Assembly (NCBI RefSeq): GCF_017161405.1 | Contig: NZ_CP071051.1 | Coordinates: forward strand, 1,054,001-1,118,000 | Source of the DNA: Leucobacter sp. CX169 | GTDB lineage: Bacteria; Actinomycetota; Actinomycetes; Actinomycetales; Microbacteriaceae | Direction: 5' to 3' | DNA: 64,000 nucleotides | Part shown: positions 1-64,000 of the stretch, piece by piece | Layout: each line of letters opens with the position of its first letter | How positions within the stretch are numbered: position 1 is the first letter of the stretch | Translations under genes and position numbers: made by a program | Notes under the pieces: model-generated | Databases searched by the model: none | Told to the model about the DNA's origin: nothing | The model's input: only the letters and a program-made list of their open reading frames with translations

Positions 1-2
1 GT

Positions 3-341
3 GCGCTGGGAACCGTCGCCTACCTGCTCTGCATCGCGTTGTTTGCGTTCGGCGTCGCAGGGATCCTGCGCTCGACCGCCGGCGGGATCGCGGTCGTTGC
101 CGGCGTCACCTTTGTGCTGCCGGTCGCCCTCCAGGTGCTCAGCATCTCGGGCTGGGAGTGGGTCGGCACGGTGCTGAACTACACGCCGATGGCGATCGGC
201 AACGTCCTAGCGCAGGGCCTCACCGACGTGACGGCCGAACTGTCTCCGAACTTCTGGCAGTCACTCATCGCGATGGTCGTCTGGGCCGCGGTCACCGTCA
301 TTCCGGCGGCGATCCTCTTCAACCGTCGCGACGCGAGGTAG
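3..341 (+). CDS. ABC-2-type transporter permease, C-terminal part
   Basis: The frame is open from base 3, so the gene starts left of the window; 112 C-terminal residues are visible. They contain two hydrophobic stretches near the N-terminal side and a last membrane segment (about residues 82-104) ending in a short basic tail NRRDAR, as expected for the final helix of an integral membrane protein. The small-residue-rich helices (FGVAGILRSTAGG, AIGNVLAQGL) resemble ABC-2 family export permeases. A histidine kinase/response regulator pair follows 56 bp downstream; such pairs often control neighbouring ABC exporters, so a functional link is plausible but inferred. Membrane protein is certain; the ABC-2 assignment is moderate. 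Confidence 0.6.
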   Translation, partial: ALGTVAYLLCIALFAFGVAGILRSTAGGIAVVAGVTFVLPVALQVLSISGWEWVGTVLNYTPMAIGNVLAQGLTDVTAELSPNFWQSLIAMVVWAAVTVIPAAILFNRRDAR

Positions 342-388
342 CGAGGCCACAGGCGCAGGATCCTCGCCACGGCGAGAGCGCTTACAAC

Positions 389-394
389 TAGGCT
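389..394 (+). promoter_or_regulatory. -10 hexamer TAGGCT for the histidine kinase gene
   Basis: TAGGCT ends 6 nt before the ATG at 401 (3 nt before the ATG at 398). The spacing would put the transcript start on the second ATG, giving a leaderless mRNA. No clear -35 is visible. Confidence 0.45.
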
Positions 395-397
395 GAA

Positions 398-1804
398 ATG
401 ATGAGTCCACACGCTTCGCTCGAGGCACGCTTGCCGCGCCCGCCGGGGGTCCTCCGGCGGGCGCTCGCCGCGCACCCCCTGGCGCTCGACGTCACGATCG
501 TCGTGTTCTATTTCCTGGGGTGCGCCCTGTTTGGCACGGTCGACCTCTTCAGCGGTTCGACCGCCGGTGCGGCCGGTCCATCTGACGCCCCGCCAGGGAC
601 GCCGAGCTATCTCACCTGGCCGCTGCTGCTGGTCACGATCCTGCGCTTTCTGCTCGTCGCGGCCGCGCTGCTGTTCCGCAGGCGGTTCCCGCTGCTGGGA
701 CTCATCGCGGTGCTCGTTGCGAGCACCGGTGACCTCACCATCCAAGGCTTCCCCAATGCGGTCGCGCTCTGCTTCCTGCTCTATGCAGTCCCGGTGTACC
801 GGAGCGTGCAGGTGGGCTGGTTCGGGTACGGGCTGGCGGTGGTGGGTTCCGGGATCCAGATGTTGATGCCCGGTGCGGCCGAGTCGCTCGTCTTCGATAC
901 CGAATCGGGTGTGGTGAGCAGCGAGCCGGCCACCCTTTCCTCCTTCCTCGGCCCGTTCATCGTGAGCGCGATCTGGATGCTCGCGATCCTGATGCTCGGC
1001 ATCAACATCGGCAACCGGCGCCGCTACCTGGAGGCCATCATTGGCCGTGCTCACCAGCTCGCCCGGGAGCGCGATCAGCTCGCCCAGCTCGCGGTGGCTG
1101 AGGAACGCTCGCGCATCGCCCGGGAGATGCACGACATTGTCGCCCACTCGGTCTCCGTAATGATCGCGCTCTCCGAGGGCGCCGCCCGGGCTGCGACCGT
1201 CGCGCCGGAGGCCGCCGCCGACGCGATGCAACGCAGCGCCGAGACTGGGCGCACGGCGCTGGCCGAGATGCGCCGCCTGCTGGGCGCGCTGCACTCGCCG
1301 GACGAGACGTCTATTGAGCTCGTTCCGCAGCCGGGAGTGCAGGATCTCGAGACGTTGGTACGCGGATTCACCGACGCGGGCCTGCAGGTCTCGCTGCGCA
1401 TCGAAGGCGAGGCCGCCGGCGACCGCGGGCAGGAGCTCGCGGTGTATCGCATCGCCCAGGAGGGGCTCACGAATGTGTTGCGCTACGCGGGGACCGGGGC
1501 GTGCGCCGAGGTCACGGTGGCGCTGTTGCAGGACCTCACCGTGGTCGAGGTGCGCGATCACGGCCGCGCCCACGGGGACGCGGACACCGTGTCGGGGGTG
1601 GGATCGGGCCGCGGTCTCGCGGGCCTTGCCGAGCGCGTGCGCATGTTCGGGGGCACGATCGAGTCCGGTCCCGTTCCGGCGCACGAGGGGAGCGGGTGGC
1701 GGGTACGGGCCGTGCTGCCCGTCAACGCCGACGCCCGCGAAACCGGGCGACTTGCCAGGAACACGCTTCCAACGATTGACGATGAGGGACAACGCAATGA
1801 CTGA
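398..1804 (+). CDS. Sensor histidine kinase, NarL/DesK-class (HisKA_3)
   Basis: Membrane sensor kinase of a two-component system; 468 aa. Residues about 30-205 hold five or six hydrophobic segments, without a large extracellular loop, so it probably senses the membrane or a partner transporter. The dimerisation/phosphoacceptor box EERSRIAREMHDIVAHS places the phosphorylated His at residue 245. The HATPase_c part shows the N box (YRIAQEGLTNVLRYAG) and the glycine box GSGRGLAGLAERV. Start is ATG 398 or ATG 401 in the same frame; the upstream -10 spacing favours 401. Its 3' end overlaps the response-regulator gene by 8 nt, which indicates translational coupling. The stimulus is unknown. Confidence 0.93.
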   Translation: MMSPHASLEARLPRPPGVLRRALAAHPLALDVTIVVFYFLGCALFGTVDLFSGSTAGAAGPSDAPPGTPSYLTWPLLLVTILRFLLVAAALLFRRRFPLLGLIAVLVASTGDLTIQGFPNAVALCFLLYAVPVYRSVQVGWFGYGLAVVGSGIQMLMPGAAESLVFDTESGVVSSEPATLSSFLGPFIVSAIWMLAILMLGINIGNRRRYLEAIIGRAHQLARERDQLAQLAVAEERSRIAREMHDIVAHSVSVMIALSEGAARAATVAPEAAADAMQRSAETGRTALAEMRRLLGALHSPDETSIELVPQPGVQDLETLVRGFTDAGLQVSLRIEGEAAGDRGQELAVYRIAQEGLTNVLRYAGTGACAEVTVALLQDLTVVEVRDHGRAHGDADTVSGVGSGRGLAGLAERVRMFGGTIESGPVPAHEGSGWRVRAVLPVNADARETGRLARNTLPTIDDEGQRND

Positions 1805-2540
1805 GCCCACTATTCGGGTCATGCTGGTGGACGACCAAGAGCTGCTGCGCACCGGGTTCCGCCTCATCCTGCTCTCCGAGCCGGGTATCGAGGTCGTGGC
1901 CGAGGCCGCGGATGGAGCCGAGGCGCTCGCCGCCATGGAGAAACTCGCAGGCGCGGGCGGCTGTGACGTCGTGCTCATGGACGTCCGCATGCCCGGCATG
2001 AACGGCATCGAGGCAACTGCGGCGTTCGCTGAGCGGTTCCCGGGCACACGCGTGCTCGTGCTCACCACGTTCGACCTCGACGAGTACGCCACCGGGGCGA
2101 TCCAGGCGGGGGCCAGCGGGTTCCTCCTCAAGGACGCGCGGCCGTCCGAGCTCACCGACGCGATTCGCCGGGTCGCTGCGGGCGACGCGGCCATGGCTCC
2201 CTCCGTCACGCGGCGGCTCATGGAACAGCTGCGTGCGACGGGTGCGGTCGCCGGTGTGGCGGGTCCGGGGGCCTCGCCGGTGCGAGGCTTCGCGGCCGTT
2301 CCTGCGGGAGCCCAGGCAGCGCCGGTGGCCGCCGGAGTCCCCGAGGCGCTCGCAGTACTCACCGAGCGCGAGCTCGACGTGTTGCGCTTGATCGCGGACG
2401 GCAAGAACAACGCTGAGATCAGCGCCGAATTGTTTCTCTCCGAGTCGACGGTAAAGACCCACGTCGGGCGAGTGCTCGCCAAGCTGCAGCTGCGCGACCG
2501 GGTGCACGCGGTCATCCTGGCGAAGCAGCACGGGCTGTAA
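1797..2540 (+). CDS. Response regulator, NarL/LuxR family
   Basis: DNA-binding partner of the preceding kinase; 247 aa. The receiver domain covers residues 1-125, with the acidic pair at DD (12-13), the phosphoacceptor Asp62 in [10 protein letters not shown], and the conserved Lys in [11 protein letters not shown] long Ala/Gly/Pro linker (about 150-180) leads to a C-terminal LuxR-type HTH beginning [18 protein letters not shown] and ending in [14 protein letters not shown]. The ATG at 1797 is chosen because the receiver fold begins directly after it; the open frame continues upstream only inside the kinase gene. It may regulate the ABC permease operon to its left (inference). Confidence 0.94.
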
Positions 2541-2577
2541 CACGGGTAAGTTCCAGCGCGCGTATGCGCCAAGGCAA

Positions 2578-2583
2578 TATGCT
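2578..2583 (+). promoter_or_regulatory. -10 hexamer TATGCT, leaderless coaD
   Basis: TATGCT lies exactly 6 nt before the coaD ATG (2590), so transcription probably starts at or next to the start codon. No Shine-Dalgarno sequence is visible upstream, consistent with a leaderless mRNA. Confidence 0.5.
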
Positions 2584-2589
2584 CGACCT

Positions 2590-3084
2590 ATGAGCAAAGT
2601 TGCAGTCGTCCCGGGTTCATTCGATCCGGTGACACTTGGCCATCTTGACGTGATCCGTCGCGCAGCCACCATCTTCGATGAGGTGCACGTGCTGGTGGTG
2701 CATAACCCCGGCAAGAGCGCGATGCTGCCGATCGCCGAGCGCGTGAACCTGATTCAGCGTTCCCTCGAAGACGATCCGACGATGCCGAAGAACGTCACCG
2801 TGGCGTCATGGTCGATGGGCCTGCTGGTCGACTACTGCCTCGAGGTCGGCGCTTCGGTGCTCGTTAAGGGCATTCGCTCGCAGATCGACGTCGCCTACGA
2901 AACGCCGATGGTGCTGATGAACCGCAGCCTCGCGAACATCGAGACGGTGTTCCTGCTTCCGGATCCTGCCCACGCGCACGTTTCGAGCTCGCTCGTGCGC
3001 CAGGTGGCGGAGTTGGGCGGCGACGTGAGCCCATACGTCCCCGAGCGCGTTGCGCGCTTCCTCGACACCACGCGGCCGGCCTGA
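2590..3084 (+). CDS. coaD: Phosphopantetheine adenylyltransferase
   Basis: Transfers AMP from ATP to 4'-phosphopantetheine, giving dephospho-CoA, the penultimate step of CoA synthesis in the cytosol. 164 aa, the usual length. The nucleotidyltransferase signature is intact: [15 protein letters not shown] near the N-terminus (GSFDP and TLGH, the ATP-binding H/T motif), VKGIRS in the middle, and the C-terminal [16 protein letters not shown] (the ISSS-like ATP motif) followed by VPERV. The start fits the conserved N-terminus and the -10 hexamer 6 nt upstream. The next gene starts 5 nt after its stop and is probably co-transcribed. Confidence 0.97.
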
Positions 3085-3089
3085 ACCGC

Positions 3090-4031
3090 ATGAGTCGCCA
3101 GCGGGAAGCTCGGGTCGCGGTCTACTTCGACTTCGACAACATCGTCATCACCCGCTACGACCAAGTGCATGGCGCCCTGGCGTTCCGGCGCGAGATTCGT
3201 GACGGCAAGCTCAAGGAAGCCGAGGCAACCGCGCGGCTGAAGGCCGCCCGGGTGAGCGTCGAGGCGATCCTCGACTATGCCGCGACGTTTGGCCCCATCG
3301 GGCTGAGCCGGGCATACGCCGACTGGTCAGTGCCCTTCAGCGTCGGGTATCGCGATCAGCTCGTGTCGCGGGGCATTGAGCTCGTGCAGCTGTTCCCGCT
3401 GAGCGTTCGGCTCAAGAACGGCGCCGACATTCGCCTCGCGGTCGACGCGATGGAAGACATGTTTCGCCTGCAGGACATCACGCACGTCGTGATCGTGGCC
3501 GGCGACTCTGACTACGTTGCGCTCGTGCAGAAGGCGAAGCAGCTTGGTCGATATGTGGTCGGCATCGGCGTCACGGGTGGCACGAGCCGCTCGTTGATTG
3601 GCTCGTGCGACGAGTACTCGGACTACGCTGCCCTGCTGGGTGACGAGGACGAGGACGACGTCGACGAGATCGAGTTCGAGGCCCCCGCCGAAGTCGTGCC
3701 CGCTGGGCGGACGAGGCGCAAGCCAGCGGCCAAGGCCGAGACCGAGGTCGAGGCAGAAGCCGAGGCCCCCGTCGCGACGTCGACACCCTCGCGCCGGCCG
3801 GGCCCCTTGCTGCGCAAGGCGATGCTGCTGCTGAACACCAAGAATGATAAAGAATGGCAGGCAGCCAGCGAGGTCAAGAACCAGATGCTGCGCATGGACC
3901 CCTCCTTCCAGGAGCGTGCGCTCGGCTTTGCGACCTTCACCGACTTCATGCGCTCGCGCGCGAACGTCGTGGAGATCGACGACGATGGGCCGATCCGGGT
4001 CCGCCTGCGTGCGCCTTCGGCTTCCGCCTAG
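3090..4031 (+). CDS. NYN-domain putative RNase with C-terminal OST-HTH/LOTUS domain
   Basis: 313 aa. The N-terminal NYN (PIN-like) domain shows the first acidic cluster in VYFDFDNI (D14, D16), a second in NGADIRLAVDAMEDM and a third in VIVAGDSDY (about 137-141); these are the metal-binding acids expected for a nuclease of the LabA/DUF88 group. A 50-residue acidic and Ala/Glu-rich linker (about 185-230) is followed by a basic LOTUS-like module (about 235-305: LLRKAMLLLNTKNDKEWQ ... FTDFMRSRANVVEI), a fold that binds RNA or G-rich nucleic acid. The role is probably RNA turnover or surveillance. It sits between coaD and yceD, ahead of rnc. Domain calls are firm; substrate unknown. Confidence 0.85.
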   Translation: MSRQREARVAVYFDFDNIVITRYDQVHGALAFRREIRDGKLKEAEATARLKAARVSVEAILDYAATFGPIGLSRAYADWSVPFSVGYRDQLVSRGIELVQLFPLSVRLKNGADIRLAVDAMEDMFRLQDITHVVIVAGDSDYVALVQKAKQLGRYVVGIGVTGGTSRSLIGSCDEYSDYAALLGDEDEDDVDEIEFEAPAEVVPAGRTRRKPAAKAETEVEAEAEAPVATSTPSRRPGPLLRKAMLLLNTKNDKEWQAASEVKNQMLRMDPSFQERALGFATFTDFMRSRANVVEIDDDGPIRVRLRAPSASA

Positions 4032-4041
4032 CTGAGTCGGG

Positions 4042-4047
4042 TACGCT
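4042..4047 (+). promoter_or_regulatory. -10 hexamer TACGCT, leaderless yceD
   Basis: TACGCT is 6 nt before the GTG start at 4054, the same spacing as at several other genes of this window. It would give a leaderless yceD-rpmF-rnc-mutM transcript. Confidence 0.5.
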
Positions 4048-4053
4048 GGACCG

Positions 4054-4605
4054 GTGAAGCAATCGGTATATACGGAGAACGTGCTCGACCTCAGTCGTCG
4101 TGCCGGCGAGATGCGGGAGCGCGAACGCGAGTTCGAGGTCCCGGAGCAGCTGGGCGAGGCCGTGGCGATCGTTCCCGCGGGCGAGCGTATGGCGCTGAAG
4201 ATCCGTCTGGAGTCGGTGCACGAGGGCATTCTTGCCACCGTGGAAATCTCGACCACGGTCCATTCCGAGTGTGTTCGTTGCCTTCGGAAGATGACCGCGG
4301 CGCTCCGAGTCGATTTTCAGGAGCTTTTCGCATACACTCGTACGGAGGCCGATGAGTATGAGGTTCACGGCGACCACGTGGATCTTGAACCTCCGCTCAG
4401 AGACGCGGTAGTGCTTGCACTGCCGTTCCAGCCCGTTTGCAGCCCGGATTGTCCGGGTCTTGATCCCGAATCAGGTGAGCTGCTCGCGGTTGGAGAAACG
4501 GCAGCATCGCACGTGGGGACTGATCCTCGCTGGGCGGCGCTTGCTGAGTTCACAGGCCAAAAAGACCGTGGTGAGGGCGTATCGTCCGAGCCGGAAAGCA
4601 AGTAG
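4054..4605 (+). CDS. YceD/DUF177 family protein
   Basis: 183 aa protein of the DUF177 (YceD) family, conserved upstream of rpmF; YceD proteins are linked to 23S rRNA accumulation and ribosome assembly. The family core is visible as [11 protein letters not shown] (first Cys pair) in the middle and CSPDCPGL toward the C-terminus (second pair), which could bind a metal. The GTG start fits the -10 hexamer 6 nt upstream. A C-terminal tail of about 25 residues is variable. rpmF starts 13 nt after the stop with a purine-rich ribosome-binding site (GGAAAGAGAG). The molecular activity is not established. Confidence 0.88.
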
Positions 4606-4618
4606 GAAAGAGAGAACC

Positions 4619-4822
4619 ATGGCTGTTCCCAAGCGGAGGACCTCGCGCGCTAACACCCACCACCGCCGCTCGCAGTGGAAGGCCGATAACCCGGCACTGG
4701 TGAAGACGGTTGTTGACGGCAAGACCGTCTACAGCCTGCCGCACCGTGCACGCGTGGTCGAGGACGCTGCGGGCACCCCGCTGTTCCTCGAGTACAAGGG
4801 CCGCAAGGTCGCAGACGCTTAA
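4619..4822 (+). CDS. rpmF: 50S ribosomal protein L32
   Basis: 67 aa, highly basic, starting [17 protein letters not shown], the canonical L32 N-terminus. It belongs to the large ribosomal subunit near the peptidyl-transferase side. The short spacing to yceD (13 nt) and rnc (4 nt) supports one operon. The four-Cys zinc-ribbon version of L32 is not present: no Cys residues are seen, so this is a zinc-independent (C-minus) type protein. A longer upstream frame exists but overlaps yceD; the chosen ATG has a good ribosome-binding site. Confidence 0.97.
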
Positions 4823-4826
4823 TTCG

Positions 4827-5585
4827 ATGTCAGGGAACGACCAGTCGCTCCCGGCCTCGAATCGTCAGAAGCCGTCGGGCGCGCAAAATCGCGCGACCGG
4901 CGGCTTTTTGGCGTCCTTCGGGGTGTCGGTTGAGCCGGACCTGCTGAAGCAGGCGCTGACGCACCGCTCGTGGGCGTACGAGCACGGGGGAGCCCCGCAC
5001 AACGAACGCCTCGAGTTTCTCGGCGACTCAATTTTGGGTCAGGCTGTCACGGTCAAGCTCTACACCGACTTTCCAGAGGTCAGCGAGGGCGAGCTCAGCC
5101 GCTATCGTGCGGCCCTCGTCTCGAGCATTGCGCTGGCCGAGGTCGCTCGCGGCATCGGTGTCGGGCCGGAGCTGCGGCTGGGCCGCGGTGAGCAGCTGAC
5201 CGGCGGTCGCGAGAAGGATTCGATCCTGGCCGACGCCGTCGAGGCACTCATCGGCGCGGTCTACCTCTCGACTGACCCGGCCACCGCCGCGCAGTTCGTG
5301 CGGGACTTGATCGGACCGCTGCTCGACGACCCCGAACGGCTCACCGTTTCGCTCGATCCGAAGACGGGGTTGCAAGAAACCGCTGCTGCACTCGGCTTGC
5401 CGAACCCCGCGTACACCGTGGTGGGCGAGGGGCCGGATCACGGCCGCACGTTTACCGCCACGGTTGAGCTTGACGGCGTCACTGGAACCGGTGTCGGCAC
5501 GAGCAAGAAGGCGGCGGAGCTCGCCGCCGCCCGCGAGGCCGTGCTGGGGCTGCGCGATCGCGGCCGCGGCCGTACTCAGCGCTAG
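4827..5585 (+). CDS. rnc: Ribonuclease III
   Basis: Double-strand-specific endoribonuclease that processes rRNA precursors and structured mRNAs. 252 aa. The catalytic domain contains the signature NERLEFLGDSIL (59-70) with the essential acidic residues, and the second acidic cluster in DAVEALIGAVYL. The dsRNA-binding domain occupies about residues 180-250 (GLQETAAALGLPNPAYTV ... GTSKKAAELAAAREAVLGL). ATG 4827 is used; the frame extends upstream through rpmF but that region has no homology. The N-terminal ~25 residues are a variable, probably disordered extension. mutM follows after 2 nt. Confidence 0.96.
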   Translation: MSGNDQSLPASNRQKPSGAQNRATGGFLASFGVSVEPDLLKQALTHRSWAYEHGGAPHNERLEFLGDSILGQAVTVKLYTDFPEVSEGELSRYRAALVSSIALAEVARGIGVGPELRLGRGEQLTGGREKDSILADAVEALIGAVYLSTDPATAAQFVRDLIGPLLDDPERLTVSLDPKTGLQETAAALGLPNPAYTVVGEGPDHGRTFTATVELDGVTGTGVGTSKKAAELAAAREAVLGLRDRGRGRTQR

Positions 5586-5587
5586 AC

Positions 5588-6526
5588 ATGCCCGAACTTC
5601 CCGAGGTCGAGGTGGTGCGCGCTGGGCTTGCCCCGGCCGTCACCGGTGCCCGGGTCGTCGCAGCGCAGGTGCTCGACGCGCGAGCGCTGAAGCGCCACGT
5701 GCCGCTTGCGGGTGACGACGGGCTCGGGGGTCACGGTGTAACGCTCAGTGCGGACGCTGCTTCCTTGCGCGTCGCCGACTTCGAGCGTCGGGTGACCGGG
5801 CTCACGCTCCAGGCCCCGCTGAGGCGTGGCAAGTTCATGTGGATCCCTGTCCTGGGCGGCTCTGGCGAGGGTGAACAGGCGCTGCTTGCCCACCTCGGGA
5901 TGAGCGGGCAGATGCTGTTGCGCTCGAACGACGCCGCGGACGACCGTCACGTGCGTATTCGCCTGTGGATTGAGCACCCCGAGCACGGCGAGCTGCGCCT
6001 AGACTTCGCTGACCAGCGGCTGTTTGGCTCGCTGGCGCTCGACGGGCTGGTCGTTGACGGGGCAGGATCCGTGCCAGCGCAGGCCGCGCATATCGCTCGT
6101 GACCCGCTCGACCCGTTCTTCGATGACGCCGCGTTCGTGGCGGCCCTGCGGTCTCGGTCGCGCGCCGTGAAGCAGCTGATCCTCGACCAGTCGCTCGTGA
6201 GCGGCGTCGGAAACATCTACGCGGATGAGGCCCTCTGGCGCGCGCGCCTGCACCCCGAGTCCGCCGGTTCGTCGCTGAGCGAGCGGAAGGCCGTCGAGCT
6301 GCTCTCACACCTGCGCGAGGTGTTCTCGAAGGCGCTCGCGGAGGGCGGCACGAGCTTCGACGAGCAGTACGTGAATGTGAATGGGCAGGCGGGGTACTTC
6401 GCCCACTCGCTGAACGCGTACGGACGCGGGGGAGAGCCGTGCCCCAGGTGCGGCGAGCCGATCAAGCGGGTGCCGTTTGGTGGGCGTTCGAGTCACTTCT
6501 GCCCGCGGTGCCAGAGGCGTCGATAG
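5588..6526 (+). CDS. mutM: Formamidopyrimidine-DNA glycosylase (Fpg/MutM)
   Basis: Bifunctional base-excision enzyme that removes 8-oxoguanine and FaPy lesions and nicks the abasic site. 312 aa, slightly longer than usual. The mature N-terminus PELPEVEVVRAGL supplies the catalytic Pro1 and Glu2; RRGKFMW carries the conserved Lys; SGVGNIYADEALWRARLHP is the helix-two-turns-helix; the C-terminal zinc finger CPRCG ... FCPRCQ is intact (four Cys). It immediately follows rnc, the standard actinobacterial order; in many relatives smc follows directly, but here about 7.5 kb of other genes intervene. Nei-type glycosylases are excluded by the N-terminus. Confidence 0.96.
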   Translation: MPELPEVEVVRAGLAPAVTGARVVAAQVLDARALKRHVPLAGDDGLGGHGVTLSADAASLRVADFERRVTGLTLQAPLRRGKFMWIPVLGGSGEGEQALLAHLGMSGQMLLRSNDAADDRHVRIRLWIEHPEHGELRLDFADQRLFGSLALDGLVVDGAGSVPAQAAHIARDPLDPFFDDAAFVAALRSRSRAVKQLILDQSLVSGVGNIYADEALWRARLHPESAGSSLSERKAVELLSHLREVFSKALAEGGTSFDEQYVNVNGQAGYFAHSLNAYGRGGEPCPRCGEPIKRVPFGGRSSHFCPRCQRRR

Positions 6527-6540
6527 CGGAACTTCTGGAC

Positions 6541-6906
6541 CTACGGTCGTGCGCCGCCCGGCGCGGACTGCGCCACATCAGTCCACACCTCGGTCATCGT
6601 TTCGACGAGCCCGTCTGTCAGCCGGACGAACGTCGCGCACTCGAAGTGATTCAGCCCATTCTCGCCGGTGCCAGTGACGTGAGATCGACACGCCGCCGCG
6701 TCATCGCTACCCACGAGGTCCTGCACTCGGAGGTGGTCGAAACCGGGGTAGCTTTCGTTGAGCGCGATCCATTCCGCCCGGTTGAACGATTCCCCCGTGT
6801 GCACGTATTGGCACACGAAGTCTGGGTGCAAGTACTGTCCGAGGTCGGACCAGCGGCGCTCGTCAATTGCGAGCATCAAGCGCGAGAGAACTTCGGCTGC
6901 GTCCAT
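6541..6906 (-). CDS. SnoaL/NTF2-like fold protein
   Basis: 121 aa small cone-shaped-fold protein: an N-terminal helix (VLSRLMLAIDERRW), then LGQYLHPDFVCQYVHTGESFNRAEWIALN, the typical SnoaL/DUF4440 pattern, and two C-terminal strands (CATFVRLTDGLVETMTEVW). Members are cyclases, isomerases or ligand-binding proteins; no catalytic assignment can be made here. It converges on mutM with a 14-nt gap. An ATCGTA element (TACGAT on the coding strand) sits 6 nt before its ATG. The product of a stand-alone transcription unit. Confidence 0.75.
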   Translation of the reverse strand: MDAAEVLSRLMLAIDERRWSDLGQYLHPDFVCQYVHTGESFNRAEWIALNESYPGFDHLRVQDLVGSDDAAACRSHVTGTGENGLNHFECATFVRLTDGLVETMTEVWTDVAQSAPGGARP

Positions 6907-6912
6907 GGATAC

Positions 6913-6918
6913 ATCGTA
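6913..6918 (-). promoter_or_regulatory. -10 hexamer TACGAT, leaderless SnoaL-like gene
   Basis: On the minus strand TACGAT is 6 nt upstream of the ATG at 6906, the same geometry as other putative leaderless starts in the window. Confidence 0.45.
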
Positions 6919-7127
6919 GGCAGGTCGCTGAGTGGGCCGGCGTCTGCTTCTCCGGTTTCGGTGCCACCAACCCCGGCCAGGATCCTGTTCTGCTAAAAAG
7001 TGGAAATACGGCCAATATTCTCTCTCGATTTGTTCATGAAGTTGCTTGTGACGGGTGCAGAGTGAGAACTAAGCAATCAAGTCAACGCGTGAGTGACCCG
7101 GTCACCACCGCCCAGCAAGGAGTCATC

Positions 7128-8723
7128 ATGACTGCATTCCAGAACGACATCGAGGCCGTAGAGGCGCTCAAGGCAGAGCACGGCTCGAGCTGGGACCGCA
7201 TCAACCCCGAGCACGTCGCCCGCATGCGCGCGCAGAACCGTTTCAAGACGGGCCTCGAGATCGCTCAGTACACCGCCGACATCATGCGTCGCGACATGGT
7301 CGAGTACGACGCCGACTCCTCGGTCTACACGCAGTCGCTCGGTGTCTGGCACGGCTTCATCGGTCAGCAGAAGATGATCTCGATCAAGAAGCACCTCAAG
7401 ACCACGAACAAGCGTTACCTCTACCTCTCGGGCTGGATGGTCGCTGCCCTCCGCTCGGAGTTCGGCCCGCTGCCCGATCAGTCGATGCACGAGAAGACCT
7501 CGGTGCCGGCACTGATCGAAGAGCTCTACACCTTCCTGCGCCAGGCTGACGCGCGCGAGCTTGACCTGCTCTTCACTCAGCTCGACGAGGCCCGGCGCGC
7601 CGGTGACGAGACCGCGGTCGAGTTCATCCAGTCGCAGATCGACAACTTCGAGACGCACGTCGTGCCGATCATCGCCGACATCGATGCCGGCTTCGGCAAC
7701 CCCGAGGCGACCTACCTCCTCGCGAAGAAGATGATCGAGGCCGGCGCCTGCGCACTGCAGGTCGAGAACCAGGTTTCGGACGAGAAGCAGTGCGGTCACC
7801 AGGATGGCAAGGTCACCGTTCCGCACGAGGACTTCATCGCGAAGATCAACGCCATCCGCTACGCGTTCCTTGAGCTCGGCATCGACAACGGCGTGATCGT
7901 GACTCGCACCGACTCGCTCGGCGCGGGCCTCACCCAGAAGATCGCCGTGAGCCACACCCCGGGCGATCTGGGCGACCAGTACAACTCGTTCCTCGACGTC
8001 GAGGAGATCTCGGAGGCGGAGCTCGGCAATGGCGATGTCGTCATCAAGCGCGACGGCAAGCTGCTGCGCCCGAAGCGCCTCGCCAGCAACCTGTTCCAGT
8101 TCCGCGCAGGTACCGGCGAGGACCGTTGCGTGCTCGACAGCATCACGTCACTGCAGAACGGCGCCGACCTGCTCTGGATCGAGACCGAGAAGCCGCACGT
8201 CGAGCAGATCGCCGGCATGGTTGACCGCATCCGCGAGGTCATCCCGAACGCGAAGCTCGTCTACAACAACAGCCCCTCGTTCAACTGGACGCTGAGCTTC
8301 CGCCAGCAGGCCTACGACCTGCTCGCCGAGCAGGGCGCCGACGTCTCGGCGTACGACCGCGACAAGCTGATGAGCGTGGACTACGACGGCACCGAGCTCG
8401 CGCAGCTCGCCGACGAGAAGATCCGCACGTTCCAGAAGGAAGGCGCGGCGCGAGCCGGCATCTTCCACCACCTCATCACTCTGCCGACCTACCACACGGC
8501 CGCGCTGTCGACCGACAACCTGGCTAAGGGCTACTTCGGTGACGAGGGAATGCTCACCTACGTTCGCGACGTGCAGCGCCAGGAGATCCGCCAGGGCATT
8601 GCGACGGTGAAGCACCAGAACATGGCCGGCAGCGACATCGGCGACAACCACAAGGAGTACTTTGCTGGCGACGCGGCCCTCAAGGCTGGCGGCAAGGACA
8701 ACACGATGAACCAGTTCAACTAG
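7128..8723 (+). CDS. aceA: Isocitrate lyase, long (531-residue) Pseudomonas-like form
   Basis: Cleaves isocitrate to glyoxylate and succinate, opening the glyoxylate shunt for growth on acetate or fatty acids. 531 aa, whereas the common actinobacterial AceA is about 430. The active-site loop appears as DEKQCGHQDGKVTVPHEDF instead of KKCGHMGGKV, the variant seen in Pseudomonas-type enzymes of this length. Other family marks: the metal site PIIADIDAGFGNPEATY, and YNNSPSFNW near residue 380. ATG 7128 has AAGGAG nearby (CAGCAAGGAG upstream) and starts MTAFQNDIEAV; the in-frame extension upstream has no homology. The upstream 220 nt are AT-richer than the surroundings. No malate synthase gene is in the window. 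Confidence 0.95.
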   Translation: MTAFQNDIEAVEALKAEHGSSWDRINPEHVARMRAQNRFKTGLEIAQYTADIMRRDMVEYDADSSVYTQSLGVWHGFIGQQKMISIKKHLKTTNKRYLYLSGWMVAALRSEFGPLPDQSMHEKTSVPALIEELYTFLRQADARELDLLFTQLDEARRAGDETAVEFIQSQIDNFETHVVPIIADIDAGFGNPEATYLLAKKMIEAGACALQVENQVSDEKQCGHQDGKVTVPHEDFIAKINAIRYAFLELGIDNGVIVTRTDSLGAGLTQKIAVSHTPGDLGDQYNSFLDVEEISEAELGNGDVVIKRDGKLLRPKRLASNLFQFRAGTGEDRCVLDSITSLQNGADLLWIETEKPHVEQIAGMVDRIREVIPNAKLVYNNSPSFNWTLSFRQQAYDLLAEQGADVSAYDRDKLMSVDYDGTELAQLADEKIRTFQKEGAARAGIFHHLITLPTYHTAALSTDNLAKGYFGDEGMLTYVRDVQRQEIRQGIATVKHQNMAGSDIGDNHKEYFAGDAALKAGGKDNTMNQFN

Positions 8724-8739
8724 CGTTCGACTGACATGC

Positions 8740-8769
8740 ACGGGGGTTCGGCTGCGGCCGGACCCCCGT
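8740..8769 (+). terminator. Intrinsic terminator hairpin after aceA
   Basis: ACGGGGGTTCGG pairs with a right arm ending GGACCCCCGT over a short loop, 17 nt after the aceA stop. The stem is GC-rich; the following T-rich tract is weak (TGTGCGTTCCT). Confidence 0.65.
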
Positions 8770-8833
8770 TGTGCGTTCCTGAACGTCTGCGCTGGCGGGG
8801 TGCATTCTTCTGGCACCGGCACGACCCGCTTGG

Positions 8834-8839
8834 TAGCGT
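8834..8839 (+). promoter_or_regulatory. -10 hexamer TAGCGT, leaderless VOC gene
   Basis: TAGCGT ends 6 nt before ATG 8846; no ribosome-binding site is visible, which fits a leaderless mRNA. Confidence 0.5.
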
Positions 8840-8845
8840 CGGCGC

Positions 8846-9280
8846 ATGGCTATCAAACTCGAGAACGTGGGAATCGCGGTTCGCGATATCAATGCGACCA
8901 TCGCCTTCTTCACCGACCTCGGCCTGACTCTTATCGGCCGCGACACGGTCAGTGGTGACTGGGCTGACGTTGCCGTCGGCCTCGACGGCAATCACGCCAA
9001 GATCGCGATGCTTCAGACGCCCGACGGACACGGAGTCATCGAACTCTTCGAGTACCTCCACCCCGAAGCGATCGAAACGGCGCCGACGCAGCCGAACGAC
9101 ATCGGCATGCACCGGGTGGCGTTCTCCGTCGATGACATCGACGAAGCGCTCGAGATCGCCGCGAAACACGGCTGCTACCCGCTTCGCGACGTGGCCACCT
9201 ACCTGGACGAGTACAAGCTGACCTATCTCCGCGGCCCAAGCGGGATCATCGTGATGCTCGCCCAGGCGCTGAAGGGTTGA
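8846..9280 (+). CDS. VOC-family (glyoxalase/bleomycin-resistance fold) protein
   Basis: 144 aa vicinal-oxygen-chelate protein. Two beta-alpha-beta-beta-beta halves are visible: residues 5-75 (LENVGIAVRDINATIAFFTDLGL ... HGVIELFEYL) and 88-140 (MHRVAFSVDDIDEALEIAAKHG ... LTYLRGPSGIIVML). Possible metal ligands are His in MHRVAF and Glu in VIELFEY, with the YLRGPSGI strand ending the second half. It resembles lyase/dioxygenase-type VOC proteins, but the reaction (glyoxalase, epimerase or dioxygenase) cannot be fixed from sequence. Single-gene unit between the aceA terminator and a new promoter. Confidence 0.8.
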   Translation: MAIKLENVGIAVRDINATIAFFTDLGLTLIGRDTVSGDWADVAVGLDGNHAKIAMLQTPDGHGVIELFEYLHPEAIETAPTQPNDIGMHRVAFSVDDIDEALEIAAKHGCYPLRDVATYLDEYKLTYLRGPSGIIVMLAQALKG

Positions 9281-9296
9281 CGTCGGCGGTACGAAC

Positions 9297-9302
9297 TAGG
9301 CT
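9297..9302 (+). promoter_or_regulatory. -10 hexamer TAGGCT, leaderless membrane-protein gene
   Basis: TAGGCT is followed by exactly 6 nt and then the GTG start at 9309. Confidence 0.5.
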
Positions 9303-9308
9303 CGTAGC

Positions 9309-9785
9309 GTGAGCGCAGAGTTCAAACCGACAGGATCCCCGCCGGACACTCGTGCGCCGAGGCAGGGGTGGAAGATGCACTCCGTCGGCGGCGTGCTCCG
9401 CATGTACCTGTACCTACTGCCCCTGTCGCTCGCAGCGACGTACTATCTGCTGATCGCCGATCGCGTGACTATCGAGACGCCTCGCGACCTCATGCAGGCC
9501 GGGTTTGGCTGGCCGTTTAACTGGGTCACGCAAGACCTTTCGCGCTACCAGCCGTCCTCGTACCCCACAACGATCGACTTCAATTTCGTGCGCGCGTGGG
9601 ACGACCCGATCGCGACGAACTACGACTGGCTGATGCTCGCGGTCAACGCGCTGATCGTGGGAATCGGGGTGACAGCCGCCCTCTACGCGATCGTGTACGT
9701 CGCCAAGCTGATTGGCTCTCGGAAGCGGCCGGACGCAGAGGCTCCGCCCGCGGGAGAAGGTCGCCCTGCTAACCTATCGCGGTGA
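9309..9785 (+). CDS. Membrane protein of unknown function, two TM segments
   Basis: 158 aa, not recognised. A hydrophobic helix spans about residues 29-48 (VLRMYLYLLPLSLAATYYLL), then a predicted extracellular stretch of about 70 residues rich in aromatic residues (GFGWPFNWVTQDLSRYQPSSYP), and a second helix at about 110-136 (LMLAVNALIVGIGVTAALYAIVYV). The tail is charged and Pro-rich. The GTG start is chosen from the -10 spacing. Its stop overlaps the next start by 4 nt (GTGA), so the two membrane proteins are co-translated and likely work together. Confidence 0.7.
   Translation: MSAEFKPTGSPPDTRAPRQGWKMHSVGGVLRMYLYLLPLSLAATYYLLIADRVTIETPRDLMQAGFGWPFNWVTQDLSRYQPSSYPTTIDFNFVRAWDDPIATNYDWLMLAVNALIVGIGVTAALYAIVYVAKLIGSRKRPDAEAPPAGEGRPANLSR
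9770..9775 (+). promoter_or_regulatory. Internal -10 hexamer TAACCT for the second membrane-protein gene
   Basis: TAACCT, inside the 3' end of the upstream gene, is 6 nt before GTG 9782. It could provide an independent leaderless transcript. Confidence 0.35.
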
Positions 9786-10894
9786 ATGGACACGAGGGCC
9801 TCGATGACAGGCTCGCACAATTTCGTCGAGAGTGGCCCAGGTCAGTAGGTTGGGCCGAGGTTCGAGCCGCCGATCCAAAGGTCTTTCGCTCGGCCGCGCA
9901 GGGCGCCGCACTGCTCGTTCCCGCCGTCGCCTCGACACTCCTCTTCACCAGCCTGTCGTTTGAGTTCCCGGTCGTAATCCAGCTACCGAGCTGGTTGATC
10001 GGGATTCACGGGTTCCTCACCGTCGTGCTCCTGTGGCTCTCGATCGGGCTCTGGATCTGGGCCTTCATCTTGCTCTCGCTTCCGGGCGACGCTCGGCGCG
10101 GCATCGCGATCGCGCGCTTCGCAAAGGAACGCGACCTCAGGTACTCCCGGTTCGGGTTTGCCCCCGAACGCATCGGGATCCTGCTCGCGGAGGGGCGAAC
10201 TCCCGCGCCGCCGCGTCCCGCCCGCCTGGTCGAGGCTGGCCAGGGAAACCCGTCGCTGTTCCGCGCGGGCTTCGCGCTGTGGGAGAGCGCGAACAGCAGG
10301 ATCCCGCCGCTACAGATTGCAATCGCCAGCTATAGCGGGGGCAAGAATGACCCGAAGGGGCCGCGCAACGGGTTTCGCTACATGGAGTTGGCCCTGCCGC
10401 GCCGTTTGCCGCACCTTATGATCGATGCCCGCGGAAACGGAAGCCTTCGACAGATGCTGCCGGGAACCCAGCGCCTGTCACTCGAGGGTGACTTCGACCG
10501 CTACTTCTCGGTGTACGTGCCGAGCGGGTACGAGCGGGACGCGCTCGAGCTGCTCACCCCGGACGTCATGGCGTGCCTCATCGACCACGGGAGGCGATGG
10601 GACGTGGAGATCGTTGACGATCGGCTGATTGTCGCGTCGCGGCGATTCCGGCGGGCATCTGACCGCGCCGAGTACACTGCGATGCTCTACTTCTCGGAGC
10701 TGTTCGGGGAGGAACTCGGCCACCAGGCCGACACGTACTCGGACCCGCGTGCGGCGCGCCCCCGCTCGCAGGTCGCGGCCGCGGGCACCCGGCTGAAGCG
10801 GCGTTCTACGGTGTGGGCGACGGCCGTGTTTGTGGGCATGGTCGGGCTCATGCTCCTGTTCCCGCACGTGCTGGGCTGGTTTCTCGACCGCTGA
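9782..10894 (+). CDS. Membrane protein of unknown function (DUF3137-like)
   Basis: 370 aa. Two membrane helices near residues 40-62 and 72-100 (GFLTVVLLWLSIGLWIWAF), a cytosolic domain of about 230 residues, and a C-terminal helix at about 347-366 (FVGMVGLMLLFPHVLGWFL). The soluble part contains FRYMELALPRRLPHLMIDA, LEGDFDRYFSVYVPSGYERDALELLTPDVM and WDVEIVDDRLIV; this order resembles the DUF3137 group but identity is uncertain. It overlaps the upstream gene by 4 nt. No catalytic motif is visible. It ends 31 bp from the convergent Clp_N-SRPBCC gene. Confidence 0.7.
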   Translation: MNGHEGLDDRLAQFRREWPRSVGWAEVRAADPKVFRSAAQGAALLVPAVASTLLFTSLSFEFPVVIQLPSWLIGIHGFLTVVLLWLSIGLWIWAFILLSLPGDARRGIAIARFAKERDLRYSRFGFAPERIGILLAEGRTPAPPRPARLVEAGQGNPSLFRAGFALWESANSRIPPLQIAIASYSGGKNDPKGPRNGFRYMELALPRRLPHLMIDARGNGSLRQMLPGTQRLSLEGDFDRYFSVYVPSGYERDALELLTPDVMACLIDHGRRWDVEIVDDRLIVASRRFRRASDRAEYTAMLYFSELFGEELGHQADTYSDPRAARPRSQVAAAGTRLKRRSTVWATAVFVGMVGLMLLFPHVLGWFLDR

Positions 10895-10925
10895 TGATTC
10901 GCGGCGAGATCGCGCTACGCGGGCG

Positions 10926-11921
10926 TCAGCGAAAGACCCGACTCATGCTGCTTCCGAGCTGCGACAGCTGCATCCAGATGGAGAAGCGGGCAAGTGGTCG
11001 CAGCAGCCAGCCGAGGAGTGACATTTGGCGCTCGGGATTGCGCACCCACTGCAGCTCGAGGCGCAAGTGGGCGCCGCCGGCAGCGGGCTCTAGCGCGATG
11101 GTGACCACCCGGGTGTTTGCCCGCACCGCGTCGGGATAGCTGAAACGCCAGACGATACGCGAGGGCCGTTCCTGTTCGACGAGTGCTACGAGTTGGCGCC
11201 GGTACTGTTTCGACGTGCGCAGGGGTCTGCCATCCGGTCGTTCTGTGCGGGCGAGCGCGAGAAAGTGGTCTCCGGTCTTCGGTGCGTGCCCCGTCGCTTC
11301 GGCCTCCACCCGGCCGATGCTCAGGTCCCACTCGGGAAGCCGCTCCGGGTCGGACACCAGCTCCCAGACCTTCTCGATCGGCGCCGGAACGAAGGTCTCG
11401 CTGGTGCCCGAGAGGCTCCCGCGGCGGCGGCGGATCGCCGGGGCTGGCGGGATGCGCTCGGCCTCGGCGAGTCGCGCTCGGACGAACTCGGACCCGACGC
11501 CGAGTCGGTGCAACACCGACTCGATGAGCCCGCTGGGCTCGTCGAGTAGAGCGCGCAGCACCGCGCCGGCGTCGCCCTGCTGCGTGCCGGCGGAGGCGCG
11601 GCGCAGGATCTCGATCGACGGGGCATCCCATTCGTAGCCGCCGGTCTCGTGGAACACGATCCGGCCCGGGGCAGGCGGCGCCTCAATCGATACCCCGATC
11701 GAGGCGAGCTGTGCGGCGTCCTGATTCTGCACCGCCTGCCGTGCGGAGTCGAGGGTGATTCCCAGCCCGCGCAGTACCTGGCCCGCGAGCTGCTCGTTCA
11801 CGACCAGCGCGAGGAAAAGGTGCTCGACGCGGGCGGTGCGCTGGCCGAGGCGGGAGGCCTCTTCCATGGCCGCGAGCGAGAGCGAGTGTGAGGTGGCCGC
11901 CGCGGCGGCGAACCCGCTCAC
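10926..11921 (-). CDS. Clp N-terminal-repeat protein fused to SRPBCC/START-like domain
   Basis: 331 aa. Residues 1-150 hold two Clp_N repeats (LSLAAMEEASRLGQRTARVEHLFLALV and VLRALLDEPSGLIESVLHRLG), the substrate/adaptor-binding module of ClpA/B/C, but there is no AAA+ ATPase. Residues about 175-320 form an SRPBCC helix-grip domain (FVPAPIEKVWELVSDPERLPEWDLSIGRVE ... VWRFSYPD), usually a hydrophobic-ligand pocket. It is translationally coupled (4-nt overlap) to the upstream small HTH gene. Possible role: ligand-responsive adaptor for Clp proteolysis, or a cofactor of the HTH regulator; both are inference. The domain calls are strong. Confidence 0.82.
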   Translation of the reverse strand: MSGFAAAAATSHSLSLAAMEEASRLGQRTARVEHLFLALVVNEQLAGQVLRGLGITLDSARQAVQNQDAAQLASIGVSIEAPPAPGRIVFHETGGYEWDAPSIEILRRASAGTQQGDAGAVLRALLDEPSGLIESVLHRLGVGSEFVRARLAEAERIPPAPAIRRRRGSLSGTSETFVPAPIEKVWELVSDPERLPEWDLSIGRVEAEATGHAPKTGDHFLALARTERPDGRPLRTSKQYRRQLVALVEQERPSRIVWRFSYPDAVRANTRVVTIALEPAAGGAHLRLELQWVRNPERQMSLLGWLLRPLARFSIWMQLSQLGSSMSRVFR

Positions 11922-12163
11922 CGTGCCCGCCCGCCGGCGGCGATGGACGGGTTCACCTTCCGGGCGAACTTCTTGTGCGCCGCCTGCCGTGACACCCCCA
12001 ACGCTTCCGCGATGCCTTGCCAGTTCATGCCCGCGCTGAGGCCGGCCTCGACCTGGGCGAGTTCGAGGCGCTCGGTCAGCGCTCGCAGCGAGGCGATCGC
12101 GCGCAGGCCGGCGCGCGGGTCGGAGGTGTCGGCGGCGACTGTCGCGATGTCGAGTGATTCCAT
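11918..12163 (-). CDS. Small helix-turn-helix protein
   Basis: 81 aa. A C-terminal HTH is clear: MNWQGIAEALGVSRQAAHKKFARKV (about residues 45-70), preceded by a helix ASLRALTERLELAQVEAGL that could dimerise. It is the first gene of a two-gene operon with the Clp_N-SRPBCC protein. A 16-bp dyad covers its own -10 region, suggesting autoregulation. It resembles the small HTH partners commonly found with Clp_N genes in Actinobacteria (from memory). Confidence 0.78.
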   Translation of the reverse strand: MESLDIATVAADTSDPRAGLRAIASLRALTERLELAQVEAGLSAGMNWQGIAEALGVSRQAAHKKFARKVNPSIAAGGRAR

Positions 12164-12166
12164 GCC

Positions 12167-12182
12167 GTCAACCTACGTTGAC
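12167..12182. promoter_or_regulatory. Dyad GTCAAC-N4-GTTGAC over the HTH-gene promoter
   Basis: Perfect 6-bp arms (12167-12172 and 12177-12182) cover the -10 hexamer; a third GTTGAC-like half overlaps the -35. Position and symmetry suggest an operator for the small HTH protein. Confidence 0.55.
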
Positions 12183-12199
12183 GGCTCCTGGCTTGTCAA
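12170..12199 (-). promoter_or_regulatory. Sigma-70-type promoter of the HTH/Clp_N-SRPBCC operon
   Basis: On the minus strand: perfect -35 TTGACA (12199-12194), 18-nt spacer, -10 TAGGTT (12175-12170), then 6 nt to the ATG at 12163, giving a leaderless transcript. It lies in the 3' end of the upstream DUF4031-HD gene. Confidence 0.65.
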
Positions 12200-13138
12200 C
12201 CTGGGTTGCTCGAGCTCGCCGACCTCCCGGGTGAGGTTCGCGCGGGCCCGCGCCTCCCACATCGCCTGTGCCGGTGGCGAGCGGTACACAAAGGGGCGGT
12301 CGAGATAACTGCGCAGGATCCGCGCGCGGCCCAGCCGGAAATCCTCGCTCGCGACGTGCGCGTACTCGGCTCGAACCGACGACGTGTACTCCGCGTATCG
12401 TGCGGCGGGGGAGGCGAAGATGGACAGGTCGGCGTCCAAGAGATGCACCGCTGCGGGGGGAGTCTCGGCCGGACCCGCCCCGGGGAGTGTGGCGATGATC
12501 AGCTCGCGCACCGGGACGACGGCACCCACCGGGAGCCCGAACCGTTCGAGAGCGTCCCCGGCGAACCGGGCGGACTCGGCCTCGTCCTGGTCGCCGACGC
12601 CCGAATAGACGGCGTCGTGAAACCACGCAGCGAGCAGAGTGATCGGCGTGATCGGCTCGCCCCGGGTGCGCAAGTGGTCGAGCGCGAGCAGCACCTCTTC
12701 GAGATGGCGGAGGTCGTGGTAGCTGCGGTGCGGCTCGTTCCAACGCTCGATGAGTTCAGCGCCGAGTCCCTGCCACCGTTCCGATTCGCCGACGGGGGCA
12801 TCGGGCCCGAGAGCGGGAAGCAGCGCGGCCCATTCCTCCCGCAAATAGGTCAGCCGGGCCCCTGGCCGAGCGGTCGCCCGGGCGACGTGTTTCACGCGCA
12901 GGCCCGAGTCGCGCAACACATGCACGACGTCTCGGCTGCTGACCGCCCTCGCACCCGACGCGACGGCACGATCGTAGATCGATGCGGGCACGTCGTAGTG
13001 GTCGAGATCGAAGCTGCGCCGGGGGAGACCGAGCGCCGCCGCGAACCGGTGCAACTCGGCGTAGCTCGCGTCAGAGACAAGGTGGCTCCAGATGGTGCCG
13101 TGCGCCGGCCACAGCGGTGGGTCGATGTAGATGGCCAT
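12173..13138 (-). CDS. DUF4031 domain protein with HD-type phosphohydrolase-like domain
   Basis: 321 aa. N-terminal DUF4031 module (residues 1-85): MAIYIDPPLWPAHGTIWSHL, FDLDHYDVPASIYDRAV, and VVHVLRDSGLRVKHVARA. C-terminal HD-like part (about 110-320): W(Q)GLGAELIERWNEPHRSYHD, HLEEVLLALD, LLAAWFHDAVYSG (the metal-binding HD), and LLDADLSIFASP. HD proteins of this type are metal-dependent hydrolases of unknown substrate. The start is ATG 13138 at the DUF4031 N-terminus; a GTG two codons upstream is also possible. Long inverted repeats lie in the divergent spacer upstream. Confidence 0.82.
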   Translation of the reverse strand: MAIYIDPPLWPAHGTIWSHLVSDASYAELHRFAAALGLPRRSFDLDHYDVPASIYDRAVASGARAVSSRDVVHVLRDSGLRVKHVARATARPGARLTYLREEWAALLPALGPDAPVGESERWQGLGAELIERWNEPHRSYHDLRHLEEVLLALDHLRTRGEPITPITLLAAWFHDAVYSGVGDQDEAESARFAGDALERFGLPVGAVVPVRELIIATLPGAGPAETPPAAVHLLDADLSIFASPAARYAEYTSSVRAEYAHVASEDFRLGRARILRSYLDRPFVYRSPPAQAMWEARARANLTREVGELEQPRLTSQEPST

Positions 13139-13193
13139 TTGCACACGATACGCGCTCCCCTTTCGAAACCCTCCGGGCTGCGCTTCCGTGCGC

Positions 13194-13207
13194 GGCAGGA
13201 TCCTGCC
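13194..13207. repeat. Perfect 14-bp copy of the iterated palindrome GGCAGGATCCTGCC
   Basis: Full palindromic copy in the spacer between divergent genes. See the finding on the repeated GCAGGATCC motif; other full copies are at 19321-19334 and 46066-46078. Confidence 0.8.
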
Positions 13208-13217
13208 CGCTCGCCGT

Positions 13218-13278
13218 GCCGACCCGTCGCAAATGGCTCGATCAAGGCACGGGAACGAGCCATTTGTGCCGGGTCGGC
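13218..13278. repeat. Long interrupted inverted repeat between divergent genes
   Basis: Outer arms 13218-13226/13270-13278 and inner arms 13230-13240/13256-13266 (CAAATGGCTCG / CGAGCCATTTG) are perfectly complementary, separated by symmetric 3-nt internal loops and a 15-nt apex. About 20 paired bases in total. Function unknown: RNA structure, double operator or a mobile hairpin remnant. Confidence 0.75.
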
Positions 13279-13303
13279 GGGGCTGCGCGAACAGGCGCGC
13301 GGC

Positions 13304-13309
13304 TACGGT
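13304..13309 (+). promoter_or_regulatory. -10 hexamer TACGGT upstream of membrane-protein gene
   Basis: TACGGT is exactly 6 nt before the ATG at 13316, but that ATG is one frame away from the gene that follows (see finding). Confidence 0.4.
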
Positions 13310-13331
13310 GGCCGCATGGGGGACGCAAAAG

Positions 13332-14027
13332 GTGGCTGACGACCGGACTGCGCTCGGGAAGGTGGGCGATCTCGGGGGCACTTCACCTCGCGCCTGGGAT
13401 GCGCTCTCGCGCTGGGGCATGGCTTGGCGGGTGTACGTCGCGCTGCTCACCGCGACGGCACTGGGCCTGCTCATCCTGACGGCGTTGTCGCTCGGCTCGG
13501 GGCCGGTGCAGCCGCGCGCGGTGTTTGGCTGGATGACTCTGCTCGTGACCCCGACGCTCGGCGGCGTGCTCGCGCTGTTGCTGAGCAGGCGACTGAGCGG
13601 GTATCTCCCGGTGGCACAAGGGCTCGCATTTGGGGTCGTCAACGCCCTCGCGCTGGGCGCGGGGATCATCGGCTCCGTTTGGGTACAGCGGCTGCTCGGC
13701 GCCGGAGACGAGGCGGACTGGGGCTACGCCCTCCTGGTGTTCCTCGCCCCGCCCGTGTTCCTTGCCTGCGCCGTCGCGTACCCATTCGCGATGTGGAGCG
13801 CGACGCCTCGCGGCGCGAAAGTGTGCAGGTCGATCTGCGCCGCCGCGATCCTGCTGTTCGTCGCGATGACGGTCGTGCTGGGCACGGGAGTCTTCGACCG
13901 CCCGCAGGGTGTCGAACCGGTGCCCGGCAGCCCCCAGTCGAAGTGCTGGCGGCACGACGCCGACGGCAAGACGTGGGAGGTCCCCTGCAACGGTGCCGAG
14001 CCGTACGAGATTGGCGTCCCGGGGTAG
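13332..14027 (+). CDS. Membrane protein of unknown function, five TM segments; start uncertain
   Basis: About 231 aa from GTG 13332. Five hydrophobic segments are visible: MAWRVYVALLTATALGLLIL, VFGWMTLLVTPTLGGVLALLL, GLAFGVVNALALGAGIIGSV, ALLVFLAPPVFLACAVAYPF and ICAAAILLFVAMTVVLGTG, followed by an outer tail with two Cys (CWRHDADGKTWEVPC) that may form a disulphide. Not recognised. Alternative GTG starts exist (13308). The ATG at 13316 has the correct promoter spacing but runs into a stop after seven codons; loss of one G in the GGGGG run at 13318-13322 would join it to this frame. Confidence 0.65.
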   Translation: MADDRTALGKVGDLGGTSPRAWDALSRWGMAWRVYVALLTATALGLLILTALSLGSGPVQPRAVFGWMTLLVTPTLGGVLALLLSRRLSGYLPVAQGLAFGVVNALALGAGIIGSVWVQRLLGAGDEADWGYALLVFLAPPVFLACAVAYPFAMWSATPRGAKVCRSICAAAILLFVAMTVVLGTGVFDRPQGVEPVPGSPQSKCWRHDADGKTWEVPCNGAEPYEIGVPG

Positions 14028-14073
14028 CGCACACCAGACGGCGTGGAATCGCGCCGATCCGCGGGGCTCAGGG

Positions 14074-14079
14074 TAGCGT
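14074..14079 (+). promoter_or_regulatory. -10 hexamer TAGCGT upstream of smc
   Basis: Placed about 34 nt before the GTG of smc, which has its own ribosome-binding site (GAAAGGGGG at 14101-14109); smc would have a short leader of about 28 nt. Confidence 0.4.
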
Positions 14080-14113
14080 TGTCCCAGCCCGGCGGACGAC
14101 GAAAGGGGGCCCG

Positions 14114-17100
14114 GTGCATCTGAAGAGCCTGACTCTCAAGGGGTTCAAGTCGTTTGCCCAGGCCACCACCTTCCGCTTCGAGCCCGGGGTCACCGCCGTC
14201 GTTGGCCCGAACGGTTCAGGAAAGTCCAACGTCGTTGACGCCCTCGCCTGGGTGATGGGCGAGCAGGGGGCGAAGACGCTGCGCGGCGGAAAGATGGAAG
14301 ACGTCATCTTCGCCGGCACCTCGACGCGCGGACCGCTTGGCCGCGCCGAGGTAAAACTCACGATTGATAACTCGGACGGCGCGCTGCCGATCGAGTACAG
14401 CGAGGTGACGATCAGCCGCACGCTGTTTCGCAACGGCTCCTCCGAGTACGCGATCAACGGCGAGGGCTGTCGGCTGCTCGACGTGCAGGAGCTCCTCAGC
14501 GATTCTGGCCTCGGCCGAGAGATGCACGTTATTGTCGGTCAAGGGCAGCTCGACGCGGTGCTGCGTGCGACGCCCGAGGACCGTCGGGGCTTCATCGAGG
14601 AGGCCGCGGGCATCTTGAAGCACCGTCGCCGCAAGGAGAAGACGCTCCGCAAACTCGAGGCGATGGAGACAAACCTCACCAGGCTCTCGGACCTCGCGGG
14701 CGAGATTCGCCGCCAGCTGAAGCCGCTCGGGCGCCAGGCCGAGGTGGCGCGCGCGGCGCAGGGCATCGCGGCCGAGGCGCGGGACGCGAAGGCCCGCATC
14801 CTCGCCGACGACATCGCGCTGCTGCGTCGAGAGCTCGACGACCTCTCCAAGGGGGACTCCGAGCGGCACTCCGAGCGCATCGTGCTGCAGGAGCAGCTCG
14901 AGCAGCGTCAGCTGCGCATCCAGCGCATTGAGCAGGATCAGCAAGGCGACGAGCTCGACGGCGCCCGCAGGGTGACGCTTGCCCTCGAGGCCTCCCGCTC
15001 GCGCCTACGCGGCCTCGCCTCGCAGGCGAACCAGCGACTGACCTTCCTGGCAACCCAGGCCGAGGCGCCGGAGCAAACCCACCGGCTCAGCCAGTCCTCA
15101 GTGGACGAGGCGGCCGAGGAAGCGGCGGCGCTCGCCGCATTGGTTCCCGCCGCCGAGACGGAGTGGACTGCCGCCGGTGTGCGCACGCAGCAGGCCAAGA
15201 ACGCGCTCGACGCGCTCGACGAACACATCGCCGCCCAGTCGGCCCTCGTCTCGAAGCACGACCTTGAGCTCTCGAAGCTGCGCGGCCAGGCGACCGCGGC
15301 GGCGCAGAAGCACGACGTGCTCGCCGCGGAGGTGCGACGTCGGGAGCAGGCGGTTGCCCAGGCTGACACCCGCGCGGCCGAGGCCGCGGCGGCGCTTTCG
15401 CAGTTTGAGGAGGCGCTCGAGGCCGAGTCCGACGCCGACGCGCTGCCCGAGGCCGGGCTCGACGCAAGCTACCAAGAGGCGCAGGATCGCCAGGCCGCCG
15501 CCGAGGTCGCCCGCGACGAGCTGCGCGACCGCCTGCACACCCTTGAGCGTGAGCGGTCCGGCCTCGACGCCCGGATCAGCGCGCTCGCGAGTGCGCTCGA
15601 CCAGCGCGATGCCACCGGACAGCTGCTCGCCGATGCCACCCGCGGTATTCGCGGCCGAGTCGCTGACCATGTGCGAGTTGACGACGGCTACGAGGCCGCC
15701 GTGGGCGCGGCGCTCGGCACACTCGCCGAGGCGTTGCTGGCCGACGAACACGACGCCGCGGGCGACGCCCTCGAGGCCGCCCGGGCGGGCGACCTCGGAC
15801 GGGTCGACATCGTAGTGGCGCAGAGTTCGGTTGCCAGTGGCGCAGCCGCGATCAAGCCCGACGACGCCCCGAGTGTCCCGGGCGCGGTGCACGCGCTCGA
15901 CGTCGTGCGCGCCCCCGACGGGGTGCTCGGCGTACTCGCCCGCACATATATTGCCAACAGCCTTGACAGCGCGCGTACTGCCGCGCAAGTACTGCGCACG
16001 GCGTGGGGCGCCGCGTACACGATCGTCACCCGCGATGGCGAGGTGCTTACCGAATACACGCTGACCGGAGGCTCTGGTCTCGCCCCCTCACGCATTGAAC
16101 TCAACGCGGACCGCACGTTGGCAGAAGAGCGCCGCGCGGCCGTCGACCGCGAGATCACTGACGCGACCGCCGAGCTCGAGCTCGCCCGCGACGCCGCCTC
16201 GCGGGCCAAGGTTGACGCGGCGACGGCGTTCGCCCGGTTGCGCGAGGCCGACGCGCGCGCAGCCTCCATCTCCCAGCAGCGCAACAAGCTGACCGTGCGT
16301 GCCGAATCGGCTCGCTCCGAGGCTGAGCGCGTGCAGCAGGCGCTCACCGCGGTGGCCGGATCCGAGGCCGAGTCGGCCGAGGCCGCAGAGCGCGCCGCGC
16401 ACGCCTTCGCGTCCGTCGAGGCGCAGCCGCGCCCCATGCTGGACGTCGGTGAGCGGAGCGAGCTGGTGAGTGAACTCGACCGCCGACGTGCCGAGGAGGT
16501 GGAGCTGCGTCTCCAGCTCGAGACGATGCGCGAACGAGTGCGCGCCGCGGGTGAGCGCACGAAGGCGCTCACGGCCCAGCTCGCTGCCGAGCGACTTGCG
16601 GCGGAGGAGGCCGCGCGGCGTGCCGTGCTGCGTGCGCGTCAGGTGGCACGCGCCGAGCACGTCGCGGCCGCGCTACCCGACCTGATCGACGCCTGCGACC
16701 GTTCGTTGAACGAGGCACGGATGAATCAGCTCGCCGCCGAGCAGGAACGAGCGAAGCACAGCCAGGAGCTCACGCTGCTGCGCTCGGAGGACGCTGAGCT
16801 GCGCGAGCGGCTGCGCGCCCTCACCGAGCGCGCTCACGGCGCTGAGCTCAAGAGCTACGAGCGCAAGCTCGGCCTGTCCTCTCTCTTGGAGCGCGCGGGC
16901 AACGAGCTGGGCCTCGTGGAGGACGTGCTGCTGGCCGAGTACGGCCCGGATCAGCCCGTGCCGGTGACCCCGCCGATCGCCGACGTGGCTGGCGCGGACC
17001 GTGCGGCGGGCGAAGGCGCCGGCGGCGGCGAGGACGACGGCTTCCCGGATCCTGTGAGCAGCCCGGAGCACGCGACCGCTGTGGTCGAGTCTGTGCCGTA

Positions 17101-17815
17101 CGTGCGCGCCGAACAGGAACGCCGCCTCGCGAAGGCCGAGCGTCGTCTCGCCGAGCTCGGCCGCATCAACCCGCTCGCGCTCGAGGAGTTCGCGGCGCTC
17201 GAGCAGCGGCACAAGTTCCTCTCCGAGCAGCTCACCGACCTGGCGCGCACTCGCGCCGACCTCATGAAGATCATTGACGAGCTCGATCACAAGATGGAGG
17301 GCATCTTCGCGGCCGCATTTGCCGACACCAAAGCGGCATTCGCAGAGGTCTTCCCGGTGCTCTTCCCCGGCGGATCGGGTGAAATCGCCCTCACGGACCC
17401 CGAGCACATGCTCTCGACCGGCATCGAAATGACCGTGCGGCCGGCGGGCAAGAAGGTCGAGCGGCTGTCGCTTCTCTCAGGCGGCGAACGCTCGCTCGCG
17501 GCGGTCGCCTGGCTCATCGCGATCTTCCAGGCCCGCCCCAGCCCGTTTTACATCATGGACGAGGTTGAAGCGGCGCTCGACGACGCAAACCTCGGCCGGC
17601 TGCTCGAGGTGTTTGCGACGCTGCGCGAGCATTCGCAGCTCATCATCATCACGCACCAGAAGCGCACGATGGAGATTGCTGACGCGCTGTACGGCGTCTC
17701 CATGCGACAGGACGGCATCTCCGCGGTGGTCGGTCAGCGCATCGGGCGGGACTCCGCAGGTGAAACTGCGGGCGTGCGCGCAGCTGACGCCGAACGGGAA
17801 TCTGTCAACATCTAG
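14114..17815 (+). CDS. smc: Chromosome segregation protein SMC
   Basis: Condensin ATPase that organises and helps segregate the chromosome with ScpA/ScpB. 1233 aa. N-terminal head: Walker A GPNGSGKSNVVDALAWVMG (about 32-50) and the Q-loop region GEQGAKTLRGG. Coiled coils run about 165-505 and 665-950; the hinge is about 510-650 (GIRGRVADHVRVDDGYEAAVGAALG). C-terminal head: ABC signature LSLLSGGERSLAAVAWL, Walker B FYIMDEVEAALDD and the D-loop/H-loop (LIIITHQKRTM). Gly/Asp-rich segment near 955-985 is a variable insertion before the C head. GTG 14114 is chosen from the conserved start MHLKSLTLKGFKSFA. It converges with the TetR gene (16-nt gap). Confidence 0.97.
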   Translation: MHLKSLTLKGFKSFAQATTFRFEPGVTAVVGPNGSGKSNVVDALAWVMGEQGAKTLRGGKMEDVIFAGTSTRGPLGRAEVKLTIDNSDGALPIEYSEVTISRTLFRNGSSEYAINGEGCRLLDVQELLSDSGLGREMHVIVGQGQLDAVLRATPEDRRGFIEEAAGILKHRRRKEKTLRKLEAMETNLTRLSDLAGEIRRQLKPLGRQAEVARAAQGIAAEARDAKARILADDIALLRRELDDLSKGDSERHSERIVLQEQLEQRQLRIQRIEQDQQGDELDGARRVTLALEASRSRLRGLASQANQRLTFLATQAEAPEQTHRLSQSSVDEAAEEAAALAALVPAAETEWTAAGVRTQQAKNALDALDEHIAAQSALVSKHDLELSKLRGQATAAAQKHDVLAAEVRRREQAVAQADTRAAEAAAALSQFEEALEAESDADALPEAGLDASYQEAQDRQAAAEVARDELRDRLHTLERERSGLDARISALASALDQRDATGQLLADATRGIRGRVADHVRVDDGYEAAVGAALGTLAEALLADEHDAAGDALEAARAGDLGRVDIVVAQSSVASGAAAIKPDDAPSVPGAVHALDVVRAPDGVLGVLARTYIANSLDSARTAAQVLRTAWGAAYTIVTRDGEVLTEYTLTGGSGLAPSRIELNADRTLAEERRAAVDREITDATAELELARDAASRAKVDAATAFARLREADARAASISQQRNKLTVRAESARSEAERVQQALTAVAGSEAESAEAAERAAHAFASVEAQPRPMLDVGERSELVSELDRRRAEEVELRLQLETMRERVRAAGERTKALTAQLAAERLAAEEAARRAVLRARQVARAEHVAAALPDLIDACDRSLNEARMNQLAAEQERAKHSQELTLLRSEDAELRERLRALTERAHGAELKSYERKLGLSSLLERAGNELGLVEDVLLAEYGPDQPVPVTPPIADVAGADRAAGEGAGGGEDDGFPDPVSSPEHATAVVESVPYVRAEQERRLAKAERRLAELGRINPLALEEFAALEQRHKFLSEQLTDLARTRADLMKIIDELDHKMEGIFAAAFADTKAAFAEVFPVLFPGGSGEIALTDPEHMLSTGIEMTVRPAGKKVERLSLLSGGERSLAAVAWLIAIFQARPSPFYIMDEVEAALDDANLGRLLEVFATLREHSQLIIITHQKRTMEIADALYGVSMRQDGISAVVGQRIGRDSAGETAGVRAADAERESVNI

Positions 17816-17831
17816 TTCGGCACTGCCCTGC

Positions 17832-18365
17832 TCAGAAGGCGCGACCGATCACCTGCCATGCGGCTTCGAGGTCGGCCCCGGGCGGGAAACGACCCGAGAG
17901 CTCAAGGCTCACCATGCCGTGCGCGGCCGCCCAGGCGGCACGAGAGCGATCGTGCGAATCTTCGGTCTCGCCAAAGAAGGCGAGCAGTTCGGACATCGCT
18001 GCCTGCTCGGCGCCTGGCACCAGGGCGGCGCGAACGAGCGGCCGCTCGGTCATGAGGCGATATCGCTGGGGGCGTTCACGCGCGAACGAGCGGTAGGCGC
18101 TGGCAAACGCGTCGAAATGTGTGGTGGGGGTGGCGAGGCTGCCGGATCCTGCTGGAGTTGCGCCATGCAACCGCACGGATAGTTCCAGGAAGCCCCGAGA
18201 AATGAGGGCGTGCTCGATATCTTGCGCGCTCGAAAAATGTTTGTACAGGCTCGGCGGCTTGATGCTCGCTGCTCGGGCAAGTGCGCCGATGCCAAAGCCT
18301 TCGAGCCCCTCGGTTTCGAGCAGGCTCTCGGCGAGGTCGAGCAGTTCCTCGCGGCGTGCGCTCAT
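17832..18365 (-). CDS. TetR/AcrR-family regulator
   Basis: 177 aa repressor-type protein. The N-terminal HTH is clear: RREELLDLAESLLETEGLEGFGIGALARAASIKPPSLYKHFSS (HTH about residues 25-45). The C-terminal ligand domain is of the TetR_C_33/WHG type, with FASAYRSFARERPQRYRLMTERPL and AAWAAAHGMVSLELSGRFPP. Start ATG overlaps the preceding DUF4260 gene by 4 nt, so the two are one operon with the regulator second. The 17-bp palindrome at the operon start is the likely operator. Inducer unknown. Confidence 0.88.
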   Translation of the reverse strand: MSARREELLDLAESLLETEGLEGFGIGALARAASIKPPSLYKHFSSAQDIEHALISRGFLELSVRLHGATPAGSGSLATPTTHFDAFASAYRSFARERPQRYRLMTERPLVRAALVPGAEQAAMSELLAFFGETEDSHDRSRAAWAAAHGMVSLELSGRFPPGADLEAAWQVIGRAF

Positions 18366-18754
18366 CGCACTGCGGCGCGCGGTACACCGACCGGTCGAAT
18401 GGTGCCGTCTGGCTCACGCAGGCCGTAGCCTGCGACCCGGTCGACTGAGATGTGCAACAGCCAGGCTGATGCCAGAACGGCCAGCGGCCAGAAACCGCCG
18501 ATGAACAGCAGGACAAGTGAGATTGCGAACAGGACGAGAGGCGGTCCGGGGGAGTGCGCCAGGTTGTAGGCCCGAACTCGCTCGGGCTTGAGCCGCCCGC
18601 CGCCGGCAAAGGCGCCAATGAGGGTGAGGTCGGGCAGGATCGCGAAGACGATCGCGACAGTAGCTGCGGGCCATCCAGCGCGGATGCACAGGAAGATGAG
18701 TGCTGCAAGGAGCAGGCTCGAGGGGATGAGCCAGAGAAATCGAGCGAGGTTCAT
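18362..18754 (-). CDS. DUF4260-family small membrane protein
   Basis: 130 aa with four hydrophobic segments (LARFLWLIPSSLLLAALIFL, AATVAIVFAILPDLTLIGAF, PPLVLFAISLVLLFIGGFWPLAVLASAWLLH). The core RVRAYNLAHSPGPPL and HISVDRVAGYGLREPDG match the DUF4260 pattern from memory. Function unknown; members often sit beside TetR regulators. The start ATG 18754 is 7 nt downstream of a TAGTGT -10 element and within a palindromic operator. Confidence 0.75.
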   Translation of the reverse strand: MNLARFLWLIPSSLLLAALIFLCIRAGWPAATVAIVFAILPDLTLIGAFAGGGRLKPERVRAYNLAHSPGPPLVLFAISLVLLFIGGFWPLAVLASAWLLHISVDRVAGYGLREPDGTIRPVGVPRAAVR

Positions 18755-18756
18755 TC

Positions 18757-18773
18757 GGCTAACACTATTAGCC
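18757..18773. promoter_or_regulatory. 17-bp operator-like palindrome GGCTAA-N5-TTAGCC
   Basis: Perfect 6-bp arms flank 5 bp. The palindrome begins 3 bp upstream of the DUF4260 ATG and covers the -10 hexamer (TAGTGT, 18767-18762 on the minus strand). A repressor bound here would block the DUF4260-TetR operon, so TetR autoregulation is the simplest reading. Confidence 0.65.
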
Positions 18774-18839
18774 AAAGAGGTGGGGTGCAAGTCTTGCCGG
18801 CTTATGACCCCCTGCAGCCTGCTCGCGCCCGCTGACTCG

Positions 18840-18845
18840 TAGACT
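18840..18845 (+). promoter_or_regulatory. -10 hexamer TAGACT, leaderless ftsY
   Basis: TAGACT is followed by 6 nt (GGGCGC) and the ftsY ATG 18852. Confidence 0.5.
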
Positions 18846-18851
18846 GGGCGC

Positions 18852-19739
18852 ATGGCACAGTCGAGTTCTTGGTCCCTGGGCGGCGCGTTCAAGCGGCTCT
18901 TCAACGCGAGCGAAGAGATCACCGAAGACACCTGGGACGATCTCGAGACGGCGCTCATTACCGCCGACTTCGGCCCCGACATCTCCGAGTCGATCATTGA
19001 CCAGCTGCGCGCTGACGTCGATCGCCACCGCGTGACCGACGCGCGCGAGCTGCGCCGCATGCTGCGCGAGAACCTCGAAGAACGCCTCTCGGCCTTCGAC
19101 CCGACCCTCAAGCTCACCGAGCGCCCCGCCGTCGTGCTGGTGGTCGGCGTCAATGGCGTCGGAAAGACCACCACGATCGGCAAGTTCGCCAAGTACCTCA
19201 CGACGTTCGATCGCAAGGTCATCGTCGGGGCCGCCGACACCTTCCGCGCGGCGGCGGTCGAGCAGCTCGCGACCTGGACGGAGCGCGCGGGCGTCGATCT
19301 CGTGCGGCCCCAGCAGGCCGGGCAGGATCCTGCCTCGGTGGCGTTCCAGACGGTGCAGCGGGCGCAGGAAGGCGGGTATGAGATCGCGATCATCGACACC
19401 GCCGGGCGGCTACAGACGAAGGGTGGCCTGATGGACGAGCTCACCAAGGTGCGCCGCGTCATCGAGAAGCTCGCGCCCATCTCGGAGGTGCTGCTCGTGC
19501 TCGACGCAACCACCGGCCAGAACGGGCTCGCGCAGGCGGAGGCATTTATTGAGCACGCGGGCGTGACGGGTCTCGTTTTGACCAAGCTCGACGGCTCGGC
19601 CAAGGGCGGCTTCGTGCTTGCGGTCCAGCAGCGCACCGGCCTCCCCATCAAACTCATCGGGCAGGGCGAGGGAATCAACGACCTCACCGGCTTCACCCCG
19701 CACGTCTTCGCACAGCAACTGGTGGGCGGCTCGGAATGA
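18852..19739 (+). CDS. ftsY: Signal recognition particle receptor FtsY
   Basis: Membrane-associated GTPase that receives SRP-ribosome complexes. 295 aa. N domain: residues 1-88; G domain: G1 GVNGVGKTTT (99-108), DTFRAAAVEQL (the I-box), DTAGR (G3), TKLDGSAKGG (G4) and the C-terminal GINDLTGFTPHVFAQQL. The acidic A domain of E. coli FtsY is missing; only a short N-terminal amphipathic segment (WSLGGAFKRLF) is available for membrane contact. It carries a full copy of the iterated GGCAGGATCCTGCC palindrome in the codons for Gln-Asp-Pro-Ala. It overlaps the next gene by 4 nt. Confidence 0.97.
   Translation: MAQSSSWSLGGAFKRLFNASEEITEDTWDDLETALITADFGPDISESIIDQLRADVDRHRVTDARELRRMLRENLEERLSAFDPTLKLTERPAVVLVVGVNGVGKTTTIGKFAKYLTTFDRKVIVGAADTFRAAAVEQLATWTERAGVDLVRPQQAGQDPASVAFQTVQRAQEGGYEIAIIDTAGRLQTKGGLMDELTKVRRVIEKLAPISEVLLVLDATTGQNGLAQAEAFIEHAGVTGLVLTKLDGSAKGGFVLAVQQRTGLPIKLIGQGEGINDLTGFTPHVFAQQLVGGSE
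19321..19334. repeat. Full palindromic copy of GGCAGGATCCTGCC inside ftsY
   Basis: Second perfect 14-bp copy, read as Gln-Asp-Pro-Ala with the otherwise rare CCT proline codon. Confidence 0.75.
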
Positions 19740-21514
19740 GTGCCGAGGAGAACTCCGACGGGGTCGACAGCGAGGTCGCTCCCGAGGTTCAGGAAGCCCC
19801 GCCGAGTCGACGGAGCTTCCTGAAGGGTGGCGGTCTCGTCGCCGCCGGGCTCGCAGCCGGTGGCGCTGCAGGCATCACCGCCGGGTTCCTTGCAGCGAAG
19901 CCGGAAGCGGGCGCCCCCTATATTCCGCAAGAATTTTCTGCGCCCAAGCCCCGCAAGACCCCCGGGTTCGACCATCTCATCGTGGTCATGGGCGAGAATC
20001 GCTCGTTCGACAACATCCTGGGATACCTTTACTCGCCTGAGACGCCGCCGCCGGGTGGCAAGTTCGAAGGTCTCGCCTTCGGCGACTACGCCAACGTTGC
20101 GCGAGACGGCACCCGCGTGCCGGCGCACCCATACTCGGGGGCCACCGACCACATCATGGGCCGCCCGGAACCGGATCCTGGCGAGGAATACCCGCACGTG
20201 AATACGCAGTTGTTTGGCGAGCTCAACGAGCACAATATTGGGCGCGAGATCGAAGACATGATCGAGCCGTTCAACGCGCCGGGGCCGGGCGAACGGGCGA
20301 GCATGTCGGGCTTCGTGCTCGATTACGAGACCGACTTCAAACGCATCAAGGGTCGCGCGCCCGAGACGCACGAGCGCGATCAGATTATGGGATCGTTCAC
20401 CCCCGAGATGCTGCCGGTGGTCTCGACGTTGGCGCGCGAGTTCGGCGTCTACGACCACTGGCACTGCGCGGTGCCGAGCCAGACCTTCTGCAACCGGAGC
20501 TTCTTCCACGCGTCGACCTCGCACGGGTTTGTGACGAACAAGCACAACGGCGGGTACCAGAAGTGGTTGAACGCAGCTCCGGCGCCGACGGTGTTCAACC
20601 GGCTGGAGGAGGCGGGCCTCAGCTGGCGCATCTACTTCGACGAGCTGCAGCTCGTCTCGTTTACCGGAGTGCTGCACGCGCCCGTGCTCGAGAAGTACTG
20701 GAAGACGAATCGTTTCGCGACGATGAGCGAGTTTCATGAGGACATGCGCAACGGCACGATGCCCGACTATGCCTTCGTGGAACCGCGCATGATTTACAAC
20801 CACAACGACTTCCACCCGCCGGTCGGACGGGTGCATGAGGGCGAGGTCGCGGGTCAGGAAGTCTTCAACGGGGTCGTGTCCGACGTGCGCGCGGGCGACG
20901 CGCTGATCCACGAGATTTACTCAGCGCTGCGAAACTCGACCTCTGAGCACGGCTCGAACTACCTGAACACCGCGTTGCTCATCACGTTTGACGAGCACGG
21001 CGGGACATACGACCACGTACCTCCGCCCGCGGCGACGCCTCCCGCAGGGCTCTTGCCCGGCGAGATGGGCTTTACCTTCGATCGACTTGGGTGTCGCGTG
21101 CCCGCGATCATCGTGTCGGCGCACACCGAGCGCGGCAGCGTGTTCTCGAAGGAGATGCATCACGGCTCGCTCTCGGCGACGCTGAGCGAACGCTTCGGTC
21201 TCGAGCCGCTCACCGCGCGCGACGCCGGGGCGCGGACACTGCGCGGCGCGTTTAACCGCAAGGTGCCCAGGCACATCGCTGACTGGCCGAACCCCTCGCC
21301 GGCGTTCGTGCCGCCGAACCCGGACATGGCCGAGCACCCGGGCAAGTCCGACCACGGCCGCGAGTTGAGCCCGCCTGCGAACGGGCTGATCGGGCTGCTG
21401 ATCGAGCGCTTCGGCACGGCGGAGGAACGGCGAAACCCGCCGCGGACGTTCGGCGACGCCTACAAGATCCTGACCAAGTACGGCGACGGACTCTTCGGGG
21501 TCGCCGCAAAGTAG
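19736..21514 (+). CDS. Tat-exported phosphoesterase (phospholipase C/acid phosphatase family)
   Basis: 592 aa. Twin-arginine signal RRSFLKGG (25-32) followed by a hydrophobic Ala/Gly helix to about residue 54. The catalytic family PF04185 signature DHLIVVMGENRSFDNILGY (79-97) matches phospholipase C/AcpA-type enzymes, with later metal-binding stretches HWHCAVPSQTFCNR, ALLITFDEHGGTYDHVPPP and RVPAIIVSAHTERG. It probably hydrolyses a phosphodiester or phosphomonoester outside the membrane; the exact substrate is unknown. It starts inside the ftsY stop (ATGA) and precedes ffh, so a Tat-exported enzyme is embedded between the two SRP-pathway genes. No lipobox is seen. Confidence 0.88.
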   Translation: MSAEENSDGVDSEVAPEVQEAPPSRRSFLKGGGLVAAGLAAGGAAGITAGFLAAKPEAGAPYIPQEFSAPKPRKTPGFDHLIVVMGENRSFDNILGYLYSPETPPPGGKFEGLAFGDYANVARDGTRVPAHPYSGATDHIMGRPEPDPGEEYPHVNTQLFGELNEHNIGREIEDMIEPFNAPGPGERASMSGFVLDYETDFKRIKGRAPETHERDQIMGSFTPEMLPVVSTLAREFGVYDHWHCAVPSQTFCNRSFFHASTSHGFVTNKHNGGYQKWLNAAPAPTVFNRLEEAGLSWRIYFDELQLVSFTGVLHAPVLEKYWKTNRFATMSEFHEDMRNGTMPDYAFVEPRMIYNHNDFHPPVGRVHEGEVAGQEVFNGVVSDVRAGDALIHEIYSALRNSTSEHGSNYLNTALLITFDEHGGTYDHVPPPAATPPAGLLPGEMGFTFDRLGCRVPAIIVSAHTERGSVFSKEMHHGSLSATLSERFGLEPLTARDAGARTLRGAFNRKVPRHIADWPNPSPAFVPPNPDMAEHPGKSDHGRELSPPANGLIGLLIERFGTAEERRNPPRTFGDAYKILTKYGDGLFGVAAK

Positions 21515-21547
21515 CGCGTGGGGGAGCGATCGTGCGGCCGTGGCGGC

Positions 21548-21553
21548 TAGACT
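21548..21553 (+). promoter_or_regulatory. -10 hexamer TAGACT upstream of ffh
   Basis: Nine nt before the ffh ATG; leader of at most a few nucleotides. Confidence 0.4.
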
Positions 21554-21562
21554 AGGCCCGCT

Positions 21563-23116
21563 ATGGCTACTTTCGGAAATCTGTCCGCTCGGCTCGCCGA
21601 CACCTTCAAGAACCTTCGCACGAAGGGCAAGCTGTCGGCGTCCGACATCGACGGCACTGTTCGTGAGATTCGACGCGCCCTGCTCGAAGCAGACGTTGCC
21701 CTCGAGGTCGTCAAGGACTTCACTGGGCGCGTGCGCGAACGTGCTCTCGGCGACGAGGTCAACCAGGCGCTGAACCCGGCGCAGCAGGTCGTCCAGATCG
21801 TCAATGAGGAATTGATCGCGATTCTCGGCGGCGAACAGCGACGATTGCAGTACGCCAAGACCGGCCCCACTGTCATCATGCTCGCCGGCCTCCAGGGCGC
21901 GGGTAAGACGACCCTCGCCGGCAAGCTCGCGAAGTGGCTGAAGGGGCAGGGCCACACGCCGCTGCTCGTCGCTTGTGACCTCCAGCGCCCGAATGCCGTC
22001 ACTCAGCTCGGCGTCGTGGCCGAGCAGGCCGGCGTCGCGATCTACGCACCCGAGCCCGGCAACGGCGTGGGCGACCCGGTGAAGGTCGCGAAGGCGGGCG
22101 TCGCCGAGGCGAAGACCAAGCTGCACGACTTCGTGATCGTCGATACGGCCGGCCGCCTCGGCGTCGACGCCGAGCTCATGCAGCAGGCGAGCAACATCCG
22201 CAAGGCGATCGAGCCCGACGAGGTGCTCTTCGTCATCGACGCCATGATCGGCCAGGACGCGGTCGCGACGGCGCGCGCCTTCCAGGAGGGCGTCGACTTC
22301 ACCGGTGTCGTCCTCACCAAGCTTGACGGCGATGCCCGCGGCGGCGCGGCGCTCTCGATCCGGAGCCTCACGGGCCGCCCGATCCTGTTCGCCTCGACGG
22401 GTGAGGGACTCGACGACTTCGAGCCCTTCCACCCGGACCGCATGGCGAGCCGCATCCTCGATCTCGGCGACATTCTTACCCTCATCGAGCAGGCGCAGGG
22501 CGCCTTCGACGAGGAGGAGGCGAAGAAGGTCGCCGCGAAGATTGCGAGCGACCAGTTCACGCTCGAGGACTTCCTGGGCCAGCTGCAGCAACTGCGGGGG
22601 GCCGGATCCATCAAGAAGATGATGGGCATGCTGCCGGGCATGGGCAAGATGCGCGAGCAGATCGAGGGCTTTGACGAGCGCGAGATCCTGCGTACCGAGG
22701 CCATCATTCAGTCCATGACGAAGGCCGAGCGCCAGAACCCGAAGCTGCTCAACGGCTCGCGCCGCCTGCGTATCGCAAAGGGCTCGGGCATGACGGTCAC
22801 CGACGTGAACCAGCTCGTCGCGCGCTTCGAGCAGGCCGCAAAGATGATGAAGACGGTTGCCAAGGGCGGCGTGCCGCAGATCCCCGGCATGGGACCGATT
22901 CCCGGCATGGGCGGCCATGGCGGCAAGAAGAAGCAGCAGGCCAAGGGCAAGGGCTCGAAGCGTTCGGGCAATCCCGCCAAGCGTGCGCAGGAAGTCACTG
23001 CCGCAGCCGCAGCTCCCGCGGGCACCGGCTTCGGCTTGGGTGGCGGCGCGGGCCAGACGGCCCCGTCCGAGGCGGACCTCGCCAAGATCCAGCAGATGCT
23101 GGGCGGCGGGCGCTAG
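21563..23116 (+). CDS. ffh: Signal recognition particle protein Ffh (SRP54)
   Basis: GTPase of the signal recognition particle; binds signal peptides and 4.5S RNA. 517 aa. N domain 1-95; G domain with GLQGAGKTTLAGKLA (109-123), DLQRPNAVTQL, DTAGRLGVDAEL, TKLDGDARGGAAL; M domain about 300-430 with Met-rich signal-binding helices (IKKMMGMLPGMGKM) and the RNA-binding SRRLRIAKGSGMTVTDVNQLV. A low-complexity C-terminal tail (PGMGPIPGMGGHGG then a Lys-rich run and Ala/Gly-rich end) is typical for Actinobacteria. A hairpin at 23128-23169 follows and separates it from the convergent ligase gene. Confidence 0.97.
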   Translation: MATFGNLSARLADTFKNLRTKGKLSASDIDGTVREIRRALLEADVALEVVKDFTGRVRERALGDEVNQALNPAQQVVQIVNEELIAILGGEQRRLQYAKTGPTVIMLAGLQGAGKTTLAGKLAKWLKGQGHTPLLVACDLQRPNAVTQLGVVAEQAGVAIYAPEPGNGVGDPVKVAKAGVAEAKTKLHDFVIVDTAGRLGVDAELMQQASNIRKAIEPDEVLFVIDAMIGQDAVATARAFQEGVDFTGVVLTKLDGDARGGAALSIRSLTGRPILFASTGEGLDDFEPFHPDRMASRILDLGDILTLIEQAQGAFDEEEAKKVAAKIASDQFTLEDFLGQLQQLRGAGSIKKMMGMLPGMGKMREQIEGFDEREILRTEAIIQSMTKAERQNPKLLNGSRRLRIAKGSGMTVTDVNQLVARFEQAAKMMKTVAKGGVPQIPGMGPIPGMGGHGGKKKQQAKGKGSKRSGNPAKRAQEVTAAAAAPAGTGFGLGGGAGQTAPSEADLAKIQQMLGGGR

Positions 23117-23127
23117 ACAGGCCCGGC

Positions 23128-23169
23128 TCCGCGCAGGATCCGCCCGCTAGCGGGCGATCCCGGCGCGGA
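23128..23169. terminator. Bidirectional GC-rich hairpin between ffh and the YbdK-type gene
   Basis: Nested arms: TCCGCGC (23128-23134) with GCGCGGA (23163-23169), GGATC with GATCC, and a core GCCCGCTAGCGGGC palindrome (23142-23155). It overlaps the last codons of the minus-strand gene. There is no T-tract; it contains one copy of GCAGGATCC. Confidence 0.6.
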
Positions 23170-24301
23170 AGGCGTCCGCGAGGCCGTGCACCACAGCCCC
23201 GAGGGCCTCAGCGCCGGTCGGGTCGGCGAAGCCCTGCGCCGTCTTCAGCTGACGCTCGGCACTGGAACCCGACGTCAGGATGGCGCCCACCTGGGCGAGC
23301 TCCGCGCTGCAGCCGAGCGACTCGGCGACCGGGGCGAGCTCGGCGATCAATCGCTCGATGTCCTCGCGGAGGGGCACCTGCGTGCCCTCCCGATCGACAA
23401 TCACGCGCGCGTCGAGCCCGTAGCGGGCTGCCCGCCACTTGTTCTCGCGGACGTACCAGGGCTGTAGCCGAACAAGTGATTCGCCCCGGTCAAGCCGGCG
23501 CTGGCCGTCTTCCACCAGGCACTGAGTGAGCGCGGCCAGAGCGGCGACCTCGTTGAGCGACGACACCCCGTCGAAGCCGCGGAACTCGAGTGTGCCCCAG
23601 CGCGGCGATGGCCGGACATCCCAGCGCGCCTCGCTCACGTCGTCGATGACGCCCGTGCGGGTCAGGTCCTCGACGACCTCTTCGAAATGGCCCCAGTCAT
23701 CGAGGTCCCACGGCAGACCCGCGGTCGGCAGCTGCTGAAACATGAGCGTGCGGTTGGACGCGTACCCGGTCGCCTCGCCGCCCCAGAAGGGACTGGAGGT
23801 CGAGAGTGCCAGCAGGTGGGGGAGACGGGCGAGCAGCGCGTGCATCAGGGGGATGACGCGCTCGACGCGGTCGATCCCCAGGTGCACGTGTACGCCCCAA
23901 ATGAGCATGTTGCGACCCCACCACTGGGTGCGGTCGATGAACCGCTCGTAGCGCTCGCTCGGCGTGACGCGCTCGTCGACCCAGCGTCCGAAGGGGTGGC
24001 TTCCGGCACCGACGACGCACGCTCCGTGTGTCTCGGCAGCGTCCTGAACTCGCTGGGCCATGATGCGCAGTTCGTCGACGGCCTCGCCGACGCGCTGGTG
24101 CGGCGCGGTCACGAGCTCGATGGTGTTCTCGAGGAGTTCGCGGGTGACGTGGGGCATCTGGGCATCGGCGCCGGGCGCGTTGATTTCGCTCAACAGGGCG
24201 GGTGCGATGCTCGCGAGGCTGTGATCCTGCTGGCTGACGAGGGCGAGTTCCCACTCGATGCCCAGCGTCGAGCGGGGCGATGCGGCGAATTCGACGGCCA
24301 T
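23147..24301 (-). CDS. YbdK-type carboxylate-amine ligase (glutamate-cysteine ligase family 2)
   Basis: 384 aa ATP-dependent ligase of the GCS2 family, expected to join the gamma-carboxyl of glutamate to an amine. N-terminal STLGIEWELALVSQ (ATP/metal-binding Glu), LLENTIELVTAPHQRVGEA, CVVGAGSHPFGRW, the metal-site GVHVHLGIDRVERVIPLMHALLARLPHLLALSTSSPFW, and the C-terminal RWDVRPSPRWGTLEFRGFDG are all family marks. E. coli YbdK has weak glutamate-cysteine ligase activity; the physiological product here is not known. Mycothiol users normally lack glutathione, so another amine is plausible. ATG 24301 gives the conserved N-terminus; its promoter shares the spacer with the peptide transporter. Confidence 0.85.
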   Translation of the reverse strand: MAVEFAASPRSTLGIEWELALVSQQDHSLASIAPALLSEINAPGADAQMPHVTRELLENTIELVTAPHQRVGEAVDELRIMAQRVQDAAETHGACVVGAGSHPFGRWVDERVTPSERYERFIDRTQWWGRNMLIWGVHVHLGIDRVERVIPLMHALLARLPHLLALSTSSPFWGGEATGYASNRTLMFQQLPTAGLPWDLDDWGHFEEVVEDLTRTGVIDDVSEARWDVRPSPRWGTLEFRGFDGVSSLNEVAALAALTQCLVEDGQRRLDRGESLVRLQPWYVRENKWRAARYGLDARVIVDREGTQVPLREDIERLIAELAPVAESLGCSAELAQVGAILTSGSSAERQLKTAQGFADPTGAEALGAVVHGLADAFRAGIAR

Positions 24302-24376
24302 GCGGGCACCTTTCGGTCGGTCGATGCCAGCCTAGTGCCGGCTGGGGAGGGCACGTGGGCGAAAAGTTCCTCCCAA

Positions 24377-24404
24377 AGTGCCCTTTGACATGTACAATGG
24401 CACT
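24377..24404. promoter_or_regulatory. AGTGCC-N16-GGCACT dyad around a TACAAT -10 element
   Basis: Arms at 24377-24382 and 24399-24404 bracket TACAAT (24393-24398). CAAAG/CTTTG forms a second small dyad. Located about 75 nt before the peptide-binding lipoprotein gene; a plausible promoter/operator. No good -35 at 17 nt. Confidence 0.4.
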
Positions 24405-24475
24405 GGTGGTGCGCGGAGCACCCGCTGCCCGGAAACACGGCAGAGCGAACTGGATCAATGACTCAAAGGTGACTC

Positions 24476-26242
24476 ATGGCTCGGAAAACACTCCTCTCAA
24501 CCGCGGCGCTCGGCGCCGCCGCGATGCTGGTCCTCAGTGGCTGTGCGAGTGGCGGCGGGGGCGGTGGTGACACGGCCGACGGCGACGCCCAAGCTGGCGG
24601 CACGCTCAAGGTCCTATCGAACGGCGACGTCGATCGACTTGACCCGCAGCTAACCGCCTACGTTCCCGTGAACAGCGTCGTGCGCTCACTGTCGCGCTCG
24701 ATCCTGAGCTACGAATCGTCGAACGACGTCGATGCGCGCACTCAGCTCGTGGGAGACCTCGCGACCGAGGTTCCGGTCCCGACCGATGACGGGCTGACCT
24801 ACGAGATCACGCTGCGCGATGGCGCCACCTGGGACGCCCCGGACGGATCCCGCCCGATCGTGGCCGAGGACGTCGCCCGCGGCATCGAGCGCATTTGCAA
24901 CCCCCACATCGGGGCCGCGCTCGGCGGATACTTCATCAACCTCATCGAGGGCATGACCGAGTACTGCGACGGGTTCGCCGCAGTCGCTCCCGATGCCGCC
25001 GCGATGAAGGCGTACATCGATGAGAACGACATCTCGGGCATCGAGACGCCCGATGAGAAGACTGTTATCTTCCGCCTCGTCGAGCCGGCATCTGACTTCA
25101 CGTCAATGCTGAGCCTCCCCACGGCAAACCCCGCACCGGTGGAGGTGCTCGACTACCTCCCCGATTCCCCCGAGTACCGCGACAACTTCATCGCGTCCGG
25201 CCCCTACACGGTCGGTTCGTACACCCCCGATGTCAAATGGGAGTTCGTGCGGAACGAATCTTGGGACCCGAAGAGCGACGACCTCCGCAAGGCGTACGTC
25301 GACACGATCGAGATGACGATGGGTGTCGAGGGCGACGCGGCAATGCAGCAGCTCCAGGCAGGATCCGCCGACATGCTCTTCGATCTCAGCCCCAGCCCGG
25401 CGAACATCCAGCAGCTCAAGGCCGCAAACGACGAGAAGTTCACCACGCTGGAAAACGGCGGCATCGATCAGTTCCTCTGGATCAACACAAAGACGGGCAA
25501 CAATGGCGGTGCCCTGCAAAAGCTCGAGGTGCGCGAAGCGCTGCAGTACGCCATCGACAAGCCGGCCGTCGTTCAGGTGATGGGTGGCTCGGACATCGCG
25601 ACCGTCACGAACGGCATCTTTGGCCCCGGCATTAACGGGTACGAAGAGTACGCTCCATTCGGCGACAACGGTGGCAAGGCTGATCCGGAGAAGGCGAAGG
25701 CCATGCTCAAGGCCGCCGGCGTCGAGAATCTGACGCTGAAGCTGCCGTACCGCAACGTCGGCACCCAGCCGGACATCGCGCAGACCGTGCAGGCAAGCCT
25801 CGAGGAGGCCGGCATTACGGTCGAGCTCTTCCCGGTTCCGCCGACCGACTACTACGCCAACTTCATGACGAACCCTGAGAACGCATCGAGCGGTGCGTGG
25901 GACGTGGCGCTCGTGGGCTGGTCGCCGGACTGGGTGGGTGGGGCCGCGCGCAGCGTGTTCCAGCCGCAGTTCACCTTCAACGGCACCCCGCAGTCGTATA
26001 ACTACGTCGACTACAACAACGATGAAGCGAACGAGCTCGCGGCCCAGGCGCTGGCCGCCGAGACACCCGAGGAGGCCGGCAAGCTCTGGCACCAGGTCGA
26101 TCAGACCGTGATGGCCGACTCGCCGATCGTCAGCATCGTGGCCCGGAAGAAGGCGAACTACCACTCGGACCGCGTGCAGAACTTCGAGATCTATGGACTC
26201 GCTCAGAACGGAGACTGGGCAAACGTCTGGCTGAAGCAGTAA
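24476..26242 (+). CDS. Peptide ABC transporter substrate-binding lipoprotein (SBP_bac_5)
   Basis: Extracellular receptor of an oligo/dipeptide importer. 588 aa. Lipoprotein signal with lipobox LSGC, lipidated Cys23, followed by a Ser/Gly-rich linker. The mature part has the family-5 pattern: GGTLKVLSNGDVDRLDPQLTAY near the N-terminus, VGDLATEVPVPTDDGLTYEITLRDGATWDAPDG, and REALQYAIDKPAVVQVMGG in the middle. Ribosome-binding site AAAGGTG lies 5 nt before the ATG. It heads a five-gene operon with ATPase, two permeases and two prolyl peptidases. A strong hairpin follows the stop. Confidence 0.95.
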   Translation: MARKTLLSTAALGAAAMLVLSGCASGGGGGGDTADGDAQAGGTLKVLSNGDVDRLDPQLTAYVPVNSVVRSLSRSILSYESSNDVDARTQLVGDLATEVPVPTDDGLTYEITLRDGATWDAPDGSRPIVAEDVARGIERICNPHIGAALGGYFINLIEGMTEYCDGFAAVAPDAAAMKAYIDENDISGIETPDEKTVIFRLVEPASDFTSMLSLPTANPAPVEVLDYLPDSPEYRDNFIASGPYTVGSYTPDVKWEFVRNESWDPKSDDLRKAYVDTIEMTMGVEGDAAMQQLQAGSADMLFDLSPSPANIQQLKAANDEKFTTLENGGIDQFLWINTKTGNNGGALQKLEVREALQYAIDKPAVVQVMGGSDIATVTNGIFGPGINGYEEYAPFGDNGGKADPEKAKAMLKAAGVENLTLKLPYRNVGTQPDIAQTVQASLEEAGITVELFPVPPTDYYANFMTNPENASSGAWDVALVGWSPDWVGGAARSVFQPQFTFNGTPQSYNYVDYNNDEANELAAQALAAETPEEAGKLWHQVDQTVMADSPIVSIVARKKANYHSDRVQNFEIYGLAQNGDWANVWLKQ

Positions 26243-26254
26243 CTCACCCCGACG

Positions 26255-26288
26255 GGCTGGCGCGGCGGCGAAGGTCGCCGCGCCAGCC
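26255..26288 (+). promoter_or_regulatory. 13-bp perfect hairpin between binding-protein and ATPase genes
   Basis: GGCTGGCGCGGCG (26255-26267) pairs with 26276-26288 over an 8-nt loop. No T-tract follows and the operon continues, so it probably protects the binding-protein mRNA or attenuates downstream expression, as hairpins after binding-protein genes often do. Confidence 0.65.
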
Positions 26289-26314
26289 ACACCACCACAA
26301 ATTGGGAGTACCCA

Positions 26315-28141
26315 TTGGCAATTCTTGACGTGCGTCATCTCGTCATCGACATTCCGACGGAAGACGGCGCGGTACACGCCGTGCAAGACGTCTCGTTCTC
26401 GGTCCAGGAGGGCGAGTTCTTCGGCATCGTTGGCGAATCGGGGTCGGGCAAGTCCGTGCTTGTGCAGTCGGTGATGGGGTTGATCCCCTCGGCGCAGAGC
26501 TCGGGTCAGGTCCTGTTCCAGGGCGAAGACCTGCTCTCGCTCTCGAGCGAGGCCCTGCGGCAAAAGCGCGGCCGCGACATCAGTATGATCTTCCAGGATC
26601 CGCTCTCGAGCCTGCACCCGCAGTACACGATCGGCTGGCAGATCGTCGAGCAGATTCGCGCCCACGAGCGTGTGACCAAGCAGGCCGCGAAGGCGCGCGC
26701 CATCGAACTGCTGGAGAAGGTGCGCATTCCCGACGCCGCCGCCAGATTCGACTCGTACCCGCACCAGTTCTCGGGCGGCATGCGTCAGCGCGTCATGATC
26801 GCGATGAGCCTGTCCCTCGGCCCGGCGATGATCATCGCCGACGAGCCGACCACCGCACTCGACTCGACCGTGCAGGCCCAGATCCTTGACCTCCTCGGCG
26901 AGATGCGCGAAGACCTGGGCGCCACTGTCGTCATGATTAGCCACGACCTCGGGATCCTGTCCCGCGTCGCCGATCGCGTGATGGTGATGTATGGCGGGCG
27001 GAAGCTCGAGATCGGGGCCAGCGAGAACGTGCTGGGAAACCCGGCGCACCCGTACACCGCCGGGCTCCTGCGCTCGTCGTCCTTCAACCGTGCGCCCGGC
27101 ACCCCCCTCATCCCGATCGCGGGCCGGCCACCGAGCCTGCTCAGGCCACCGGCCGGCTGCGTGTTTCGCGATCGCTGCCCGAACGCGATGGACATCTGTG
27201 GCGAGGCGCCGCCGCTGCAGAAGTACAGCGACGGCACCGAGTCGCTCTGCTGGCTCACGACCCCTCCGACCGAGCCGGCCGCCCCGGAGTTCTCGGAAGC
27301 GGAGATCGTGGCCACCCCGGGCAACACCATCGTCGAGGTGGAACACCTCTCGGTGACGTTCCCGCAGCGGCGCGGCGAAGACAAGACGGTACTCAGCGAT
27401 ATCTCGCTCGAGGTGCGCCGCGGCGAAACACTGGGTCTGGTGGGCGAGAGCGGGTGCGGCAAGACGACGCTCGCCCGCGCCATCGCCGGCCTCATTCCTC
27501 CGAGCGCCGGGACGATTCGCTTCGACGAACAGGACATCGCCGGCCTCAGCGATGCCGAGTGGCGCCAGATGCGCCGCAAGGTGCAGGTCGTCTTCCAGGA
27601 TCCCTTTGGCTCGCTGAACCCGAAGCGTCGCGTGGGTTCCATCATCGGCGATCCGTTCCGGATTCACCGCGTCGCCCGCGGGGCTGAACGCCTCGCCCGG
27701 GTGCAGGAGCTGATGGAGTTGGTCGGGTTGAACCCCGAGCACTACAACCGGTTCCCGTCCCAGTTCTCGGGCGGCCAGCGCCAACGCATCGGCATCGCCC
27801 GCGCGATCGCGCTCAACCCCGAGCTCGTCATCCTCGACGAGCCGGTGTCCGCGCTCGATGTGTCGATTCAGGCGCAGGTGCTCAACCTGCTCGACGAGCT
27901 GCAGCGCGAGCTCGGCCTCACGTATCTCTTCATCTCGCATGACCTGGCGGTGGTGCGCCACGTCTGCGACCGCATCGCCGTGATGGACGGGGGCAAGATC
28001 ATCGAGCTGGGCGACGCGGCGACCGTTTCCGGCAACCCGCAGGAGGCGTTCACCAAGCGGCTCTTGTCTGCCGCCCCTCCCGAGATCCCGAAAATTGTGC
28101 GCGAACGGGTCCTGCTGTCCGCCGAAGGGAGTGCACTGTGA
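26315..28141 (+). CDS. Peptide ABC transporter ATPase, two fused nucleotide-binding domains (DppD-DppF type)
   Basis: 608 aa, a fusion of the two ATPases that are separate in Dpp/Opp systems. NBD1: Walker A GESGSGKSV (40-48), signature SGGMRQRVMIAMSLS, Walker B MIIADEPTTALD, and the oligopeptide-transporter C-terminal Cys cluster region (PPAGCVFRDRCPNAMDIC), which may hold an iron-sulphur centre. NBD2: Walker A GESGCGKTT (377-385), signature SGGQRQRIGIARAI, Walker B LVILDEPVSALD. The TTG start is supported by GGGAG 6 nt upstream and by the family N-terminus. It overlaps the permease gene by 4 nt. Confidence 0.95.
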   Translation: MAILDVRHLVIDIPTEDGAVHAVQDVSFSVQEGEFFGIVGESGSGKSVLVQSVMGLIPSAQSSGQVLFQGEDLLSLSSEALRQKRGRDISMIFQDPLSSLHPQYTIGWQIVEQIRAHERVTKQAAKARAIELLEKVRIPDAAARFDSYPHQFSGGMRQRVMIAMSLSLGPAMIIADEPTTALDSTVQAQILDLLGEMREDLGATVVMISHDLGILSRVADRVMVMYGGRKLEIGASENVLGNPAHPYTAGLLRSSSFNRAPGTPLIPIAGRPPSLLRPPAGCVFRDRCPNAMDICGEAPPLQKYSDGTESLCWLTTPPTEPAAPEFSEAEIVATPGNTIVEVEHLSVTFPQRRGEDKTVLSDISLEVRRGETLGLVGESGCGKTTLARAIAGLIPPSAGTIRFDEQDIAGLSDAEWRQMRRKVQVVFQDPFGSLNPKRRVGSIIGDPFRIHRVARGAERLARVQELMELVGLNPEHYNRFPSQFSGGQRQRIGIARAIALNPELVILDEPVSALDVSIQAQVLNLLDELQRELGLTYLFISHDLAVVRHVCDRIAVMDGGKIIELGDAATVSGNPQEAFTKRLLSAAPPEIPKIVRERVLLSAEGSAL

Positions 28142-29103
28142 ATACCGTGTTCTCGAAAGACACCAAGCTGATTGTCACGCCCGGCTACGCCGCGCAGAAG
28201 GCGGCGGACATCCAGGCCAAGAGCTCGTGGCAGCTCACCTTCGCCCGGCTCGTGCGCGACCCCGCAAGCGTGATCTCCGCGGCAGTGATCGTCCTCATCG
28301 TCCTCTTCGCCATCGGCGCGCCGCTCATTGCGCAGTGGACGGGGCACGGCCCGACCGAGCAATTCCGGGAGACGGGGCTCTCCGAGGCCGGTATCCCGGT
28401 CGCGCCAAACGGGGAGTTCTTGCTCGGGACCGATCAGCTCGGGCGCGACGTGTTTGTGCGGCTCGCGTATGGCGCGCAGGTATCGCTCCTCGTCGGCGTT
28501 ATCGCCTCGTTGGTCGCCTCGGCGATCGGCGTGATCGTCGGGGCCACGGCGGGCTTCTTCGGTGGCTGGGTGGACACCGTGCTGAGCCGGATCGTTGACC
28601 TCGTGATGAGCGTCCCGTTCCTGCTGGTCGCGATCGCGCTCGTCGCGGTGCTGGGTCCGAGTCTCGGGCTCTCGATCGTCGTGATTGTGTTCTTCAGTTG
28701 GGCCGGGCTCGCCCGGGTCATTCGCGGCCAGGTGCTCGCGATTCGCGAGCGAGAGTACATCGAGGCCGCCCGGTCGCTCGGCGAGTCGCGCTGGTCGATG
28801 ATGCTGCGCGACGTGCTCCCGAACCTGGTGGTGCCGATCATCGTGTACACCACGCTCGGCATCCCCGCCGCGGTCGTGTTTGAAGCGACGCTGTCGTTCC
28901 TGGGCCTGGGTGTCGTCCCGCCAACGCCCAGCTGGGGCAACATGCTCGCCGACGCTGCAAACGGCTCGATGTACATGGTCGCGCCCTGGATGGTGCTCGT
29001 CCCCGGACTCGCGCTCTTGGCGCTGACCCTCGCGTTCAACCTGCTCGGCGACGGGCTTCGCGACGCACTTGACCCGACCTCCTCGAAGGGGAACAAGGCA
29101 TGA
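28138..29103 (+). CDS. Peptide ABC transporter permease (DppC type)
   Basis: 321 aa inner-membrane permease. N-terminal cytoplasmic extension and a helix (VISAAVIVLIVLFAIGAPLIA), then five more helices. The FLGTDQLGRDVF motif (LLGTDQLGRDVFVRLAYGAQVSLLVG) and the EAA loop EYIEAARSLGESRWSMMLRDVLPNLVVPI are diagnostic for the DppC/OppC subfamily. It pairs with the DppB-type permease that overlaps its stop by 4 nt. Confidence 0.95.
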   Translation: MNTVFSKDTKLIVTPGYAAQKAADIQAKSSWQLTFARLVRDPASVISAAVIVLIVLFAIGAPLIAQWTGHGPTEQFRETGLSEAGIPVAPNGEFLLGTDQLGRDVFVRLAYGAQVSLLVGVIASLVASAIGVIVGATAGFFGGWVDTVLSRIVDLVMSVPFLLVAIALVAVLGPSLGLSIVVIVFFSWAGLARVIRGQVLAIREREYIEAARSLGESRWSMMLRDVLPNLVVPIIVYTTLGIPAAVVFEATLSFLGLGVVPPTPSWGNMLADAANGSMYMVAPWMVLVPGLALLALTLAFNLLGDGLRDALDPTSSKGNKA

Positions 29104-30065
29104 TCCGCTACTTCCTCTCCCGCGTCGCCTTCGGCGCGCTGGTGCTTTTCCTGCTCAGCATCTTCGTATTCATCCTGTTCTACGTCTCGCCTTCTGACCC
29201 CGCGCGCATCATCGCGGGCGACAAGGCGACCGAGGAGCTCATGCAGCAGATCAGGGTGAGCCTCGGCCTCGACAAGCCCATGCTGCAGCAGTACCTGATG
29301 TTCCTCGGCAACCTTCTCCAGGGCGATCTCGGATTCTCGTACCGATCCAACCTCCCGGTGGGCGACCTGCTCGTGCGGCGCATTCCCGTAACCATGTCGC
29401 TCGTGTTCGGCGCGGTGGTGCTCTGGCTCGCGATCGGTATCCCGATCGGGATCGCCTCGGCCAAGCGCCCCGGCAGCGTGCGGGATCGCCTCGGTCAGAC
29501 GTTCGCCATCGTCGGAATTAGCTTTCCGACCTTCGTGCTCGGCATGATTGCGCTGTACGCGCTGTATTTCCTCCCGACGAAGATGGGCGTGACGCTGTTC
29601 CCGCCGTCCGGCTATGTGCCGTTCACGGAGAACCCGGCGCAGTGGATCTGGCACCTCGTGCTGCCCTGGCTGACACTGGCCATGGTCATCGCGGCGGTCT
29701 ATGCCCGCCTGACGCGCGGGCAGATGCTCGATGTGCTCGGACAGGACTACATCCGTACCGCCCGAGCCAAGGGCCTCACCGAGCGTCGTGTCGTTTATGT
29801 GCACGCGTTCCGCAGCGCGATGCCACCCCTCGTGACTCAGCTCGGTATCGACATCGGCATGTTGCTCGGCGGTGTCATCGTTATTGAGCAAGTGTTCGGG
29901 CTGCAGGGCGTAGGCTCGCTGGCGGTGACGAGCGTCGCGATGCAGGATCGACCCGTGGTGATCGCGATCGTGTTGCTCGGCGGACTGTTCGTCGTGCTCT
30001 CGAATCTCATTGTTGACCTGCTGTATGCGATGCTCGATTCGAGAGTAAGGACGGCCCGCAAGTGA
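29100..30065 (+). CDS. Peptide ABC transporter permease (DppB type)
   Basis: 321 aa inner-membrane permease. N-terminal helix SRVAFGALVLFLLSIFVFILFYVSPSDPARI, the DppB/OppB marker LGLDKPMLQQYLMFLGNLLQGDLGFSYRS, and the EAA loop QDYIRTARAKGLTERRVVYVHAFRSAMPPLVT. Six membrane segments expected. Start overlaps the preceding stop (ATGA) and its own stop overlaps the hydrolase start, so the operon is tightly coupled. Confidence 0.95.
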   Translation: MIRYFLSRVAFGALVLFLLSIFVFILFYVSPSDPARIIAGDKATEELMQQIRVSLGLDKPMLQQYLMFLGNLLQGDLGFSYRSNLPVGDLLVRRIPVTMSLVFGAVVLWLAIGIPIGIASAKRPGSVRDRLGQTFAIVGISFPTFVLGMIALYALYFLPTKMGVTLFPPSGYVPFTENPAQWIWHLVLPWLTLAMVIAAVYARLTRGQMLDVLGQDYIRTARAKGLTERRVVYVHAFRSAMPPLVTQLGIDIGMLLGGVIVIEQVFGLQGVGSLAVTSVAMQDRPVVIAIVLLGGLFVVLSNLIVDLLYAMLDSRVRTARK

Positions 30066-31357
30066 CGAATTGGTATCCGATCGGTGAGCGACTGGTCGCA
30101 CGCGACCTCTGGGTGAAGGTCCCCTTGGACTGGAACGAGCCCGCTGGGGCAACGATCCGGGTGTTCGCACGCGAGGTCGTCGACGCGGCGAACCGCGAGG
30201 CCGACCTGCCGCTGCTGGTGTTTTTGCAGGGAGGCCCCGGCGGGAAGTCGCCGCGGCCGCTCGAACGCGAGGGCTGGGTCGGCGGTGCGGTGCGCCGCTT
30301 CCGGGTGATCCTGCCCGACCAGCGGGGGACCGGTCGCTCGACACCGCTCGGCGCGGGGGACTTCGACGCGCTTGACGCCGAGGCCGGGGCGAAGCTACTG
30401 GCGCTGCACCGCGCTGACTCGATCGTGCGGGACTTCGAGGCGCTGCGCGAGGAACACTTCCCGGGCCGCCAGTGGTGGACCCTCGGGCAGAGCTACGGCG
30501 GGTTCCTGACGTTGCAGTACCTCTCGCACTTCCCGGAGTCCGTCATTGCGTCGGCGATCACCGGGGGACTGCCGAGCATCGAGCCCGACCCCGAGGTCGT
30601 GTACGCGCGCACGTTCCCCCGCATCGCCGAGAAGAACCGACTCTTCCGCGAGCGGCACCCGCACCTCGTCGAGCGGATCACGCGCGTGGCCGATCTGCTT
30701 GAACGCGAGGAGGTGCGGCTGCCGGGAGGCGACCGGCTCACGGTTCGCCGCCTGCAGACGCTCGGCTTCGACTTTGGCATGAAGCCCGGCTTCGACCGGG
30801 TGCACTGGATCTTCGACGAGGCCTTCAGCGACGAAGCCGAGACGCGGCTGAGCGACACGTTCCTCGCGGAGGTGGAAGCGAACACCGGGTTTGCAACCAA
30901 CCCGCTGTTCATCGCGCTCCAGGAGGCGATCTACGGGCCGGGGCCGAGCAACTGGGCAGCCCAACGCGAACGCGATGCGCGCCCCGAATTCGCCGAGTCA
31001 GCACGGCCGCTGCTGTTCACCGGCGAGACCGTGTTCCCGTGGATGTTCGCCGAGATCGGTGCGCTCCGCGGCCTCGAGTCCGCCGTGCAGTACCTCGCCA
31101 CTCATTACCAAGCGATCGAGACATACAATCTCGACGTGCTCGCGGCAAACGAGGTCCCCGTTGAGGCCGCCGTCTATTTCGACGACATGTACGTGGACGC
31201 GCCGCTCTCGCTCGAGACCGCCGCCCGCGTGCGCGGACTGCACGCGTGGGTGACCAACGAGCACGAGCACGACGGGCTGCGGCTTGGGGACGTCGCCGAG
31301 CGACTCTTCTCGGCGCTCGAGGCGCGCCTCGGCGGCACCACCAACGAACGACACTGA
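30062..31357 (+). CDS. Alpha/beta hydrolase, proline iminopeptidase family (S33)
   Basis: 431 aa. The S33 pattern is clear: oxyanion-loop FLQGGPGGKSPRP, ILPDQRGTGRST, and the nucleophile elbow GQSYGG with Ser144. A cap domain follows (about 180-310), then DMYVDAPLS and VTNEHEHDGLR near the C-terminus supply candidate Asp and His of the triad. Such enzymes remove N-terminal proline from short peptides. GTG start inside the permease stop; translational coupling to the importer implies hydrolysis of the imported peptides in the cytoplasm (no signal peptide). Confidence 0.9.
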   Translation: MTNWYPIGERLVARDLWVKVPLDWNEPAGATIRVFAREVVDAANREADLPLLVFLQGGPGGKSPRPLEREGWVGGAVRRFRVILPDQRGTGRSTPLGAGDFDALDAEAGAKLLALHRADSIVRDFEALREEHFPGRQWWTLGQSYGGFLTLQYLSHFPESVIASAITGGLPSIEPDPEVVYARTFPRIAEKNRLFRERHPHLVERITRVADLLEREEVRLPGGDRLTVRRLQTLGFDFGMKPGFDRVHWIFDEAFSDEAETRLSDTFLAEVEANTGFATNPLFIALQEAIYGPGPSNWAAQRERDARPEFAESARPLLFTGETVFPWMFAEIGALRGLESAVQYLATHYQAIETYNLDVLAANEVPVEAAVYFDDMYVDAPLSLETAARVRGLHAWVTNEHEHDGLRLGDVAERLFSALEARLGGTTNERH

Positions 31358-31402
31358 ACGGCGCCGGCACAACCGGCAACTCCACGTTGAGAGGAACACA
31401 TC

Positions 31403-32911
31403 ATGGCCCAGCACGGTCACACAGACGCCCACGAGGCACTCGGCGCGCGCGTGCGTGTCGTTGACTGGGAGTCGGGCATGCCGAACTCCCGCTCGACCAG
31501 GCGCGACCCCCGTATGCCGCTGCTCACCGAGACCCCCGGATTCACCTCGTGGATGTCGGAGGGCTGGGGCGAGGCATCGCGAGAGCTCACCGTCGAAGCG
31601 GGAGCGGTGGAGGCGGCGGCGGCGCATCGCGCGCGGCTGTCCGCCGAGCTGCCGGGGCAGACGCTCGTGGTCACCGCGGGGCGTTCTCAGCTGCGCGTGA
31701 ACGACAACTACTTCGAGTTCCGCGCCGATAGCGACTTCCTCTGGCTCGTCGGTCACGGTGTTGAGGACGCGGTGCTCGTCATGCGGCCAGTGGCCGGCGG
31801 ACACGACGCCACGCTGTACATCACCCCGCCCGCGCGTCCCGGAAACCCGTCGTTCCACGCCGACGCAAATCACGGCGAGCTCTGGGTCGGGCCCCTCGCC
31901 GGGACGGTAGAGGTGGCCGCCGCGCTCGGGCTCGACGTGCGGCCCGTGGCTGAGCTCCCGGACCTCCGCCTTCCGGACGACGTCCTCATCGCAGGGGCGG
32001 TCGTGGTAGCGCGCGGCTCAGGGCGCGCGCTCGAGGGCAAGGTGCGTTCCCCGCTGCTGGCGCGGGTGCTTTCGGAGCTGCGGCAGATCAAAGATGCGTG
32101 GGAGATCGCGCAGCTGCGCCAGGCGAATCTCGACACTATCGACGGCTTTGCCGCCGTGCGTCGCGAGATTCCGCAGGCGATCGAGCGCGGGGGCGAGCGG
32201 TGGCTCCAGGGGACGTTTGACCGTCACGCGCGCACCGTCGGCCAGGCCCCGGGCTACACCACGATTGTCGGCGCTGGGGCGCACGCCCCGATCCTGCACT
32301 GGGTGCGCGCCGACGGAGAGGTGCGCCCCGACGAACTCTTGCTTCTTGACATGGGGGTGGAGCTGCGTAGCGGCTACACCGCCGACGTGACGCGCACGAT
32401 TCCCGCTGGCGGAACCTTCTCGGCTGCGCAGCGCCAGGTGCACGATCTCGTCGAGCGCTCGCACCGGGCAGGCCTTGCCGCAGTGCAGCCGGGCCGGCTG
32501 TGGGCGGACTTCCACGCCGCGTGCATGGAGGTGCTCGCCGAGGGGCTGTCGGACTGGGGCATGCTGCCCGTCTCGGTCGACGAGGCGCTGTCGGAACACG
32601 GCCAGCACCATCGCCGGTACATCGTCTGCGGTGTCGGCCACCACCTGGGCCTCGACGTACACGACTGCGACTCGTCGCGATACGAGACGTACCTGGGCGG
32701 CACGCTGCAGACCGGTATGGCGCTCACCGTCGAGCCGGGACTGTACTTCCACGCGTGGGATGAGACAGTGCCTCCCGAGCTGCGCGGCATCGGCGTGCGC
32801 CTCGAGGACGACCTCATCGTGACCGAATCGGGGCATGATGTGATCTCCGATGCGCTGCCGATTGACGCCGCCGGGATCGAAGCGTGGATGCGTTCGACCG
32901 CAGGAAAGTAG
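31403..32911 (+). CDS. Xaa-Pro aminopeptidase (M24B)
   Basis: 502 aa metallopeptidase that removes the residue before proline. The creatinase-like N-terminal domain (about 75-245) precedes the pita-bread catalytic domain, where all metal ligands are visible: LLDMGVELRSGYTADVTRTIP (two Asp), VCGVGHHLGLDVHD (His), LTVEPGLYF (Glu) and GVRLEDDLIVTESG (Glu). An AGAGGAAC ribosome-binding site lies upstream of the ATG. As last gene of the importer operon it complements the S33 enzyme for proline-rich peptides. Confidence 0.95.
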   Translation: MAQHGHTDAHEALGARVRVVDWESGMPNSRSTRRDPRMPLLTETPGFTSWMSEGWGEASRELTVEAGAVEAAAAHRARLSAELPGQTLVVTAGRSQLRVNDNYFEFRADSDFLWLVGHGVEDAVLVMRPVAGGHDATLYITPPARPGNPSFHADANHGELWVGPLAGTVEVAAALGLDVRPVAELPDLRLPDDVLIAGAVVVARGSGRALEGKVRSPLLARVLSELRQIKDAWEIAQLRQANLDTIDGFAAVRREIPQAIERGGERWLQGTFDRHARTVGQAPGYTTIVGAGAHAPILHWVRADGEVRPDELLLLDMGVELRSGYTADVTRTIPAGGTFSAAQRQVHDLVERSHRAGLAAVQPGRLWADFHAACMEVLAEGLSDWGMLPVSVDEALSEHGQHHRRYIVCGVGHHLGLDVHDCDSSRYETYLGGTLQTGMALTVEPGLYFHAWDETVPPELRGIGVRLEDDLIVTESGHDVISDALPIDAAGIEAWMRSTAGK

Positions 32912-32946
32912 GGAACGGGTTACAAAACCCCTGGTCCTGACAAAAA

Positions 32947-32975
32947 TTGCAATTCGGGCATTCCCGTGGAAGAAT
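32947..32975 (+). promoter_or_regulatory. Promoter of rpsP operon (TTGCAA-N17-AAGAAT)
   Basis: -35 TTGCAA at 32947-32952 and -10 AAGAAT at 32970-32975 with 17-nt spacing. The transcript would carry a ~75-nt leader with a GAGCGC/GCGCTC hairpin and the GGAG ribosome-binding site of rpsP. Confidence 0.55.
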
Positions 32976-33055
32976 AGTCAGGTGAGCGCAAGCGCTCCCA
33001 AGCTTCGCGTGGGGATATCCCGCCGCGGTTTTCGATCCAACATTTTGGAGCAATC

Positions 33056-33481
33056 ATGGCAGTCAAGATTCGCCTGAAGCGGCTCGGCAAGATCCGCGCC
33101 CCCTACTACCGCATCGTCGTTGCTGACTCGCGCACCAAGCGCGACGGCCGCGTCATCGAGGAGATCGGCAAGTACCACCCGACCGAGCAGCCCTCGTTCA
33201 TCGAGGTCAAGTCGGACCGTGCGCAGTACTGGCTCAGTGTCGGCGCTCAGCCGACCGAGCAGGTCGCCGCGATCCTGAAGCTCACGGGCGACTGGGGCAA
33301 GTTCACGGGCGAGGGCAACACCGAGTCGATGGTGCTCCCCGTTGAGCCCAAGCCGGTCTTCGAGATTGACGCGAAGAAGAAGCCCGTCCTGAAGCCCAAG
33401 GCTGCAAAGGCTGCTCCCGTCGCGGAGGCCACGGAGGCTCCCGCAGCGGAGGCCACCGAGGCCGAGGCTTCGGAGGCCTAG
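33056..33481 (+). CDS. rpsP: 30S ribosomal protein S16
   Basis: 141 aa; the first ~80 residues are canonical S16 ([40 protein letters not shown]). The remaining C-terminal extension is an Ala/Glu/Pro-rich tail typical of actinobacterial S16. It heads the operon with khpA, rimM and trmD; TTTTGGAGC upstream is the ribosome-binding site. Confidence 0.97.
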
Positions 33482-33485
33482 GCCC

Positions 33486-33767
33486 TTGTCGGCCCCCGAG
33501 CTTGCTCCGGCGCTCGCGCATCTCGTCAAGGGGATCGTCGATCACCCGGAAGAGGTACGTGTCGCGTCGCGCGATTCGCAGCGCGCTGAGGTGCTGGAGG
33601 TGCGTGTGCACCCCGAGGACCTCGGTCGCGTGATCGGTCGCGGAGGCCGCACCGCGCAGTCCCTGCGCACGGTGGTCGGCGCGCTTGCCGTCGGTCGCCG
33701 CATTCGCGTTGACGTCATCGATACCGATGACGCTCACGCTGCAGCACCCGAGGCTCCCATTGAGTGA
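33486..33767 (+). CDS. khpA: KH-domain RNA-binding protein KhpA
   Basis: 93 aa. A single type-II KH domain with the GRVIGRGGRTAQSLRTVV loop (GxxG) that contacts single-stranded RNA; the flanking strands VLEVRVHPEDL and RIRVDVID complete the fold. KhpA usually pairs with KhpB and affects cell-division and envelope transcripts. The TTG start is 4 nt after the rpsP stop; AGGCC is the only upstream purine patch, so the start is moderately supported. Overlaps rimM by 8 nt. Confidence 0.92.
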   Translation: MSAPELAPALAHLVKGIVDHPEEVRVASRDSQRAEVLEVRVHPEDLGRVIGRGGRTAQSLRTVVGALAVGRRIRVDVIDTDDAHAAAPEAPIE

Positions 33768-34419
33768 GTCCGGTTCCCGCGCGCAGACTCCCCGCCCCGA
33801 TCAGGGTGCGGGGAGTCTGCGCGTCGGACGCATGACGAAGCCGCACGGCCTCAAAGGTGGCCTGAAGCTCGAGATGTTTACGGACAACCCCGAGCTTCGC
33901 TTCTTCCCCGGAGCGACGTTTGCGCTCCAGGTACCCCAGGATTCCGAGTGGTTCGGCCAGAAGGTCACCATTCGTGAGCTGCGCTGGTTCAATGGTTCAC
34001 CCGTCGGGTTCTTCGACGAGGTGCCCGATCGGAACGCCGCCGAGAGCATCGTGAAGGCGATCCTGTGGATTGACGAAGCCGCAGTCGATGCCGGCCACGA
34101 AGAGAATGCTTGGTACGACCACCAGTTGGTTGGCCTTGAGGTGCGTCGCGACGGAGTCAAGGTGGGAACGGTTGCCGAAGTGCAGCACATGCCCGCCCAG
34201 GACCTCCTGTCGATCAAGACCCCCGCAGGCCTCATCCTTGTTCCGTTCGTCGAGGCCATCGTGCCCTCGGTCGACCTCGAGGCGGGCATTGTGACGGTGA
34301 CGCCGCCTGCCGGCCTCTTCGAGGAGCTTCCGGAAGAACCCGCCGACGCAGTTTCGGTGGAGTCGCCGGACGCGGAAACGACCCCCGACGCTTCGGCATC
34401 GGAGGAGGAAGCGGTCTGA
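33760..34419 (+). CDS. rimM: Ribosome maturation factor RimM
   Basis: 219 aa; assembly factor that binds S19 and helps mature the 30S head. N-terminal RimM domain [24 protein letters not shown]-terminal PRC-barrel [18 protein letters not shown] and [14 protein letters not shown]. The TTG at 33760 is the last start before the domain in this frame; it overlaps khpA by 8 nt. About 35 acidic residues at the C-terminus form a disordered tail. The stop shares one base with the trmD start. Confidence 0.93.
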
Positions 34420-35123
34420 TGCGGATCGATATCGTTTCGATCTTCCCCGACTACTTCGCGGCTCTTGAGCTTTCCCTGCTGGGGAAGGCCCGGAACAAGG
34501 GGCTCCTTGAGGTCGGTGTGCACGACCTTCGCGACGCCACCCATGACAAGCACCGCAGCGTCGATGACACCCCCGCCGGGGGTGGCGCCGGCATGGTGAT
34601 GCGGCCCGAGCCATGGGGCGAGATGCTCGATGGGCTCGTGGGGGACCAGCTGGGCCACGGCCCGGACGCGCCGCTGATCATCTTCCCGTCGCCCGCAGGC
34701 GAGGTCTTCACGCAGCAGATGGCCCGCGAGCTCGCGGAGGAGAAGCACCTCGTCTTTGGCTGCGGCCGATTCGAGGGCATCGACCAGCGGGTCTTCGACG
34801 AGTTCGAGTCGCGCGGCCGCGTGCGGCTCGTCAGCCTCGGCGACTACGTGCTGAACGGTGGTGAGGTCGCGGTGTTGGCGATGGTCGAAGCCATTGGCCG
34901 GCTGCTTCCCGGTGTCGTCGGCAACCCCGAAAGCCTGGTCGAAGAGTCGCACGAGGATGGTCTGCTCGAGTACCCGAGCTACACCAAGCCGGCCTCCTGG
35001 CGAGGCCGCGAGGTGCCCCCGGTGCTCCTGGGTGGCAACCACGCGGCGGTCGCCAAGTGGCGTCGAGAGCAGCAAATTGAGCGCACGCGCCGCGTGCGAC
35101 CCGACTTGCTTCCCCCCGAGTGA
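34419..35123 (+). CDS. trmD: tRNA (guanine-37-N1)-methyltransferase
   Basis: 234 aa SPOUT enzyme that methylates G37 next to the anticodon, preventing frameshifting. Trefoil-knot motifs are intact: [68 protein letters not shown]. The ATG overlaps the rimM TGA by one base. C-terminal helix [19 protein letters not shown] is complete. Confidence 0.97.
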
Positions 35124-35145
35124 ACTATTTGCCCGCGCGTGTGGC

Positions 35146-35270
35146 ATAATTGACCCTTGTGCCACGGTGCGACGCTGCCGTGAGGGTTCCGCACATACCG
35201 CTGGCACCATTCATCCTTTTCCTTAAGCAATCCGTATCCCGACTTACGGCGGGTGCAGAGAGAGAACATC
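35146..35270 (+). promoter_or_regulatory. Promoter and structured leader of rplS
   Basis: A CATAAT -10-like element near 35146 is followed by a ~100-nt leader. In it, GTGCCA and TGGCAC are complementary and enclose a CACGG/CCGTG hairpin, so a nested fold is possible. Ribosomal-protein autoregulation through this leader is conceivable but unproven. Confidence 0.4.
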
Positions 35271-35618
35271 ATGCAGAAGCTCGACCACGTCGATGCCGCG
35301 TCGCTCAAGAGCGACATCCCCGCCTTCCGCGCTGGCGACACCGTCAAGGTGCACGTCAACATCGTTGAGGGCAGCCGCTCGCGTGTCCAGGTGTTCCAGG
35401 GCGTTGTGATCGCTCGTCAGGGCGAGGGCGTCCGCGAGACCTTCACCGTTCGTAAGGTCAGCTTCCAGGTGGGCGTGGAGCGTATGTTCCCCGTACACAC
35501 CCCGGCGATCGAGAAGATCGAGATCGTCACCCGCGGTGACGTTCGCCGCGCGAAGCTGTACTACCTCCGCGCTCTTCAGGGCAAGAAGGCGAAGATCAAG
35601 GAAAAGCGCGACCGCTAA
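35271..35618 (+). CDS. rplS: 50S ribosomal protein L19
   Basis: 115 aa. Canonical L19: [39 protein letters not shown] and [28 protein letters not shown], Lys-rich C-terminus. ATG 35271 is preceded by AGAGAGAAC and matches the normal N-terminus; a GTG 18 nt upstream is less likely. Transcribed separately from trmD and closed by a strong terminator. Confidence 0.97.
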
Positions 35619-35633
35619 TCCAGACCTTCCCAG

Positions 35634-35675
35634 ACGGGTCCCCGCTGCCTTTCGGCCGGGGACCCGTACTGTTTT
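35634..35675 (+). terminator. Intrinsic terminator after rplS
   Basis: Perfect 11-bp stem ACGGGTCCCCG (35634-35644) with CGGGGACCCGT (35657-35667), 12-nt loop, followed by ACTGTTTTAT. The best canonical rho-independent terminator in the window. Confidence 0.9.
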
Positions 35676-35723
35676 ATATGGGTGTGTGCGTCACGCCGAG
35701 CGTCGAGGATATGAGGAGCATGC

Positions 35724-36473
35724 ATGACTGAGGCAGCCGCCACTGGAAAGCGCCGCCGCGGAGGGCTTGTCGGGTTCCTGCGCGATTTGATCATCATCCT
35801 GGTCATCGCGTTCACGGTCTCGTTCGTCGTGAAGACGTTCTTCATGCGTGCCTTCTACATCCCGTCCGGTTCGATGATGAACACGCTGCAGATCAACGAC
35901 CGGATCCTGGTAAACCAGCTCGTCCCGGACGTGGTGCCGGTGCAGCGCGGCGACGTTGTCGTCTTTCGCGATCCGGGCGGATGGTTGAATGCCAAGCCCA
36001 TCGTCCCCGCAACCGGCGTGCAGTGGGTGCTGCAGGAACTCGGCCTCGCCGCGTCGCCCTCGGACGAGTATGTGATCAAGCGGGTGATCGGCCTGCCCGG
36101 CGACCGCGTCGCGTGCTGTGACGCGGGCGGACGAGTCACGGTGAACGGCGTACCGATCGTCGAGCCGTACGTGCTCCTTCCGCCCGGGGAAACCCGCGTC
36201 TCGGATCTCGCATTCGACGTGACTGTGCCCGAGGACTCGTACTGGGTGATGGGCGACAACCGTTACGCCAGCAAGGACTCGCGCTACAACCAGGATCAGC
36301 CGGGGAAGGGCTTCGTGCTCAAGGAAGAAATTGTCGGCCGCGCCTTCCTCCTGAACTGGCCGCTCAGCCGCTTCTCGTGGCTTGGGAACTACCCCGACAC
36401 GTTCGTGGGGGTCGACCAGCCCGCCGCGGTCGGGGCCGGCAATCCCGCCACCACCGACTTCTCCGGCGAGTAG
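35724..36473 (+). CDS. lepB: Signal peptidase I
   Basis: 249 aa membrane peptidase that removes signal peptides after export. One N-terminal helix (LIIILVIAFTVSFVVKTFF, 22-40). Box B SGSMMNTL contains the nucleophile Ser50; box D KRVIGLPGD holds the general-base Lys; box E GDNRYASKDSR is present. A Cys pair (ACCDAGG) after box D is unusual. It lies between rplS and rnhB as in many Actinobacteria. Confidence 0.96.
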   Translation: MTEAAATGKRRRGGLVGFLRDLIIILVIAFTVSFVVKTFFMRAFYIPSGSMMNTLQINDRILVNQLVPDVVPVQRGDVVVFRDPGGWLNAKPIVPATGVQWVLQELGLAASPSDEYVIKRVIGLPGDRVACCDAGGRVTVNGVPIVEPYVLLPPGETRVSDLAFDVTVPEDSYWVMGDNRYASKDSRYNQDQPGKGFVLKEEIVGRAFLLNWPLSRFSWLGNYPDTFVGVDQPAAVGAGNPATTDFSGE

Positions 36474-36482
36474 GCGGCGCGC

Positions 36483-37145
36483 ATGGCCGCGACGCTTCGT
36501 CCGCTGAAACAGGATCCTGCCAAGGACCCGACCCTCGAACTTGAACGTCTGCGCTTTGCCGCCGGTGCCCCCATGGTCATCGGCATCGACGAGGTGGGAC
36601 GTGGTGCGATCGCGGGCCCCGTTGCCGTCGGCGTGCAGGTCGTGTTCGCGGGCACCGAGAGTTTTCCCGAGGGGCTTCGCGACTCGAAGCTGCTGAGCGA
36701 GCCGCGGCGTGACGCCCTCGCACCGCTCATCCGTGAGTGGGGCCCGGGAGCCGTCGGCTTCGGCAGTGCCGAAGAGATCGACGAGCGCGGCATCACGGCC
36801 ATGCTCGGCGAGGCCGCTCGGCGGGCGCTCCTCAAGCTGCACCAGCAGGGGGTCGCCGTGAATCGCGCCCTGATCCTGCTGGATGGCTCACACGACTGGC
36901 TGACGCCCGTGCTGCAGTCGCCGTTGACGATCGAGACCATGGTCGGCGCCGACCGCCGATGCGCGAGCGTCGCGGGTGCCTCGGTGCGCGCGAAGGTCGA
37001 GCGCGACGCGGTCATGCGCGACGCGCACGAAACGCACCCGCACTATGCCTGGCAGTCGAACAAGGGCTACGGCGCCGCCGCGCACTACGCGGGGATCGCC
37101 GAGCACGGAATTACCGAGATGCACCGGGCGAGCTGGATCAAGTAG
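36483..37145 (+). CDS. rnhB: Ribonuclease HII
   Basis: 220 aa; cuts RNA in RNA-DNA hybrids and at single misincorporated ribonucleotides. Metal site GIDEVGRGAIAGPV (Asp36, Glu37), LRDSKLLS, LILLDGSHDWL (Asp), SVAGASVRAKVERDAVM, and the C-terminal SNKGYGAAAHYAGI are all family marks. A copy of the CAGGATCCTGCC motif is inside the 5' end, read as Gln-Asp-Pro-Ala. Confidence 0.96.
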   Translation: MAATLRPLKQDPAKDPTLELERLRFAAGAPMVIGIDEVGRGAIAGPVAVGVQVVFAGTESFPEGLRDSKLLSEPRRDALAPLIREWGPGAVGFGSAEEIDERGITAMLGEAARRALLKLHQQGVAVNRALILLDGSHDWLTPVLQSPLTIETMVGADRRCASVAGASVRAKVERDAVMRDAHETHPHYAWQSNKGYGAAAHYAGIAEHGITEMHRASWIK

Positions 37146-37161
37146 GGCGCGGGCCGCGCGA

Positions 37162-37167
37162 TAGGCT
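37162..37167 (+). promoter_or_regulatory. -10 hexamer TAGGCT, leaderless murI
   Basis: Six nt (TGACTG) separate TAGGCT from GTG 37174; no ribosome-binding site is visible. Confidence 0.5.
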
Positions 37168-37173
37168 TGACTG

Positions 37174-38019
37174 GTGAGTAAGCCGGCTATCGCGAACGAC
37201 GCACCCATCGGCATTTTCGACTCCGGAGTGGGCGGGCTGACGGTTGCCCGCGCGATCCGTGACCAGCTGCCGTCCGAGTCGATCACCTATGTCGGCGACA
37301 CCGCACACACCCCGTATGGGCCGAGGCCCATCGCGGAGGTGCGTCGCCTCTCGCTCGCGATCCTCGACGACCTGGTGGACCAGGGCGTGAAGGCGCTTGT
37401 CATCGCCTGCAACACGGCCTCCGCCGCGGTGTTGCGCGATGCGCACGAGCGCTACGACATCCCTGTGCTCGAAGTGATCAAGCCCGCGGTGCGCAGCGCG
37501 GTGAGTCTCACGCGGAACGGCCGCGTCGGCCTCATCGGCACCGTGGGCACCATCAACTCCCGCGTCTACGACGACCTCTTCAGTATCCGCCCCGAGATCA
37601 CCCTTTCGACCCAGGCGTGCCCCCGCTTCGTCGAGCTCGTCGAGGCCGGCATTACCGCGGGGCCCGAGGTGCACCGGATCGCCGCCGAGTACCTGCAGCC
37701 ACTCATCGACCAACAGATCGACACGCTCGTGCTCGGCTGTACCCACTACCCGTTCCTGCGCGGCGCGATCCGCCAGGTGGTCGGGCCGGACGTGGCGCTC
37801 GTTTCGAGCGACATCGAGACGGCGAACGAGCTGTACACCCTGCTCTCCGAGCGGGATATGTTGCGCGAGGCCGGCAACGAGCCCGTGCTGCGCTACGAGG
37901 CCACCGGGAACGACCCTGGAGCTTTCCGCGAACTTGCCCGCCGCATGCTCGGCATCGGCATCGACGCGGTTGACCATCTGCAGACCGGGGTCGTCCCGGT
38001 GCAACGAAACGGAGAATGA
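37174..38019 (+). CDS. murI: Glutamate racemase
   Basis: 281 aa; makes D-glutamate for peptidoglycan. The substrate loop [17 protein letters not shown] and the two catalytic Cys in [11 protein letters not shown] and [13 protein letters not shown] are present. Start of a tightly packed operon: rph overlaps by 4 nt and rdgB follows rph with a one-base overlap, the usual actinobacterial murI-rph-rdgB order. Confidence 0.97.
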
Positions 38020-38756
38020 CCATGACGGATCTCGTACGGGCCGACGGACGCACTGCCGGGCAGCTGCGCCCCGTCACCATCGAGCGCGGCTGGAGCAGCC
38101 AGGCCGAGGGCAGTGCCCTCATCTCCTTCGGGAACACGCGCGTGCTCTGCACCGCGTCATTCACGAACGGCGTGCCGCGTTGGCTCTCGGGCAAGGGCAA
38201 GGGATGGGTCACGGCCGAGTACTCGATGCTGCCGCGCAGCACGAACTCCCGCATGGACCGCGAGTCGGTCCGAGGCAAGATCGGCGGCCGCACGCACGAG
38301 ATCTCGCGCCTGATTGGCCGCAGCCTCCGCGCCGTCGTCGACACGCGCGCGCTGGGCGAGAACACGATCGTCATTGACTGCGACGTGCTGCAGGCCGATG
38401 GCGGCACCCGGACGGCGTCTATCACGGGCGCGTACGTCGCTCTCGTCGACGCGATCGAGTGGGGCCGCGCTCAGGGCTTCGTCGCGAAGAAGTCGACCCC
38501 GTTGACCGACAGCGTGGCTGCGGTCTCGGTGGGTATCGTCGACGGCGTGCCGTTGAGCGACCTCGCGTATGTCGAGGACGTCCGCGCCGGCACCGATATG
38601 AACGTCGTCGTCACGGGTTCGGGCGACTTCATTGAGGTCCAGGGCACGGCCGAGGGCAAGCCGTTCAAACGTGCCGAGCTTGACTCACTGCTCGACCTCG
38701 CGCTCGTGAGCACGAACGAGCTGCGAGACATTCAGCGCCTGGCGCTGGGCGCCTAA
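38016..38756 (+). CDS. rph: Ribonuclease PH
   Basis: 246 aa phosphorolytic 3'-exoribonuclease that trims tRNA 3' ends. [50 protein letters not shown] and the phosphate-binding region [20 protein letters not shown] are canonical. Starts at ATG 38016 (overlapping murI stop) or at ATG 38022. Confidence 0.97.
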
Positions 38757-39343
38757 TGCGCGTCGTGCTTGCGAGCCACAACGCGCACAAGCTCACCGAG
38801 CTGACCCGCATCGTGGGACCGCTCGTGCCCGGTCTGGAGCTCGTCGGCTATGACGGGCCCGAGCCGCGCGAGACCGGAACGAGCTTTGCCGAGAACGCGC
38901 TCCTCAAGGCGCGCGCGGCGGCGCTGCACACGGGACTGCCGGCGATCGCCGACGACTCGGGAATCTCCGTCGACATCCTCGGTGGCAGCCCCGGAATCTT
39001 CTCGGCACGCTGGGGCGGCCCTGCGCGCAGCGACCAGGCGAACCTGGAGCTGCTGCTGTGGCAGCTCAGCGATATCGCCGAGCAGCACCGCGCGGCGTCG
39101 TTCATGTGCGCGGCAGCGCTCGTGACCCCGGCGGGCGACGAGACGGTCTTCGTCGAGCAGTGGCCAGGCTCGATCCTGGGCAGTCCCTCGGGCGGCGGCG
39201 GTTTTGGCTATGACCCGATCTTCCGGCCTGACGGGGAGACCCGTTCGGCGGCGGAAATGACCGCTGCTGAGAAGGACGCGGTCTCGCACCGCACGCGCGC
39301 GTTCACCGCGCTCGCCCCGTCGCTCGCGGCGCTCGGCGAATAA
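38756..39343 (+). CDS. rdgB: dITP/XTP pyrophosphatase (RdgB/HAM1)
   Basis: 195 aa house-cleaning enzyme that hydrolyses ITP, dITP and XTP to monophosphates. VVLASHNAHKLTEL (substrate Lys), GTSFAENALLKARAAAL, AIADDSGISVDIL and GGGFGYDPIF are the family motifs. Ends the murI-rph-rdgB operon. Confidence 0.96.
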   Translation: MRVVLASHNAHKLTELTRIVGPLVPGLELVGYDGPEPRETGTSFAENALLKARAAALHTGLPAIADDSGISVDILGGSPGIFSARWGGPARSDQANLELLLWQLSDIAEQHRAASFMCAAALVTPAGDETVFVEQWPGSILGSPSGGGGFGYDPIFRPDGETRSAAEMTAAEKDAVSHRTRAFTALAPSLAALGE

Positions 39344-39345
39344 CC

Positions 39346-39365
39346 GCGAGGGGCGGCCCCGTCGC
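39346..39365 (+). terminator. Short hairpin after rdgB
   Basis: GCGAGGGGC faces GCCCC-G-TCGC over a single base; no T-tract. Possible weak terminator. Confidence 0.35.
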
Positions 39366-39398
39366 CCACATGCAGCACGGCAACGAAGAGGAGTGAAG

Positions 39399-42398
39399 AT
39401 GACGACGCAGGAGAACGGTGGCCTGACCCGCCCCGAGGTCAGCGTGCAAGACGCCGAGCGCATCGCGCTCGAGTGCTACGGCCTGACGGTCACGGCGAGC
39501 GAGCTGGGCAGCAATCAGGATCGGAACTTCGTGCTCCTGGAGGAGAACGGCACGCGCAGTGTGCTGCGCATCGACAACCCAGTGTTTGCGGACGCTGCGC
39601 GCGACGGCCAGCACGCGGCCCTCGAGGCGTACCGTTCAGCGGGCGTAGTGGTGCCCGCGATCCTGCCCGGTCTCGACGGGAACCTGACGCAGCGCTGGAA
39701 TGGCTTCGCCGCTCGTCGCTCCGAATTCGCCGCCGGGACATCGCTCGTCGACGCCGGATATCTCGCGCCCGTGGTGCTCGCCGAATTCGGCGAGCTGGCT
39801 GGGGCGTCTGCGAACGCCCTCGCGTCACTCTCGCACCCCGGCCTCGACCGCGCGCACATGTGGGACATGCGGGTCGCTTCGACCGAGGCACGGGCGCTCT
39901 CTCGTTCGATCGGTGACGTCGCGCTGCGCACCCGAGTGGTCTCCGCCGCGGAAGACGCGGACGAAGCGCTCGGCCTCGTCTCGGCGTCACTTCCGGTCCA
40001 AGCCATTCACGGTGACCTCACCGACGACAACGTCACCGCGCTGCCCGGCGACGATGGCCGCCTGCACCCCCACACCGTGCTCGATCTGGGCGACCTCGCC
40101 CTCGGCTGGCGCGTTGCTGAGCTTGCGGTGACTGCTGCCTCGATGCTGCACCACGAGCCGAATCGCCCGCTCCGAGTGCTCGACACCGTGCGGGCCTTCC
40201 ACCGCGTCGCGCCGCTCTCTGCCGCAGAGGCGCGCGCGGTCTGGCCCCTGGTCGTGCTCCGCGCCGCACTGTTGGTTGCGAGCGGGTGGCGCCAGCTTGA
40301 GATCGACGGCGACAATGACTACGCCCGCGAGCGCATCGCGGGGGAGCAGCGCATCTTCGACGCGGCGACGCTGCTGCCGCTCGCCGAGATGACCGAGCAG
40401 GTCGTCGCCGCTGTCGGCATGCAGGGCATCCCGCACGAGGACGGGCTGCGCCTGGTCGCACTGCCCGCGCCGTCAGCGGCGGCCCGGGAGGGCGCGCTCG
40501 CGAGCCTGCTGCCCGGACTGGTCGGCGAGGTCATGGCGCTCGACCCGGGCGTCGAGTCCGAGCTACTCGAAGGCGGTTTCTGGCTTGAAGACGAGGCTGA
40601 GGACTCGCTCGCCGTCGAGGCACTCGTCAGCCAAGGTTTCTCGGGCGAGGGCGTCGCCGCGGCGGTGTTCCCGGCCGGCGTGTACCGGCTGACCCGGACG
40701 CAGCTCGACTCGCCGGATGCGGCTGAGACCTTCCCGCTCGATACCGAGATTCGACTGCTCGCCGACGCCGAGCTCGTGGTCACGGCGCCCGTCTCGGGGC
40801 GGATCCTGCCAGGGCTCGGGGTGCCGGGCAGCGAATCTGAGGTCAGAATCCTGACCGAGGGCGGCTGGCAGCTTGTCGTCGCGGGGATCACCCCGTCGGC
40901 GCGGGCCGGGCAGGAACTCGCGGCCGGCGATCAGCTCGGCACGCTCGAGGCAGATGCCGCGCACACGCTGTTCGTCGGACTGCGCCGCTCTGACGCCCCC
41001 GAGCTCGAGGGTCATTTTGTCGCTCCCGAGCGCGCCACGGCCTGGCGCCGGTTCGCTCCCGATGCCGCCGCGATCCTGGGCCTTGCCTCGCTCGCTCAGC
41101 GCGACGAAGCCGCGGACGAGCTGGCGCGGCGCGAGGGAATCTTCGCGTCCGCGCAGGAGCGCTACTACGAGCACCCGATGCAGATTGAGCGCGGCTGGAA
41201 GCACCACCTCGTTGACACGACGGGGCGGTCGTACGTCGACCTCGTGAACAATGTCACGGGGCTCGGCCACGGCCACCCGGGTGTCGCGGACGCGGCAAAC
41301 CGGCAGATTCGCATCCTGAACACCAACTCCCGCTTCCTCTATCGCGAGCTCGCCGAGTACAGCGAACGACTGCTCGAGATGCTGCCGGAGGGCTCGGGGC
41401 TTGACACGGTGCTGCTCGTGAACAGCGGCTCCGAGGCCGTTGACCTCGCGCTCAGGCTTGCGCAGGCGGCGACCGGGCGCAAGACCGTCGTGTCGCTGCG
41501 CGAGGCGTACCACGGCTGGACCATGGCCTCCGATGCGGTGACGACCTCGGCCTATGACAACCCGTACGCGCTCGAGACGCGGCCCGATTGGGTGCACGTC
41601 GCGGACGTCCCCAACCGGTTCCGCGGGACCTACCGCGGTCTCGATACCGGGGCGCAGTACGCTGCCGATCTCGGGGTCGACCTCGCGGCGTTGTCGGCGG
41701 AGGGTCGCGACGTCGCCGCGTTCATCTGCGAGTCGGTGCTCGGCAACGCGGGCGGTGTGCTGCTGCCCGAGGGCTATCTCGCCGACGCCTACGCGCGGGT
41801 GCGTGCCGCGGGCGGCCTGTGCATCGCCGACGAGGTGCAGGTCGGCTTTGGCCGCATGGGCACGAGCTTCTGGGGCTTCGAACAGTCGGGCGTCGTGCCC
41901 GACATCATCACGATCGCCAAGCCGATGGGCAACGGCTTCCCGATCGGCGGAGTCATCACGTCGAAAAAGGTCGCCGACGCGCTGGCCTCGCAGGGCGCGT
42001 TTTTCTCGTCGGCCGGCGGGAACCCCCTGAGCTGCCGGGTCGGCATCGCGGTGCTCGACGCGATGCGCGACGAGGGCTTGCAGGAGAACGCGCGCGTCGT
42101 GGGGGAGCGGCTGCGCAGTGCCCTCGTGGCGCTCGCTGACCGCCACGACATCGTCGGCCCGATCCACGGCGAGGGGCTGTACCTCGGCGTTGAGTTGGTG
42201 CGTGACCGCGAGACGCTTGAGCCCGCCACGGCCGAGGCGGCCGCGATCTGCGAGCGGCTGCGTGAGCTGGGGCTCATCGTGCTGACGACCTCGGAGCGCT
42301 CGAACGTGCTCAAGGTGAAGCCGCCGCTCTGCCTCACCGCCGAGAGCGCTGATCGTTTCGTGGCGGCCCTCGACGAGGTGCTCACGACGGGCTGGTAG
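39399..42398 (+). CDS. APH-type kinase / degenerate M23-like domain / class III aminotransferase-type (phospho-lyase) fusion
   Basis: 999 aa three-part protein. Kinase (about 1-330): NRNF-like nucleotide site, catalytic HGDLTDDNV (Asp near 206) and the metal motif LDLGD. Middle (about 430-560): a beta-rich region that occupies the place of an M23 peptidase/lipoyl-like module (VVTAPVSGRILPGL, GWQLVVAGI), lacking the H-x3-D and HxH zinc ligands. C-terminal PLP domain (about 590-999): LLVNSGSEAVDLALRL, EAYHGWT, CIADEVQVGFGR, and the PLP Lys841 in IAKPMGNGFPIGG. This domain resembles AGXT2L1/2 phospho-lyases. The kinase plus lyase suggests phosphorylation of an amino alcohol followed by elimination of phosphate. 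ATG 39399 is chosen over GTG 39393 because GAAGAGGAG lies 5-6 nt upstream. Confidence 0.88.
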   Translation: MTTQENGGLTRPEVSVQDAERIALECYGLTVTASELGSNQDRNFVLLEENGTRSVLRIDNPVFADAARDGQHAALEAYRSAGVVVPAILPGLDGNLTQRWNGFAARRSEFAAGTSLVDAGYLAPVVLAEFGELAGASANALASLSHPGLDRAHMWDMRVASTEARALSRSIGDVALRTRVVSAAEDADEALGLVSASLPVQAIHGDLTDDNVTALPGDDGRLHPHTVLDLGDLALGWRVAELAVTAASMLHHEPNRPLRVLDTVRAFHRVAPLSAAEARAVWPLVVLRAALLVASGWRQLEIDGDNDYARERIAGEQRIFDAATLLPLAEMTEQVVAAVGMQGIPHEDGLRLVALPAPSAAAREGALASLLPGLVGEVMALDPGVESELLEGGFWLEDEAEDSLAVEALVSQGFSGEGVAAAVFPAGVYRLTRTQLDSPDAAETFPLDTEIRLLADAELVVTAPVSGRILPGLGVPGSESEVRILTEGGWQLVVAGITPSARAGQELAAGDQLGTLEADAAHTLFVGLRRSDAPELEGHFVAPERATAWRRFAPDAAAILGLASLAQRDEAADELARREGIFASAQERYYEHPMQIERGWKHHLVDTTGRSYVDLVNNVTGLGHGHPGVADAANRQIRILNTNSRFLYRELAEYSERLLEMLPEGSGLDTVLLVNSGSEAVDLALRLAQAATGRKTVVSLREAYHGWTMASDAVTTSAYDNPYALETRPDWVHVADVPNRFRGTYRGLDTGAQYAADLGVDLAALSAEGRDVAAFICESVLGNAGGVLLPEGYLADAYARVRAAGGLCIADEVQVGFGRMGTSFWGFEQSGVVPDIITIAKPMGNGFPIGGVITSKKVADALASQGAFFSSAGGNPLSCRVGIAVLDAMRDEGLQENARVVGERLRSALVALADRHDIVGPIHGEGLYLGVELVRDRETLEPATAEAAAICERLRELGLIVLTTSERSNVLKVKPPLCLTAESADRFVAALDEVLTTGW

Positions 42399-42414
42399 GC
42401 GTCGCTTCCGCGAA

Positions 42415-42469
42415 AATGCACCCCGCCGGCAGGGTAAATCGGTCTTGCACCCTGCCGGCGGGGTGCATT
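42415..42469. terminator. Perfect 21-bp inverted repeat between convergent genes
   Basis: Arms 42415-42435 and 42449-42469 are fully complementary with a 13-nt loop; AAAA precedes and TTG follows. It separates the fusion gene from the convergent LysE gene and can serve as a bidirectional terminator. The right arm is itself nearly palindromic (TGCACCC...GGGTGCA). Confidence 0.75.
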
Positions 42470-42479
42470 GTGGCGCGCG

Positions 42480-43109
42480 TCAGCGCAGTTGCAGCGCGAG
42501 TTCCGTCAGGATCGCCACGGCGACAAGCACGAACACGACGCCGGCTGCGATATCGATCCATGCCGACGCGCGGCGAAACCACCGTTGGAACGCCCTGGAC
42601 GACGTCGCGAGGGCGAACCCGACGAACCACGCGATGCCGATCGCGACGAGAACGGCGACGATCGCCCCGCGCTCGGCCCAGCTCGCGTCGGCCGGCAGCA
42701 CCTGCGTGAACAGGGCCGCGAAGAAGATGAGCGCCTTGGGGTTCGCGAGATTCGTCGTGAGCCCAAGCAGGAACGGGCGCCGAATCTCGCCGCCGAGCGT
42801 GGCCTCGCCGCGGGTGCGCAGGCCGCGCACCCCGGCGCGGATGCTTTGCACGCCAAGCCATACGAGCACGGCGCTGCCACCGATCTGGAGGGCGGGGAGC
42901 AGCCACGGCACGGCGCCGATCAGCGCGGTGACCCCGAGCACTGAGATCGCGATCCAGGCGAAGTTGCCGCCCATGATGCCGAGTGCAGCGAGCACCGCGG
43001 CCCGGCGGTCGCGGACGCCCAGGCGTAACAACAGGAACGTGTCGGGGCCGGGCATCGTGATGGCGGCGACCCAGGTGAGGACGAGGGCGGCCCAGGCGGC
43101 GGAAGTCAC
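42480..43109 (-). CDS. LysE/RhtB-family amino-acid exporter
   Basis: 209 aa with six predicted helices. Family marks: N-terminal AITMPGPDTFLLLRLGVRDRRAAVLAALGIMGGNF, the central LTTNLANPKALIFFAALFTQVLP and the C-terminal helix AGVVFVLVAVAILTELAL. It exports amino acids or derivatives; substrate unknown. GTG start. It faces the kinase/lyase fusion gene across the 21-bp inverted repeat. Confidence 0.9.
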   Translation of the reverse strand: MTSAAWAALVLTWVAAITMPGPDTFLLLRLGVRDRRAAVLAALGIMGGNFAWIAISVLGVTALIGAVPWLLPALQIGGSAVLVWLGVQSIRAGVRGLRTRGEATLGGEIRRPFLLGLTTNLANPKALIFFAALFTQVLPADASWAERGAIVAVLVAIGIAWFVGFALATSSRAFQRWFRRASAWIDIAAGVVFVLVAVAILTELALQLR

Positions 43110-43240
43110 GTGGCCCGCGCCTCCGGGTCGTAGATCACACTCATTCCTCGATTATCTCGTATCTCGCGGCGCCCTTTCCTCGCTTGCCCTCCCGTGCATA
43201 CCGCGCACCAGGGCGAATCTGGGTGGAGCGGTTCGCAGGG

Positions 43241-44005
43241 CTAGGTGATCGACCGGAGCGCTCGGCCCGTGATGAGCACCGTCTCTGGGGTACTGCTTTC
43301 CGCGCGCCACCGCGCGCACAGGCCAAGGGCCCAGTCCGGGCGCGTTTTTGCGGCGTCGTTGATCCAGTTCGCCACGGAGTCCTGAACGTAGCGCGACGGA
43401 TCGGAGCGAAGCGGCTCGAGGATTGGCTCGCCCTGGCTCGGGTGCTCTTTGAGCGCGGCGATATGGGACGCCCAGACGCCCCGCGGCCGCAGCGCCTCGC
43501 TGGCGAAGCGCCGCATGTTCGCCGAGGGGTCGGCGGTCCAGCCGGTGAGCGCGTCGATGCTCGTGGCGAGATCCGCGACGAGGGCGGGGCGCGCCGCCAT
43601 CCACACCCATTCGCGGACGGCAAAATGCTCGTCGTCGGCGAACCCGCGAAGTTGTTCGAGCAGCGAGACGGGGTCGGGCGCCTGTCTGGCTGCGATTTGG
43701 AAGCACCCCCAGCCGCGCACGGTGTCGGAGGGATGGTGGGCGAGTTGCTCGATGTCGATCGCATCGGTTCGTTCGGCGAGTGCCGCCCCGATCGTCATCA
43801 TTCGTTTGAGTATGCCGAGTGCCTGTGCCCCCGCAACGACCCGGAGAAGTTCGTCGTCTGCGTGAGGAATCGCGTTTCGCAGGAGTACGGTGTGGTCGAT
43901 CGCGAGCGCCTCGGTCAGGGTGCGCGACGCCGCCGTGCCCGCGTGGAGTGCAGTCAGGTGCGCAGGGTTGATGTCGGCACTGCTGCGCGCCCCGCGCTCA
44001 CTCAT
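43241..44005 (-). CDS. HEAT-repeat protein, AlkD-like DNA alkylation repair family
   Basis: 254 aa, all-helical. HEAT-like repeats are visible: IEQLAHHPSDTVRGWGCFQIAAR, GFADDEHFAVREWVWMAARP, WTADPSANMRRFASEALRPRG, LRSDPSRYVQDSVANWINDAAKTRPDWAL. The SVANWINDAAK stretch is typical of the DNA alkylation-repair AlkC/AlkD families. Glycosylase activity on alkylated bases is likely but unproven. It overlaps the upstream MarR gene by 8 nt and ends 130 bp before the LysE start; that 130-bp spacer has no recognisable element. Confidence 0.8.
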   Translation of the reverse strand: MSERGARSSADINPAHLTALHAGTAASRTLTEALAIDHTVLLRNAIPHADDELLRVVAGAQALGILKRMMTIGAALAERTDAIDIEQLAHHPSDTVRGWGCFQIAARQAPDPVSLLEQLRGFADDEHFAVREWVWMAARPALVADLATSIDALTGWTADPSANMRRFASEALRPRGVWASHIAALKEHPSQGEPILEPLRSDPSRYVQDSVANWINDAAKTRPDWALGLCARWRAESSTPETVLITGRALRSIT

Positions 44006-44486
44006 CTCGCGACCCCGCGTGGAGGTTGTGCTGGACGGACGCGAAGACGCGTGCCGCGGAGTCTCGCTCGGACGGGCCGACCCCGGCGCCGAGGGTGTGA
44101 AGCCAGTCGCGGTAGATGGGCGCCAGGGTCGACAGGAGAACTTCGGCCTTGGCAGTCGTCGCCAGGGTGTGGGTGCGGCGGTCGGTCGAGTGGGGACGGC
44201 GTGAGATCAAGGCGTCGCGGTCCAGCCGGTCCAGGAGCCCCGTCACGGTTGCCGAGGTGACCTCGAGGCGATCGGATAGCGCCCGCGGTGTGAGGCCCGG
44301 TTCCGCCGAGATCGCGAGGAGCGCGGCGAGTCGGCCCTCCGAGAGGTCGTGCTGAGCGAGGAGCTCGGCACAAGCCGCGTCGATTCTTCGGGCGGTGGTG
44401 AGCAGCGCCATGACCCACCTCGCTGTTGCGTCCTCGCCGATGCGAGAGAGCAGTAACTCCTGCTTGATTCCTACTACGTTCTTCAT
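43998..44486 (-). CDS. MarR-family regulator
   Basis: 162 aa winged-helix protein. Dimer helix AHHTARRIDAACAEL-like N-terminus (LLTTARRIDAACAELLAQHDL), recognition part SEGRLAALLAISAEPGLTPRALSDRLEVTSATVTGLLDRLDRDALISRRPHSTDRR (HTH about 50-100). Divergent from tRNA/TetR side; a 14-bp dyad ACTAG-N4-CTAGT at its start is the likely operator. Co-translated with the HEAT-repeat gene (8-nt overlap). Confidence 0.9.
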   Translation of the reverse strand: MKNVVGIKQELLLSRIGEDATARWVMALLTTARRIDAACAELLAQHDLSEGRLAALLAISAEPGLTPRALSDRLEVTSATVTGLLDRLDRDALISRRPHSTDRRTHTLATTAKAEVLLSTLAPIYRDWLHTLGAGVGPSERDSAARVFASVQHNLHAGSRDE

Positions 44487-44499
44487 AAGCCCCCATGTT

Positions 44500-44513
44500 A
44501 CTAGGCGGCTAGT
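44500..44513. promoter_or_regulatory. MarR-type operator ACTAG-N4-CTAGT
   Basis: Perfect 5-bp arms, 14 bp upstream of the MarR start codon; overlaps the predicted promoter (TAACAT -10 on the minus strand). A further ACTAG half lies at 44517-44521. Confidence 0.55.
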
Positions 44514-44536
44514 GAAACTAGGGGAGGTGAACCAGA

Positions 44537-44581
44537 AAGGCCCCCGGCTCAGCCGAGTGTTCGGCTGAGTTCAGGGGCCTT
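44537..44581 (-). terminator. Terminator downstream of tRNA-Leu
   Basis: Nested stems AAGGCCCC/GGGGCCTT and CTCAGCCGA/TCGGCTGAG form a 17-bp hairpin just downstream (minus strand) of the tRNA 3' end, followed by TCTGG. Strong terminator for the single tRNA unit. Confidence 0.8.
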
Positions 44582-44586
44582 CGCTG

Positions 44587-44671
44587 TGGTGCGGGAGAAG
44601 GGACTTGAACCCTCACGCTCGAAAGCACAGGATCCTAAATCCTGCGTGTCTACCAATTCCACCACTCCCGC
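44587..44671 (-). tRNA. tRNA-Leu (anticodon UAG), CCA encoded
   Basis: Minus-strand gene of 85 nt including CCA (44589-44587). Acceptor stem GCGGGAG/CTCCCGC, D loop AATTGGTAGAC, anticodon stem CAGGA/TCCTG with loop TTTAGGA (anticodon TAG), class II variable arm TGCTTTCGAGCG..., and TTCAAGTC T-loop. Its anticodon stem contains a natural CAGGATCC sequence. Confidence 0.93.
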
Positions 44672-44684
44672 GAGTAGTCCCAGT

Positions 44685-45227
44685 TTAGGGGATTTGCGGT
44701 GCCGGGCTCGCCACGAGCCGCTTGACGACGTCGATGGTCTCTTGGACGCTGTGCGCCACCTTGCCATCGAGCGCGGACGCTGAGTAGATCCCGTCTGACA
44801 CGAAGATCACCACGTCGACGACGGCCGGGTCGGGGATCGTGCGCGAGAGCGCCCCGCGCCAGTGGTCGTGCATGCGGTTCAACGCGTCCCGGGCCTGCTG
44901 GTTCTCTTGGGCGATACGCAGTGTGGCGAGAATCGCGCGGTCGTAGGGCGTGCCCATGTTGACCGAGGTGCGCAGAAAGTACCCGATGCTGTCTTCCGGA
45001 TGGGCGTGCAGCCGGGCGATGTCCGCCTCGACTTCTTCTTCCAGGCGCTCGATCAGGCTCTCGACGAGGGCGTCCTTGTTCTTGAAGTGGTAGAGCAGCC
45101 CGCCCTTCGAAACCTCGGCGGTGCGCGCAACCGCATCGAGCGTGGCGGCGCGCTCGCCCTCAGAGATGAGGAGCTCGATGTACGAGTCAAGGATCCGCTC
45201 GCGAGCGGAAGGTGAGGGCTGGGCCAT
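44685..45227 (-). CDS. TetR-family regulator
   Basis: 180 aa from ATG 45227 (three residues longer if ATG 45236 is used). HTH: ARERILDSYIELLISEGERAATLDAVARTAEVSKGGLLYHFKNKDALV. The C-terminal part (PEDSIGYFLRTSVNMGTPYDRAILATLRIAQEN) binds an unknown ligand. ATG 45227 is preferred because the -10 element TACCAT (45240-45235, minus strand) overlaps the upstream ATG and is 7 nt from 45227. No adjacent target gene is obvious; no operator dyad was found. Confidence 0.87.
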   Translation of the reverse strand: MAQPSPSARERILDSYIELLISEGERAATLDAVARTAEVSKGGLLYHFKNKDALVESLIERLEEEVEADIARLHAHPEDSIGYFLRTSVNMGTPYDRAILATLRIAQENQQARDALNRMHDHWRGALSRTIPDPAVVDVVIFVSDGIYSASALDGKVAHSVQETIDVVKRLVASPAPQIP

Positions 45228-45234
45228 ACTCAGC

Positions 45235-45240
45235 ATGGTA
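45235..45240 (-). promoter_or_regulatory. -10 hexamer TACCAT of the TetR gene
   Basis: Seven nt before ATG 45227 on the minus strand; leaderless geometry. Confidence 0.45.
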
Positions 45241-45292
45241 GCGATCCCAGGGATGCACCGTCCAGACGGCGAAGGGTGAGTCGTCGCGGGAG

Positions 45293-45357
45293 TAGGCTGA
45301 GCGTGCGGCCGTCCACTGCGGCCAGCACACCGACAATGATCGGCGCCCTCGCCGATC
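45293..45357 (+). promoter_or_regulatory. Promoter and hairpin leader of leuB
   Basis: -10 TAGGCT at 45293-45298 implies a ~70-nt leader before GTG 45374. The leader has a perfect 7-bp hairpin GATCGGC/GCCGATC (45338-45344, 45351-45357). No leucine-rich leader peptide was found. Confidence 0.4.
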
Positions 45358-45373
45358 CTGACGAGGAGCCCGC

Positions 45374-46423
45374 GTGTCGCGAACCATCAAGCTTGCAGTC
45401 CTTCCCGGCGATGGGATCGGCCCCGAGGTCGTCGCTGAGGCGAACCGGGTGCTCGACGCCGTGCTCGCAGGCGGCGACGTCGTGCTCGAGCGCACCGAGT
45501 TCAAGCTCGGCGCCGAGCGCTTCCTGGCCACGGGGGAGACCCTGCCGGAAGACGAGCAAGCGGCGATCGCCACACATGATGCGATCCTCTTCGGCGCGGT
45601 CGGCGGTGTCCCGGGCGACCCGCGCCTGCGCGAGGCGAACATCGAGCGCGGCCTGCTACTGAAGCTTCGGTTCGACTTCGATCACTATGCGAACGTGCGC
45701 CCCTGCACGCTGTTCCCGGGCGTCACGTCGACGCTCGCGAACCCGGGCAACATTGACTTTGTCGTTGTGCGCGAAGGCACCGAGGGCCCGTACGTCGGCA
45801 ACGGCGGACGCCTGCGCGCCGGCACGCCGCACGAGGTGGCGAACGAGGTGTCGGTCAACACTGCGTTCGGTGTCGAGCGCATCGTCCGCTTCGCCTTCGA
45901 GACGGCCATGAACCGCCCGCGCCGCAAGCTCACCTGGGTACACAAGACCAACGTGCTGGTGCACGCGGGCGCCACCTGGCAGCGAATCGTCGGCGAGGTC
46001 GCGTCCGAGTACCCCGAGATCGCGGTCGACTACCTGCACGTTGACGCGGCGACGATCCTGATGGTGCAGGATCCTGCCCGCTTCGACGTGATCGTCACTG
46101 ATAATCTGTTTGGCGACATCCTCACTGATTTGGCCGGCGCTATCGGCGGCGGCATTGGGCTTGCGGCCTCGGGAAACATCAACCCGACGGGCGCATTCCC
46201 CAGCATGTTTGAACCGGTGCACGGTTCTGCGCCCGACATCGCGGGGCAGCAGAAGGCCGACCCGACCGCGGCTATCCTCTCCGCGGCAATCATGCTCGAA
46301 CACCTCGAACTCCCCGAGCAGGCAGAACGAATCCGTGCCGCGGTCCGATCGGACCTTGCGGCTCGCGGACCGGCCGCCCGCTCGACCAGCGAGATCGGCG
46401 CGGCCATCGCCGCCCGCATCTAG
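45374..46423 (+). CDS. leuB: 3-isopropylmalate dehydrogenase
   Basis: 349 aa NAD-dependent oxidative decarboxylase of leucine synthesis. [60 protein letters not shown], the NAD site [21 protein letters not shown], and the metal-binding [20 protein letters not shown] are canonical. GTG start with GAGGAG upstream. It leads a leuB-ilvE-FAH run. A 13-bp copy of the iterated palindrome lies at 46066-46078. Confidence 0.97.
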
Positions 46424-46465
46424 CGCTCACTCACACTTCTCCCGCACGTTGAACAGGAACCGTCA

Positions 46466-47578
46466 ATGACGAACACCATCGAATTCCGTCGCACCTCGGC
46501 AACGCCACTGCCCGCCGCCGAGCGCGAGGCGATTCTCGCAAACCCCGGCTTCGGCAACCATTTCACCGACCACATGGTGTCGATTGTCTGGACGAAGGAG
46601 GGCGGCTGGGAGCAGCCCGAGCTGCTGCCGTACGGCCCGATCCAGCTGGACCCCGCGGCGTCGGTGCTGCATTACGGCCAGGAGATTTTCGAAGGGCTGA
46701 AGGCCTACCGCCGCGCGGACGGCTCGGTGTCGGCGTTCCGCGTCGAGGCGAACGCGGCCCGCCTCAACGCCTCGGCGCGACGCCTGGCGTTGCCGGAGCT
46801 CCCCGTCGAACTCTTCGTGAGCGCGATCGACGAGCTGGTGTCGACCGACGCCGACTGGGTGGCTGAGGGGGCCGAGGCGAGCTTGTACTTGCGCCCATTC
46901 ATGATTGCCGACGAGAGCTTCCTGGGGGTGCGCGCGGCACACCGGGCGCGTTTCATGGTGATCGCGAGCCCCGCAGGCCCGTACTTCGCGCAGGGCGTCA
47001 AGCCGGTGTCTATCTGGCTGGCGAAGGGTTCGTCTCGCGCGGGCCACGGCGGCACCGGTGAGGCAAAGTGTGGCGGAAACTACGCGTCCTCCTTGCTTCC
47101 GCAGGAAGAAGCCGCCGCAAACGGCTGCGCGCAGGTGCTCTTCCTTGATTCTTCGACCGAGGACACGATCGAAGAGCTCGGCGGGATGAACCTGTTCCTC
47201 GTGAAGAACGGCGACACCCTGGTGACCCCCGCGCTGAACGGGAACATCCTGCACGGCATCACCCGCGACAGCCTGATTCAGCTCGCGAAGGACCGCGGCC
47301 TCGCGGTGGAGGAGCGCGCGGTCACCGTGAGCGAGTGGCAGGCCGGCGTTGCCGACGGCACGATTACCGAGGCGTTCGCCTGCGGCACCGCCGCGGTGAT
47401 CACCCCCATCGGTCGACTGCTCGGGGCCGACGGCCTCGACGTCAACTTCGGCGAGAACGCCCCGGGCCCGCTCACGATGTCGCTGCGCGATGAGCTCACC
47501 GGAATTCAGACCGGCCGCGTCGCCGACACGCACAGCTGGGTGCGCGAGATCGTCCCCGCGAAGGCGGCCGTGTCGTGA
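46466..47578 (+). CDS. ilvE: Branched-chain amino-acid aminotransferase
   Basis: 370 aa class IV PLP enzyme that makes Leu, Ile and Val from their keto acids. HYGQEIFEGLKAYRRADGSVSAFR, RPFMIADESFLGVRAA, and the PLP site GTGEAKCGGNYASSLLPQ (Lys) followed by GGMNLFLV are canonical. Its stop overlaps the FAH-family start by 4 nt. Ribosome-binding site GAACAGGAAC. Confidence 0.97.
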   Translation: MTNTIEFRRTSATPLPAAEREAILANPGFGNHFTDHMVSIVWTKEGGWEQPELLPYGPIQLDPAASVLHYGQEIFEGLKAYRRADGSVSAFRVEANAARLNASARRLALPELPVELFVSAIDELVSTDADWVAEGAEASLYLRPFMIADESFLGVRAAHRARFMVIASPAGPYFAQGVKPVSIWLAKGSSRAGHGGTGEAKCGGNYASSLLPQEEAAANGCAQVLFLDSSTEDTIEELGGMNLFLVKNGDTLVTPALNGNILHGITRDSLIQLAKDRGLAVEERAVTVSEWQAGVADGTITEAFACGTAAVITPIGRLLGADGLDVNFGENAPGPLTMSLRDELTGIQTGRVADTHSWVREIVPAKAAVS

Positions 47579-48366
47579 AGGTTGCACGGTTCCGCGCCGG
47601 CGACGCGATCGCCTTCGGCGTGCTCGACCAGGCCGAATCCGGTGCTGGCGTCGAGCTCGTCGAACTGAAGGGTGACCCGATGGTGTCGGGCTACGACACC
47701 ACGGGGCGCCGCTTCGCGCTCGACGCGGTGCAACTGCTAGCCCCCGTGATCCCGCGCTCGAAGGTCGTCTGTGTCGGCAAGAACTACGCCGATCACGTCG
47801 CCGAGATGCAGGATCGTGGCCTCGCCGGCGACGCGCCGACCGACCCGCTGCTCTTTCTGAAGCCGAACACCTCGGTGGTCGGGCCTGGCGACGAGATCGT
47901 GATCCCGTCGATCTCGCAGCAGGTCGAGCACGAGGGGGAACTCGCCGTCGTCATCGGCGTGCTCGCCAAGGAAGTTCCCGAGGAGCGTGCGCTCGAGGTC
48001 GTGTACGGCTTCACCTGCGCGAACGACGTGACCGCCCGCGACCTGCAGTACGCCGACGGCCAGTGGGCCAGGGCCAAGGGATTCGACACGTTCTGCCCGC
48101 TGGGCCCTTGGATCGAGACCGATCTTGATCTGACGGATGCCCGGGTGCAGACCCGCGTGAACGGCGAGGTTCGCCAATCGGGCTCGACCGCTCAGCTCAT
48201 GCACTCGATCGCGAAGATCGTGGCGCACGCCTCGCAGGCGTTCACGCTGCTGCCCGGGGACGTCATCTTGACGGGCACGCCCGCGGGCGTCGGACCCCTC
48301 GTCTCGGGCGACGTCGTCGAGGTAGAGATCGACGGCATCGGCACGCTGCGCAACACCGTCCGCTAG
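47575..48366 (+). CDS. Fumarylacetoacetate hydrolase-family protein
   Basis: 263 aa. N-terminal small domain then the FAH core: VVCVGKNYADHVAEM, LFLKPNTSVVGPGDEIVIPSIS, EHEGELAVVIG (metal-binding Glu), DVTARDLQYADGQWARAKGFDTFCPLGPW and ILTGTPAGVGPL. These enzymes hydrolyse or decarboxylate acylpyruvates or oxaloacetate; here the substrate is unknown. GTG start overlapping ilvE (4 nt); the leuB-ilvE-FAH arrangement recurs in Actinobacteria near gltX, but in this window gltX is 10 kb away. Confidence 0.92.
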   Translation: MKVARFRAGDAIAFGVLDQAESGAGVELVELKGDPMVSGYDTTGRRFALDAVQLLAPVIPRSKVVCVGKNYADHVAEMQDRGLAGDAPTDPLLFLKPNTSVVGPGDEIVIPSISQQVEHEGELAVVIGVLAKEVPEERALEVVYGFTCANDVTARDLQYADGQWARAKGFDTFCPLGPWIETDLDLTDARVQTRVNGEVRQSGSTAQLMHSIAKIVAHASQAFTLLPGDVILTGTPAGVGPLVSGDVVEVEIDGIGTLRNTVR

Positions 48367-48428
48367 GGCGGCCGGTGACTGGCGGCCAGCGGCCACCCGA
48401 TCAACGCGACTACTTCGCGTCGCTTTCA

Positions 48429-48490
48429 CACGTAACGGAGCGCTCGCGCGCCAACTGGGGCTCAGTTACGTGAGATCACTCCGTTACGTG
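48429..48490. repeat. 12-bp perfect inverted repeat with a third copy of TTACGTG
   Basis: CACGTAACGGAG (48429-48440) and CTCCGTTACGTG (48479-48490) bracket 38 nt that contain another GTTACGTG (48465-48472). Lies in the 300-bp gap between the FAH gene and the GAF regulator. May be a terminator or operator cluster. The rest of the gap has only a short TCCCCG/CGGGGGA hairpin near 48545 and a TAGGGT -10-like element near 48592. Confidence 0.7.
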
Positions 48491-48666
48491 CAACGGCGGG
48501 TGCGCGGCCGATGGCCCCGATGACCCGGACGCCTTGCGAAAGTCCCCGGTCGGGGGAATCTGCCCCTCGTGTTCGCACACGGAACGCGGGTAGGGTGAAC
48601 GCACCGGTGGATCAGTGTGGAGCCTCTTGAGTAGTTGGGGCCCCCTCGCGCGAGGAGGGCGTAGTC

Positions 48667-50004
48667 GTGAGCAGTTGGCGGGCGCTGCGCAGCGGCGAGT
48701 CTGTTCGGGAGCGTAGGCGGCAGCTCGAACGCGCACATGAACGCTTCCTCGATGAACGCGAGATCGCGATCGAGCCTGAGCTCGCGAGACGATTCGCCGC
48801 GCAGACTGCGATGCGCCCGGAGGTGTTCGCGTCCTGGCTACGTTCCCGCACTCGCACGATCGACCCTCATCATGCTCCTGACCGGCAGGTGCTCAGCGGC
48901 GACGAACTGCGCGAGCTGCAGCGCATCCATCCGATCGGGCTCGCGCTTCCCGTGGTGCACAGGCTGCTCCTGGACGAGGCGAAGGAGTCGGGCTTCCTCG
49001 TCGCAATCGGAGACGCGGCCGGGCGCCTGCTGTGGGTGGACGGAGACCATCAGATGCGTGCTCAGGCCGAAGACATGGGTTTCCTGCCCGGCATGGACTG
49101 GTCAGAGGAGAGCGTCGGCACGAGCGCGCCAGGAAGCGCGATCATGCTCGACCACGCCATTCAGGTGCTCGGCGCCGAGCACTACAACCGTTTCGTCCAC
49201 GAGTGGAGCTGCACCGCAGCCCCGGTGCACGACCCCATCAGCGGATCCATCATCGGTGTCATCGACGTCACCGGGGGTGACGAAGTGGCAGCTCCCCATC
49301 TGCTTCCCCTGATGGAGGCGACAATCGCCGCGGTCGAGGCTGAGCTCAAACTTGAGGCGTTTCGCTCGCAGATGGCGCGTGAGCGTGGGGCCGGCGCAAG
49401 ACGCCAGGCATCGCCCGCCCGCCGGCCCGGCGCTCGGCTGGTGGCACTCGGGAGGGATCCTGCGATCTTGGAGAGCGCGGGAACGGTGCACGAGCTCGCT
49501 GGCAGGCATGCCGAGATCTTGCTGGCGCTCGCGGTGGCGCCCGGCGGAGTGAGCGGGGCGGTGCTCGTCGAGCAGGTGTATGGCGAGGGCGGGACCGAGC
49601 AGACGCTGCGTGCCGAGATCGCGCGGCTGCGCAAGTGGCTGAGCGCCCGGGCCATTCCGCTTGAGCTGGAGTCGAGGCCGTACCGCTTGACCCAGCCACT
49701 GCGCATCGACGCGCAGCAGACGCTCGACGCGCTCGGACGCGGCGCGCACCGGCTCGCGCTCGCTGCTTATGAAGGCCCGGTGCTTCCCGGCTCGGACGCC
49801 CCGGTCGCGCTCGAGCTGCGGGGACGGGTGGACGCGGCGCTGCGCGAGTCGATGCTGCAGTCCGCGGCAGCCGATCCACTCTACGAGTACGCGCTGCGCT
49901 GGGCCACCGACGATGCGGAAGTCTGGGAGACGCTGCTGCAGGTGCTGCCGCAGCGTTCCCCGAAACGAGCGAGAGTGGTCACCCAACTGCTCGCCCTCGG
50001 ATAG
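48667..50004 (+). CDS. GAF-domain transcriptional regulator (AcoR-like N-terminus, no AAA+ domain)
   Basis: 445 aa. An AcoR-like sensory region (about 45-240) with [13 protein letters not shown], the GAF core [44 protein letters not shown] and [27 protein letters not shown]. No sigma-54 AAA+ domain follows; instead a C-terminal region (about 285-330) resembling a winged-helix/OmpR-like fold ([42 protein letters not shown]) probably binds DNA. GTG start. It precedes the aldehyde/alcohol dehydrogenase genes and is the probable activator. Confidence 0.82.
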
Positions 50005-50014
50005 GCGGTTCTCG

Positions 50015-50037
50015 AGGTTGCAACGTCGACGCAACCT
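50015..50037. promoter_or_regulatory. Dyad AGGTTGC-N9-GCAACCT upstream of the aldehyde dehydrogenase
   Basis: Perfect 7-bp arms in the 113-bp spacer between the GAF regulator and the aldehyde dehydrogenase gene. Good candidate for the regulator binding site. Confidence 0.55.
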
Positions 50038-50117
50038 TGGGAGGGCTAACGTCGGGAACTACCAACGCCCCGCTCGCGGGCGGCGGAGTTCACGAATCGT
50101 CGTCAAAGGAGATGACC

Positions 50118-51641
50118 ATGGTTGTATACGCAGCACCCGGCCAGCCGGACTCGCTTGTCCAGTTCAAGAGCCGCTACGAGCACTACATCGGCGGGCAGTG
50201 GGTCGCCCCCGTCAAGGGACAGTACTTCGAGAACACGACGCCGGTGACGGGAAAGGCGTTCTGCGAGGTCGCCCGCGGCACCGCCGAAGACATTGACGCG
50301 GCCCTCGACGCCGCGCACGCCGCAGCCCCAGGCTGGGGCAAGACGAGTCCGGCCGAGCGCGCGGTCGTGCTCAACAAGATCGCCGACCGCATGGAGGCGA
50401 ACCTCGAGATGCTCTCCGTCGCCGAGACGTGGGACAACGGCAAGGCCGTACGCGAGACGCTGAATGCGGACATCCCGCTCGCGATCGACCACTTCCGCTA
50501 CTTCGCCGGCGCGATTCGCGCCCAAGAGGGCGGGCTCTCGCAGATCGGTGAGGACCTCACTGCCTATCACTTTCACGAGCCGCTCGGCGTCGTCGGGCAG
50601 ATTATCCCCTGGAACTTCCCCATTCTGATGGCGGTCTGGAAGCTCGCCCCGGCGCTCGCCGCAGGCAACGCAATCGTGCTGAAGCCGGCGGAGCAGACGC
50701 CGACCTCGATCCTGGTGCTGTTCGAACTCATCGGCGACCTGCTGCCGGCCGGCGTCGTGAACATCGTCAACGGTTTCGGCGCCGAGGCGGGCAAGCCGCT
50801 CGCCTCGAGCCCCCGCATTCGCAAGATTGCGTTCACGGGCGAGACTACGACCGGCCGCCTGATCATGCAGTACGCGTCCGAGAACATCATTCCAGTGACG
50901 CTCGAGCTCGGCGGCAAGAGCCCGAACCTCTTCTTCGAGGACGTCATGCAGGCGGACGACGCCTACTTCGATAAGGCGAAGGAGGGCTTCACGATGTTCG
51001 CCCTCAACCAGGGCGAGGTCTGCACGTGCCCGTCCCGTGCGCTCATCCAAGAGTCGATTGCGGGGGACTTCCTCGACGCGGTCGTCGAGCGGACCGAACT
51101 GATCGTGCGCGGCAACCCGCTCGACACGAACACGATGATGGGGGCGCAGGCGTCGAACGACCAGTTCGAGAAAATCCGTTCCTACCTCGACATCGGCCGG
51201 CAAGAGGGCGCGCAGGTGCTCACCGGCGGCGAGGTCGCCGACCTCGGCGGCGAGTTCTCGGGCGGCTTCTACATTCAGCCGACCATCTTCCGTGGCGACA
51301 ACTCGATGCGGATCTTCCAGGAGGAGATCTTCGGCCCCGTGGTCGCGGCGACGACGTTCCGCGATTTCGACGACGGGATCAAGATCGCCAACGACACGCT
51401 GTACGGTCTGGGCGCCGGCGTGTGGAGCCGCAACGGAAACACGGCCTATCGTGCCGGGCGTGCGATCCAAGCGGGCCGCGTCTGGGTGAATAACTACCAC
51501 GCGTACCCCGCGCACGCGGCGTTCGGTGGGTACAAGTCGAGCGGTATTGGGCGAGAAAACCACCTGATGATGCTCGACCACTACCAGCAGACGAAGAACT
51601 TGCTCGTCAGCTACAAAGAAACCGCCGACGGCTTCTTCTAA
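50118..51641 (+). CDS. NAD-dependent aldehyde dehydrogenase (acetaldehyde-type)
   Basis: 507 aa. [23 protein letters not shown] near the N-terminus, [28 protein letters not shown], the Rossmann loop [28 protein letters not shown] (general-base Glu) and [15 protein letters not shown] (nucleophilic Cys). This subgroup (ExaC/AcoD-like) oxidises acetaldehyde and other short aldehydes to acids. ATG 50118 has AAAGGAG 6 nt upstream; ATG 50112 is too close to it. The neighbours (GAF regulator, alcohol dehydrogenase, DUF779) support ethanol/aldehyde catabolism. Confidence 0.96.
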
Positions 51642-51677
51642 GCCGTGAACCTGAAATTTCAAGGAGCGAAAGCACAC

Positions 51678-52715
51678 ATGACTACATTTGACACCATGCG
51701 CGCTGCATCGGTTCCTGCCTTCGGGCAGCCGCTCGAGGTGGGTGCACAGCCGACGCCGACGCCGGGCCTCGGCCAGGCGCTCGTGCGCGTCCTTACCACC
51801 GGCGTTTGCCATACTGACCTGCACGCGGTCGAGGGTGATTGGCCGGTGAAGCCGTCGCCACCCTTCATTCCGGGCCATGAGGGCGTCGGTATCGTCGAGG
51901 AACTCGGCGAGGGGGTTACCAACCTCGCGGTCGGAGATCTCGTAGGCAACGCCTGGCTTTGGTCGGCGTGTGGGCACTGCGAGTACTGCCGTACCGGATG
52001 GGAGACGCTCTGCGAACAGCAGCAGAACGGCGGCTACTCAGTCGATGGCTCGTTCGCCGAATACATGCTCATCGACGCTGCCTACGCAGCTGTCGTCCCG
52101 GCAGGATCAGACCCGGTCGAGGTTGCGCCCGTGCTCTGCGCGGGTGTCACTGTGTACAAGGGGCTCAAAGTGAGCAACGTGTTGCCCGGCCAGTGGGTTG
52201 TGATTTCGGGTATTGGTGGGCTCGGCCACATCGCGGTGCAGTACGCAGTCGCAATGGGCATGCGGGTGGCGGCCGTCGATATTGCCGATGACAAGTTGGC
52301 GCTCGCCCGTAAGTACGGGGCCGAGGTTACGGTGAACGCGTTGAACGAAGACCCGGTGGCAGCGATTCAGCGCGAGACGGGTGGCACACACGGCGTGCTC
52401 GTCACTGCAGTGCATCCGTCGGCGTTCGGGCAGGCAATAGGGATGACCAGACGCGGTGGAACGATCGTGTTCAACGGCCTGCCGCCCGGGGACTTCCCGG
52501 CGCCGATCTTCGACATTGTGCTCAAGGGGCTCACCATTCGCGGATCGATCGTGGGTACTCGTCAGGACATGATCGAGGCTCTCGACTTCTACGCTCGCGG
52601 GCTCATTCACCCGACTGTGACGGAGCGCCCGCTTGAAGAGGTCAACGCGGTGCTCGACGAGATGCGGGCCGGCAAGATCGACGGACGGGTGGTGTTGCGC
52701 CTCGCCGAAGGGTGA
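51678..52715 (+). CDS. Zinc-dependent alcohol dehydrogenase (AdhP-like)
   Basis: 345 aa MDR enzyme. Catalytic zinc ligands in TGVCHTDLHAVEGDWPVKP and IPGHEGVGIVEELG; structural zinc CGHCEYCRTGWETLCEQQ; NAD-binding SGIGGLGHIAVQYAVAMGMRVAAVDIADDK. Oxidises primary alcohols to aldehydes for the preceding ALDH. ATG 51678 with AAGGAG 11 nt upstream fits the normal N-terminus; a GTG at 51645 is less likely. Confidence 0.95.
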   Translation: MTTFDTMRAASVPAFGQPLEVGAQPTPTPGLGQALVRVLTTGVCHTDLHAVEGDWPVKPSPPFIPGHEGVGIVEELGEGVTNLAVGDLVGNAWLWSACGHCEYCRTGWETLCEQQQNGGYSVDGSFAEYMLIDAAYAAVVPAGSDPVEVAPVLCAGVTVYKGLKVSNVLPGQWVVISGIGGLGHIAVQYAVAMGMRVAAVDIADDKLALARKYGAEVTVNALNEDPVAAIQRETGGTHGVLVTAVHPSAFGQAIGMTRRGGTIVFNGLPPGDFPAPIFDIVLKGLTIRGSIVGTRQDMIEALDFYARGLIHPTVTERPLEEVNAVLDEMRAGKIDGRVVLRLAEG

Positions 52716-52758
52716 CGCGTAGGCCACACGTCAGCACACTGAGAAATGGGGTCGAGAC

Positions 52759-53307
52759 ATGGTGCATGAACTGGGCGGTACTGAAGGGTACGCCGAGAAG
52801 GCAACAGAGTTGGGCGACGCGTGCGCGGTCGGTAGTAACTCACCGCCCGTACCCGGTCCAGCTGATTCTCTCGAGATTTCCGGTGTGGTGGCGGCGCGGC
52901 CCGAGGTCGCGGGGGAGAGCGTGAGTCGTCTCTCGTTCACCCCCGCGGCGCTCGCGCTCATCGAGCAACTGTGGGCGCAGCACGGGCCACTGATGTTTCA
53001 CCAGTCCGGCGGCTGCTGCGACGGCAGCGCGCCCATGTGCTACCAGGCAGGGGAGTTCCGCACAGGCGGCCAGGACGTACTGCTGGGCACACTCGAGCTT
53101 CCGCCGCTTCCGCCGCTTCCGACCGAAGCTGGGGCGGGGACCCCGTCCCCCGTCGCGCGGGAAATCCCCTTCTGGATGTCGCGCGAGCAATTTGGCGTCT
53201 GGGCCCACACCCACCTCACCGTCGACACGGTCCCGGGCCGCGGGAGCGGTTTCTCGCTCGAGGCTCCGGAGGGCAAGCGGTTCCTCATTCGCTCACGTCT
53301 GTTGTGA
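52759..53307 (+). CDS. DUF779-family protein
   Basis: 182 aa. The DUF779 core: [34 protein letters not shown] followed by DVLLGTLE and [31 protein letters not shown]. Two Cys-containing motifs (GGCCDG, MCYQ) may bind metal or form a redox pair. The first 55 residues are a variable extension. DUF779 genes lie next to ALDH genes in many bacteria, so a role in aldehyde oxidation is likely but not defined. Confidence 0.85.
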
Positions 53308-53311
53308 CCCG

Positions 53312-53340
53312 TTCGAATCTCAGGGAGGAGATGCGACAAT
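53312..53340 (+). promoter_or_regulatory. Possible rlmN promoter (TTCGAA-N17-GACAAT)
   Basis: -10 GACAAT ends 7 nt before the rlmN ATG; TTCGAA 17 nt upstream is a weak -35. Leaderless geometry. Confidence 0.4.
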
Positions 53341-53347
53341 AGACGCG

Positions 53348-54607
53348 ATGGATCCCACAAAGCTCAACCATGACCAGGCCCCGGGCGAGGCAAAGTACAC
53401 GAAGACCAAGCCCCGCACCGCGCCGGTCCGTCAGGTGCGCCCGCGCGCCGAAGGCTGGAAGCAGCAGACCGGCGCTGACGGTCGTCCGACGCTGCAGTTC
53501 GCCTCCCCGCGCGTCAAGCAGCCGGCGACGCACCTCGCCGACCTGTCGATGGACGAGCGTACCGAGAAGATGAAGGCGCTCGGCCTGCCGGGATTCCGCG
53601 CCAAGCAGCTCTCGAACCACTACTTCGTGCACGGCACCACTGACGCTGCGAAGATGACGGACCTTCCGAAGGACCGCGCGGCGGAGATCGTCGAGGAGTT
53701 CTTCCCGCCGCTGCTCACCGAGGTGAAGCGGCTCGAGACCGACAAGGGCGACACGATCAAGTTCTTGTGGCGTCTCTTCGACGGCGCGCTCGTCGAGTCG
53801 GTGCTCATGCGCTACCCCGGCCGCATCACGCTCTGCGTGTCGAGCCAGTGCGGTTGCGGGATGAACTGCCCGTTCTGCGCCACCGGCCAGGCGGGGCTGA
53901 CCCGTAACATGTCGTCGGCCGAGATTCTCGACCAGATCGTGCAGGCGAACCGGGTCATTCTCGAGGGTGGCCTGCGCGGCGGCAAGAGCCGCCCGAAGGG
54001 TGCCGAGCCCGAGCGCGTCAACAACGTCGTGTTCATGGGCATGGGCGAGCCGCTCGCGAACTACAAGCGCGTCATGAATGCCGTGCACCGCATGGTCGCC
54101 CCCGCCCCCGAGGGTCTCGGTATGAGCGCCCGCGGTATCACCGTTTCGACGGTCGGGCTCGCCCCGGCCATTCGCAAGCTCGCCGACGAGAGCATCCCGG
54201 TGACGTTCGCGCTCTCGCTGCACGCCCCCGACGATCAGCTGCGTGACGAGCTCATCCCGGTGAACAGCAAGTGGAAGGTCGACGAGGTGCTCGACGCCGC
54301 GCGCGCCTACTTCGACAAGACCGGTCGCCGCGTCAGCATTGAGTACGCGCTGATCAAGGACATGAACGATCACGCGTGGCGAGCCGAGTTGCTCGCCGAG
54401 AAGCTCAACGCGCGCGGCACGGGCTGGGTCCACGTCAACCCGATCCCGCTGAACCCGACGCCCGGCTCGATCTGGACGTCCTCCGAGCCCGACGTGACGC
54501 GCACCTTCATCAATCGCTTGATCGCGAACGGCATTCCGACGACGCTCCGCGACACCCGCGGCAAGGAGATCGACGGCGCCTGCGGTCAGCTCGCGGCCGC
54601 CGAGTAG
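53348..54607 (+). CDS. rlmN: Dual-specificity RNA methyltransferase RlmN
   Basis: 419 aa radical-SAM enzyme that makes 2-methyladenosine at A2503 of 23S rRNA and A37 of some tRNAs. The [4Fe-4S] motif is CGMNCPFC (CX3CX2C) inside [19 protein letters not shown]; the methyl-carrying Cys lies in EIDGACGQL at the C-terminus. ISVSTVG-like [29 protein letters not shown] and [13 protein letters not shown] are also present. ATG 53348 follows a -10-like GACAAT by 7 nt. The first 90 residues are a variable basic/Pro-rich extension. Nested hairpins end the gene. Confidence 0.96.
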
Positions 54608-54619
54608 CGAGCTTTCGTT

Positions 54620-54672
54620 CAGGATCCCGCCGCCCCACCCGCTTCGCGCCGGTGCGGGTAGGCGGGATCCTG
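54620..54672. terminator. Nested inverted repeat between rlmN and the convergent PLP-enzyme gene
   Basis: CAGGATCCCGCC (54620-54631) pairs with GGCGGGATCCTG (54661-54672); inside, ACCCGC pairs with GCGGGT. Ends 6 bp before the stop of the minus-strand gene. A bidirectional terminator that is built from the iterated GGATCC motif. Confidence 0.75.
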
Positions 54673-54677
54673 CGTGT

Positions 54678-55730
54678 TTAGCCCCGGATCGCCGTGAGGG
54701 CCAGCTTGACGTCATCGAGCGAGTTCCAGACGTGGAACGCGACGCGGGCGCGGCCCGCGCGCCCCGACGCCGTGATGCCGGCTGCCTGGAGTTTCGCCAG
54801 GGCGCTTCCGTCTGCGTCAGCCCAGGCCACGATCGCCGAGTTCGTCTCGGGTAGGCCGAGGCCCGCCGCGAGGGCGTTCGCGAGCCCGACGTTGTGCGTG
54901 CGCACGGCCGCGAGGTCGAGCGACGAGACGAACTCGAGCGCGGGCACGGTGCCGGCCCAGGCCTGCCAGGCGGGCGAAACGTCGAAGCGCTTCGCGCTTT
55001 CGGACAGCGGCGTGTTGCCCGCGTAACACGAACCCCACACGTCGTCGGCCGAACACCAGCCGGCCGCGATGGGCACAAGCCAGGACGGGTCGAGCACCGT
55101 CATGAATGCCGTGCCGCGGGGGCTGAGCAGCCACTTGTACGCGTGGCAGAGGGTGACATCGAACCGGCTCGCATCGTGGGGCAGCCAGCCCGCGGCCTGG
55201 GTGGTGTCGACGACGGTGCGCGCGCCGACCCGGCGGGCGGCCTCGGCGATCGCGGCGCCATCAGCGATCTCACCGGTCGCCGACTGCACGAGCGAAAAGA
55301 CCACGACGTCGGTGTCCGCCTCGACCGCGTCCGCGAGCTGAGCGACGGGGACGTAGGTCACGCGCACGCCGCGGTGCGCCTGCTGCTCGAACGGGTGGGT
55401 GAGTGAGGCGAAGTCGTCGGCGGCCGCGAGCACGCGAGCGCCCTGGGGGAGCGAGGCCGCGACGATCGCGGCCAGCGATGAGACCTGCGATCCAACGCTC
55501 ACCTGCTCCGGCGTGACGCCCACGAGGTCAGCGAAGAGTGCTCGGCTTCGCTCGACCTGCGCCGCCGCAGCGTTGAGATCGAGCTCGCCGGCGGCCCACT
55601 GTGCGAGGGAAGCGGTCACGGCGTCGACCGTCTCCCGAATGGGCAGGCCGGTCGTGCAGGCGGCGAGATAGCCGGGGCCCGCAAGGAACGCGTCGGCGTG
55701 TGCGGCGGGAAGAGCGAAGGCGCGAGTCAT
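54678..55730 (-). CDS. Class V aminotransferase-fold PLP enzyme
   Basis: 350 aa, shorter than typical cysteine desulphurases (~400). VSVGSQVSSLAAIVAASLPQGARVLA, the Asp/Gln motif RRVGARTVVDTTQAAGWLP and the PLP Lys in LCHAYKWLLSPRGTAFM are visible. The active-site Cys loop of desulphurases is not evident, so a lyase/aminotransferase/isomerase role is more likely; product unknown. Its ATG has a TAGCCT -10 element 6 nt upstream (leaderless). Divergent from the LysR gene. Confidence 0.82.
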   Translation of the reverse strand: MTRAFALPAAHADAFLAGPGYLAACTTGLPIRETVDAVTASLAQWAAGELDLNAAAAQVERSRALFADLVGVTPEQVSVGSQVSSLAAIVAASLPQGARVLAAADDFASLTHPFEQQAHRGVRVTYVPVAQLADAVEADTDVVVFSLVQSATGEIADGAAIAEAARRVGARTVVDTTQAAGWLPHDASRFDVTLCHAYKWLLSPRGTAFMTVLDPSWLVPIAAGWCSADDVWGSCYAGNTPLSESAKRFDVSPAWQAWAGTVPALEFVSSLDLAAVRTHNVGLANALAAGLGLPETNSAIVAWADADGSALAKLQAAGITASGRAGRARVAFHVWNSLDDVKLALTAIRG

Positions 55731-55736
55731 GTCTCC

Positions 55737-55742
55737 AGGCTA
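55737..55742 (-). promoter_or_regulatory. -10 hexamer TAGCCT, leaderless class V enzyme gene
   Basis: On the minus strand, exactly 6 nt before ATG 55730. Confidence 0.5.
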
Positions 55743-55766
55743 GGAACCCGCGACGCATAACTAAAG

Positions 55767-55777
55767 AGAATGATTCT
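55767..55777. promoter_or_regulatory. AT-rich palindrome AGAAT-G-ATTCT between divergent genes
   Basis: 11-bp palindrome in an AT-rich patch midway between the divergent class V and LysR starts; candidate LysR-type operator. Resemblance to a Fur box is partial only. Confidence 0.4.
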
Positions 55778-55799
55778 TATCTTTTGCCTACGGTTCGCT

Positions 55800-55805
55800 T
55801 ATAGT
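55800..55805 (+). promoter_or_regulatory. -10 hexamer TATAGT, leaderless LysR gene
   Basis: Seven nt before ATG 55813. Better match to TATAAT than most others here. Confidence 0.55.
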
Positions 55806-55812
55806 GGAATGC

Positions 55813-56775
55813 ATGAGCACCGCCCGCACCCCTGACCCCCTGGGATCGATCGATTCGACCGAGCTGCGCATCCTGCACGCGCTCGCCTCGACCGGATCCC
55901 TCACCGCCGCCGCCGCGCAGCTGGGCCTCAGCCAGCCGGCGGTCAGCCAGCGCCTCAAACGCGTCGAGTCGCGGCTCGCGGTGCCGCTGATCGAGCGGCA
56001 GGGCCGCGGCATCCGGTTGACCCCGGCAGGCAGGATCCTGGCCGAGCATGGCCGCACCGTCGTTGCCGAGATCGACGCCGCGATTGCCGCGATCGAGGAC
56101 CTGCGCGGTGACCGCGGCGGCGTGCTGCGCCTCGTCGGCTTCCCGTCCGCTTCGGCCACGATCGTGCCGACCATGATGGCGCGTCTCACCGCCGAAGCGC
56201 CCGAAGTGACCTTCCAATACCGCGAGGCCGAGCCGCCCGAGGCGATCTCGATGCTGCGGGACGGCGAGGTCGACTGCGCGCTCGTCTTCGACTTCGCGGG
56301 CGAGCCGCTGCCGTCTGCGTGCGTGTTTACCCCGCTGTGGCGGGAAGAGCTCAAGCTCGTGGTGACCGACGAGCGCAGCGGCGGGGCCGAGAGCCTCGAC
56401 CTCGCGGACTTCGACGCAGACCACTGGATCGCGGGCTGCGCCAAGTGCCGCGGACACCTCATGGCGGTCGCCCGCGAAAGCGGCTTCGAGCCCGACATCA
56501 TCCAGGAAACCGACAACGTGCCGGCAATGATGGCGATGGTGGGGGCCGGCGGCGCCGTCGCCCTCGTACCCGGCCTTGGCCTTGCTGCTGCGCGCACCCT
56601 GCCCCCGGGCACCCGTGCGCTTCCGTTTTCGAAGCCCCGCTTCCGCACCATCGGCCTCGTCTCCGTCGATACCGCGAACGAGAGCCCCTCGGTGCGCCTC
56701 GCGAAGCGCCTGCTCGGCGAGATCGACGGCAGCTCATGGGGTCTGACCCCCGCGCGCCCAGCGACGCAGCGATGA
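55813..56775 (+). CDS. LysR-family regulator
   Basis: 320 aa. HTH: ELRILHALASTGSLTAAAAQLGLSQPAVSQRLKRVESRLAVPLIERQGRGIRLTPAGR (residues about 17-75); effector domain LRLVGFPSASATIVPTMMARLTAEAPEV ... WIAGCAKCRGHLMAVARESGFEPD. The CAKCRGH stretch with two Cys could sense metal or redox state (inference). Divergent from the class V PLP enzyme and coupled by ATGA to the MFS gene, both likely targets. ATG 55813 fits the TATAGT -10 spacing better than GTG 55804. Confidence 0.9.
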   Translation: MSTARTPDPLGSIDSTELRILHALASTGSLTAAAAQLGLSQPAVSQRLKRVESRLAVPLIERQGRGIRLTPAGRILAEHGRTVVAEIDAAIAAIEDLRGDRGGVLRLVGFPSASATIVPTMMARLTAEAPEVTFQYREAEPPEAISMLRDGEVDCALVFDFAGEPLPSACVFTPLWREELKLVVTDERSGGAESLDLADFDADHWIAGCAKCRGHLMAVARESGFEPDIIQETDNVPAMMAMVGAGGAVALVPGLGLAAARTLPPGTRALPFSKPRFRTIGLVSVDTANESPSVRLAKRLLGEIDGSSWGLTPARPATQR

Positions 56776-58082
56776 CCGCGGTGCACGCACGCGCGCCACG
56801 AGCTTCCGACGCTGGCGCGGCGCGGCCCGCGGCGTTCGACCAGCCCGCGCTCCAGCGCCGCACGGTCCTCGTCCTTGCCGCCGCGACCGTGCTCGGCGGG
56901 CTCGGCATCGGGGCCTCGGTCTCGGTCGGGGCGCTCCTGATCGCTTCCGTGACCGGGAACGACGCGATCTCGGGCCTGGCCTCGACCATGAATGGCGTGG
57001 GGGTCGCGCTCGCCGGCATTCCACTTGCTCGCCTCGCCGCCCGCAAGGGTCGTCGGCTCGCGCTGGCGCTCGGCAACTTCATCGCCGTGCTCGGCGCGCT
57101 CCTGGTCGTCTTTTCGGCCGTGATCGGCGCGGGCTGGCTCCTGATTCCGGGCCTCGCGATTCTCGGAGTCGCGGGCGCTGCGCAGCTCCAGTCCCGGTTT
57201 GCCGCGACCGATCTTGCGGTGCCTGGTCGCCGGGCGCGCGACCTTTCGCTCGTCGTCTGGGCGATCACCATCGGTGCCGTGGCGGGGCCAAACCTCATCG
57301 GCCCGGGGGAGTGGGTCGGCACGCTGCTGCATCTGCCCCCGCTCACCGGTATCTTCGCGTTCACCGTCGCCGCCCAGCTCGCGGCCGCCGCGATCGTCTG
57401 GTTCGGGCTTCGACCCGACCCGCTGCTCACCGCGCGTGCGCTGCCGACGGTCGTCACCGCGCCGATCCGAGTCCCACTCGAGGGTGAAACGGCGGCGGAA
57501 GCGGCCGCGGCCGAGTCGGAAGCCGCAGGATCCGCCCGCTGGCGCCAGCGCCTCGTCATCGTGGGCGTCTCGGCGGCGCACGCGGTCATGGTCTCGCTCA
57601 TGGCAATGACGCCGCTGCACCTCATGATGCACGGCGGCGACCCGTCGATCGTGGGCTTCACCATCAGCCTCCACATCGCCGGCATGTACGCGCTGTCGCC
57701 CGTTTTCGGCATCCTTGCGGGTCGGATCGGGAACGCCCCGGTCATGATCCTGGGCGGAGTGTTGCTCGCCGCGTCCGCAGTCGGCACCGCGGTCGCCGGG
57801 GACTCGCACGCGCTGGTGCAGGCGTCGCTCGTCATGCTGGGCATCGGTTGGAGCGCGGCCACGGTTGCCGGCTCTGCACTGCTCACCGAGGTGACTCCCG
57901 CCCGCGATCGCCCGCGTCGACAGGGCCAGTCCGACAGCATCATGAGTGCGGCCGGTGCCGCGGCCGGTGCCCTGTCTGGCCTGGTCTTCGCGTTCGGCGG
58001 ATTCCCGCTGCTCTCGGCGCTCGCCGGGGTGTTCATCGCGACACTGCTGGTGGTCTCCGTGAGCCTCGCGTTCCGCCGGTAG
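56772..58082 (+). CDS. MFS transporter
   Basis: 436 aa, about 12 hydrophobic segments in two halves separated by a charged linker near 215-235 ([21 protein letters not shown]). The loop between helices 2 and 3 [14 protein letters not shown] matches the G-x3-D/R-R/K-x-G-R/K-R/K MFS motif; a similar repeat is [11 protein letters not shown] in the second half. Substrate unknown. The ATG overlaps the LysR stop by 4 nt. The AGSA codons carry a GCAGGATCC motif copy. Confidence 0.9.
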
Positions 58083-58085
58083 ACT
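58080..58085 (+). promoter_or_regulatory. -10 hexamer TAGACT upstream of gltX
   Basis: TAGACT, overlapping the MFS stop codon, is 8 nt before the gltX ATG. Confidence 0.4.
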
Positions 58086-58093
58086 TGCTCGTA

Positions 58094-59614
58094 ATGTCAC
58101 ACGTAGCCACGCCCCAGTTCTCGTCCGCCACCGGAGCCGATGTTCGCGTCCGCTTCTGCCCGTCACCGACGGGCACGCCGCACGTCGGCATGGTGCGCAC
58201 CGCGCTGTTCAACTGGGCGTATGCCCGGCACACGGGTGGCACCTTCGTGTTCCGCATCGAGGACACCGATGCCGCGCGCGATAGCGAGGAGAGCTACGGC
58301 CAGATCATCGACTCGATGCGCTGGCTTGGTCTGAACTGGGACGAGGGCATCGACGCTGGCGGCGAGCACGGACCGTACCGTCAGTCGCAGCGCGGTGAGA
58401 TCTACCAGGGGGTCATCGAGCGACTGCGCGAGGCCGGCTATCTGTACGAGAGCTTCTCGACTTCGGAGGAGATCGACGCGCGCAACGAGGCGAACGGCCG
58501 TGCGAAGCAGCTCGGCTACGACAACCTCGATCGCGACCTGACGGACGAGCAGCGCGCGGCGTACCGCGCCGAGGGCCGCTCGCCCGCGCTCCGCTTCCGG
58601 GTTCCCGAGGTCGATCTCTCCTTTACTGACCTCGTGCGCGGGGACATCTCTTTCCCGGCAGGATCGACCATCGACTTCGTCGTCGTGCGCCCGAACGGCG
58701 CGCCGCTCTACACGCTGGTAAACCCGGTCGACGACGCACTGATGGGCATTACCCACGTGCTGCGCGGCGAGGACCTCCTGTCCTCCACGCCTCGCCAGGT
58801 GGCGCTGTACCACGCCCTCGTTGCGATTGGTGTGGCCAAGGAGATTCCGCTGTTCGGTCACCTGCCCTACGTCATGGGCGAGGGCAACAAGAAGCTGTCC
58901 AAGCGCGACCCCGAGTCGAACCTGCTGCACCACAAGAACCGCGGGTTCATTCCCGAGGGGCTCATCAACTACCTCTCGCTGCTTGGCTGGTCGCTCGCGC
59001 CCGACCGCGACGTCTTCTCGACTGACGAGCTGATCGCGGCCTTCGATGTGAAGGACGTAAACCCGAACCCGGCACGCTTCGACCAGAAGAAGGCCGACTC
59101 GATCAACGCCGACCACATTCGACTGCTCTCGGAGGCGGATTTTGGCGAGCGGATCCTGCCGTACCTCGCTGCAGAGTCGGTCATCCCTGCCGAGCCGAGC
59201 GCCGAGCAGCTCGAACTCATCCGTCAGGCGGTGCCGCTCGTGCAAAGCCGCGTTACGGTGTTGAGCGACGTCGTCGGCATGCTCGCGTTCCTCTTCACCC
59301 CGACCGACGAGCTTGAGTATGCCGAGGACGCGATGAAATCGCTGCCCGCGGACGCCCGCACAGTCCTGGCCGCAGGAATCGAGGCGCTCTCGGCTCTGTC
59401 CGACACCGACTGGAACACCGAGCAGATTCAGGCGGCGCTGCAGGCTGCCCTTATCGACGGTCTCGGCCTCAAGCCCCGCGTCGCCTTCGGGCCGCTGCGC
59501 GTCGCCGCCTCGGGACGCCGCGTCTCGCCGCCGCTCTTCGAGTCGTTCGAACTGCTCGGTCAGAGCGAGACCCTCGCACGCCTGCGCCGCCTTGACGGGC
59601 GCCTCGCGGAATAG
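58094..59614 (+). CDS. gltX: Glutamyl-tRNA synthetase
   Basis: 506 aa class I synthetase. HIGH-type [27 protein letters not shown] (about 24-50), [28 protein letters not shown], and the KMSKS-equivalent [11 protein letters not shown]. The C-terminal anticodon-binding helices (about 340-500) are complete. The start ATG is 11 bp after the MFS stop; the open frame further upstream overlaps MFS and has no homology. Followed after 2 nt by the flavoprotein. Confidence 0.97.
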
Positions 59615-59616
59615 CG

Positions 59617-60690
59617 ATGAGTGACATGACGATGCCAGACTCGACGACTGCCGCGCAGGCCTCACCGCGCGCGGCGCAGTCTCCCGTCGACCCGAGTGAT
59701 TTCGACTCGGGCGCCGAGTCGACCTCCGCGGTCGCGCCGATCGGCGTCGCCATCATTGGCGGCGGCCCGGCCGGGCTCTCCGCGGGCATCAACCTCGTGC
59801 GCGCGAATCGCCGCATCGCGATCATTGACAGCAACCGGCCGCGGCACTCCGCGACCCTGCAGTCGCACGGCTTTCTGACGCGGGACGGCGCGCCGCCCCT
59901 CGAGCTGCGCCGCCTCGGGCGTGAGGAGTTCGAGGCATACCCCTCGGCGATTTTCGCCCCCGCGATCGTGCGTGAGGTTACCCCGCTCACCGAGGCGGAG
60001 GCGCACGCGGTCGGGTTCCCCGACGGCATCGGCTTCCGCGTGCGCGGCAGCGGGATCCGCGGCGCGGCGGACGTCGAGTTCGTCGCCCGGCGTGTGCTCA
60101 TTACCGCCGGGCTCACCGAGCAGCTCCCCGCGCTTCCGATGATTCGTGCGTACTACGGCACGGCACTGCACAGCTGCGTCGAGTGCGACGGCTTCGAGAA
60201 GTCGGACAAGCCGCTGGCGCTGATCGGCGAGACAAGCGATGTGTTCTCGCGCGCCCTGCTGATCAGCCGGTTCAGCTCCGATCTCATCGTCTTTACCAAC
60301 GGCGCCGACACCGTCCGTCCGGAGCAAGAAGCGCAGCTAGCCCGCATCGGGATCACGGTGGAACGCCGTGCCATCGACGACATTGTCGGCGAGAAGGCCG
60401 AGATGACCGGGGTGCGCCTTGCCGATGGCACGGTGATTCCCCGTGTCGGCGGCTTCGTGCGTCCGCGATGGCAGGCACCGGTCGAGTTTCTCGGGGAGCA
60501 GGACATTGCGCGCGACGGCTGGGGCCTCATCGTGGTGGATGACCGCGGCGAGACCTCAATCCGCGGCGTGTACGCCGTCGGCGACATCGTGCCGCCCGGC
60601 CCGCAACAACTCATCATCGCGGCGGGCGGCGGCGCCCAGGTGGCGATGCGACTGAATATGGATCTGATTCGTGGCGCCCTCAACATATAA
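59617..60690 (+). CDS. NAD(P)/FAD-dependent oxidoreductase, thioredoxin-reductase-like
   Basis: 357 aa. FAD-binding GVAIIGGGPAGLSAGINLVRANRRIAIIDSN (about 46-76); NAD(P) domain PLALIGETSDVFSRALLISRFSSDLIVF; the redox-active CVECDG (Cys187, Cys190) corresponds to CxxC of thioredoxin reductase; C-terminal FAD motif RGVYAVGDIVPPGPQQLIIAAGGGAQVAMRLN. The first ~40 residues are a variable extension. GTG/ATG start 2 nt after gltX; overlaps the next gene by 20 nt. Function as thioredoxin reductase homologue or related disulphide reductase is likely, not proven. Confidence 0.88.
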   Translation: MSDMTMPDSTTAAQASPRAAQSPVDPSDFDSGAESTSAVAPIGVAIIGGGPAGLSAGINLVRANRRIAIIDSNRPRHSATLQSHGFLTRDGAPPLELRRLGREEFEAYPSAIFAPAIVREVTPLTEAEAHAVGFPDGIGFRVRGSGIRGAADVEFVARRVLITAGLTEQLPALPMIRAYYGTALHSCVECDGFEKSDKPLALIGETSDVFSRALLISRFSSDLIVFTNGADTVRPEQEAQLARIGITVERRAIDDIVGEKAEMTGVRLADGTVIPRVGGFVRPRWQAPVEFLGEQDIARDGWGLIVVDDRGETSIRGVYAVGDIVPPGPQQLIIAAGGGAQVAMRLNMDLIRGALNI

Positions 60691-61390
60691 CCCCCGCGTC
60701 GCCTCGGCCGGCGGTCTGTACGGCATTATCGTCGCGGTCTTTGTGGGGCTGCTGCTGATCTCGAACATCGTCGCGGTGAAGCTCATCGCGGTCGGTCCGC
60801 TCATTGTCGACGGCGGAGTGTTCCTGTTTCCGCTGGTCTACGTGATCGGCGACGTGCTCAGCGAGGTATACGGGATCAAGGGTGCGAGGCGCGCGATCCT
60901 GACGGCGTTTGCCCTGTCGGCGCTCGCCTCACTGACGATTTGGCTCGCCCAGATCTCTCCTGCCGCTCCCGGCTGGGAGCAGCAAGAGGCCTTCGAATCG
61001 GTGCTCGGATTCGTGCCGCGTATTGTGCTCGCAAGTCTCGGCGGGTTCCTGGCCGGTCAGTTCGTCAACAGCTGGGTGCTGGTGCGCCTGCGCGATCGCA
61101 TGGAGGGGCGGGGCCTGTGGTTCCGCCTCATCAGCTCGACCATGCTTGGCCAACTCGTCGACACCATCGTGTTCTGCACGATCGCGTTCTTCGGGGTCAT
61201 CACGGGCTGGGACTTCTTCGGCTACGTGGCACTGGGCTACGTGATCAAGTGCCTCGCCGAAGTCGTCCTGCTCCCCGTGACGACCCGCGTGATTCCGTGG
61301 GTCGTCCGGAAGGAAGCGGCTTACGCCGAGGCAGGATCCGCGAGCGAGTCCGAGCGGGCAATCATGTCGCGCGCCGCGTCGGGGGAGTAG
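60671..61390 (+). CDS. Queuosine precursor transporter (YhhQ family)
   Basis: 239 aa inner-membrane protein with six predicted helices. LLLISNIVAVKLIAVGPLIVDGGVFLFPLVYVIGDVLSEVYGIKGAR is the diagnostic YhhQ/DUF165 region; LVRLRDRMEGRGLWFRLISSTMLGQLVDTIVFCTIAFFG is also typical. Imports preQ0/preQ1 or queuine. GTG start; overlaps the flavoprotein by 20 nt. Its 3' end overlaps the minus-strand tgt by 70 nt (see finding). Confidence 0.93.
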   Translation: MAPSTYNPRVASAGGLYGIIVAVFVGLLLISNIVAVKLIAVGPLIVDGGVFLFPLVYVIGDVLSEVYGIKGARRAILTAFALSALASLTIWLAQISPAAPGWEQQEAFESVLGFVPRIVLASLGGFLAGQFVNSWVLVRLRDRMEGRGLWFRLISSTMLGQLVDTIVFCTIAFFGVITGWDFFGYVALGYVIKCLAEVVLLPVTTRVIPWVVRKEAAYAEAGSASESERAIMSRAASGE

Positions 61391-62709
61391 TACCGCGAGA
61401 GCACGTCCTCGCGCAGCTCGCGGAACGTTCCGTCAATCATGCTGGCCCGGATCTGGTCGACCAAACGCACGATGAAGCGCTCGTTGTGGATGGTCGCGAG
61501 GGTCGAGGAGACCATCTCCTTCGCCTTGAACAGGTGGTGCAGGTATGCCGAGGTGACGTGGGTGCACGTGTAGCAGTCGCAGCCCTCTTCAATCGGGGCG
61601 AACTTCCGGCGCTGCCCGGCTGACTTCGCGTTGATCCGGCCATTTGCGCTGTACATGCTGCCGCCGCGGGCCTGGCGTGACGGGGCGACACAGTCGAAGG
61701 TGTCGGCACCCGCGGCGATTGCCGCGAAGAGATCGTCCGGCTCGGAGATGCCGAGGAGGTGGCGCGGCTTGTTCTCGGGGAGCTCGTCCGAGACCCAGCT
61801 CACGATGCGTCCGAGCTCGGCCTTCTCGAGTGCCCCGCCGATGCCGAAGCCGTCGAAGCTCTGGTTTCCCGCCTCGGCGCCGGTCATTTCGGCGAGGCCG
61901 CGGGCCGCCTGGCGCCGGAGGTCCTCATATTGGGCGCCCTGCACGACCCCGAACAGCGCCTGATAGGGACGATGCCCCCGCGATTCGGTCTGGCGTGCAT
62001 GCTCATCGAGGCATCGAACGGCCCAGCGGGCAGTGCGCTCGACCGAGTCTTCCTGGTAGTCGCGAGTGTTGAGGAGAGTGGTGCACTCGTCAAAGGCAAA
62101 GATGATGTCCGCACCCAGCTGGTGCTGCACCTGCATCGACACCTCGGGAGTGAAGTGGTGCACATCGCCGTTGAGGTAGGACTTGAACGTGACGCCGTCC
62201 TCGTTCACGTGCGCCAGGCGATCCTTGTTGCGGGCGATGACGTCGCCGGAGGTGTGCTCGGCCTCGGTCATCGAAATGACCTTCCGGAATCCGATGCCGA
62301 GCGACATCACCTGGAACCCGCCGGAGTCGGTGAAGGTTGGTCCGTCCCAGTGCATGAACTGACCGAGTCCGCCGGCCTCGTCGACGATGTCGCTGCCGGG
62401 CTGCAAGAACAGGTGGTACGCATTGGCCAGTACTGCTTGGCCGCCGAGCTCGGTCACCGTTTCGGGGAGCAGCCCCTTTACGGTGGCCTTCGTCCCGACG
62501 GGGACAAATGCCGGAGTCTGGATCTCCCCGTGAGGGGTTCGGATCGTGCCCACGCGGCCGAGCGCGCGCCCATCGCTTCCGACCGCGCTGCCCGCGCCCT
62601 GTGCGTGCTCGACCGAGAAGCCGAAGTCTGCAGGAGAGGGGAGGGGGGAGAGGGGAGCGTTGTTTGCGTGCGGGGTTGCCGCGTTCGTTTGGGTCACCGG
62701 TCTATTCAA
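61321..62709 (-). CDS. tgt: Queuine/7-deazaguanine tRNA-guanine transglycosylase
   Basis: 462 aa; exchanges G34 for a 7-deazaguanine in tRNAs with GUN anticodons. TPAFVPVGTKATVKGLLPE, catalytic DSGGFQVMSLGIGFRK, GNPQSFDGFGIGGALEKAELG-like SFDGFGIGG, HLLGISEPDDLFAAIAAGADTFDCVAPSR, and the zinc site CDCYTCTHVTSAYLHH. The N-terminal ~45 residues are variable; a TTG start at 62709 is used, with a GTG at 62697 as alternative. It overlaps the convergent YhhQ gene at the 3' ends. Confidence 0.95.
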   Translation of the reverse strand: MNRPVTQTNAATPHANNAPLSPLPSPADFGFSVEHAQGAGSAVGSDGRALGRVGTIRTPHGEIQTPAFVPVGTKATVKGLLPETVTELGGQAVLANAYHLFLQPGSDIVDEAGGLGQFMHWDGPTFTDSGGFQVMSLGIGFRKVISMTEAEHTSGDVIARNKDRLAHVNEDGVTFKSYLNGDVHHFTPEVSMQVQHQLGADIIFAFDECTTLLNTRDYQEDSVERTARWAVRCLDEHARQTESRGHRPYQALFGVVQGAQYEDLRRQAARGLAEMTGAEAGNQSFDGFGIGGALEKAELGRIVSWVSDELPENKPRHLLGISEPDDLFAAIAAGADTFDCVAPSRQARGGSMYSANGRINAKSAGQRRKFAPIEEGCDCYTCTHVTSAYLHHLFKAKEMVSSTLATIHNERFIVRLVDQIRASMIDGTFRELREDVLSRYYSPDAARDMIARSDSLADPASA

Positions 62710-62984
62710 TCAGGCAGACGCTGAAGCCCCGCCGCGCCCGGGAATCGGGCATCTTTTGCCTGTTTCGCCGGTTTTTGGGCCGATTCGGGCCGGAGGCGGG
62801 CTCCGTGCGGGTCGGCTCAGATTCGTAACTTCCGCGTGTTTCCGGGGGGACACGCCCGGCGGCGGGGCGTGATTTGCCCGCGGGCCGGATCGAACGTAAT
62901 GTTATCCCTTGTCAGCACGGCAGTGCGGGACACGGAATGTGGCCCGGTTGCGAACGTGACAATGAATTGCTTGTCTCGCTGGTC

Positions 62985-63013
62985 TTGAACCTGATGGTTC
63001 GACCGGGTAAGAT
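62985..63013 (+). promoter_or_regulatory. rRNA promoter P1 (TTGAAC-N17-TAAGAT)
   Basis: -35 TTGAAC (62985-62990), 17-nt spacer, -10 TAAGAT (63008-63013). A TTGAACC-N4-GGTTCGA dyad overlaps the -35. The upstream 280 bp after tgt (62710-62984) hold no gene; only this and an AT-poor region. Confidence 0.75.
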
Positions 63014-63058
63014 GGTGGTTCGCCTGCTTTGCTCGCACTGGTGCGGCTCGCCTTCGGG

Positions 63059-63087
63059 TTGAGGTCGTGTTCAGGGTGTGGTAAGTT
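63059..63087 (+). promoter_or_regulatory. rRNA promoter P2 (TTGAGG-N17-TAAGTT)
   Basis: -35 TTGAGG (63059-63064), 17-nt spacer, -10 TAAGTT (63082-63087). Second promoter in tandem 74 bp downstream of P1. Confidence 0.7.
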
Positions 63088-63139
63088 AGGGAAGTTGCCT
63101 TTCGGAAGCCTTCGGGTGTGTACGGGGGGTGTCTGGTCC

Positions 63140-63176
63140 TTGAGAACTCAATAACGTGCACTAAATGTCAAATACC
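63140..63176 (+). promoter_or_regulatory. rRNA leader antitermination-like region
   Basis: TTGAGAACTCAATAACGTGCAC and following AT-rich sequence match the conserved leader before actinobacterial 16S genes (boxA-like/boxC-like, from memory). Supports antitermination of rRNA transcription. Confidence 0.5.
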
Positions 63177-63184
63177 ATTTATTT

Positions 63185-63231
63185 GAACCTCGTCATCTGC
63201 TCTTCGGAGTGGGTGTAGATGTTCCTTTTTT
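63185..63231 (+). terminator. Attenuator-like hairpin in the rRNA leader
   Basis: CATCT/AGATG closes an inner GCTC-TTCG-GAGT hairpin (UUCG tetraloop), then a CCTTTTTT tract. In an rRNA leader it is more likely a processing or antitermination-dependent structure than a real stop. Confidence 0.4.
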
Positions 63232-63348
63232 ATTGGATAACGATACAAGAGCCAGATGGCGCTGCTTCGGCAGGGTCTATGGTTCGTATCTTTGTCAGAA
63301 TCAAGCTCGCTGCAGTCCGGATTTTTCCCCGGGTTGTATGCACTTTTC

Positions 63349-64000
<652 letters not shown>

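What the first reader, a model, noticed from the sequence alone, without database searches (positions are those of the whole stretch)
61..61339. Highly iterated palindrome GCAGGATCCTGC scattered in genes and spacers
By eye I find about 41 GGATCC sites; 21 of them are flanked by TGC on the right and/or GCA on the left (GGATCC positions 61, 358, 2961, 6065, 10176, 10299, 12316, 13198, 18144, 19324, 23136, 25361, 36512, 40801, 46069, 49455, 54665, 56033, 57528, 59151, 61334). The 9-mer GCAGGATCC is expected less than once per 64 kb from base composition. Three are complete palindromes of 13-14 bp. Copies occur in all reading frames, use codons otherwise avoided here (CCT, GCA, GGA), sit in intergenic hairpins, and appear equally in both orientations (12 and 12 half-sites). 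This resembles cyanobacterial HIP1, not polar Chi/KOPS-like motifs. It could be a chromosome-organising or repair/modification target; I know of no description in Microbacteriaceae.
Basis: seen in the sequence. Interest (0 to 1): 0.9.

Follow-up and report, generated by a model that had tools for sequence, protein, structure and literature searches.

The report
Family-wide uptake-sequence-like DNA motif dialects
A short DNA word scattered hundreds of times through this actinobacterium's chromosome is real, and it turns out to be one local 'dialect' of a repeated word found across much of its bacterial family, resembling in several ways the tags that some Gram-negative bacteria use to recognise and import DNA of their own kind.

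Summary
The window has 41 GGATCC, 21 with a GCA/TGC arm, 3 full palindromes. The 2.94-Mb chromosome has 833 GCAGGATCC and 126 GCAGGATCCTGC. Composition does not explain it: 266 vs 19.6 by third-order Markov in 864 kb; 199 vs 16 by synonymous-codon shuffling.

The palindrome is this genome's dialect only. Seven genomes of genus g5 carry variants on (C)AGGA, several asymmetric. Cryobacterium, Agromyces and others carry CGGATGCC(G); CGGATGCCG reaches 720/Mb in Microbacteriaceae against at most 69/Mb in 59 genomes of other families. In G000 copies are non-polar, neutral to transcription strand, concentrated between convergent genes, and sparse in island-like stretches.

This best matches DNA uptake sequences with dialects, as in Neisseriaceae. 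G000 encodes ComEC, a ComEA-like protein and PilB/PilT-type pilus ATPases. The pilus ATPase goes with the motif (odds ratio 7, ancestry uncorrected) but is neither necessary (Agromyces) nor sufficient. Uptake, binding and methylation were not tested; HIP1-like methylation/repair drive and a chromosome-binding protein remain live rivals.

The parts
61..69 (-). half-site GCAGGATCC (in a called gene)
355..363 (+). half-site GCAGGATCC, intergenic between co-directional genes
2961..2969 (-). half-site GCAGGATCC (in gene)
6062..6070 (+). half-site GCAGGATCC (in gene)
10176..10184 (-). half-site GCAGGATCC (in gene)
10296..10304 (+). half-site GCAGGATCC (same gene as 10176)
12313..12321 (+). half-site GCAGGATCC (in gene)
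13194..13207 (.). complete 14-bp palindrome GGCAGGATCCTGCC, intergenic between divergent genes
18144..18152 (-). half-site GCAGGATCC (in gene)
19321..19334 (.). complete 14-bp palindrome GGCAGGATCCTGCC (in gene)
23133..23141 (+). half-site GCAGGATCC, between convergent genes
25358..25366 (+). half-site GCAGGATCC (in gene)
36512..36520 (-). half-site GCAGGATCC, with CAGGATCCTG palindromic core (in gene)
40801..40809 (-). half-site GCAGGATCC (in gene)
46066..46077 (.). complete 12-bp palindrome GCAGGATCCTGC (in gene)
49455..49463 (-). half-site GCAGGATCC (in gene)
54665..54673 (-). half-site GCAGGATCC, between convergent genes
56030..56038 (+). half-site GCAGGATCC, followed by TG (in gene)
57525..57533 (+). 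half-site GCAGGATCC (in gene)
59151..59159 (-). half-site GCAGGATCC (in gene)
61331..61339 (+). half-site GCAGGATCC (in gene)

Best explanation
The motif is most likely a DNA uptake sequence (self-recognition tag for natural transformation), of which GGCAGGATCCTGCC is the dialect of this species. Proposed working: a sequence-preferring receptor on a type IV pilus (or another surface DNA receptor) binds fragments carrying the motif; PilT-driven retraction and ComEA bring the DNA to ComEC; RecA recombines it into the chromosome. Because fragments with the word are taken up more often, recombination spreads and repairs the word until it reaches roughly 0.3-1 copy per kb. Copies are tolerated at synonymous positions and at 3' ends, where inverted pairs can double as terminators. 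The receptor drifts, so each lineage acquires its own dialect around a shared core, GGA(T). SHOWN: the copies, the dialects, their placement, and the presence of some of the genes. INFERRED: the receptor, binding, uptake, recombination, and that these bacteria become competent at all.
For: (1) Abundance beyond composition and codon use. (2) Dialects with a shared core: 7 of 7 genomes of genus g5 have 235-891 GCAGGATCC, and the stretches sampled from those 7 differ in flanks around (C)AGGA; GGATGCC words in Cryobacterium and Agromyces; 57 of 90 family genomes exceed the highest CGGATGCCG density among 59 genomes of other families. (3) No replication polarity in G000: 94 leading-like to 99 lagging-like asymmetric sites, origin and terminus placed by GC skew; even forward/reverse counts in ten 20-kb stretches of G086. 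(4) Neutral to transcription strand in G000, 98/101. (5) In G000, density per kb is 2.40 between convergent, 0.81 co-directional, 0.30 divergent genes and 0.25 in genes; 18 of 68 convergent regions hold a site; some are inverted pairs in long stems, with similar pairs in G004, G151, G152. (6) Sparse in several low-GC, low-codon-score stretches: 1 and 4 per 20 kb at 1.54 and 1.56 Mb, against up to 19 elsewhere. (7) Slightly more even spacing than random in G000 and Cryobacterium; two control words are not. (8) Motif identical in the orthologue in 0.61 of 352 comparisons vs 0.34 of 635 for control words in Cryobacterium, one-off states 0.13 vs 0.29. (9) ComEC in 20 of 20; ComEA-like gene before comEC in G000; a PilB-type and an adjacent PilT-type ATPase in G000 and 11 relatives, typed as PilB and PilT in G182 and, for PilB, G004; strong motif vs PilB odds ratio 7.1, p 1e-4, 90 genomes. 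(10) Frye 2013 (PMC3630211; abstract, passages and section 'DUS counts' read): dialects with a required CTG core, inverted pairs at terminators, and overlapping dyad pairs in Simonsiella, a parallel to the palindrome here.
Against: Agromyces has a strong motif but no full-length PilB in 8 of 8 genomes; Gulosibacter (2 of 2, moderate motif) and one MAG likewise; G034 too. 19 of 60 strong-motif family genomes lack PilB and 7 PilB-positive family genomes show no strong known dialect; Amnibacterium has PilB and no GGATGCC enrichment. 27 of 59 genomes of other families have PilB at background CGGATGCCG. The association ignores shared ancestry and its threshold was set after seeing the data. ComEC is ubiquitous, so uninformative. 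No receptor or pilin was examined. The convergent enrichment is well sampled only in G000: in Cryobacterium 19 of 65 regions hold a site, but these are mostly the same few orthologous gene ends; in Agromyces 5 of 23; G086, G004 and G152 agree on 10, 4 and 4 sites, while G088, G149, G150, G151 and G153 show no excess over divergent regions. A GC-rich control palindrome, GCCGGC, is also 3.6 times denser in convergent than divergent regions, though not above its coding density. Agromyces orthologue retention is weak (0.376 vs 0.309), and one control word, CGATGCCG, reaches 0.58 in Cryobacterium and 0.49 in Agromyces. Spacing in Agromyces, G149, G151 and G153 does not differ from random. Sequence-specific uptake is, as far as I recall, not established in Gram-positives.
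Confidence: 0.52

Rival explanations
1. HIP1-type drive: a DNA methyltransferase (or other base modification) recognising part of the motif, coupled to mismatch or lesion repair, biases mutation towards the word and keeps it; the word itself may have no further function (Elhai's model for cyanobacteria).
For: The G000 dialect is a GATC-cored palindrome like HIP1 with nearly independent arms; G000 has three PF01555 methyltransferases, one of them conserved across the family and lying among housekeeping genes; Elhai 2015 (PMC4390886; abstract, section 3.4 part 1 of 2 and passages read) reports alternate HIPs, including GGGATCCC, with matching methyltransferases.
Against: The conserved methyltransferase is also in genomes with weak or no motif (G014; Nesterenkonia, Arthrobacter, Actinomyces), and is roughly 80-90% identical among g5 genomes whose dialects differ. 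PF00145 had no match in G000; other methyltransferase families were not searched. Several dialects are not palindromes and lack GATC. Single-mismatch neighbours are not generally depleted. Concentration between convergent genes is not predicted.
Confidence: 0.18
2. Chromosome-organising site: a dimeric nucleoid-associated or segregation protein binds the word every 1-3 kb to shape or mark the chromosome, and its specificity drifts between species.
For: Symmetric, additive arms in G000 (both arms 37 observed, about 30 if independent), slightly even spacing, retention in Cryobacterium orthologues, scarcity in island-like DNA, no polarity.
Against: It does not predict the concentration between convergent genes in G000 or the pilus association; several dialects are asymmetric; very different dialects within one genus would require repeated rewriting of hundreds of sites without an evident spreading mechanism.
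Confidence: 0.2
3. Chi- or KOPS-like polar recombination/segregation signal.
For: GC-rich, abundant, lineage-specific, like Chi.
Against: No replication-strand bias in G000 (94 to 99) or in ten stretches of G086; palindromic in G000. Strand totals alone do not test polarity and are not used here.
Confidence: 0.04
4. Artefact of base composition, codon bias or dispersed transposable repeats.
For: High-GC genomes show moderate enrichment of other words; CGATGCCG and CTCGGCGA are 1.5-1.8 times the synonymous-shuffle expectation. The pooled loci are partly orthologous and so not independent.
Against: 11.9-fold over synonymous shuffling for GCAGGATCC, 5-10 fold for the Cryobacterium and Agromyces words; whole-genome counts repeat it; copies share only the short word, in many frames and on both strands.
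Confidence: 0.02

Closest known systems
DNA uptake sequences (DUS) of Neisseriaceae
   Same: Hundreds to thousands of copies of a short word; species dialects around a short invariant core; copies in genes and, as inverted pairs, at terminators; overlapping dyad pairs in some species (PMC3630211, section read). ComEC and PilB/PilT-type genes in G000.
   Different: Gram-positive, high-GC actinobacteria; unrelated word; no uptake data; receptor unknown (ComP is the Neisseria receptor, PMC3868556 abstract listing); also present in Agromyces without a full-length PilB.
Uptake signal sequences (USS) of Pasteurellaceae
   Same: Abundant short word in both orientations; competence pilus (recalled).
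   Different: Different sequence and lineage; van Passel 2008 (PMC2346458, abstract read) reports a bias to gene termini that I did not see clearly in G000.
Cyanobacterial HIP1 and alternate HIPs
   Same: GATC-cored GC-rich palindrome; an alternate HIP, GGGATCCC, shares the GGATCC core (PMC4390886, passages read).
   Different: Relatives' dialects are often asymmetric and lack GATC; the word drifts by species around a core; dense between convergent genes in G000; no methyltransferase examined here tracks it.
Chi / KOPS
   Same: Abundant short word.
   Different: No replication polarity in G000.

Membership tests
DNA uptake sequence (DUS/USS) | short word far above expectation genome-wide, in both orientations | tested here: met
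DNA uptake sequence (DUS/USS) | lineage dialects around a conserved core | tested here: met
DNA uptake sequence (DUS/USS) | intergenic copies at 3' ends, inverted pairs in hairpins | tested here: met
   met in G000 (18 of 68 convergent regions). In relatives inconclusive: Cryobacterium regions are mostly repeats of the same orthologous gene ends, and five relatives show no excess
DNA uptake sequence (DUS/USS) | depleted in foreign DNA | tested here: inconclusive
   density falls with GC (Spearman 0.67) and codon score (0.51) over 44 stretches of G000; low GC alone may explain part, and islands were judged by eye
DNA uptake sequence (DUS/USS) | natural-transformation machinery encoded | tested here: met
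   ComEC 20 of 20, ComEA-like in G000 (below the NCBIfam cut-offs), PilB/PilT-type ATPases in G000; pilins not examined; Agromyces lacks full-length PilB
DNA uptake sequence (DUS/USS) | motif raises DNA binding, uptake or transformation | not testable with these tools
   needs transformation assays
DNA uptake sequence (DUS/USS) | sequence-specific surface receptor (ComP-type minor pilin) | not tested
   the pil region of G000 lies outside the stretches held; whole-genome letters exhausted
HIP | iterated word is a palindrome | tested here: inconclusive
   G000 yes; G086, G151, G152 no
HIP | cognate methyltransferase for part of the word | tested here: inconclusive
   three PF01555 genes in G000, specificity unknown; the conserved one does not track the motif
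Chi / KOPS | leading-strand polarity | tested here: not met

The most novel reading that the evidence does not exclude
A DNA-uptake-sequence system with species dialects exists in a family of Gram-positive actinobacteria (Microbacteriaceae), evolved independently of Neisseriaceae and Pasteurellaceae; its core GGA(T) is read by an unknown receptor, and in this genome the dialect has become a palindrome, suggesting dimeric recognition.
Probability: 0.48. Interest if true: 0.92.

Novelty: new variant of a known kind. Interest (0 to 1): 0.8.

Why it matters
If these are uptake sequences, sequence-specific self-recognition in transformation is not a speciality of two Gram-negative families, and a second, independent set of dialects becomes available to ask how a receptor and hundreds of genomic sites co-evolve. 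It would suggest that Cryobacterium, Agromyces and relatives are naturally transformable and tell experimenters which tag to put on transforming DNA. If they are instead methylation- or binding-driven, they are an independent, family-wide parallel to cyanobacterial HIP1, whose cause is still open, with enough species variation to test it.

Tried and rejected
Polarity (Chi, KOPS): rejected for G000; strand totals of whole genomes do not bear on it. Codon or composition artefact: rejected. A strictly asymmetric site in G000: second arms occur at least as often as independence predicts (37 vs about 30), so the site behaves as additive and symmetric there. Context-dependent repair (VSP-like, recalled) would predict a consistently depleted one-off neighbour; GCAGGACCC was low in G000 (3 vs 16.7) and G151 (1 vs 4.6), not in G086 or G153. 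The conserved methyltransferase as sole cause: rejected because it occurs in motif-poor genomes. Type IVa pilus as strict requirement: suggested, contradicted by Agromyces; kept only as a statistical association. Intragenic end bias reported for Pasteurellaceae: not clear in G000; Cryobacterium counts are uneven but come from orthologous loci. A paper recalled as testing selection and periodicity of HIP1 was not in the library.

Caveats on counts: gene calls come from a simple codon-likelihood script of mine. The 924-kb G000 set contains a 10-kb overlap (L029/L101; removed), the G153 set 5 kb (L073/L112), the G151 set 6 kb (L100/L114). Pooled named loci are centred on one gene and partly orthologous. 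The table was transcribed by hand. Control words were chosen by hand and not matched for reading frame. One search sampled 400 of 1356 Cryobacterium pairs and all 228 Agromyces pairs.


Full report
WHAT WAS CHECKED. One search confirms 41 and 21 (12 GCAGGATCC, 12 GGATCCTGC, 3 sites counted in both). The window is G000:C1:1054001-1118000 of a single 2,941,848-bp contig. On that contig GCAGGATCC occurs 422 times forward and 411 reverse; the same letters read backwards occur once. GCAGGATCCTGC occurs 126 times.

IS IT MORE THAN COMPOSITION. In 864 kb of own DNA (40 stretches of 20 kb plus the window), GCAGGATCC is the most over-represented 9-mer under a third-order Markov model (266 vs 19.6), and GCAGGATCCTGC has 74 strand-counts against 0.67. 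Within called genes, 199 copies stand against 16.2 after synonymous-codon shuffling, 98 on the gene's strand and 101 on the other, in five of six frames. Two ordinary over-represented words reach 1.5-1.8 fold in the same test, against 11.9 fold for the motif.

ANATOMY. In G000 the GATC core is strict and the flanks GCA/TGC matter; the two arms are nearly independent of each other (both arms on 37 of 576 sites, about 30 expected if independent), as expected for additive recognition of a two-fold symmetric site. Asymmetric sites show no replication bias: 94 leading-like, 99 lagging-like, with replichores set by GC skew. Density per kb between convergent genes is 2.40, between co-directional genes 0.81, between divergent genes 0.30, and 0.25 in genes; 18 of 68 convergent regions hold a site, and some of these are inverted pairs inside long stems. 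A GC-rich control palindrome, GCCGGC, is also denser in convergent than divergent regions (1.39 vs 0.39 per kb) but equals its coding density of 1.35. The least supplied 20-kb stretches (1 to 4 sites: 22 and 180 kb, 1.54, 1.56, 1.62 and 2.58 Mb) are the AT-richer ones at 60-63% GC; transposase-like proteins were recognised by eye in two of them, L102 and L103. Short gaps between sites are slightly rarer than random placement gives.

RELATIVES. Among 149 genomes including G000, GCAGGATCC exceeds 600 only in G000 and the two genomes of genus g5; the next highest is 200. All 7 of 7 g5 genomes have 235 to 891. In 398 family genomes the 12-bp palindrome is at 126 in G000, 8 to 67 in g5 and at most 4 elsewhere, with one exception at 8 in genus g15. 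Genus g15 is Leucobacter-like: the G014 methyltransferase is 92.6% identical to that of L. tardus. Twelve named Leucobacter genomes have 100-363 copies against 26-95 in ten other named genomes. Stretches from twelve relatives show different top words: GGGCGCAGGA(T/G)C in G086, CGCAGGATC in G153, CGCAGGATGCCC in G151, GCGCAGGATCGCG in G149, GCAGGATCC and GCAGGATGCC in G150, GCGCAGGAACTCG in G152, CAGGATCCG and AAGGATCCG in G004, GCGGATCC in G034, CCGGATGCCG in G009, CGGATGTCGC and CGGATGCCGC in G088, GCGGATGCGGT in G182; in G014 none stands out.

FAMILY SCALE. Named loci give ACGGATGCC 93 vs 6.4 in Cryobacterium, GCGGCATCC (the complement of GGATGCCGC) 153 vs 14.8 in Agromyces, GGAGGCC 122 vs 37 in Leifsonia; nothing comparable heads the lists of Nesterenkonia or Arthrobacter. 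Genome-wide, CGGATGCCG has median 107 and maximum 720 per Mb in 90 Microbacteriaceae (G000 included), and median 38, maximum 69 in 59 genomes of other families of the order; 57 of 90 exceed that maximum. Of 14 family genomes under 2 Mb, 13 are at 39 per Mb or less. Synonymous shuffling gives 5.1 to 9.5 fold for the Cryobacterium and Agromyces words, 6.2 in G034 and 2.3 to 4.0 in G009. Convergent/divergent densities are 3.80/0.62 in Cryobacterium and 4.18/0.49 in Agromyces, but one search shows that the Cryobacterium regions (19 of 65 with a site) are mostly the same few orthologous gene ends and the Agromyces figure rests on 5 of 23 regions. G086, G004 and G152 agree on few sites; G088, G149, G150, G151 and G153 show no excess over divergent regions. 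In 400 of 1356 Cryobacterium orthologue pairs a motif is identical in the partner in 0.61 of 352 cases against 0.34 of 635 for control words, with one-off states 0.13 against 0.29; in 228 Agromyces pairs 0.38 of 383 against 0.31 of 363. One control word, CGATGCCG, is about as well retained as the motif, and frames were not matched.

MACHINERY. ComEC is in 20 of 20 genomes, so it does not discriminate. In G000 the gene before comEC has SLBB and helix-hairpin-helix domains and matches ComEA models below their NCBIfam cut-offs. A full-length PilB-type ATPase with a PilT-type gene beside it is in G000 and 11 relatives (7 of 7 g5, G009, G088, G182, one Cryobacterium) and absent from G014, G034, two Agromyces, one Nesterenkonia and one Arthrobacter. 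The PilB of two relatives (G182, G004) matches the type IV-A PilB model at about 1e-190, just under its cut-off; the G182 neighbour matches the PilT model above its cut-off. In 50 named genomes it is present in Cryobacterium 8 of 8, Leifsonia 4 of 4 and seven others (19 in all), and absent from Leucobacter 10 of 10, Agromyces 8 of 8, Gulosibacter 2 of 2, one MAG and all 10 genomes outside Microbacteriaceae. Over 90 family genomes, 41 of 60 strong-motif and 7 of 30 weak-motif genomes have it (odds ratio 7.1, p 1e-4; 4.2, p 0.02 in genomes of 2 Mb or more). 'Strong' was defined after the fact, shared ancestry is not corrected for, and 27 of 59 genomes of other families have PilB at background motif density. 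Micrococcus luteus, another actinobacterium, transforms through Flp/Tad pili, and that paper's text does not mention pilB or pilT (PMC4322843, passages read), so a Tad route in Agromyces is possible but untested.

HOW IT PROBABLY WORKS. The joint pattern in G000 is: very many short copies, non-polar, on both strands of genes, gathered between convergent genes with hairpins, sparse in island-like DNA; and in the family, dialects around a fixed core, with retention in Cryobacterium orthologues. The known class that best combines these is the DNA uptake sequence; Frye et al. describe dialects, terminator pairs and even overlapping dyads (PMC3630211). I therefore propose biased uptake and recombination as the force that wrote the word into the genome, at confidence 0.52. 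HIP1-type methylation/repair drive (0.18) and a chromosome-binding protein (0.20) remain possible. No experiment here touches uptake, binding or methylation.

LITERATURE. No paper in the searched open-licence library joins 'highly iterated palindrome' with actinobacteria, or 'DNA uptake sequence' with actinobacteria and 'overrepresented', or Microbacteriaceae with 'overrepresented', 'motif' and 'chi'. 'GGATGCC' with Microbacteriaceae gave one Clavibacter review (listing only). A broader search with Microbacteriaceae and Leucobacter gave one paper, on Pasteurellaceae and Neisseriae, holding neither name. Subscription papers and preprints were not searchable, so absence from print is not established.

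Noticed in passing
L101:9173-10093 (G000:C1:1959173-1960093), - strand: A conserved PF01555 DNA methyltransferase lying among housekeeping genes has close relatives across Micrococcales and some Actinomyces and Bifidobacteriaceae records; its target is unknown.
   Followed up: partly
L071-L080 (genome G153): A separate dispersed repeat of about 18 bp (AAAATCCCCTTCGATTTC and variants) is strongly over-represented in these stretches and was not among the top words of the other genomes sampled.
   Followed up: no
L091-L100 (genome G151): A repeat around AAACGTGGAGTC, 9 strand-counts in 200 kb, unrelated to the motif.
   Followed up: no
L178, L211 (Gulosibacter): ACGTGAAAC/TCACGTGAA occurs 18 times (strand-counts) in 42 kb, resembling the parS site (recalled); possibly a parS cluster.
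   Followed up: no
Agromyces genomes (e.g. G472:C7:637334-638170): An ATPase matching PF00437 only over positions 5-280 at about 1e-66, with similar matches in Arthrobacter and Nesterenkonia; perhaps a different pilus or secretion system.
   Followed up: no
G000:C1:22001-42000 and 1560001-1580000 (L102, L103): Island-like stretches with transposase-like proteins (recognised by eye, no search) and additional PF01555 methyltransferases, poor in the motif.
   Followed up: partly

Follow-up and report, generated by a model that had tools for sequence, protein, structure and literature searches.

The P0002-P0001 locus

The window, the whole stretch of 64,000 nucleotides from Leucobacter sp. CX169 that was analysed, carries on its reverse strand a small helix-turn-helix (HTH) gene, P0002, followed by a gene coding for a Clp_N-SRPBCC fusion protein, P0001. 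The features of the locus are the following (positions in the window; evidence in brackets):

10926..11921 (-): Clp_N-SRPBCC fusion gene P0001, 331 aa, GTG start (Pfam and AlphaFold)
11454..11921 (-): Clp_N (ClpC N-domain-like) part of P0001, residues 1-156 (Pfam, AlphaFold, alignment)
10929..11414 (-): SRPBCC/START helix-grip domain of P0001, residues 170-331 (Pfam Polyketide_cyc2/AHSA1, Foldseek)
11918..12163 (-): HTH gene P0002, 81 aa (hhalign to the ClpC2 N-terminal domain, phmmer to RelI, AlphaFold model)
11966..12022 (-): helix-turn-helix of P0002, residues 48-66, WQGIAEALGVSRQAAHKKF (homologue alignment, model, hhalign)
11918..11921 (-): GTGA start/stop overlap of P0002 and P0001, 4 nt (sequence; -4 overlap in 72/77 named relatives)
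12167..12182 (-): proximal operator, GTCAAC-n4-GTTGAC, 0 mismatches, over the -10 (sequence, GTCAACctacGTTGAC)
12195..12210 (-): distal operator, AGCAAC-n4-GTTGAC, 2 mismatches, over the -35, 28 bp upstream of the proximal one (sequence)
12194..12199 (-): predicted -35 element, TTGACA (promoter inspection)
12170..12175 (-): predicted -10 element, TAGGTT, 18-bp spacer, 6 nt before the ATG (promoter inspection)

The original prediction saw in P0001 a Clp_N domain paired with a ligand-binding-type helix-grip domain and no ATPase, a description borne out by both profile searches and structure prediction. The protein matches Clp_N in two stretches (E = 3.4e-14) as well as Polyketide_cyc2 and AHSA1 (E = 4.5e-12 and 9.5e-9, respectively), all of them over the Pfam curated cut-offs. 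The AlphaFold model, for which 47 homologues were used as input, has a mean pLDDT of 93.9 and a pTM of 0.89. Its residues 3-155 form helices resembling the N-domain of ClpC, and residues 170-330 are made up of a strand, two helices, six strands and a long C-terminal helix. The helix-grip fold on which the prediction had been staked beforehand is thus present in the model, and both this fold and a curated profile match place the domain in the SRPBCC/helix-grip superfamily. Neither Pfam nor the model, which consists of the N-domain helices and the helix-grip domain only, revealed an AAA+ module. Structures retrieved by Foldseek include the PYR/PYL abscisic-acid receptors, MLL2253, CV1439 and DynU16; together with the fold, they imply a ligand-binding cavity in the SRPBCC domain. 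Another helix-grip ligand-binding protein of the SRPBCC/START group is MSMEG_5634 (PMC9014085). Unlike these proteins, the domain of P0001 is fused behind Clp_N and is predicted to be under ClpC2-type control. No description of a Clp_N-SRPBCC fusion was found in the open-access literature. In the genome of CX169, recognisable Clp_N domains were found in ClpC and P0001 only, and no ClpB-type Clp_N was found.

The model of P0002 is all-helical (pLDDT 89.7), with a long helix followed by the HTH, most positions of which are invariant or nearly so among 60 homologues. When compared with the N-terminal HTH/four-helix domain of 11 fused ClpC2-type genes, the P0002 family gave an hhalign probability of 96.5% (E = 1e-9, 31% identity over 45 aa). 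Since a fold search with the HTH model retrieved nothing significant, it is on sequence profiles that P0002 is assigned as a homologue of the ClpC2 N-terminal domain. The P0001 family is only moderately similar to the Clp_N part of the same fused proteins (probability 49%, E = 1.7e-4), which suggests that Clp_N has diverged more than the HTH. The best PDB sequence match of P0002 is the antitoxin RelI (9sdc; phmmer E = 3.4e-4, residues 11-67), which, according to the authors of its structure, has an HTH region in common with ClpC2 (PMC13284704).

The coupling of this 81-residue HTH gene to the fusion gene and the perfect dyad over the -10 of their promoter (12167-12182, 0 mismatches) had also been anticipated. 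Both are found in the sequence, and translational coupling through the GTGA overlap is probable. Three further elements had escaped the original prediction: the second operator copy at 12195-12210, the predicted leaderless start and the relationship with ClpC2. As the -10 lies only 6 nt from the ATG, the transcript is probably leaderless. The whole 2.94-Mb genome contains a single perfect copy of the operator, which points to a dedicated circuit; a wider regulon was sought with up to one mismatch, but this returned a single imperfect extra site, not above the reversed-pattern control. A DUF4031 gene (12173-13138, reverse strand) lies directly upstream, and the distal operator, together with most of the promoter, falls within its 3' end. 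Because it ends 9 nt from P0002, read-through into P0002 is possible. On the other side, at 9309-10894 of the forward strand, two overlapping membrane-protein-like genes without significant Pfam match converge with P0001.

Relationship with ClpC2 and the split HTH/Clp_N family

The features described above recall ClpC2 (Rv2667), the mycobacterial HTH-Clp_N autorepressor and cyclomarin sponge. This protein acts as a repressor of its own promoter by way of CGTCAAC-n5-GTTGACG, an operator often duplicated across the -35/-10 at 1-2 nt from the ORF, and the self-repression is relieved by cyclomarin (PMC10030653). The GTCAAC/GTTGAC half-site pair is common to both systems, in tandem copies over the -35 and -10 that adjoin the ATG in a leaderless layout, and both encode a Clp_N domain without ATPase and a homologous HTH. 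Nevertheless, ClpC2 is a single polypeptide, whereas here the HTH is on a separate chain and the two ORFs overlap by GTGA; its operator has a 5-bp centre instead of 4 bp; and it lacks the C-terminal SRPBCC domain of P0001. The P0002-P0001 pair therefore looks like a split, self-repressing and SRPBCC-extended relative of ClpC2. The autoregulation proposed for the locus is strongly implied by the operator it shares with ClpC2, whose autorepression was demonstrated experimentally (PMC10030653).

Split HTH/Clp_N gene pairs with the GTCAAC/GTTGAC operator are widespread in Actinomycetes. P0002-like HTH sequences are present in 244 of the 395 genomes of the class; among the inspected loci, a Clp_N ORF follows the HTH in nearly all split cases, and the Clp_N-only partners that were scanned all match Pfam Clp_N (73/73). 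The operator was found with two mismatches or fewer in 165 of 180 split loci. The length of its centre cleanly separates the two forms: 306 sites in split loci have exactly 4 bp, and 24 sites in 12 fused ClpC2 loci have 5 bp (shuffled control, ~0.003 sites per locus per spacing). We found no paper naming the HTH and Clp_N-only pairs in the open-access literature. They share with P0002-P0001 the gene order, the n4 operator and, frequently, the start/stop overlap, but they have no SRPBCC domain and largely keep the canonical second repeat of Clp_N. They also fall on the other side of a branch (SH-aLRT 98) that separates the 39 SRPBCC-extended rows (39/39) from 72 others in an unrooted tree obtained by a quick search, so that the extended form appears as one clade. 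This form was found in 7 of the 99 genomes searched around CX169, CX169 included. In the named genome collection, the 78 loci are all Clp_N-SRPBCC, and 77 of them have an intact HTH neighbor and the operator, in line with the expectation that homologues would keep this neighbor. Their hosts include Leucobacter, Microbacterium, Arthrobacter, Brevibacterium, Glutamicibacter, Dermacoccus, Glycomyces, Corynebacterium, Micrococcus and Rothia. Thus, the architecture that had been called unusual is so in its SRPBCC extension, but not in the HTH and Clp_N pair itself, which is common and whose fused form is ClpC2. One contig labelled Vibrio cholerae (L184) bears an actinobacterial Clp_N-SRPBCC cassette, most likely through contamination or mislabelling.

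Mobility of the cassette

Cassettes of the P0002-P0001 type (1.2-1.5 kb) move horizontally between actinobacterial families, because they can be up to 99.5% identical between families in which clpC is at 80%. The cassettes of Dermacoccus abyssi and Microbacterium ihumii are 99.5% identical (clpC, 79.8%), and those of a Corynebacterium sp. and Micrococcus lylae 88.3% (clpC, 72.1%). Several near-identical cassettes adjoin the ychF 3' end, within an array that ychF-tail repeats delimit; the CX169 copy is outside any such array. This 3' end carries an integron-like array of small modules (L142, L145, L147, L151, L153, L155, L163), namely a HigB-like toxin with an HTH, an AAA_33 kinase, a NUDIX protein, TetR with GNAT, and the Clp_N-SRPBCC pair, separated by ~45-bp repeats of the ychF tail (...GTGCCGGAACTCGGTGGAGTTCCGCTTCAACGTGTAG). 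The ychF-tail motif was detected in 5 of 150 genomes of Microbacteriaceae and in none with the reversed-pattern control. A phage or plasmid origin of the cassette was discarded, as P0001 had no match in the phage and plasmid collections. Beyond the pair itself, no conserved neighbor recurs reliably except the DUF4031 gene, which also adjoins the cassette in Leucobacter chinensis (L005/L186).

This mobility, the occasional proximity to HigB cassettes and the resemblance of P0002 to RelI could suggest a toxin-antitoxin-like pair, in which a RelI-related HTH antitoxin would be accompanied by an SRPBCC "toxin" comparable to the Rv0910 family. Yet, the similarity to that family is very weak (15 bits versus a cut-off of 100), the partner in CX169 is a Clp_N-SRPBCC protein and no RelS-like toxin is present at the locus, PADLOC has no match there, most relatives consist of Clp_N only without any toxin-like domain, and the fused form, ClpC2, is no toxin. 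The RelSI or Rv0909-Rv0910 type of explanation was accordingly rejected as highly improbable.

Clp_N residues and possible function

Clp_N is the N-domain of ClpC, the docking site for MecA, McsB, arginine-phosphorylated clients and peptides. This bears on the original prediction, which called it an adaptor-type domain and took P0001 for an adaptor under ligand control, one that would either bring P0002 or another regulator to ClpCP or protect such a regulator from it. The co-encoding and probable interaction of Clp_N with a regulator would agree with that idea. However, Clp_N receives adaptors instead of being one, so that a free copy would mimic ClpC and act as a sponge, decoy or competitor; profile searches of P0001 found the Clp_N and SRPBCC families only and no MecA/McsB-type adaptor domain; and ClpC2, the relative that has been characterised, is instead a competitor of ClpC1 (PMC10030653). 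The adaptor role was thus rejected on account of the receiving nature of Clp_N and is very unlikely.

The Clp_N part of the SRPBCC clade keeps the D/E-H motif of the first repeat (D/E33 in 47/47 and H34 in 43/47 aligned sequences), but the EH motif of the second repeat is degenerate, mostly replaced by Ala. The cyclomarin contacts of ClpC1 (F2, F80 and E89, corresponding to F96, F172 and E181 of ClpC2) are not conserved as such: in the clade, F2 is replaced by F/L/I and F80 aligns to W, and R10, K85 and E89 are lost. P0001 itself has F4, also hydrophobic, at the F2 site and W98 aligned to F80 and does not conserve E89, in a region where the alignment is gapped. Since these contacts are only partly kept and the second EH motif is replaced, a cyclomarin-type sponge role for P0001 is doubtful. 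A ClpC-mimicking sponge or decoy whose ligand is altered, or provided by the SRPBCC domain, seems more likely; the actual ligand may sit in the SRPBCC domain or be of another kind entirely. The clade has also gained a near-invariant motif, IVFHETxGYEW. This motif and the loss of canonical N-domain contacts could be explained if Clp_N no longer bound anything related to ClpC and merely served in co-repression, as the scaffold of an SRPBCC domain that senses a metabolite. Nevertheless, the only apparent target is the promoter of the pair, so that a pure sensor would regulate only itself, and we consider such a regulatory remnant unlikely.

DNA contact in ClpC2 has been ascribed to the Clp_N arginines R185/R189. 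They align to ClpC positions 93 and 97 and are arginine in all the fused ClpC2 sequences (11/11). The SRPBCC clade lacks the corresponding arginines, though its operator is conserved; the simplest reading is thus that the HTH chain P0002 would recognize the operator, and R185/R189 may nevertheless contribute to affinity in ClpC2. The analogy with ClpC2 and the conservation of the operator make repression of the pair by P0002 most likely. The fusion of both domains in ClpC2 indicates, as a "Rosetta stone", a joint action of the HTH and Clp_N chains.

On these grounds, we favor as reasonably probable that P0002-P0001 is an autorepressed two-gene ClpC2-like module, in which a ligand or client on P0001 relieves the repression and the induced P0001 serves as a sponge or decoy. 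P0002, presumably dimeric as is the N-terminal domain of ClpC2, would bind the two tandem operators that cover the -35 and -10 and so silence its own leaderless transcript. P0001, whose translation begins at the overlapping start codon, would partner P0002 and present a free Clp_N joined to a START-type hydrophobic pocket. Once it is occupied by a natural product, a lipid-like molecule or a misfolded or phosphorylated client, the P0002-P0001 complex would leave the operator, and the induced P0001 would soak up the inducer or compete with ClpC for whatever docks on its N-domain. Repression by P0002, its contact with P0001, ligand binding and the sponge or decoy outcome are all steps that we infer, as is the route of the signal from the ligand to an HTH on a chain separate from Clp_N.

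A related scenario would make P0001 a ClpC N-domain competitor induced by heat or proteotoxic stress, for which unfolded or arginine-phosphorylated clients would themselves be the inducer. ClpC2 is also heat-induced and may act as a holdase (PMC10030653), and the first-repeat D/E-H motif is kept in the clade, but such a client sponge leaves a conserved and confidently folded START-type domain unexplained and fits poorly with the lost EH motif of the second repeat. It appears not very likely.

Within the favored ligand-relieved ClpC2-like module, the behavior of a mobile cassette fits an accessory protective function, and the pair may be an inducible protection device. It is possible, if somewhat short of probable, that it represents a horizontally mobile actinobacterial cassette that protects its host and induces itself: a free ClpC N-domain would have acquired a START-type ligand pocket, so that a separate HTH repressor is gated by a small molecule, probably a natural product. 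The pair would then amount to ClpC2 divided into two chains and gated by a ligand, with the HTH chain, and not Clp_N, reading the ClpC2-type operator. ClpC1 is a target of antitubercular drugs, and the action of one drug directed against it is blunted by ClpC2; should split ClpC2-like modules with their own sensor domains prove common and mobile, ClpC-directed natural products would meet wider protection than the mycobacterial case suggests.

The SRPBCC clade makes it testable whether Clp_N (R185/R189) or the HTH binds the ClpC2-type operator, and the n4 versus n5 centre provides a simple test of specificity. Genomes with a fused ClpC2 (L042, L043) also hold a split HTH and Clp_N pair, which may correspond to the mycobacterial ClpC3.
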